The position numbers and the translations under genes are program-made. The notes beneath the pieces were generated by a model, which saw nothing but the letters and a program-made list of their open reading frames with translations, ran no database searches and was not told where the DNA came from. From a virus, in IMG/VR virus record IMGVR_UViG_3300021579_000042, positions 1 through 23,399 of that record: a DNA stretch of 23,399 bases; one strand, written 5' to 3'. Below are positions 1-23,399 of the stretch, piece after piece. Position 1 is the first letter of the stretch. Every line of letters starts with the position of its first letter.

Positions 1-177
1 AGAGATATTCTCTTTGACGAAATGGCACTACTTAGACATGGAAAGATAGACGTTAAAAGAGCAAGAGCAACAGCAAATTTAGCAAAACAAATAATTGAGT
101 CAATAAGAGTGCAGGTTCAGTTTCAAAGAGTGATTAAACAAACTAAAAAACAAGTTAGTCTAATAGGTGGTAAATGA
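1..177 (+). CDS. 3' end of a small phage protein (partial)
   Basis: The reading frame is open from the first base and stops at 175-177, giving the last 58 residues of a protein whose start lies outside the window. The visible part is charged and helical, with a stretch reading LLRHGKIDVKRARATANLAK. This pattern (a short acidic lead, then a Lys/Arg/Ala-rich helix with an isoleucine-rich follow-up) is common in small uncharacterised phage proteins encoded in early or regulatory regions, but I cannot name a family with certainty. Its stop overlaps the next start in an ATGA arrangement, so the two genes are probably translationally coupled. Function unknown. Confidence 0.7.
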   Translation, partial: RDILFDEMALLRHGKIDVKRARATANLAKQIIESIRVQVQFQRVIKQTKKQVSLIGGK

Positions 178-431
178 TTTGCCCTATATGCGAGAGAAAC
201 GAACTTGATTCTGTTAAAAGCGAAAGATGGGCATATAACGATTTATGCGCCTTCTGTGTGGAAAAACGCCAAAGAATAGTCCACAGGGACAGGGGTGTTG
301 CAGTATTAAACTCTATTTATAAACCAGAAAGAGCGTTAGATTTAGAGCTTTTGGTTTTGGATTGTTTAGCGGGAAAAATAGGAAGTATGAGCAGGGTAAA
401 AAATAAATTAGGTAACATCAAAGCAGAATAA
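174..431 (+). CDS. Small CxxC zinc-ribbon-like protein, function unknown
   Basis: This 85-residue protein begins with two CxxC knuckles, Cys3-Pro-Ile-Cys6 and Cys25-Ala-Phe-Cys28, separated by 18 residues. That spacing suits a single structural zinc site (zinc ribbon). The rest is basic and helical with no membrane segment. Its start overlaps the stop of the preceding gene by four bases (ATGA), which supports the start and indicates coupling. Small zinc-ribbon proteins of this kind are frequent in phage early regions and often bind DNA or a host protein, but nothing in the sequence identifies a partner. The C-terminal half (LLVLDCLAGKIGSMSRVKNK) could be a second helical module. Confidence 0.7.
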   Translation: MICPICERNELDSVKSERWAYNDLCAFCVEKRQRIVHRDRGVAVLNSIYKPERALDLELLVLDCLAGKIGSMSRVKNKLGNIKAE

Positions 432-455
432 TCTGTTTTAAAAAGGGGAGACAAA

Positions 456-736
456 ATGAAAAATGCAGATCAAATGATAATTGCAAAAACCTAGAATGGG
501 TTACACCTTATGAGAATTATATACACAGTAGACCAAATGGAGAGGTTCCAGTTCATCAATACACAATGGATGGACGATTTATCAGATCATATAAAAGCGC
601 AAACGAGGCCTCTCGCATTTCCGGTGCCAGATCGGGCGCAATCAGGAATTGCGTAAAAAATAGAACAAAGTCGGCAGGCGGATTTAGATGGATTAAAAAA
701 GAATTACAACCGCCAAAACCCAAATTGAATGGATAA
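456..736 (+). pseudogene. Truncated and frameshifted HNH/NUMOD homing endonuclease remnant
   Basis: A strong ribosome site (AAAAGGGGAG, 441-450) precedes an ATG at 456, but that frame stops after 12 codons at 492-494. In the frame one base back, the sequence from about 473 to 736 reads NDNCKNLEWVTPYEN, the characteristic end of an HNH homing-endonuclease domain, followed from about 530 by a NUMOD1-like DNA-binding module (QYTMDGRFIRSYKSANEASR, then FRWIKKE). The catalytic N-terminal part of the HNH domain is missing. I read this as a decayed homing endonuclease left after a deletion that joined a start region to the tail of the gene out of frame. It occupies what would otherwise be a 315-base gap. 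A 57-codon in-frame piece from the ATG at 566 has no ribosome site. A related module is intact in the gene at 8761-9324. Confidence 0.7.
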
Positions 737-746
737 AAAGCGAATT

Positions 747-1196
747 TTAGGCCCGCACCTGAAAATGAAAATGAGGAAACGCATTCTCATTAAGCTTAGC
801 GTACTCAATCCCCCGTGTCGGCAAAATACAAGACCCCTGATTATGCTCGTAGATCACCGCACGAGGCACCAAGTGCCCATCCATGGACTTATATGCCCCA
901 ATCTTTGAGGCAAATTCTTTGTTGCAATCGATCAGTAGGCTATCAATATCGTCTACAGTGAACCCCTTAGAACTGGTATCAAAGGCGCGCTTTTCGGCAT
1001 GAATATCTGTCTCGGAAACACCGACTATTTTGGGACGAATTATTGAGGTGAAGGTTAAAGGTAGTTTATATTTGGTGCAGAATTCTAGGTAAAACTGAGC
1101 AAGAAGTAATAGGTTTGGGTGAACTATATCCCAGTCGTTAATATCGATGCCGGGCTTGTGGTTACATTTTTTAAGCGTCTCTATAATTTCAGACAA
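747..1196 (-). CDS. Peptidase M15-like endolysin (D-Ala-D-Ala or L-Ala-D-Glu peptidase type)
   Basis: The 149-residue protein has the layout of a zinc peptidase of family M15, which cuts peptide cross-links of peptidoglycan. Ser61, His66 and Asp73 lie in a SxxxxH(x6)D arrangement close to the family's SxHxxGxAxD motif, and the C-terminus reads PHFHFQV (His142, His144), the usual second histidine zinc ligand. The expected glycine in the first motif is absent. The start is a TTG at 1194-1196; AGGAG lies at the proper distance upstream (1202-1206 on the opposite strand), so the TTG is credible. It has no signal peptide and would need a holin to reach the wall. It is the last gene of the leftward lysis cassette and runs convergently into the homing-endonuclease remnant. 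Confidence 0.75.
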   Translation of the reverse strand: MSEIIETLKKCNHKPGIDINDWDIVHPNLLLLAQFYLEFCTKYKLPLTFTSIIRPKIVGVSETDIHAEKRAFDTSSKGFTVDDIDSLLIDCNKEFASKIGAYKSMDGHLVPRAVIYEHNQGSCILPTRGIEYAKLNENAFPHFHFQVRA

Positions 1197-1204
1197 CTAA
1201 ACTC

Positions 1205-1528
1205 CTATGGGAAAACGTATTTTGTGGGCCCTAAAATCATGTCGGCATTTCTCATAAACGCCCAGTCTTCAGGATTGTTGGCGTCTAATACTCTTTGCTT
1301 AACCTCGACAGCGCAAGAGCCGTCCTTGTGTTCTTTTTCACAAAACGGTGAACAAAATTTAGCAAGCTTTACAGTCTCGTTAGGGATTTGAGCATCCAGG
1401 CACGGCCAGTAAACCCTTTCTTGTGGTTTTCTTTCTTCGTTAGTTGTCCAATCGGGTGGACGTTTAGACCCCATTGCACAAGCACCCAAAGAAGAAAATA
1501 TCAAAATAAAACTAATTAGATTTTTCAT
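1205..1528 (-). CDS. Small lipoprotein of the lysis cassette (possible Rz1-like outer spanin)
   Basis: The 107-residue product starts with a positively charged and hydrophobic segment ending in Leu14-Gly15-Ala16-Cys17, a textbook lipobox, so it is expected to be lipid-modified and moved to the outer membrane. The mature part holds four further cysteines (for example the pair in FCSPFC), suggesting disulfides in the periplasm. It overlaps the end of the upstream gene by 17 bases and ends nine bases before the endolysin start. A lipoprotein placed next to an endolysin invites the reading of outer-membrane spanin (Rz1-like), but it is longer than most and not proline-rich, so that role is inference only. 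Confidence 0.65.
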   Translation of the reverse strand: MKNLISFILIFSSLGACAMGSKRPPDWTTNEERKPQERVYWPCLDAQIPNETVKLAKFCSPFCEKEHKDGSCAVEVKQRVLDANNPEDWAFMRNADMILGPTKYVFP

Positions 1529-1757
1529 TTTTTGCCACTATCTCTTTTGCAAGTGTCGTCATATATGTTTCGACGTTCTCTTTAAGCTTTAAAAGTTTGT
1601 CGGCGTTAAATCGGGGGTCACTTCTTGAAATAGTTCTCATTGAATTATATTCGCCTTGAAGCTCATACAATGTTTTCCTGACCCTTTCAGGATAGTCAGG
1701 AGTTTTATCCAAAACCTTTGATGCCACAACAAGAAGTGAACCGATTAATTCTATCAT
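1512..1757 (-). CDS. Small helical lysis-cassette protein (possible inner spanin partner)
   Basis: This 81-residue protein has a short hydrophobic N-terminus (MIELIGSLLVVASKVL) followed by a long charged, probably helical segment that ends in lysine-rich residues. A signal-anchor plus periplasmic helix is the plan of an inner-membrane spanin (Rz), and it overlaps the following lipoprotein gene by 17 bases, as Rz and Rz1 genes often overlap. The hydrophobic part is short for a transmembrane segment, so the assignment is weak. Its ATG follows directly on the TAA of the preceding gene, which argues for translational coupling within the cassette. Confidence 0.55.
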   Translation of the reverse strand: MIELIGSLLVVASKVLDKTPDYPERVRKTLYELQGEYNSMRTISRSDPRFNADKLLKLKENVETYMTTLAKEIVAKNEKSN

Positions 1758-2033
1758 TTATGCCTTTTTAACAAGTGCGCCAACAATTTTAGACGCCTCA
1801 ATTAAGAATGCATTTAAAAATTGCTCAGGGTCTTGTTTAAATTCCGGCCCTAATTGAGAAAAATCAGCAACCGCGGCGGGTAGTTTTGTTACTAGTGCCA
1901 AAACAACCACTGGTAAATCAGACCCCGGTTGAAAACCGTCATCAAGTGCTTTTTTTGTTTCAACCACAAGTGAAGATAAAAGAGACGCTACTTCGTGTGC
2001 TGCTTTTGATACTGGTACTTGTACAGGTTCCAT
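1758..2033 (-). CDS. Small lysis-cassette protein, function unknown
   Basis: A 91-residue product with two moderately hydrophobic stretches (around LPVVVLALVTKLPAAVADF and near FLIEASKIVGALVKK) and no clear signal peptide. AAGGAT (2038-2043 on the opposite strand) is a good ribosome site for the ATG at 2031-2033. It lies between two micro-ORFs with membrane segments and the probable spanin and endolysin genes, so a role in lysis (for example a holin or a holin regulator) is possible by position. I do not recognise the family, and the hydrophobic stretches are weaker than in typical holins. Confidence 0.6.
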   Translation of the reverse strand: MEPVQVPVSKAAHEVASLLSSLVVETKKALDDGFQPGSDLPVVVLALVTKLPAAVADFSQLGPEFKQDPEQFLNAFLIEASKIVGALVKKA

Positions 2034-2035
2034 AA

Positions 2036-2164
2036 TTATCCTTTTTTATTTTTTTCAATGACGTTAGTGCATTGATTGATTCTTTTTATAAAACGGTAGT
2101 CCTTATAAGATGCGACGAAAAGAATAACTAACAAAATAATTAGTCCTAAATCACCAACTATCAT
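2036..2164 (-). CDS. 42-residue single-pass membrane protein (holin-like micro-ORF)
   Basis: The frame starts at ATG 2162-2164 and ends at TAA 2036-2038. The product begins MIVGDLGLIILLVILFVASY, a clean transmembrane helix, followed by a basic tail (KDYRFIKR). Its start overlaps the stop of the upstream 44-codon frame in an ATGA arrangement, and its stop lies two bases before the start of the next gene, so three consecutive frames are tightly linked. One transmembrane helix with a basic cytoplasmic tail fits a small holin, antiholin or pinholin-type protein, but this is inferred from position and shape. Confidence 0.6.
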   Translation of the reverse strand: MIVGDLGLIILLVILFVASYKDYRFIKRINQCTNVIEKNKKG

Positions 2165-2295
2165 TCTGTCATTCCATGGTTTTTTTCTATAAGAGTTATA
2201 ATCCGATCAAGGCGTTTATCTGTTCTGGTCATAAACCAAACACACATGAAAATCGGAAAACCAACCTCTTTAAGAATTTTTATTGCTTCATCCAT
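2161..2295 (-). CDS. 44-residue YvrJ-like membrane protein
   Basis: The frame runs from ATG 2293-2295 to TGA 2161-2163 and encodes a 44-residue protein starting MDEAIKILKEVGFPIFMCVW and continuing with a basic-acidic helix (RTDKRLDRIITLIEK). The VGFPI segment inside a short membrane helix followed by a charged helix resembles the YvrJ family of tiny membrane proteins, which often lie next to phage holin and lysis genes. There is no obvious ribosome site upstream, which weakens the call. It is the first gene of the leftward cassette and diverges from the gene at 2410 across the promoter-like repeat. Confidence 0.6.
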   Translation of the reverse strand: MDEAIKILKEVGFPIFMCVWFMTRTDKRLDRIITLIEKNHGMTE

Positions 2296-2334
2296 GAAAT
2301 AATTTTTTCATTTTGTTGCAATGTTTAATAAATA

Positions 2335-2383
2335 ATTCACCTAAACGAATTCTTTAGGGATTAAATTTTTTTGGCATGACAAT
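2335..2383 (+). promoter_or_regulatory. Promoter/operator-like repeat, copy 1
   Basis: The 17 bases attcacctaaacgaatt (2335-2351) recur exactly at 10178, and the similarity continues through ttta and gggattaa. This copy contains a perfect inverted repeat, CCTAAA (2340-2345) and TTTAGG (2353-2358), with seven bases between. Downstream, GACAAT (2378-2383) sits where copy 2 has TATAGT, 17 bases after the shared GGGAT. It lies between divergent cassettes (leftward lysis genes and the rightward block from 2410). I infer a phage promoter with an operator for a dimeric regulator or a phage-specific polymerase or sigma signal. Confidence 0.55.
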
Positions 2384-2409
2384 CATTTTAAAATTCTAAA
2401 AAGGTTCAA

Positions 2410-2754
2410 ATGAAAAAATACTTTCTTTTATTATCTATACTCTTTTTGTCGTTTAATTCTTTTGCAATAATTAGCAATACGTTAACGACAATGACCGCCA
2501 CAACCACAAGCACCCTTGCCTTGGCGGCGGATACTCAAAGAAAATATTTAATTATTCAAAATAGAGGCGCTTCGGGAAGTGCTACGGTTTATGTAAAGTT
2601 TGGAAGTGCCCACACAGGCACAGAAGGAATAGAGATTGTCCCAGGCGGTAACTATGAACCCTATTGGGCACCCTACAATTCAGTTTATATTGAGTCATCT
2701 ACCAGCACACAACAAGTGCAAATATATAGCGGAACGGGTGACAGGACTCCTTAA
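2410..2754 (+). CDS. Small exported beta-rich protein, probable virion or fibre component
   Basis: The 114-residue protein starts with a type I signal peptide (MKKYFLLLSILFLSFNSFA, cleavage expected after Ala19). The mature part is rich in Thr, Ser and short beta-type stretches (TTMTATTTSTLALAADTQRK, VYVKFGSAHTG, VYIESSTSTQQVQIYSGTG). This matches small beta-sandwich phage decoration or fibre-knob proteins, which commonly read as a surface-supplied coordinate protein, but phage proteins of this kind usually have no signal peptide. AAGG at 2401-2404 is the ribosome site. Two bases separate it from the small terminase gene. It contains no cysteine. Function is inferred from composition only. 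Confidence 0.65.
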   Translation: MKKYFLLLSILFLSFNSFAIISNTLTTMTATTTSTLALAADTQRKYLIIQNRGASGSATVYVKFGSAHTGTEGIEIVPGGNYEPYWAPYNSVYIESSTSTQQVQIYSGTGDRTP

Positions 2755-2756
2755 TT

Positions 2757-3161
2757 ATGACCGAAATAAGCGAATACCGACCTGAATACTGTGAATTATT
2801 AATAAAACATATGAAAAATGGTTTTACCTTTAACTCATTTGGCGCTGCTATTAAGGTGCCGATGAGTGAAGTTGATAGGTGGGAACAACTTTACCCAGAA
2901 TGGGCACGATATAAAGACATTGCCCAATCTTGCTTGCTCTATCATGACGAAGAATTGCTAAAAAATGGAACCACTGGCGAGCTAGAAAAATTTAAAGCAT
3001 CATCACATATCTTTAAAATGACCGCCGTTCACGGTTGGAAAACGAATTTTGAAATAGCCCACAAGGGCGAATCGATTGAGCAATACATAAAAAGAATTAA
3101 AGACGCTTCTGTAATTGATATTCCAAGAAATGAAATCTCAAAAAATCCAGAGGTTTTATAG
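2757..3161 (+). CDS. terS: Terminase small subunit
   Basis: The 134-residue protein opens with YRPEYCELLIKHMKNGFTF, followed by FGAAIKVPMSEVDRW and LYPEWARYKDIAQ. That is the helix-turn-helix pattern typical of phage small terminase subunits, in which the first domain (about residues 8-60) recognises the packaging site on DNA and the rest forms the ring that hands DNA to the large subunit. The length fits the family. It has no signal peptide, unlike its two neighbours. It lies almost 4 kb before the large-subunit gene (7121-8761), with fibre and cargo genes between them; adjacent placement is more usual. Confidence 0.75.
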   Translation: MTEISEYRPEYCELLIKHMKNGFTFNSFGAAIKVPMSEVDRWEQLYPEWARYKDIAQSCLLYHDEELLKNGTTGELEKFKASSHIFKMTAVHGWKTNFEIAHKGESIEQYIKRIKDASVIDIPRNEISKNPEVL

Positions 3162-3195
3162 TTTGGACGCTATCAATCGAGGCAAAGAGGTTTAA

Positions 3196-4152
3196 TTGAA
3201 AAAAATATTATTTCTACTTTTTGTTATTTCTTTTCAGGCGAATGCATATCTCTCAAGTAGTGGGGGCGGTGGAGGGTCTGGAACAGTTACAAGCGTTTCG
3301 GTGACAACCGCTAACGGTGTTTCTGGGTCGGTTGCCACAGCAACAAGTACGCCAGCAATAACCCTGACACTTGGTGCGATTACTCCAACAAGTGTTACCG
3401 CCACAGGTGAATTATTTTCTAAGTCTACTTTAAAGTTAACCACTGGCCCCGTGGGGGTTTCGGGCGACACAAATCTTTGGCTAGGAAGGAATAGTGGAAC
3501 AACCGCAACAAGTGGAACCTATAATATTGCTATCGGCGATACGGCCATGGGGCAATGTACGACATGTCTTCAAAACGTTGCCATTGGGTTTGAAAGTCTT
3601 TTAGGGCTAACGACCCTTGCCTCTGAAAACGTGGCGGTAGGGCATACGGCAGGACGGTCAAATACCTCTGGCGTTTCAAATGTTTATATGGGAAAAAACA
3701 CCGGGTATCAAAATAGTACGGGCGACCATAACACCGCAATTGGGACTAGTGCCCTTTTTAACAATACGTCTTCAAACAATACGGCAATTGGTTACAATGC
3801 AGGGATAACAAACGCTGGCCAATCGGGTAGTGTATTCTTGGGATATCTTGCAGGATTCAATTCTTCACAGAGCAATATCTTATTTATTGGAAACAATTCC
3901 TCTGGGGCAGGCTCTAAATTAATTACGGGTGATTTTGCTAACACCAAGGTCGGAATAAATATCGATCCGGCATCTATCCCCACCTCTGCCGCACTTATGG
4001 TTAACTCCACCACTGGCGCTTTTATGCCACCAAAAATGACCACCACCCAAAGGGATGCACTAACCCCGGTTTCGGGAATGGTTATTTTTAATATCACAAC
4101 AAATAAACTGAATGTTTATACCACTGCTTGGGAACAGGTAACATCGATTTAG
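3196..4152 (+). CDS. Exported fibre protein with YadA-head-like repeats, paralogue 1
   Basis: The start is a TTG at 3196 with AAGAGG upstream (3185-3190). The first 17 residues form a signal peptide ending QANA. A glycine run (24-28) leads into GTVTSVSVTTANGVSG, a motif seen in many phage tail fibres. From about residue 110 to 235 there are eight units ending in IAIG, VAIG, VAVG, VYMG, TAIG, TAIG, VFLG and LFIG at 16-18-residue spacing, as in the trimeric YadA head fold. The C-terminal part (PPKMTTTQRDAL, then GMVIFNITTNKLNVY) is a common fibre tip element. A CxxC (121, 124) lies in the repeats. It probably forms a trimeric fibre. The signal peptide sets it apart from ordinary tail fibres and resembles secreted trimeric fibre adhesins of Bdellovibrio; no membrane anchor is visible. 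Confidence 0.75.
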   Translation: MKKILFLLFVISFQANAYLSSSGGGGGSGTVTSVSVTTANGVSGSVATATSTPAITLTLGAITPTSVTATGELFSKSTLKLTTGPVGVSGDTNLWLGRNSGTTATSGTYNIAIGDTAMGQCTTCLQNVAIGFESLLGLTTLASENVAVGHTAGRSNTSGVSNVYMGKNTGYQNSTGDHNTAIGTSALFNNTSSNNTAIGYNAGITNAGQSGSVFLGYLAGFNSSQSNILFIGNNSSGAGSKLITGDFANTKVGINIDPASIPTSAALMVNSTTGAFMPPKMTTTQRDALTPVSGMVIFNITTNKLNVYTTAWEQVTSI

Positions 4153-4167
4153 GACGGTGCAACTATA

Positions 4168-5040
4168 ATGAGATTTCTATTATTTTTTTTGTTATCGTTT
4201 AACTGCCATTCAAAACTAAGTGACACTACTGTGCCGTCTTCGCTTGGCGCTACCACCTTTGATACCGATATCTATCTCGGGAAAAGACAAGGATTAAGGA
4301 ATACCTACCTTGGACTAGACGCTGGGTTAGACACCCAATCGGCGGCAACAAGCAATATAGGAATAGGTTACGAAGGGCTAAAGAGAATCACCACCGGCGG
4401 TTCAAATATCGGCATTGGTTATCGAGCAACCGTTCACACAACTACAAGCAGCAACAACATTGGAATAGGCACAGACGCTCTAGGTTTAAATGTGAGCGGT
4501 TCAAACAACGTCGGCACTGGTGTCGGCGCTGGCTACCAGTTAACAACCGATAATAATACTGCCATTGGGTCAAGTGCCTTGTTTAACGCCACAAGTGGAA
4601 ACGGCAACAATACTGCCATTGGAAAGTACGCCTCTATCTTAAACACCACTGGCGCTTATAACACCTCATTGGGCGTCGAGAGCGCCTACTCAAATCAAGC
4701 CGGGTCATCAAACGTTAGCATTGGTTATCAGGCAGGCTATAATAGCACCGCCTCAAGTGTCCTTTATATTGGAAACGCTTCAAGCGGAGTGGGGTCAAAG
4801 CAAATCACTGGTAACTTTGCCACTGGGCAAGTTGGCGTCAACATCGACCCCGGTTCAATAAACCCCGCCGCTATTTTACAGGTTAACTCAAATTCAATGG
4901 GTGTTCTTTTGCCCAGGGGAACCACAGCGCAAAAAAATGCGATTACAAATCCGCCTGAAGGTTTAGAGTTTTACGACACTACTTTACACAAAAAATGCGT
5001 GTTTACTGGGTCGGTTTGGGAAGTAATAACATCGGGCTGA
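4168..5040 (+). CDS. Exported fibre protein with YadA-head-like repeats, paralogue 2
   Basis: The 290-residue protein starts with a hydrophobic signal sequence (MRFLLFFLLSFNCHS) and continues with about ten units carrying IGIG, TAIG, TSLG, VSIG or LYIG in the same spacing as its upstream neighbour. Both proteins share a conserved stretch near the C-terminus: GSKLITGDFANTKVGINIDP in the first and GSKQITGNFATGQVGVNIDP here, and both end in a TT(A)QR/KxA..P..G fibre-tip element. They are tandem paralogues, but this one lacks the glycine run and the GTVTSVSV lead. The gene starts 15 bases after the first. The region FNCHSK is not a proper lipobox. It is likely to form a homotrimer or a heteromer with paralogue 1. 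Confidence 0.75.
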   Translation: MRFLLFFLLSFNCHSKLSDTTVPSSLGATTFDTDIYLGKRQGLRNTYLGLDAGLDTQSAATSNIGIGYEGLKRITTGGSNIGIGYRATVHTTTSSNNIGIGTDALGLNVSGSNNVGTGVGAGYQLTTDNNTAIGSSALFNATSGNGNNTAIGKYASILNTTGAYNTSLGVESAYSNQAGSSNVSIGYQAGYNSTASSVLYIGNASSGVGSKQITGNFATGQVGVNIDPGSINPAAILQVNSNSMGVLLPRGTTAQKNAITNPPEGLEFYDTTLHKKCVFTGSVWEVITSG

Positions 5041-5042
5041 TT

Positions 5043-5213
5043 ATGACCATTTTATTTATTTTTATAATATTGTTACTTATTTTCGGAATTGCTGCCTTGT
5101 TTTTTGGCGTTTTTAAAATTGCCATGCTTGGATTTGTTAGTTTTACCCTTGCGGTCGTTATTATTTTAATTTCAAAAAATAAATTCAAAAAGGAAAATAT
5201 AAATGAAAAATAA
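5043..5213 (+). CDS. Small two-helix membrane protein, function unknown
   Basis: A 56-residue product with two hydrophobic segments (TILFIFIILLLIFGIAALFF and MLGFVSFTLAVVIILIS) and a basic tail. The frame is open further upstream, to 4995, but a start there would overlap the fibre gene by 46 bases; the ATG at 5043 just behind the fibre stop is preferred. It ends 11 bases inside the next gene. Two-helix proteins of this size occur as holins and as small accessory membrane proteins. Its position between fibre genes and a lipoprotein glycosidase suggests an envelope role. No family recognised. Confidence 0.55.
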   Translation: MTILFIFIILLLIFGIAALFFGVFKIAMLGFVSFTLAVVIILISKNKFKKENINEK

Positions 5214-6009
5214 ACTTATCGTTTTACTATGTCTTATTATTGCATCTTGCGCACACAAAGAAGTTGATGGCCCAATAATTGTTTTACATGAAGACCCGGT
5301 TATTTTGCCCACGCCTGCACCTATCGAATCAGTAAAGTGGAAAATTCCGCCTGTAAATGCAAAATTTCAGATTATGGACGAGGACGACGGGGACTATGTT
5401 AAACAACTTAAACCCGACACAAAAGTCGTCAATGTCGAATTATTTGGCACAGACTTAAAAAGGAATCAGGCGCTAAAAGCAAAGGGCGTTTATCTTGTTT
5501 GTTATTACTCGCTGTCAAAAGAAAAAGACAGGCCCGACACCGACCAATATCCAAAAGACGCCGTTGGCGCCAAGATGTCAGGATGGGATGAGCTATGGCC
5601 TATTCTTGAAAAAGAGTCACTTCATTTATTTATGGATAAAAGAGATCAACTTGCAAAAGATATTGGTTGCGATGCCGTCGAGATCGACAACATGGACAAC
5701 AACAACAAGGGCGCAAAGTCAGTTGTTATGAACTCCTTAATTAGGCGAGCGAAAAGCGCCCATGAAAAAGGCTTAGGATTAATCGCCAAAAACACCGGGG
5801 AATATTCAAAAGAAATTTCTATTTATAGTGACGGCGTTTTTGTGGAAGAGTGTCGTGCTAAAAAAGAATGCGACAACTATCTTCCATGGCAAGGAAAGTT
5901 TGCGGGCTTTGTCGAGTATTCTAAATCGGATGCGAAATGTTTGCCGTGGGGACAAGTGCAATATCATGCTCATGGTTATTTCACTGCCGATTATGGTGCA
6001 TGTAAGTAA
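5203..6009 (+). CDS. Lipoprotein glycoside hydrolase, GH114-like (endo-alpha-1,4-polygalactosaminidase type)
   Basis: The protein begins with a lipoprotein signal, Ile13-Ala14-Ser15-Cys16, so it should be lipid-anchored in the envelope. The remainder matches the GH114 TIM-barrel plan: a KWKIPPVNAKFQIMD start (46-59), VYLVCYYS (96-103), CDAVEIDNMD (156-165) with the probable acidic active-site residues, LIAKN (193-197), and VEECRAKKEC followed by GFVEYS (214-240), which parallels the family's EeC...EY segment. GH114 enzymes hydrolyse alpha-1,4-linked galactosamine polymers such as those in fungal galactosaminogalactan and, in the related PelA domain, the Pel polysaccharide. The length (268) fits the family. 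Six cysteines remain in the mature part. A membrane-bound depolymerase inside a phage fibre block is unusual; possible roles are clearing extracellular polysaccharide for release or altering the host surface. Confidence 0.75.
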   Translation: MKNKLIVLLCLIIASCAHKEVDGPIIVLHEDPVILPTPAPIESVKWKIPPVNAKFQIMDEDDGDYVKQLKPDTKVVNVELFGTDLKRNQALKAKGVYLVCYYSLSKEKDRPDTDQYPKDAVGAKMSGWDELWPILEKESLHLFMDKRDQLAKDIGCDAVEIDNMDNNNKGAKSVVMNSLIRRAKSAHEKGLGLIAKNTGEYSKEISIYSDGVFVEECRAKKECDNYLPWQGKFAGFVEYSKSDAKCLPWGQVQYHAHGYFTADYGACK

Positions 6010-6031
6010 AATTTAAAAAAGGGGATAGTCT

Positions 6032-6412
6032 ATGGCTTTAGAGACATTAAAAGGGATTAAGAAATTAGGTGAGTTTGAAGTTCTATCTGAAAGACCTAAA
6101 AAAGAAGATGGTTCAGTTGATTGGAATTTGTTTGATGAACAAAGAAAGAGCAAACCAATCTATATAGATCATGATGTCAATATGATCTCTTTCCGTATTC
6201 AAAATGGCCCAGTAAAAGAGCACGGAATAAATGGTTGTCAGGTTGACACTATAATTGAAGCAGCAAAAACAATTATTGAGGGTCTAAATAAGAATTTTCC
6301 TTGCCGTGAAAACGCAATAGTTATTACGAAATTAGATGAAGCTCTAATGTGGTTAAACAAAAGAAAACAAGATCGAATCCAAAGAGGCGTTGAAGGGTTA
6401 AATAAAGCATGA
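6032..6412 (+). CDS. Tad1/Acb2-like cyclic-nucleotide sponge candidate (anti-Thoeris/anti-CBASS)
   Basis: The C-terminal two thirds of this 126-residue protein match the conserved Acb2/Tad1 hairpin domain: an NGPVKEHGINGCQVDTIIEA element (58-77), then FPCRENAIVITKLDEALMWL (89-108) and DRIQRGVEG (114-122). Acb2 and Tad1 are phage proteins that bind and hide signalling nucleotides: Acb2 takes up the cyclic oligonucleotides of CBASS, and Tad1 takes up the cyclic ADP-ribose isomers of Thoeris. Residues 1-57 form an acidic-basic N-terminal part that I cannot assign. It has no signal peptide, which fits a cytoplasmic role. AAAAAAGGGGAT upstream is a strong ribosome site. It is part of the cargo block before the terminase. 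The family call rests on remembered motifs, and the ligand cannot be told from the sequence. Confidence 0.72.
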   Translation: MALETLKGIKKLGEFEVLSERPKKEDGSVDWNLFDEQRKSKPIYIDHDVNMISFRIQNGPVKEHGINGCQVDTIIEAAKTIIEGLNKNFPCRENAIVITKLDEALMWLNKRKQDRIQRGVEGLNKA

Positions 6413-6633
6413 ACGCCGAAGTAGTTTACAACAACAAGACTCAATCTTTTCGATGCACAGAATATAAAGATATTAAGGAAACACTAAACACTTATGGCCC
6501 GTATGAAATTAGAGGCCTCATGGTGCGAGTTTATGGGCCGTCGGGAATGCACCCAGAACACTTAAAAGACTTGCTAGAGCTAAATCACCACGCCGTAGAA
6601 AAAATCGCAAAAGAGGGGCAGATATGGCAATGA
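6409..6633 (+). CDS. Hypothetical protein
   Basis: A 74-residue protein, overlapping the preceding gene by four bases (ATGA) and the following one by ten. It is a mixed alpha/beta sequence without membrane segments or signal peptide (for example YGPYEIRGLMVRVYGPSGMH). The overlaps on both sides make it a credible coupled gene. I recognise no family. Small proteins in this position next to anti-defence genes are sometimes anti-defence proteins themselves, but nothing in the sequence shows it. Confidence 0.6.
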   Translation: MNAEVVYNNKTQSFRCTEYKDIKETLNTYGPYEIRGLMVRVYGPSGMHPEHLKDLLELNHHAVEKIAKEGQIWQ

Positions 6634-6992
6634 GGGGATTTTCAAAATATAGGGCAATTAAAACCAAACGAGACGGCTTTACCTTTGATTCAAAAATGGA
6701 GGCCGAATATTACGACCTGTTAAAATTGAGAGAAAAAGCTGGCGAAATTGCCATTATCGGTAGACAGTGCAAGGTTTATTTAACCAATGCCAAGATTTTA
6801 ATGAAGCCTGATTTTATTGTTAGAGATTTGAAGTCGCAAGAAATGTATTACATCGAAGTAAAGGGCGTTAAAACTTCAGACTTCGCTATCAAACTTAGAT
6901 TATGGGAACATTACGGCCCAGCGCCGCTATTGCTTGTTGAAACAAACAGGGGCAAGATTATAAAAGAAACACTTTATAAAGTAACTTTATAA
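6624..6992 (+). CDS. DUF1064-like PD-(D/E)XK nuclease
   Basis: The 122-residue protein has the DUF1064 layout: a KYRAIKTKRDGFTFDSKMEA start (8-27) with conserved acidic residues Glu26 and Glu28, then MKPDFIV (60-66, Asp63) and YIEVKGVKT (76-84, Glu78 and Lys80). Asp63 with Glu78-x-Lys80 is the PD-(D/E)XK active site. DUF1064 proteins are phage nucleases thought to act on branched or recombination intermediates, often placed next to packaging genes. GAGGGG upstream favours the ATG at 6624; an alternative ATG at 6630 would give the usual ATGA overlap with the previous stop. The gene is the last of the cargo block before the hairpin and the large terminase. Confidence 0.75.
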   Translation: MAMRGFSKYRAIKTKRDGFTFDSKMEAEYYDLLKLREKAGEIAIIGRQCKVYLTNAKILMKPDFIVRDLKSQEMYYIEVKGVKTSDFAIKLRLWEHYGPAPLLLVETNRGKIIKETLYKVTL

Positions 6993-7010
6993 AGATTAAA
7001 AGGGGTATAT

Positions 7011-7061
7011 ATGGCCAAGAAAAAAAAGGTAAAAGTAACAAAACCAAAAGGTAAATGTTAG
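7011..7061 (+). CDS. 16-residue lysine-rich micro-ORF (possible leader peptide)
   Basis: A strong ribosome site (AAAAGGGG, at about 6999-7006) precedes an ATG at 7011. The frame encodes MAKKKKVKVTKPKGKC and stops at 7059-7061. More than half of its residues are lysine. A 12-base stem-loop follows 20 bases later, directly before the large terminase start. The short lysine-rich frame followed by a hairpin has the outline of a translated leader with an attenuator; alternatively it is a small DNA-binding or regulatory peptide, or a chance ORF. Only the ribosome site and layout support it. Confidence 0.4.
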   Translation: MAKKKKVKVTKPKGKC

Positions 7062-7080
7062 TCTTTTCCAAATGAAGTAT

Positions 7081-7115
7081 GACCGGATAACTCGTCTCAA
7101 GTTATTCGGTCTTTT
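7081..7115 (+). terminator. Stem-loop with short T-run between the micro-ORF and terL
   Basis: GACCGGATAACT (7081-7092) pairs with AGTTATTCGGTC (7100-7111) apart from one G-T position, giving a 12-bp stem with a seven-base loop (7093-7099). TTTT follows (7112-7115). This looks like an intrinsic terminator, though the T-run is short. It ends six bases before the ATG of the large terminase gene and takes the place where its ribosome site would be. It may end the upstream transcript, attenuate terL or control its translation. Confidence 0.6.
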
Positions 7116-7120
7116 AAAAA

Positions 7121-8761
7121 ATGTCAGAAATATTTGGCCCAGAATTTTATCAGTCTAATTTTCTTAAAGTAATAACCAAATCTGGCGAAATATCTAGTTT
7201 TTATCCAAACGTATATCAAAAGCAGTTAAATAGATTAATTGAAGATAAAAGACGGCGACTGGAACCGATAAGGCTACAAGGTTTAAAATGCCGTCAAATT
7301 GGTTTTAGCACCTGGGGCGCTGCCATTGCTTATCAGTTTACGGCAACCGATTTTCATAAATCAGCACTAATTATTGCCGATGACGAAAAGAATACGGCGG
7401 GTATTTTTGAAAAATCAAAGATGTTTTGGGAGATGTCCCCACTAAATATCAGACCAATGAGGCGAAGGTCTAATTCTTTTGAGTTGCTTTTTAATAACCC
7501 CAATGACGAGGCAAAACTTAATCAGGGCCTAAACTCGTCACTAAGAATTCAGACAGCGGGAAACCTAAGGGCAGGGCGTTCTAAGACGGTTCAAATATTG
7601 CACCTTTCAGAGATGGCATTTTGGCCTAATGCGGGCGTGGTAAAAAGCGGGCTACTTCAAGCGGTGCCATTGTCGTCAGGAACAATAATTATAAACGAGT
7701 CAACCGCTAACGGTATCACTGGACAAGGTGAGCAGTTTTATAATGACTGGCATGATTCAGATTTTACTAAGATATTTTTTAAGTGGACGCATAATCACGA
7801 ATACGAATACCCAGTGGGCAATGATTTTGTTTTAACTGATTACGAAAAAGAATTATTAGAAATACATCCAGAAATGAACAACCGAAAACTTGCATTTCGT
7901 CGCTATAAAATAAAAAACGAAATGGGGTCGGCAAAACTTTCACCGCAAGACCAGTTTAGGCAAGAGTTTCCACTAACGCCCGAAGAGGCCTTTATATCCT
8001 CCGGAAGACCTGTCTTTGACGTTGATAAGGTTCGTGGACAAATAGAGCGCTTAAGGTCAACACCCGTTCTTAGGGGAGATATTGACAGCGGTGGAAAGTT
8101 TTACGAGTCGGATCGAGGGTTATATAAAATATTTAAAAAACCCGTAGAAGGTGTTGGTTATGCAATCGGCGCAGACGTTGCTCTTGGTTTGGAAACGGGC
8201 GACTTTTCCACTATGAGCGTAATAAATTTGGACATGGAAATTGTTGCAACTTATTTTGGACACACAGCCCCGGATATTTTTGGGTCAGAAATGGTCAAGC
8301 TTGGCAGTTATTATAATAAAGCAGTTTTAGCACCCGAAATCAACGGGCATGGTCACGCTGTTATGTCTAAAATTAAGGATCTAAATTACTATAATATCTA
8401 TTCAAGAGAAATGAATGACGAAATAGCGGACAAAGAAACTAAAAAACTTGGCTGGTTAACAAGCGCAAAAACCAAAATGAAAATGCTCGATGAGTTTGTA
8501 GCTGCGCACCGTGACGACACGATAAAAATTTTCGATATTGAATTATTGCAAGAAATGCTCACGGTGTTTGTTGATTCTGACGGGGATATAAACCTTAACG
8601 GGAAAGACAGAGTGGTGTCGGCATGTGTGGCCTTGCAATCAACTTCTCAAATTGTTATACCTGGGCAGCTCAAGGCTTTTGTTCCTAGTGAGAGCGTATC
8701 AAATAGAGACATAACAAAAATGACCATTGAAGAAAAGTTAAAATTTTACAAGAGAAGATAA
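7121..8761 (+). CDS. terL: Terminase large subunit (packaging ATPase and nuclease)
   Basis: The 546-residue protein has all expected parts. The ATPase part contains a Walker A-like KCRQIGFST (56-64), a Walker B region ILHLSEMAFW (159-168) with the catalytic glutamate in the SE pair, and the coupling motif NESTANG (192-198). The EFPLTPEEAF linker (282-291) follows. The RNase H-like nuclease has IGADVAL (Asp352), GDFST (Asp361), PEINGHG (Glu406) and KDRVVS (Asp497). It cuts concatemeric phage DNA and drives it through the portal. No ribosome site is visible at the ATG; a hairpin ends six bases earlier. The stop (TAATG) overlaps the next start. Length and motif order agree with typical P22/Sf6-type large subunits. 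Confidence 0.92.
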   Translation: MSEIFGPEFYQSNFLKVITKSGEISSFYPNVYQKQLNRLIEDKRRRLEPIRLQGLKCRQIGFSTWGAAIAYQFTATDFHKSALIIADDEKNTAGIFEKSKMFWEMSPLNIRPMRRRSNSFELLFNNPNDEAKLNQGLNSSLRIQTAGNLRAGRSKTVQILHLSEMAFWPNAGVVKSGLLQAVPLSSGTIIINESTANGITGQGEQFYNDWHDSDFTKIFFKWTHNHEYEYPVGNDFVLTDYEKELLEIHPEMNNRKLAFRRYKIKNEMGSAKLSPQDQFRQEFPLTPEEAFISSGRPVFDVDKVRGQIERLRSTPVLRGDIDSGGKFYESDRGLYKIFKKPVEGVGYAIGADVALGLETGDFSTMSVINLDMEIVATYFGHTAPDIFGSEMVKLGSYYNKAVLAPEINGHGHAVMSKIKDLNYYNIYSREMNDEIADKETKKLGWLTSAKTKMKMLDEFVAAHRDDTIKIFDIELLQEMLTVFVDSDGDINLNGKDRVVSACVALQSTSQIVIPGQLKAFVPSESVSNRDITKMTIEEKLKFYKRR

Positions 8762-9324
8762 TGAAAAATAATTCAAATTTGTATGAAGGAATGCCCATAA
8801 GACAACATGTTAAAAACAAAACACTGGTTGGGCGGTTATATTCTAGATGGATGGGGCAAAAAAGACGATGCGATTACAAAAAATGTGACAGTTATCAATG
8901 GTACGGGGCCCTGGGGATTAGGGTTGAGTATACCTTTAGCGAATTTTATAATTGGGCCATGGCGGAGTTAATTAAGGGAAATTTTAAAATAGAAGACGTT
9001 CATATCGGAAGAATTGATCATGAGCAAAATTATAAGCTTGGGAATGTTGAAATTCAAAGCGCAAAGGACAATGTCAAAGATAGAAATAAAAGAAAAGGTT
9101 TTCATAGAGTTTTAAAATCAGTTGTTATTTATGATTATGAATCATTGGAACCATTGGCCATTGCGAAAAGTTTTGCCGAGGCGTCGAGGATGACGGGCGC
9201 AGCTATTTCCACAATTTCTGTAATTGCGAGCAGAAAAAACATAACAAGACATAGTAGAGAACGAGGAATTTATCAGGCGAAAGGATATACATTTAGAAAC
9301 CAATGTGAAACCGTATACAAATGA
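8761..9324 (+). CDS. Free-standing HNH-like homing endonuclease with NUMOD-type C-terminus
   Basis: This 187-residue protein starts with a pattern seen in phage HNH proteins: RLYSRWMGQKRRC (25-37), YQWYGALGIRV (45-55), FYNWAMAEL (62-70) and GRIDHEQNYKLGNVEIQSAK (83-102), which parallels the usual DRIDnxGnYxxxNCRW segment. The final Asn-Cys-Arg-Trp is not preserved, so full activity is uncertain. A NUMOD1-type module follows (about 118-180: VVIYDYESLE, KSFAEASRMTGA, GYTFRN). The start overlaps the terL stop by one base (TAATG). Free-standing homing endonucleases commonly sit beside terminase genes. The same kind of module remains in the remnant at 456-736. Confidence 0.65.
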   Translation: MKNNSNLYEGMPIRQHVKNKTLVGRLYSRWMGQKRRCDYKKCDSYQWYGALGIRVEYTFSEFYNWAMAELIKGNFKIEDVHIGRIDHEQNYKLGNVEIQSAKDNVKDRNKRKGFHRVLKSVVIYDYESLEPLAIAKSFAEASRMTGAAISTISVIASRKNITRHSRERGIYQAKGYTFRNQCETVYK

Positions 9325-9506
9325 CCCTTAAATTATTCAATATCCTAATCACAATCAAGCGAATTAAAAAAATCAAGGCAATTGTTCCACGTGGAGAGTA
9401 TGGCCTTAAAGTCACCGATATTCTTTCTAAAAAAAGAAAGGTCTACAATCCCGCCAAGGACGCAAATCGCACGCTCGACGGTAAGAATTTTAGTTATTTT
9501 AAGTGA
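9321..9506 (+). CDS. Small basic hypothetical protein
   Basis: A 61-residue, strongly basic product (pattern MTLKLFNILITIKRIKKIKA, later ILSKKRKVYNPAKDANRTL). Its ATG overlaps the previous stop in an ATGA arrangement. The stop lies 13 bases inside the end of a small frame on the other strand. The basic, helical sequence might bind DNA or the membrane surface, but I recognise no family. It could also be a chance frame after the homing gene. Confidence 0.45.
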   Translation: MTLKLFNILITIKRIKKIKAIVPRGEYGLKVTDILSKKRKVYNPAKDANRTLDGKNFSYFK

Positions 9507-9610
9507 TTCTTGATATTTCTAACTTCTATATCGGTTTTATGTTGAAAATACATTGAAAAAATATCGCAAATAAATACTCCGGCCAGCATAACACAAATAA
9601 CCACAACCAT
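9494..9610 (-). CDS. 38-residue single-pass membrane protein
   Basis: Reading from ATG 9608-9610 to TAA 9494-9496, the product begins MVVVICVMLAGVFICDIFSM, a good transmembrane helix, followed by a charged tail ending KNHLK. Its ATG overlaps the stop of the gene at 9610-10137 by one base (TAATG), which is a strong sign of coupling. It forms a two-gene leftward cassette with that gene, placed between the large terminase and the portal. Function unknown. Confidence 0.5.
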   Translation of the reverse strand: MVVVICVMLAGVFICDIFSMYFQHKTDIEVRNIKNHLK

Positions 9611-10137
9611 TAGTTCCCCAGCGGCATAAATTGAGACGCCCATGTGGCCAGAGCAATAATTGAAATAAAGAGCATAAAAAATAGTGCTAACTCAAAATCA
9701 ATTTTACCGCCATTTGTTTCGCTGGCCATGGAGATATCTTTTTCAATTGATTCAAATTTTTCTTGGTCTCTAAGAAAACGAACCGTTCCCTCGTCTAACC
9801 CGCCAGCAATTTCGGCGGTCTGTTTTACTGTTTCGTCATCCCAAAACTCTGTCTTTTCTTCTTTATATTGAGGCGGGGCACTTGACCCAGATTCATGCAG
9901 GCCATTTTCTTTGAGGTATTCCCGATAGTGTTTAGGGCCTCTAAAATTCATTTTCAAGCTGTCGTGATAACCAAAACCGTCGAATGCTTTTTGTTTTTTC
10001 TTGCGAGTGCCGCGACTCTGATTATAACCGTCTTGAGTAATTTCGACGCCGTTTTCGATAGAGTATGTTTGAGCTTCTTGGGGGGTTTTCCAACCAAATT
10101 CACCGTCGGAAAATTCGTATTTGTAATACATCGTCAT
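9610..10137 (-). CDS. Tail-anchored membrane protein, function unknown
   Basis: The 175-residue protein has a hydrophilic N-terminal part (MYYKYEFSDGEFGWKTPQEA), a highly charged middle with the stretch KHYREYLKENGLHES, and one C-terminal transmembrane helix (FELALFFMLFISIIALATWA) with nearly no tail after it. This makes it a tail-anchored protein with its body in the cytoplasm. No clear ribosome site is seen; the alternative ATG at residue 3 is equally possible. The following 38-residue membrane frame is overlapped by one base. The leftward orientation in the middle of a rightward virion region and the divergent promoter-like repeat at 10178 suggest separately regulated expression, for example an exclusion or lysogeny-type function, but no family is recognised. 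Confidence 0.6.
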   Translation of the reverse strand: MTMYYKYEFSDGEFGWKTPQEAQTYSIENGVEITQDGYNQSRGTRKKKQKAFDGFGYHDSLKMNFRGPKHYREYLKENGLHESGSSAPPQYKEEKTEFWDDETVKQTAEIAGGLDEGTVRFLRDQEKFESIEKDISMASETNGGKIDFELALFFMLFISIIALATWASQFMPLGN

Positions 10138-10177
10138 TAATAAAAACTTAAAATAGTCGGGAATATTCTCATAGTTG

Positions 10178-10226
10178 ATTCACCTAAACGAATTGTTTAC
10201 GGGATTAATATTTTGCCGCCTATAGT
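10178..10226 (+). promoter_or_regulatory. Promoter/operator-like repeat, copy 2
   Basis: Bases 10178-10194 repeat attcacctaaacgaatt exactly from 2335-2351; the copies then differ by c/g and an inserted C but keep ttta and gggattaa (to 10208). TAAAC (10185-10189) and GTTTA (10195-10199) form an inverted repeat around GAATT. TATAGT (10221-10226) is a good -10 element, 16 bases after the shared GGGAT. It lies between the leftward 9610-10137 gene and the portal gene. I infer the main rightward promoter of the virion operon and a possible operator. Confidence 0.6.
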
Positions 10227-10234
10227 CTTATTAA

Positions 10235-12277
10235 ATGAAAAAATTAGATGCAGAAATCGAAAACGATTTAGAAGAAATTGACGTCGTCAAAAAGGTTGAT
10301 CGCTTTTTTAAAGAGGCGAAAGACTATCGCTCAAATTTCGAAAGCGAATGGGAAGAACAGCAAGAATTTTATAATGGCCAACAATGGCCGCTGGACTCTC
10401 AAGATCGCCCTTTTATTAATAAGTGTTTCGAAGTTGTTCAAACTGAAGAACCACTTTTAACAGATTCAAAACCCGCCACTGACGTCATTCCTTTTGACAT
10501 GGACGATGACGAGCAACAAGAAAAAGCGAAAATGCTCAACGCTGCAAAAGATGCGGTTTATACCTCTCAGTGCCTTCAACAAAAAGATGCCATGTCGATC
10601 AACAAGGCACTTCAGTCGGGCACCGCTTTTCAGTATGTAGATTGGAATCCCGATTTATATAATGGAGAGGGCGACGTAACCGTAAAAAATATCCCATGGG
10701 AACAAATTTTCGCCGACCCCGCCGCTACCGAGATTGATGAGGCCAGATATTTTGGCGCAAAATTCCCGGTAGATATCGAAGAACTAAAAAGAAGATACCC
10801 AGGGAAAGCGGAAGAGATTGAAGAAATTACTCCGGACTTCGATACAAAAGCGCCCACTCACATTGACGAAGACCAAAACCTAAGACAGTACACCGGAAGA
10901 ATGGGGATTAGTGACCGCTATAAATCGGACTCGATCACCGTTTTAGATGTTATGTTTTTTAAAGACTATACAATGGTCGATATTTCAGAAGAGGAAACGC
11001 AATCTGAAATAGCAAAAGAGTCGCTTGAGTTACAGCAAGGTATTAATCCAGATATTTCAAAAGAAGACGACCATGTAAAGCATCTTGATGGCCACAGAGA
11101 ACAAAAATATTTTATCGCCGCCGCTGCATTACAAGTGCCAGCCGAGCAAGTAACAGAAAAAGACATTGAGGCACTAGAAGAAGACGAGAAAATCGGCCTA
11201 ATCTTAAAGATAATTGATGACCACATAGATATGCACGAATCAATATATGCGGCAAGCCCTCTTGATTCTGGAAAACGTCCTAAATATAAAAATTTCATGA
11301 GATTGGTCACTAAAACCGGAAGCAAGATTTTATATGACGGCCCCGCCCCGGTTGATGACGGTCTATATCCCTTTGCTATTTTCTATGCTCATAAAGACGA
11401 AGATAGTTTTTTTGGAACGGGAATTTTAAAAAATGTTATTCCGCTAAATAAAGCTATTAACGAAAAATATTATGCCGAATATGTTGGCCTTCAGAGAAAT
11501 TCTAATAGCGGGTGGATAGTTGACGAAAATTCAAACGTTGACGAAAACACGCTAACCAATGACCCCGGACTAGTTGTAGTTAAGCGAGCGGGAAGCGAAG
11601 TTTCAAGAATTCCACCTGGCGAAGTTTCGCCACAGCTTGCCCAGAGTATGGGCAATGATAATGCCTTCGTTAAAGAGATTACAGGTCTAGGAAGTGCAAT
11701 TCAAGGAACCGCCCCTAGCGATGATCCAAGTGGTGAGGCCATCAAAAGAATGATGATGCAACAACTTGGCAGAGTTAGATCAAAATCAAGGTGGCTTGAA
11801 GAGTATTCAATTCCAAGAAGAGATAGATTAATTATTTCAAGAATTATTAAATATTATTCCACTGAAAGAAAATTAAGAATTTATGATGACAGCGGTAAAA
11901 TTCGCTATATCGATTATCGTCCAGAAATGATTAAAGGGTTTGATTATGACCTAGTTATTTCACCAGGAACTTCTGGAAGCTATGACAAGCAAACTATTTA
12001 TGTAATGGCACAACAAATGTTAGGACTTGGAATAATTGATGCTAAGACATTTATTGAAATGACGAATCCTCCTTATAGAGGGCGAATTTTAGAGAGAATA
12101 GCCTCAAGAGATCAAGACAAAACAATGATGCAAAATCTAATGCAAGAAAACTTGCAGCTTAAGGCGCAATTTGCCCCGCAAGCACTGACACCGGAAGAAA
12201 TAAAATTGTTGCAAAACAGTGGGTCAACCACTGAGCAAAATAATGGAGTCGCACAAGCGACCAACCAAGGAATGTAA
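10235..12277 (+). CDS. Portal protein, P22-like
   Basis: The 680-residue protein carries the start expected of the P22-type portal family: a helical N-terminus leading to FYNGQQWP (45-52), then PFINKCFEVVQTEEPLL (59-75), a stretch INKALQSGTAFQYVDWN, and the IPWEQIFADPAATEIDEAR region. The portal forms the dodecameric ring at one capsid vertex through which DNA is packaged and released and to which the adaptor binds. The C-terminus is rich in Gln, Asn and Met (about 635-680) and could be a crown-barrel segment. The ATG has no Shine-Dalgarno sequence and lies nine bases after the -10-like TATAGT, so the mRNA may be nearly leaderless. The scaffold-like gene follows two bases after the stop. Confidence 0.85.
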   Translation: MKKLDAEIENDLEEIDVVKKVDRFFKEAKDYRSNFESEWEEQQEFYNGQQWPLDSQDRPFINKCFEVVQTEEPLLTDSKPATDVIPFDMDDDEQQEKAKMLNAAKDAVYTSQCLQQKDAMSINKALQSGTAFQYVDWNPDLYNGEGDVTVKNIPWEQIFADPAATEIDEARYFGAKFPVDIEELKRRYPGKAEEIEEITPDFDTKAPTHIDEDQNLRQYTGRMGISDRYKSDSITVLDVMFFKDYTMVDISEEETQSEIAKESLELQQGINPDISKEDDHVKHLDGHREQKYFIAAAALQVPAEQVTEKDIEALEEDEKIGLILKIIDDHIDMHESIYAASPLDSGKRPKYKNFMRLVTKTGSKILYDGPAPVDDGLYPFAIFYAHKDEDSFFGTGILKNVIPLNKAINEKYYAEYVGLQRNSNSGWIVDENSNVDENTLTNDPGLVVVKRAGSEVSRIPPGEVSPQLAQSMGNDNAFVKEITGLGSAIQGTAPSDDPSGEAIKRMMMQQLGRVRSKSRWLEEYSIPRRDRLIISRIIKYYSTERKLRIYDDSGKIRYIDYRPEMIKGFDYDLVISPGTSGSYDKQTIYVMAQQMLGLGIIDAKTFIEMTNPPYRGRILERIASRDQDKTMMQNLMQENLQLKAQFAPQALTPEEIKLLQNSGSTTEQNNGVAQATNQGM

Positions 12278-12279
12278 AG

Positions 12280-13380
12280 ATGACTGAAGAGGTAACACAA
12301 GAATTATCAACCGAAGAAAGTCCCAGTGCGGATTTAGGGAACAACGCCGATTCAGGCGATTCCGATTTTCAATCTGCCCTCGATGAGGCGGGAATTTCAG
12401 AGGAAGATATTGAAGGCGAAGGTGTCTCGGCCAAGGATTTTGACAAGAATGTCCAATCTGAAAAGAAGACAAAAAAAATCTCGGCAAAAGAAAAGGCAAA
12501 TGATGACATCTTAAAAAACATCTTAAAAGAGGCCCAAGGGCCCGAAGATGAGGAACACGAGGACTTGCCAGAAAACGATGAGGATATCGAAGAAAAGGCA
12601 GCAAATGACCCGCTTTTAGGCCAGATTAATAAAATGAATCTGTCAGAAGACGGTGAAAAATTCAACGTTAGTTCAAAAGAAGAACTAAAAGAGTTAGTCC
12701 AAAAAGGAAAGAATTATACCAAAAAAACGCAAGCACTATCAAATGAGAAAAAAGAATTTGAGGCGTTAAAAGAACAGGCCATTACAGAGTATAATAACTC
12801 TACAAAGGCACTTCAAGAAAGTGCAAACAAACATCAAGAAGAATTAAAACAATTTCAAGTGTGGGACTTAGCTTTACAGCAAATTGCACAAGATGACCCA
12901 GATTTATATCAGGAACTACAGAATAGGGTAAAACAATCGACCAGGTTTTTTGAAAACCCGGTGGCGAATGCTCAATTTAGAATGCTAAATGAAAAAATAG
13001 CACACCTAGAGCAAGGCAATAAAGCACGTGAGAGCGAAAATGTTCAAAAACAATTTGATATTGAGATGCAATCTTTTGCGCCTCAAATTTCGCAAATTGA
13101 AAAAGAATTATCCATTAAGGTTGACCGTGAAAAGGTCTTAGCTAAATGGAAAGCTTTAGGCGGCACGGTTGCAGAGGCCATTGGGGCACTTTACGCTGAT
13201 AATATTTTAAAGATGAGAGCTTCGAGGTCTAAGGTTGAAAAAACTAACCGACAAGTAAACTCAATGAAGGCGGGCGGAGTGCCAAGAAGAGGCGGAGGCG
13301 CAAGCTTAAAACCGTCTAAGGTAGATTGGAATCAGCCCCTTGATAAAATTGTAGGTCAACTTTCGCAAATGCTTGGCTAG
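12280..13380 (+). CDS. Scaffold-like acidic coiled-coil protein
   Basis: The 366-residue protein lies between portal and major capsid protein, the usual place of the scaffolding gene. It has a very acidic N-terminal third (ESPSADLGNNADSGDSDFQ, later EDEEHEDLPENDEDIEEK), a helical glutamine- and lysine-rich middle with coiled-coil character (about 135-260), and a basic, glycine-rich C-terminus (SMKAGGVPRRGGGASLK). An acidic head, helical middle and basic tail is the known plan of scaffolding proteins, in which the basic end contacts the capsid protein. No protease signature is seen. The assignment rests on position and composition. Confidence 0.75.
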   Translation: MTEEVTQELSTEESPSADLGNNADSGDSDFQSALDEAGISEEDIEGEGVSAKDFDKNVQSEKKTKKISAKEKANDDILKNILKEAQGPEDEEHEDLPENDEDIEEKAANDPLLGQINKMNLSEDGEKFNVSSKEELKELVQKGKNYTKKTQALSNEKKEFEALKEQAITEYNNSTKALQESANKHQEELKQFQVWDLALQQIAQDDPDLYQELQNRVKQSTRFFENPVANAQFRMLNEKIAHLEQGNKARESENVQKQFDIEMQSFAPQISQIEKELSIKVDREKVLAKWKALGGTVAEAIGALYADNILKMRASRSKVEKTNRQVNSMKAGGVPRRGGGASLKPSKVDWNQPLDKIVGQLSQMLG

Positions 13381-13404
13381 TACCACTATTAATGGAGGGA
13401 TAAA

Positions 13405-14367
13405 ATGACAATTTCAATTACACAACTAAACGCTATTACTCACGTTTTGGTTTTAAAAAAACTAACCAATAACGTTTACAACACTAACCCGCTCTTAAAA
13501 AGACTTTATGAAAATAAAGTGCTTTTAGACGGTGGTACAAAAATCGGCGCGCCTGTAATCAGTGGTGCATCTGACAGTACTACTGGAGGGTTCTATACTG
13601 GTATGGCCAATTTAGATTCTTCAGAAAAAGACGATATCACCAGAGCAGAAGTTAACTGGAAGCAATTCCATGAGACTGTGTTGATCTCTCGTGCTGATAT
13701 TTTAAAAAACTCAGGTTCAATGCAACAATTGAATCTTGTTAAATCAAAAATTACCGTAGCAGAAATGAGAGCTAAGGCAAAACTTGCACTAGGTCTTTAT
13801 TCAGACGGTACAGACACAGAAAAATTTAACGGCCTTCAAGAAATTATCAATCTAACAGGGGCTTATGCTGGCCTTGCGGTCAGTGATATTCTTGACGAGG
13901 CAGGGGCGAATGCTTGGATTCCAGTAATTAAATCAAATTCTGGGACTTCACGCTCGCTTTCTCTTTCTTTGGTTCAACAAGCAATGGGTGCCACTGCTTA
14001 TGACGAAGATAGGGTTTCTTTGGCCGTTTCAAAACAAAACGTTTTTGACGAGCTATGGAACCTTCTTTCTCCACACCAAAGACTAATGACAGACGATAAA
14101 ATGTCTGGAATGGGATTTGAAGGAATTTTAAAATATAATGGAATCCCTTTCATTGTTGATTCACACATGAAAGCAGGGTCATTCTATTTTGTTAACGAAA
14201 ATCACTTTAAAATGTACGTTCATAAAGACGAAGACATGAGAGTGCAATCTTTTGACCAATTGGAAAACCAAAACGGTATCAAGAGACGTGTACTTCTTAT
14301 GGCAAACTTTCTTTGCGATGCTCGCCGACAATTGGCAGAGCTTGCAGATATTGCCGTGGCTTCATAG
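13405..14367 (+). CDS. Major capsid protein
   Basis: GGAGGG upstream is a near-perfect ribosome site, as expected for the most abundant virion protein. The 320-residue sequence follows the HK97-fold type without a prohead protease delta domain. The opening NNVYNTNPLLKRLYENKV is followed by a GGTKIGAPV strand, the WKQFHETVLISRADILKNSG region (85-104) and FNGLQEII (141-148), features shared by many podovirus and siphovirus capsid proteins of this type. It is followed by a stem-loop and a decoration-like gene. A single cysteine is present. The protein forms the hexamers and pentamers of the head shell. Confidence 0.85.
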   Translation: MTISITQLNAITHVLVLKKLTNNVYNTNPLLKRLYENKVLLDGGTKIGAPVISGASDSTTGGFYTGMANLDSSEKDDITRAEVNWKQFHETVLISRADILKNSGSMQQLNLVKSKITVAEMRAKAKLALGLYSDGTDTEKFNGLQEIINLTGAYAGLAVSDILDEAGANAWIPVIKSNSGTSRSLSLSLVQQAMGATAYDEDRVSLAVSKQNVFDELWNLLSPHQRLMTDDKMSGMGFEGILKYNGIPFIVDSHMKAGSFYFVNENHFKMYVHKDEDMRVQSFDQLENQNGIKRRVLLMANFLCDARRQLAELADIAVAS

Positions 14368-14376
14368 TTGTTTTAC

Positions 14377-14396
14377 AGGGGGAAGAAATTCCCCCT
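14377..14396 (+). terminator. Perfect stem-loop with GAAA loop after the major capsid gene
   Basis: AGGGGGAA (14377-14384) pairs perfectly with TTCCCCCT (14389-14396) around a GAAA tetraloop. The T-rich tract is interrupted (TATATTG) and the clean T-run comes eight bases later (14404-14408). It is ten bases after the capsid stop. It could be a weak or leaky terminator, reducing transcription of the genes behind, or an mRNA-stabilising 3' end for the capsid message. Confidence 0.55.
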
Positions 14397-14437
14397 TATA
14401 TTGTTTTTAAAAAATGTTTTTATAAGGAGAAAATTAA

Positions 14438-14926
14438 ATGAAAAAACTAATCAACTTTTTTATGTTAACCGTGTTAACGCTTTTTGTGTTTAACACTCAC
14501 GCTGCACAAGAGGCAGAAAACTCTTTTAACGGCGACGGCACAGTAAAGACGCTAAAAAAAGAAGTTACTTTTGTTAAAAGTACTCATGACGTGTCTTTAA
14601 CTTCAGGGTCGGCAGTTTGTTACGACGAGACATTAGACGATGCAATTTCAGTTAAGAAGTGCGGGGTCGAGGGTCAGTACGCTGCTTGTATGCTATTAGA
14701 GACTTGTGCCGCTGGCGCTCTTTGTCGCTGCCTTGAAAAAGGATATACAGACATTCTTCAGTACGACGGCTCTGGCGACGGTTCAACCGCTGGCCAGGCA
14801 ATTTATGTTGGAACGACTGGGCGTTTTGTTGCAAAACATACACCAACCGTTAAATATAAAATCATCGGGGAATTCTTGAACAGCTCTACTACTTCAGGGT
14901 CTGTTAAAGCTTTTGTGAATTTCTAA
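14438..14926 (+). CDS. Exported cysteine-rich protein, probable head decoration (DUF2190-like)
   Basis: The 162-residue protein directly follows the major capsid gene, the usual place of a decoration protein. It starts with a type I signal peptide (MKKLINFFMLTVLTLFVFN, cleavage expected after Ala22-23). The mature part has a beta-rich pattern (GDGSTAGQAIYVGTTGRFV, then IIGEFLNSSTTSGSV) close to the DUF2190 family of capsid decoration proteins. Six cysteines (61, 75, 84, 90, 96, 98) lie in a 38-residue central segment, whereas the capsid protein has one. AAGGAG is the ribosome site, and the stop overlaps the next start in TAATG. The signal peptide and cysteines suggest passage through the periplasm, hard to reconcile with cytoplasmic head assembly. 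Confidence 0.65.
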   Translation: MKKLINFFMLTVLTLFVFNTHAAQEAENSFNGDGTVKTLKKEVTFVKSTHDVSLTSGSAVCYDETLDDAISVKKCGVEGQYAACMLLETCAAGALCRCLEKGYTDILQYDGSGDGSTAGQAIYVGTTGRFVAKHTPTVKYKIIGEFLNSSTTSGSVKAFVNF

Positions 14927-16206
14927 TGAAGTTAGGTTTATTCTGGGGGATTGCAGTAATGCTTTCCCCCTTTGTTATTTTGTTTCAAGAAAATATAGAT
15001 GTTAGAGAGCATCAAAACATTTTCTTTTGGTTTGCTTCAAGTGCATCAATATTTTTTTATGGGACAAAAAACGTTTACAAGGTTTTACCGGCCACTCTTC
15101 TTTGTGGGGTTTTCGTAGTTTTATCTTTTTTAACCCAGGTTTCAATTGATGCTACGTCTTTCCCTTATGTAATATCACAGTACATATCAATTATTTTAGG
15201 TTCTATTTTAACCATTCAACTTATCTCTAATTTTAAAAAACAAGACGGTGACATTGTTATTTGGTTTATTGGTCTTGTTTGTTTTGCTGAAAGCTTTTGG
15301 ATTATTCTAAATAGCCTTGGCGTTGACCCTTATCAAATTATTTTATCACTTTTTAAAAATACATACTCTGCAAAATTTCTTTCAAATGAAGAATGGATAA
15401 GCTCTATTGGGAAAAGCGTTCCAGTGGCCGGAAGCCTACTTCAAAACACATTGTCTGGGGCACTGGTAGCAATCTCATTGCCAGGTCTTTTTACCCCGAT
15501 GACAATCCCTCTTTTAGCATTCCCAATTTATGCTCTTTATTTGTGTAAAAGTGCAATGGCATGGGGGACGTTTATAGTGGTAATCCTCGGGTATTTATGC
15601 ACTTATTATAAAGTAAAATTAAAGCTTATATTGCCACTTGTGACTGGCGCTTTAATGATATCTGCCGTTTTAATAAACACAACAAAATTTTTTAGCGACA
15701 GTGAAAGGTTTTTTGCATGGAAAGCAATCTTAAACATTCACAACATGGAAAACACCGTTAACCTTAGAGTTTTAAAATATAAAAGAAGTCTTGAGGCATA
15801 CGGTTCAAAAGAATTACCCGAAATGATCGAGATTAAAAAAATTCAAGGTGAGCGAGAATTTTATAAAAATTTAATCATTGGTGGCGGCCCTGGGTGGCTA
15901 GAAAGTGTTGGCCTTAGGATAGGACTAGTTCAGTGGTTGCCTTCGCATAACGAATACCTAGAGGTTTTCAATGTTTTTGGAGTTATTGGGATTACATCTA
16001 TTTTCTTATTTGCTACTTGGCTTTTGTTTAACTTTAAAATGTTTTATGAAAATCCGAAATATTCGGCAATATTTTTCGGTATAATGGCAAATTCATTTGG
16101 CAATTTTCCCTGGCACATATCACCAATCGCTATACTGGGAATAGTTTCCCTGGCAATAATTTTATCTAATCAAGGAGAGAAAAATGGCACTATCAGTTTC
16201 GTCTAA
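14926..16206 (+). CDS. Polytopic membrane protein, O-antigen polymerase/ligase (Wzy/WaaL) family
   Basis: The 426-residue protein is almost wholly hydrophobic, with about ten or more membrane helices (for example 5-22, 53-72, 78-100, 110-130, 195-225, 232-252, 353-370, 400-415). It carries the marks of the O-antigen ligase/polymerase family: GSLLQNTLSG (169-178), RFFAWKAI (261-268), IIGGGPGW (317-324) and SHNEYLEVFNVFGVIG (340-355) in the periplasmic loop before the last helices, with His341 the expected key residue. Such proteins join or polymerise lipid-linked sugar units of lipopolysaccharide. It starts in TAATG overlap with the previous gene and overlaps the next by 23 bases, so it is embedded in the virion operon. 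A role in serotype conversion or superinfection exclusion is inferred; the substrate is unknown. Confidence 0.75.
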   Translation: MKLGLFWGIAVMLSPFVILFQENIDVREHQNIFFWFASSASIFFYGTKNVYKVLPATLLCGVFVVLSFLTQVSIDATSFPYVISQYISIILGSILTIQLISNFKKQDGDIVIWFIGLVCFAESFWIILNSLGVDPYQIILSLFKNTYSAKFLSNEEWISSIGKSVPVAGSLLQNTLSGALVAISLPGLFTPMTIPLLAFPIYALYLCKSAMAWGTFIVVILGYLCTYYKVKLKLILPLVTGALMISAVLINTTKFFSDSERFFAWKAILNIHNMENTVNLRVLKYKRSLEAYGSKELPEMIEIKKIQGEREFYKNLIIGGGPGWLESVGLRIGLVQWLPSHNEYLEVFNVFGVIGITSIFLFATWLLFNFKMFYENPKYSAIFFGIMANSFGNFPWHISPIAILGIVSLAIILSNQGEKNGTISFV

Positions 16207-16465
16207 ACAGACATCTAACATTCCTTTAAGTGATGTTTATTTAAAGGTTCTAACTATTTCTTTTGCCGGTGTTACAAGCGGTGTCTTGGCAACCGCCGAT
16301 CATGGATTCCAAAACATTGTTGGGGCATGGTTTGTTAACAATACCACTGAAGATTTGGGCCTTTTAAAAATAAATTCAAACGGTTCAACCACTGTTAGGG
16401 GTTCAATTAGTATTGCTCAAGTAACCTCAAACGATATTGGCCAATTGTTTATTTTGGGTAACTAA
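16184..16465 (+). CDS. Small virion-operon protein, function unknown
   Basis: A 93-residue beta-type protein rich in Ser, Thr and Val (MALSVSSKQTSNIPLSD, ending SNDIGQLFILGN). It has no signal peptide and no cysteine. AAGGAG lies properly upstream, supporting the start even though the frame begins 23 bases before the end of the polymerase-like gene. Position between decoration, polymerase-like and adaptor genes suggests a small head or head-completion protein. I do not recognise the family. Confidence 0.6.
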   Translation: MALSVSSKQTSNIPLSDVYLKVLTISFAGVTSGVLATADHGFQNIVGAWFVNNTTEDLGLLKINSNGSTTVRGSISIAQVTSNDIGQLFILGN

Positions 16466-16477
16466 TAGGGGTATCCT

Positions 16478-17455
16478 ATGGGCTGGAACGGTTCAGATTT
16501 TATTGATGAGCTATCCGCAAAACTTGGTGACACCTCGACAACGTTCGAGGCGAGGGTTTTGATCTGGCTTAATGACGGCATAAAAGACATAGCCACAAGA
16601 CATAATTGGTCTTTTCTTAGGGTCAAGGGCAAAAAGGTTTTGACCGCTGCCGCCGAAGAGCAAGATTTAAGCCTTGGAACGCCAAGCGCACCGACACTTG
16701 CTGCCTTGGCGGGCGGCTCACTTGTTGCGTCTTCGGTTTACAAGGTTTTGGTAACTTTTTACGAGTCAACAACCAAGCACGAGAGCGTTTCTGGAACGCC
16801 GTCGGGGGCAATAACCCCGTCAGGCGGAAACCTCTCAATAACCGTTTCGGCAATCCCAGTTAGCTCAGACCCGCTAGTGACAGAAAGAAGAATTTATCTT
16901 TCAAAAGACGGCGCTGCTTATTATTATTATTCAACAATTTCAAACAACACCTCGACGACAACAACAATTACCGCGCCGACAACGAGTACAGAGTCTCCAC
17001 CCGATGAGCATTCGATAAAATGCCTTGATGGCAATCCTTTTATTGAAAATAGCCGCCAGTTAGATTTTGTGTCACGCGAACAAATGATAATGGCAATCGG
17101 TGCAAGATTTGCCTCGGGAACGCCACAAAGTTGGTGCGACCTTCAAGAAGAAAAAATACTTTTATATCCAAAACCGTCAACCGCACTGACATTAAGTTTT
17201 TATTACTATCGAATTCCAAGAAGGGTTTATAATACAATTTCTTCGGTAATCGACATACCAGAATGGTTAAAGCCAGACCTGGAAAGATATGTAGTGTGGC
17301 GTGGTTTTGAATATCGCGACCGTGACGGCCAAGAATCTAAGCAATCTAATTATGAAACAATGATTAATCAGACAATTTCTCAAAAGGGAACGCTTAAAAA
17401 GACACCCAGAAGAGTTAGAGACGTTATTGGGAATACAAGGAAGCAGATAGTTTAG
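16478..17455 (+). CDS. Head-tail adaptor protein with inserted Ig/FN3-like module
   Basis: The 325-residue product begins with a helical adaptor-type region (DFIDELSAKLGD, ARVLIWLNDGIKDIA, HNWSFLR; about 7-50) like the P22 gp4/SU10 adaptor class, which docks under the portal and closes the head. The C-terminal half (IPEWLKPDLERYVVWRGFEY, then YETMINQTISQK) is again typical of that class. Between them, from about residue 70 to 175, lies a beta-rich module (GGSLVASSVYKVLVTFYEST, then SGGNLSITV, ERRIYLSKDGAAYYYYSTIS, TAPTTS). A nearly identical-length module occurs in the next gene (138-243). The insert probably lies on the outside. The stop is followed eight bases later by the next start. Confidence 0.7.
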   Translation: MGWNGSDFIDELSAKLGDTSTTFEARVLIWLNDGIKDIATRHNWSFLRVKGKKVLTAAAEEQDLSLGTPSAPTLAALAGGSLVASSVYKVLVTFYESTTKHESVSGTPSGAITPSGGNLSITVSAIPVSSDPLVTERRIYLSKDGAAYYYYSTISNNTSTTTTITAPTTSTESPPDEHSIKCLDGNPFIENSRQLDFVSREQMIMAIGARFASGTPQSWCDLQEEKILLYPKPSTALTLSFYYYRIPRRVYNTISSVIDIPEWLKPDLERYVVWRGFEYRDRDGQESKQSNYETMINQTISQKGTLKKTPRRVRDVIGNTRKQIV

Positions 17456-17462
17456 GGGGAAA

Positions 17463-19367
17463 ATGCCATTAGCTAGACGGGCGATAAAAAACATTAAAGA
17501 CTTTGCAGTGCCAGTTAGTTTTAAGATTGGCGAGCAAAAAAACCGTCTAAGGGACGCCTTAAATGTTTATTCTAACCAAGGTCGGCTTGAAACGAGATTT
17601 GGCGAATCAAGATTTAACTCTACGTCCCTGGGTGGTTCTCCACTTTCAGTTTCATTTTTTAAAAAAACCGATGGCACCTCATACCTTATCGCAAAAGTAG
17701 GCACTGTTATTTATAAGGTTAACTCAACGGGGGCAGCGACTTCTTTAAAAACCGGACTAACTGCCACCACAAAACACCGAGGGATAACTTTTAACGATAG
17801 GCACATTATTTCGGTGGAAAACGACGGTTTATATTCTTATGACGGCACAACGTTTACCCAATTGGGGCAAGCAGTCCCAGCAAGCTATACCGCTACAATC
17901 GGGGCCGGGGGGTCACTTGTTGACACAAATAAATATAAAGTTTCAGTTACCTATTATTCGTCAACAATTGGATTTGAATCAAATGGCACAGTCTCTAGCG
18001 AAGTAACCGCAAGCGGGGGTAATTTACAGGTAAACCTAACAGGGCTACCGACAACCGCCGCAAATGCTTTTATAGATAAAAAAAGAATTTACATAAAAAA
18101 CACAACTTCAAATAGCGGCTATCTTTATGTTGCCGAAATTGATCTGGCCACGGCGACTTATTCGATAACCGCACCGCCAACTAGCGCCGTCGTAGTGCCT
18201 ACTACTCACGCCACCCCAATTACTGGAGGTGGAAAATATATTACAGAGTTTAATAGAAAATTGGTTTACGCCGGAAACGCCAACTATAAAAATGATGTCT
18301 TTTTTTCAGAGGAAGATTTGCCGGATGCTTTTGACGACACCGCCACAAGCCTGGTACTAAACGCCTCAGAAAATGGGGATGTTACCGGAATAGCCACAGG
18401 TCTTTATAATAATAGCGTACTTGAACCATACCTTGTTATTTTTAAGAAAAAATCAGTCCAAATCTATTCAGAGGTAGGTGGAAGCGGACGCCTTGTCGTT
18501 ATTAATAAGGGAGTTGGTTGCGCTTCACATGACACCATTGCAGTTAAAAACGGCGACGTTTATTTTTTAAGCGAAAAAGGGTGGAGAGTTATCTCAAACG
18601 GGCGTCTTCTTGCCGACCAACTTGGCAACCCAATAACTCTCGGGAACGGGGACATTGATGACATTTTTACCTCAAAGGGTTTCGTTTATGAAATAAATAG
18701 AGCAACGCTATCGGGTGCCTTTTCGGTTTATTACCCCACGCTAGATCAATATCTCACATGGGTAGGAGAAGGCCTAAATACATCGTTTTCAAAAGTGTAT
18801 AACTACGAATTTTATATCGGCGGATTTAAGCCTTATCAATTTGAGTTATCTGCCACGTGTGCTTGCCTTGGCGAAGATAGCTCGGGACGTGAGGCAGTTT
18901 TATTTGCCGATAGTTCTGGTTATATTCATTCGCATTCAATTCACGAGTCTAGATCAGATAGAGACTCGGCGAATACAGAGGTCGCAATAAGTGCCTATGC
19001 CCAGCTTTTTTGGATGCCAGAAGACGGCGACTTTGATGCTAGTTATAACTTCAGAAGTCTTTTGATTAGGGCCATTTCTAGCTCGTACACTTTAACCGTA
19101 AAAACTTGGTTAAATTTTAATATTAATAACCTAGCAAGTTATGATTACACGTTCCCCGACCCCACAAGCGGATTTATTTTAGATACCTCGGTTTTAGACG
19201 TTGATATTTTCGGCGACGATAGGGCCATAGTAACCTCGCCACCGCCCCACGATATTAACCGAGTCGGGGAATCAATGCTCATCGGTTTTTACCAGAGTAC
19301 AATTTATGCAAACATGAATCTATTAAGCGCACAGTTAAACATATCCAAAAACGGTATAAGGAATTAA
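17463..19367 (+). CDS. Tail nozzle/hub-like protein with shared Ig/FN3-like module
   Basis: The 634-residue protein follows the adaptor, the position of the P22 gp10-type nozzle or hub protein. The N-terminus (QKNRLRDALNVYSNQGRLETR) and the repeated strand pattern (LIAKVGTVIYKVN, GLYSYDGTTFTQLG, KKKSVQIYSEVGG, FLSEKGWRVISNG) fit a beta-propeller that stabilises the tail tube and plugs DNA. The insert at about 138-243 (GGSLVDTNKYKVSVTYYSST, SGGNLQV, KKRIYIK, SITAPPTS) is homologous to that in the adaptor. No signal peptide and few cysteines (three). The ending NISKNGIRN leads after four bases into the next gene. The exact family name is inferred from position and pattern. Confidence 0.7.
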   Translation: MPLARRAIKNIKDFAVPVSFKIGEQKNRLRDALNVYSNQGRLETRFGESRFNSTSLGGSPLSVSFFKKTDGTSYLIAKVGTVIYKVNSTGAATSLKTGLTATTKHRGITFNDRHIISVENDGLYSYDGTTFTQLGQAVPASYTATIGAGGSLVDTNKYKVSVTYYSSTIGFESNGTVSSEVTASGGNLQVNLTGLPTTAANAFIDKKRIYIKNTTSNSGYLYVAEIDLATATYSITAPPTSAVVVPTTHATPITGGGKYITEFNRKLVYAGNANYKNDVFFSEEDLPDAFDDTATSLVLNASENGDVTGIATGLYNNSVLEPYLVIFKKKSVQIYSEVGGSGRLVVINKGVGCASHDTIAVKNGDVYFLSEKGWRVISNGRLLADQLGNPITLGNGDIDDIFTSKGFVYEINRATLSGAFSVYYPTLDQYLTWVGEGLNTSFSKVYNYEFYIGGFKPYQFELSATCACLGEDSSGREAVLFADSSGYIHSHSIHESRSDRDSANTEVAISAYAQLFWMPEDGDFDASYNFRSLLIRAISSSYTLTVKTWLNFNINNLASYDYTFPDPTSGFILDTSVLDVDIFGDDRAIVTSPPPHDINRVGESMLIGFYQSTIYANMNLLSAQLNISKNGIRN

Positions 19368-19371
19368 AAAC

Positions 19372-20388
19372 ATGAAAAAACTTTTTTTATTGCTCTCATT
19401 AATTTTTACGACAAACATTTTTGCCGGAACGTGTACTAGCATTTCTCGGTCAAATAACGGTTCAGGAACGGTTTTAACGGCGAGCAAGTATAATACCGAT
19501 ATAAATACCGCCTATACGGCCATAAATGCTTTTGACGGCGGGTGTATCACCGACGGCACCCTGGAATTTGCGGCGCTAAATAGCTCGGACTTTGCCTCGG
19601 TATTCAATGCCATTCAACAAGGCTGCAAGGTTAGCTATTCAGACACCAATACAATTTCGGTAGGCAAATGCATTGCCGCTGTTAACGGTTATAATATTAG
19701 AACAACTTCCTCAAATACCGCCGCATGGGGGTGCTCTGGGTGCTCTAGCGAAGTCTCGTCTACCCAATATTATGTTTATATAAAAACGGGTTCTACTGGG
19801 ACAACTTTAAATTTATTAATATCCACAACCGCACCAAATGAAGACGGTTACGACAATAGCTCTAATAAAGTTTTGGCAAGATTTTACAACAATTCTGCAA
19901 GCGACATAGACCAATACTCAATCGATCAATGGGTTATAAATAAATTTATTCCACAAAATGCCACCAACGTTTTTTATACTCCTACCTTTGTCGGCCTTGG
20001 AACCGTAGGCCCAGCATCAAACAATTGTTCATACTCTCGTCGTGGCGCTTTGATGTTTGGAGATTGTTATTTAACATTTGGGGCCACCACGGCCACGGTA
20101 GCATCGATGTCATTGCCTTCGGGTCTTGCAATTGATTCGTCTAAATTACAGCTAAACAACACCACTGCAAATATTGGGCAAAAAGTTGGCGACGCCGTAA
20201 ACAGAAACTCGGGGTCGGGGGCGTATTCTTCAATTTTGACAGCTACTGGGACTAGCACTACCTTGCTTTATTTTTCTAACATGCTGGGGGCGTCTGCCTA
20301 TTTAACGCCAGCAAATGGAAGTGTTTTTACCAACGGTGAACCGATATCATATACGTTTAGAATTCCGATAGCAGGCTGGTTAGACTAG
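19372..20388 (+). CDS. Exported cysteine-rich fibre-like protein
   Basis: The 338-residue protein starts with a signal peptide (MKKLFLLLSLIFTTNIFA, cleavage after Ala18). The N-terminal mature part (GTVLTASKYNTDINTAYTAI) resembles fibre stem segments that attach to the tail. The C-terminal part from about 201 (FYTPTFVGLGTV, then RRGALMFGDCYLTFGATT and SLPSGL) is a known fibre knob pattern. Eight cysteines (21, 58, 85, 100, 121, 124, 219, 232) remain in the mature protein, an even number consistent with disulfides. It lies between the hub and the internal protein genes, the usual place for a tail fibre, but the signal peptide is unusual for a protein built into a cytoplasmic virion. Confidence 0.7.
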   Translation: MKKLFLLLSLIFTTNIFAGTCTSISRSNNGSGTVLTASKYNTDINTAYTAINAFDGGCITDGTLEFAALNSSDFASVFNAIQQGCKVSYSDTNTISVGKCIAAVNGYNIRTTSSNTAAWGCSGCSSEVSSTQYYVYIKTGSTGTTLNLLISTTAPNEDGYDNSSNKVLARFYNNSASDIDQYSIDQWVINKFIPQNATNVFYTPTFVGLGTVGPASNNCSYSRRGALMFGDCYLTFGATTATVASMSLPSGLAIDSSKLQLNNTTANIGQKVGDAVNRNSGSGAYSSILTATGTSTTLLYFSNMLGASAYLTPANGSVFTNGEPISYTFRIPIAGWLD

Positions 20389-20396
20389 GGGGGTTT

Positions 20397-20993
20397 ATGG
20401 GTTTTAAATTGCCAAATCTTGGAGGTGTAGTAAATGCACCATTCCAAGCACTAGGGCTAGGTGGAAACAATATAAAGGACACTCTTTTTGGAGAGCAGGG
20501 GGCGGGCATATCAGCAAGCCCGATAGCCGCTGACATTTTTGCCACAAATAAAAAGGCACTTGATCTACAGAGGGCGGGACTAGACAAGTTTGATGCTCTC
20601 TCAAAACAAAGTGGCGCTGACATTGTTCAAAATCAACTTGAAAAAGAAAAGAATTTTGCAATACAGGGGGCAATTGATGCCCGAAGAAAAATTCAAGAAA
20701 TGGCAGCAAGAAGAGGGTTGCAACGTTCAACTATTCCCGGTATTCAAGAAAATGCTGTTAACACCGACCTCGCAAATACCTTTGGAGGAATTGAGGCCAA
20801 GCGTCCTGAAATGATTCGCAATTTTGATATTCAAAACGCTGGCCTGGCATTTAATCCGGCAATCCAAGTTTCACAAGCGAATCCAATGAACGTACCACTT
20901 CAAAACCTACCAGGAGGCCCTAGACAGGGTGGCCTTTTGGGGGCCGTAGGGCCAGCAATGCAAGCGACCGCTGGGGTTATGAAATTTTTATAG
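20397..20993 (+). CDS. Internal virion (ejection) protein, P22 gp7 or T7 gp14-like by position
   Basis: The 198-residue protein has an N-terminus reading MGFKLPNLGGVVNAPFQALG, a helical charged middle (FDALSKQSGADIVQNQLEKE, ARRKIQEMAARRGLQRS) and a C-terminus with a hydrophobic helix (GLLGAVGPAMQATAGVMKFL). This shape, with a glycine-rich front, Arg/Ala/Gln helices and a hydrophobic end, is typical of small ejection proteins that are pushed into the cell with the DNA. AGGGGGG upstream is the ribosome site. It is the first of three such genes in a row. Confidence 0.65.
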   Translation: MGFKLPNLGGVVNAPFQALGLGGNNIKDTLFGEQGAGISASPIAADIFATNKKALDLQRAGLDKFDALSKQSGADIVQNQLEKEKNFAIQGAIDARRKIQEMAARRGLQRSTIPGIQENAVNTDLANTFGGIEAKRPEMIRNFDIQNAGLAFNPAIQVSQANPMNVPLQNLPGGPRQGGLLGAVGPAMQATAGVMKFL

Positions 20994-21002
20994 GGGTTTA
21001 TT

Positions 21003-22073
21003 ATGGCATTTATAGATAATTCAATGCAATTGTTGCAGCTTCAAAATCAAAACCGTGCGGCCGAGCAAGAAAACATAAATAAAAATTTGAACAGTATTGC
21101 CCAGGGATTTCAGGCAATCGGAGATGCACGAGAGCGGCAAAAGCAAGAAGATTTGCAGAAAGAGGAAACCGCCAGGCAGATCGAGGCGAAAAAAAGACAA
21201 GACGCCTACAATGTTTTAAATACAACTAGCGAGCTTCGAAAATCCGGTTTTGATGTTACCCCCGATCAGGTAAACCAAGCGATTACAGACGGCACCGGAC
21301 TTGCTGGATTGTTTAATAACAAGACCCAAGAATATAAAGCAAAAGTCGCCGAGGATGCCCAAAATAAGGCGATAGATAGGCAGTATAAGCAATCGCAAAT
21401 TGCAGAAAACTATTCAAAAGCGCAAAAATTAAAAAATGATTCTGCCGTGGCAAACAATCCGACACAAAAAGCACTTAAAGAGGCCGGGGCAGAAGGACGC
21501 AAGTCCATCGGCGGGATTGCCGAGGGATTAAAATCATTGCAACAAATGGAATTCGCCGTTAAAAACGGTGACGGCCCTACGATGCTAAATTCCAGTACGC
21601 CGTTTGTTGGTAACCTTATATCAGACACGCCATATACATCGGCAGAAAGGGTGCTTGTGGACGTTGTGGGAAGGCTTCAATCGGGCGGGGCCATAAACTC
21701 CGACGAGGGTGCAAGTTTTAAAGCAATGGGGCCAAGACCTAACGATACGCCAGAGGTTAAAATGCAAAAACTTGCCTCTCAAAAATCATTCCTGCTAAAC
21801 AAGTTAAAGGCAAATGGTTTAGACGAAAGTCAATTAAGAGAGGGCGGATTTAACGTTGACTATCACCCACCACAAAGGCAAGCGGTAGCGGGCAACAACC
21901 AAGGATTAAACCAGGCACAAGTACCAGGCATGTCCGAGGTTCCATATTCACAAGTAACAATCCCAATGCTTCCACAAGCGCAAGCACAAGGACAGGGCAG
22001 CGGCCTAATGTCGGTTGACCCACAAAAAGCTGCAAGGCTTCAAGAATTGAGACTTAAAAAATACGGGAGGTAA
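21003..22073 (+). CDS. Internal virion (ejection) protein, coiled-coil type
   Basis: The 356-residue product begins with a coiled-coil Gln/Asn/Glu/Arg-rich region (about 10-75: LLQLQNQNRAAEQENINKNL, RERQKQEDLQKEETARQI) and later has repeated charged helices. The C-terminal part is Gln/Pro-rich (MLPQAQAQGQGSG) and ends in a basic helix (LQELRLKKYGR). No enzyme motif is seen. Its position behind the first ejection-like gene and before the third suits a member of the P22 gp7-gp20-gp16 type group. AGGGGTT lies upstream of the ATG, and the next start follows two bases after the stop. Confidence 0.65.
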   Translation: MAFIDNSMQLLQLQNQNRAAEQENINKNLNSIAQGFQAIGDARERQKQEDLQKEETARQIEAKKRQDAYNVLNTTSELRKSGFDVTPDQVNQAITDGTGLAGLFNNKTQEYKAKVAEDAQNKAIDRQYKQSQIAENYSKAQKLKNDSAVANNPTQKALKEAGAEGRKSIGGIAEGLKSLQQMEFAVKNGDGPTMLNSSTPFVGNLISDTPYTSAERVLVDVVGRLQSGGAINSDEGASFKAMGPRPNDTPEVKMQKLASQKSFLLNKLKANGLDESQLREGGFNVDYHPPQRQAVAGNNQGLNQAQVPGMSEVPYSQVTIPMLPQAQAQGQGSGLMSVDPQKAARLQELRLKKYGR

Positions 22074-22075
22074 AA

Positions 22076-23399
22076 ATGGGTTTAACACCTGCCGAGGAAA
22101 ATGAACTGGCACAACTTGAAAAAGAAAACCAAATGGCCAGCGCCCCAGCGCAACCACAAGCAAGTAATTTGTCACCACAAGAAGAGGCCGAATTAAGCCA
22201 ACTTGAGGCCATGGATAATCACCTTAAGCAAAACGACTTGAATGCTCAAAATCGAGCGGCGCAAATGAACCAAGCAAACGAGCAAGCAAGACAGCAACAA
22301 GCACTTTTAGAAGGTGCCCCCGAGGCCAACTTGGGCGTTGTTAATAGGGCAAAATACGCCCTTGAACCAATTGAATCAAATAGAAAGGCGCTACTTATTC
22401 AACAATTTGGCCCTGAAAATGTTTTAGAGGATTCAAAGGGTAATTCTTATATTAAACAAGACGGCCAAATTAAGCCCGTAAACACAAAAGGATTTTCTAC
22501 CGCCGATGTGGCAGAGATTGCAGGAACTATCCCCGAGGCATTGGGTGGAACGGCGGGCGGTATCTTTGGCGGTGGCGTCCCCGGGGCCATTGCTGGCGGC
22601 GCACTTGGATCAGGAATTAGACAAGCTGCTAGTGCCATGATCGGCACCCCACAAGTAGCAACACCACTAGAGAGAGCAACCGAGGCAGGAATGTCTGCAG
22701 GCCTAAATGCCATAGGATTTAAAGTCGCCCAGGGCGTTGGTGGCGCAATTAAGGCGGTAGCAGAAAAGGTCGCACCACTAATTGGGAAAACAACCGAAGA
22801 TGTAACCAAGGCAGCAAGAATTGAGCAATTATTTAAAGAGAACAATCTAGGAAAACCCACACTAGGACAAAAACTTGGCGATAGTGGCTTTGTTTCAAGC
22901 AGAGAAAAGCAGCTTGCTGAAACTCCATTTTTTGGCAGAAAACTAAGAAAGACATTTGAAGACCAAGGCAAGGCGGTAGTTAGTGCCCTTAAAAACGAAG
23001 TCGGAGATTTTACCGACCCAAATATAAGCCTAACAGAATCAGGTGCAGGACTTAAAAAAATTGCCACCGAAAAAGTAAAAGTTTTAAAAAATATTTCTCA
23101 AAAGCTTTTTGACTCGGTGGACGAAGTTGGTAAAAACGTAACCATAGACGGCGAAACGGCTGCAATGGAATTAATCAACAAGGGAATGAAGGGGCGCTTG
23201 TTTGATGCCGGAGGAAACCCCCTAGAATATTCTGCCAGGTCAGGATTAGATAAGGAATCATTTAACAAAATTCAAGACGTCTTAGGCGGCGTTATTAAAG
23301 ACCTAAAACAATCTTCGGCGGAAGGTGCGGGCGCACTTTTAGGCGAAGGCCGTCCAATGAGAGGAGTATCGGTAAAAGAAGTAGATTTAATCAGAAGGG
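22076..23399 (+). CDS. Large internal virion (ejection) protein, N-terminal part (partial)
   Basis: The frame starts at ATG 22076 with GGGAGG in front and stays open to the end of the window, giving 441 residues with the C-terminus outside. It begins with two related motifs, LTPAEENELAQLE (3-15) and LSPQEEAELSQLE (32-44), and a long Gln/Asn/Ala-rich helix. From about residue 140 to 210 there is a glycine- and alanine-rich segment (GGTAGGIFGGGVPGAIAGGA) that could insert in or cross a membrane. The following part is charged and helical. This shape fits P22 gp16- or T7 gp16-like proteins that cross the envelope during DNA entry. No muramidase motif is seen in the available part. A long open frame on the opposite strand here is a shadow. 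Confidence 0.75.
   Translation, partial: MGLTPAEENELAQLEKENQMASAPAQPQASNLSPQEEAELSQLEAMDNHLKQNDLNAQNRAAQMNQANEQARQQQALLEGAPEANLGVVNRAKYALEPIESNRKALLIQQFGPENVLEDSKGNSYIKQDGQIKPVNTKGFSTADVAEIAGTIPEALGGTAGGIFGGGVPGAIAGGALGSGIRQAASAMIGTPQVATPLERATEAGMSAGLNAIGFKVAQGVGGAIKAVAEKVAPLIGKTTEDVTKAARIEQLFKENNLGKPTLGQKLGDSGFVSSREKQLAETPFFGRKLRKTFEDQGKAVVSALKNEVGDFTDPNISLTESGAGLKKIATEKVKVLKNISQKLFDSVDEVGKNVTIDGETAAMELINKGMKGRLFDAGGNPLEYSARSGLDKESFNKIQDVLGGVIKDLKQSSAEGAGALLGEGRPMRGVSVKEVDLIRR

Follow-up and report, generated by a model that had tools for sequence, protein, structure and literature searches.

Signal peptides and paired cysteines in a capsid-cement-fold protein and a tail fibre of an uncultured podovirus-like phage family

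The virion module and its relatives

The window (the whole stretch of 23,399 nucleotides analysed here, positions 1-23,399 of the IMG/VR record IMGVR_UViG_3300021579_000042) comes from a tailed, podovirus-like and uncultured phage family. All the features described below lie on the + strand. The virion module encodes a portal of the P22/SU10 type (10235..12277; PF16510, 4.8e-32), a scaffold-like protein (12280..13380), the major capsid protein (13405..14367; PHROG 9953, 1.8e-37), a capsid-cement-fold protein of 162 aa (14438..14926), a multi-TM membrane enzyme of the Wzy_C (WaaL/PglL) superfamily (14926..16206), a small structural-module protein (16184..16465), a connector (16478..17455), a nozzle/head-closure-like protein (17463..19367; PHROG 8040) and a tail fibre or receptor-binding protein of 338 aa (19372..20388). 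Three other frames encode a small, putatively secreted phage-like protein of 114 aa (2410..2754), which matches PHROG 30212 weakly and has no relative detected by phmmer among the syntenic loci, a fibre-like protein with AIG-type repeats (3196..4152; PHROG 4636 tail spike, 1e-19) and a fibre-like paralogue of the latter (4168..5040).

The search of IMG/VR with the nozzle gene yielded 22 and then 33 syntenic loci (39-57% nozzle identity), providing about 30 syntenic relatives. No match to the cement, Wzy or fibre homologs was found by tblastn against 50,697 phages. The Myxococcus phages Mx8/Mx9 and the Stenotrophomonas phage BUCT555 have a related major capsid protein (26-28% identity) and a similar module order. 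In contrast to the family of the window, the rule-based detector (see below) found no signal peptides in the structural genes of Mx9, MW202489 and BUCT555, the annotated phages closest to it. The virion protein encoded after the capsid gene of Mx9 has no detectable homology to the cement-fold protein, and a common origin of the two is not supported (hhalign 0.2%). A search for the host gave no firm assignment: two genome scans hit a single contig, L028, which is binned with an uncultured Myxococcales MAG but may be misbinned (43% G+C), and no second comparable hit was found in 379 genomes of the phylum of this MAG, apart from one weak partial match (E 5e-13).

The gene at 14438 is located directly downstream of the major capsid gene. 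The AF2 model of its product (pLDDT 89) resembles the HFTV1 head protein 8qsy (VIA Z 15.1) and the cement or head-fibre proteins of Sf11, Pam3, TW1 and phi29 (gp8.5; VIA Z 11-12.6). As nearly all of the top PDB matches are capsid decoration or head-fibre proteins, the test for a cement/decoration fold was met. Judged from this model, the product is a capsid-cement-fold protein, its binding to the capsid being inferred. Profile evidence is scarcer: PF09956 (Phage_cement_2/DUF2190) matches 4 of 15 homologs (at a cut-off of 24 bits, that of L023 lies above with 25.2 and that of L003 reaches 23.9) and does not match the window protein. The family shares its fold with known cement and decoration proteins (VIA Z 11-15 for members such as the TW1 capsid stabilising protein, Pam3 gp6 and the base of phi29 gp8.5; Z 6.8 for lambda gpD), as well as their size and their place in the genome behind the major capsid gene. 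To our knowledge, all of these are cytoplasmic, whereas the family of the window is distinguished by a Sec signal peptide and by paired cysteines numbering two to eight.

The product of the gene at 19372 is a receptor-binding tail fibre, although its attachment to the virion is inferred. Its model, of middling quality (pLDDT 67), includes an Mtd-like domain (Z 10.4) and a C-terminus resembling an RBP knob. Within the family, conservation is highest in the N-terminal domain, whereas the C-terminus varies by exchange of fibre tips, two homologs having tail-collar C-termini. With the reservation due to the model, the test for an RBP-type fold combined with a conserved N-terminal attachment domain and a variable tip was met. 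The fibre gene lies directly 3' of the nozzle gene in every locus in which the fibre region is covered. BPP-1 Mtd, the cyanophage A-1(L) fibre and the TP901-1 RBP have the same domain folds, gene position, conserved N-terminus and exchangeable C-terminus; in contrast to them, the window protein has a signal peptide and a conserved N-terminal cysteine pair.

Signal peptides and cysteines

Sec signal peptides were evaluated by rules (charge of the n-region, h-region, AXA site or lipobox) and not by SignalP; in a trial, these rules recovered 6 of 7 textbook Escherichia coli signal peptides. The original prediction attributed such peptides to the five frames that start at 2410, 3196, 4168, 14438 and 19372. 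All five frames are present, and the attribution holds clearly for four of them: the product of 2410 (predicted cut after residue 19), that of 3196 (MKKILFLLFVISFQANA), the cement-fold protein (signal peptide 14438-14503, mature part 14504-14923) and the fibre (19372-19425 and 19426-20385, respectively). It is weak or ambiguous for 4168, whose N-terminus (MRFLLFFLLSFNC followed by HSK) lacks an AXA site and has only a poor lipobox; a GTG at codon 21 is an alternative start. Sequences resembling ribosome-binding sites precede 14438 (AAGGAG), 19372 (AAGGA) and the TTG start of 3196 (AGAGG). Misassigned start codons were rejected for 19372, where no in-frame start beyond the signal peptide could replace the one that follows the AAGGA, and for 3196, where the next in-frame start is a GTG at codon 35.

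A signal peptide is found in all 26 homologs of the cement-fold protein and in 31 of 33 fibre homologs, so that the test for a cleavable-type Sec signal peptide kept in homologs was met within the limits of the rules used. No export signal is predicted for the core and internal parts, i.e. the terminase, portal, scaffold, capsid, connector and nozzle proteins. Among the core proteins of the relatives, which served as controls, the same detector flagged 0 of 171, bar one capsid ORF of L021 whose start had been placed too far upstream and whose signal peptide was rejected. The small protein encoded at 16184 has no signal peptide in the window; its counterparts in L002 and L015 have one grafted exactly before the start of the form without it. 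Chance hydrophobic starts are ruled out by the conservation, by the 0/171 core genes and by two homologs that lack precisely the signal peptide.

The cysteine counts given in the original prediction were confirmed: eight in the mature fibre and six in the mature cement-fold protein, against one in the capsid protein, two in the portal and three in the nozzle protein. The enrichment is confined to the exported pair, the product of 2410 having none, that of 3196 two and mature 4168 one, and the scaffold-like protein none. Over 18 dereplicated relatives, cysteine density is 2.58 per 100 aa in the exported pair vs 0.43 in core proteins (six-fold), and even and odd counts are in the ratio 26:2 vs 29:46 (Fisher p 4e-7, an optimistic value since the sequences are related). 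The six cysteines of the cement-fold protein (positions 61, 75, 84, 90, 96 and 98) are lost or gained strictly as the pairs 61-75 (p 1e-4), 84-98 (p 0.004) and 90-96 (p 1e-5), and no homolog has half a pair. The test for even, co-varying cysteines, as in a Sec-exported disulfide-bonded protein, was therefore met. In the fibre, the conserved cysteine is mostly at +2 or +3 rather than +1 and has a co-varying partner, and the protein was rejected as a lipoprotein.

The same proteins without signal peptides in related phages would, according to the original prediction, have refuted export. The fibres of L028 (homology confirmed by hhalign, 98%, E 2e-13) and L057 fulfil this to the letter, as they begin precisely where the mature part would, immediately behind the stop codon of the nozzle gene. 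However, both conserved cysteines are missing along with the signal peptide, and this joint absence turns these fibres into evidence in favour of export. As L028 lacks both exported features and L057 lacks fibre export, neither cement nor fibre export is universally required. Three observations strongly support the proposal of real export and disulfide formation for both proteins, which by sequence is close to certain: the signal peptides persist in diverged relatives, the presumed disulfide partners co-vary, and signal peptide and cysteines are absent together from two natural homologs.

The Wzy_C enzyme beside the cement gene

The enzyme encoded at 14926 adjoins the cement gene. Its family meets the Wzy_C profile test (PF04932 in 14 of 15 homologs, best 2e-13), the window member alone scoring below cut-off (0.074), and R261, W265 and H341 are invariant. 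It shares with WaaL, PglL and PilO the Wzy_C match, the multi-TM organisation and the invariant Arg and His, but differs from them in its location in a phage virion operon and in the absence of the PglL_A motif, since PF15864 matches none of the 15 homologs at E 0.1 and the criterion for PglL was not met. PilO also lacks PglL motifs (PMC3643930).

Where the cement gene is present, the enzyme gene nearly always accompanies it, which suggests periplasmic glycosylation of the cement-fold protein, glycan transfer being inferred. Alternatively, the enzyme may be unrelated to this protein, ride in the late operon and alter the host O-antigen (seroconversion). This possibility, which is compatible with the favoured explanation given below, falls only somewhat short of an even chance: the family match cannot tell ligase, polymerase and protein OTase apart, and in L079 the cement gene stands without the enzyme gene. 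Nevertheless, no examined locus has the enzyme gene but lacks the cement gene, the two are missing together at three positions of the tree, and the remainder of the L011, L018 and L024 records gave no Wzy profile match. Moreover, an enzyme gene beside that of its exported substrate is also what is seen for pglL/pilO and pilin (PMC3643930).

Where the exported proteins may act

The explanation favoured, with moderate confidence, is that export and oxidation are limited to exterior parts, which join the particles during or following lysis, so that virion production is split over two compartments; attachment to the virion is inferred. The process can be pictured as follows. Late in infection, the host Sec system would export the cement-fold protein and the fibre, signal peptidase would cleave them and their disulfides would form in the periplasm, where the adjacent Wzy_C enzyme may modify the former. 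DNA-filled particles would meanwhile be assembled in the cytoplasm. Lysis would then join the compartments, allowing the cement to bind the capsid exterior and the fibres to bind the tail. Cement and fibre are exterior parts, dispensable for DNA packaging and of a type that can be added last. Against this explanation, their presence in the virion is unproven, the nearest annotated relatives (Mx9, BUCT555) have no exported structural proteins, and L028 and L057 do without both exported features and without fibre export, respectively. An extended form, in which the exterior parts are also glycosylated in the periplasm and a Wzy_C oligosaccharyltransferase dedicated to the cement yields a glycoprotein-coated capsid upon attachment at lysis, is possible but doubtful.

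The cement-fold protein might also be co-opted for the cell surface. More broadly, export may be real but serve the surface of the infected cell, where the proteins derived from cement and fibre would mask receptors, exclude superinfection or act as decoys, the Wzy_C enzyme changing the surface polysaccharide and other parts serving the virion. Signal peptides and disulfides fit this reading equally well, and phage-encoded conversion of surface polysaccharides is a known phenomenon. In Bdellovibrio, MAT proteins similar to phage fibres carry signal peptides and are exported (PMC10769870); they resemble the fibre studied here but are encoded by a bacterium for predation and not by a phage virion module. 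Display on the cell is nonetheless considered less likely given the constant position of the fibre gene behind the nozzle gene, the conserved N-terminal domain and exchanged C-terminus, as in virion adaptors, the fibres of L028 and L057 that occupy the same place without signal peptide, as befits a virion part, and the failure to identify another post-nozzle fibre gene that could fill this role. Finally, uncleaved membrane anchors or assembly arms with incidental cysteines are very improbable: cleavage is only predicted and 4168 lacks a good site, but AXA-like sites are good in most homologs despite divergence, cysteine counts are even with strictly co-varying pairs, and fibres without signal peptide lose exactly this peptide and the cysteine pair.

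Assembly of tailed phages is taken as wholly cytoplasmic. Coat proteins pIII and pVIII of the filamentous phage M13 are exported with signal peptides, and pIII has disulfides. They are thus virion proteins with signal peptides like the exported pair, but M13 is assembled by extrusion through the membrane, without tailed capsid, portal or lysis. A literature search (open PMC papers) for exported virion parts, signal peptides of decoration proteins and phage OTases retrieved nothing relevant, and an export route for the cement and fibre of a tailed phage apparently has not been described in this searchable literature. Assembly in two compartments with joining at lysis predicts cleaved N-termini, mapped disulfides and a glycan on one protein. 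If true, conserved export of a capsid cement and a receptor-binding fibre would break the rule of cytoplasm-only assembly and show how periplasmic oxidation, perhaps together with glycosylation, can serve a lytic phage for its environment-facing parts.

Relatives of the phage

The window is a complete IMG/VR record of 23,399 bases; its final gene runs off the end, so the record is probably a fragment. No close relatives were found among 50,697 annotated phages, and the capsid protein shares 22–28% identity with those of Mx8/Mx9, BUCT555 and some environmental phages. The relatives compared here are metagenome assemblies. The first divergent one (L002) shares its gene order and signal peptides with the window; searches with a nozzle-gene profile yielded two sets of syntenic loci, of 22 and 33, which overlap in part, and a cement profile search added others. 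Most loci share the order portal, scaffold, capsid, capsid-cement-fold protein (with signal peptide), Wzy_C membrane enzyme, small protein, connector, nozzle and tail fibre (with signal peptide).

An opposite-strand gene between terminase and portal (9610–10137, minus strand, in the window; weak match to PHROG 30354) is kept in many relatives. Over about its positions 130–248, the nozzle profile aligns with a stretch of the connector gene as well (window 16478–17455 and relatives), which suggests a duplicated domain. Three connector genes (L009:7883–10000, L020:5599–7668 and L072:5642–7750) have an N-terminal extension of about 350–400 aa compared with other loci. The contig of locus L028 (CAKZRU010000190.1; 43% G+C) belongs to an uncultured Myxococcales MAG; this host assignment is uncertain, as the contig may be misbinned. 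The records of L011 (G002) and L024 (G007), neither of which has the cement and Wzy_C cassette, contain phage integrase genes (PF00589), so a temperate lifestyle is probable for some members of the family.

Export signals and cysteines

All five genes to which the original prediction assigned Sec signal peptides are present. The signal is clear in those starting at 2410, 3196, 14438 (cement) and 19372 (fibre) and ambiguous at 4168, according to a rule-based predictor that was tried on known E. coli signal peptides (SignalP was not used). In all, 26/26 cement homologs carry a signal peptide, as do 31/33 fibre homologs, including two called by eye where the rule was too strict (L006 and L007) and two that the rule assigns to the lipoprotein type; these counts take in some near-duplicate contigs. 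The 171 genes for terminase, portal, scaffold, capsid, connector and nozzle have none, except for a single capsid ORF, rejected because its start was misassigned upstream; nor was any found among the structural genes of the three annotated phages nearest to the window. The signal peptides vary freely in sequence, yet their hydrophobicity and AXA-like end are kept. The predicted export signals are thus conserved and specific. In L002 and L015, the small protein of the structural module (16184 type) has gained one, placed exactly at the N-terminus; 16 homologs lack it.

The cysteine numbers from which disulfides had been proposed are correct. Mature cement and fibre proteins contain 2.58 cysteines per 100 aa versus 0.43 in core proteins and, when proteins without cysteine are left out, 26/28 of the former have an even number versus 29/75 of the latter. 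The two odd fibres (L018 and L024) retain the usual N-terminal pair; their one extra cysteine lies in a tail-collar-type C-terminus. In 23 aligned cement proteins, each of three cysteine pairs is present or absent as a unit, without any half pair. These tests assume independence, which is not true of related sequences, but the changes fall in several clades.

According to the original prediction, relatives bearing the same proteins without signal peptides would speak against export. Such relatives do exist, but their fibres also lack the two cysteines common to every fibre with a signal peptide. These fibres (L028, MSDSPISRSN...; L057, MSSDLTRSN...; elsewhere, signal peptide followed by GTCTSISRTN...) have a ribosome site and start a few bases past the stop codon of the nozzle gene, which leaves no room for a hidden signal peptide. 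L047, a neighbour of both in the tree, carries signal peptide and pair. The two features are thus gained and lost together.

Large distal proteins (590–730 aa) with signal peptides are found at L012:8352–10157, L014:17487–19619, L018:17574–19358, L023:20119–22308 and L024:18207–20045; those of L014 and L023 match tail-fibre PHROGs, and those of L024 and L018 have about 20 and 14 cysteines. Adjoining the fibre genes of the window, 5203–6009 (plus strand) encodes a putative exported glycosidase, with a lipoprotein-type N-terminus (LIIAS|CAHK) on a GH114 domain (PF03537, 3.6e-31).

The cement protein and its Wzy_C neighbour

The predicted model of the mature cement protein (pLDDT 89) matches almost exclusively capsid decoration proteins, the best quoted being that of HFTV1 (Z 15.1), with others from Sf11, FCWL1, T1, Pam3, TW1, E217 and XM1 and the phi29 head fibre base; lambda gpD is a weaker match. 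At the sequence level, some homologs match PF09956 or PHROG 122 (head decoration).

The following gene (14926–16206) encodes a Wzy_C-family multi-TM protein in 14/15 homologs, with invariant Arg and His. In the loci examined, this enzyme was never seen without cement; L079 has cement alone. Both are missing at three tree positions (L011, L016/L018/L024 and L028), and no convincing Wzy_C copy was detected elsewhere in these records (one 13-bit match, in that of L016). As in the pglL and pilO systems, where the enzyme gene adjoins that of its pilin substrate (PMC3643930), the enzyme gene adjoins that of an exported protein. Periplasmic glycosylation of cement is therefore a good hypothesis but not an established finding: PglL_A did not match the enzyme homologs, and WaaL or polymerase activity would be equally compatible with the Wzy_C profile.

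Virion role and assembly

The original prediction left open whether the exported proteins attach to virions, outside the cell or after lysis, or function on the host surface. The latter remains the main rival. Against it, the fibre gene keeps its position behind the nozzle gene, and homologs without signal peptide occupy the same slot; both argue for a virion role, although location in the virion is inferred for cement and fibre alike, without proteomics. Confidence in the fibre model is lower (pLDDT 67), but the middle domain, which is confidently predicted, resembles the Mtd tropism determinant (Z 10.4). The C-terminus resembles RBP/fibre knobs (Z 6–8, not decisive alone), and in two homologs it consists of a tail-collar fibre domain.

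If the exported proteins do belong to the virion, the process could be viewed as follows. Particles would be built and filled with DNA in the cytoplasm, and would be finished when lysis opens the membrane. The parts predicted to be exported are the exterior ones only, which is the pattern expected from such an order of events. The parts themselves are of known kinds; proof that they attach to virions after export would make the route of assembly categorically new.
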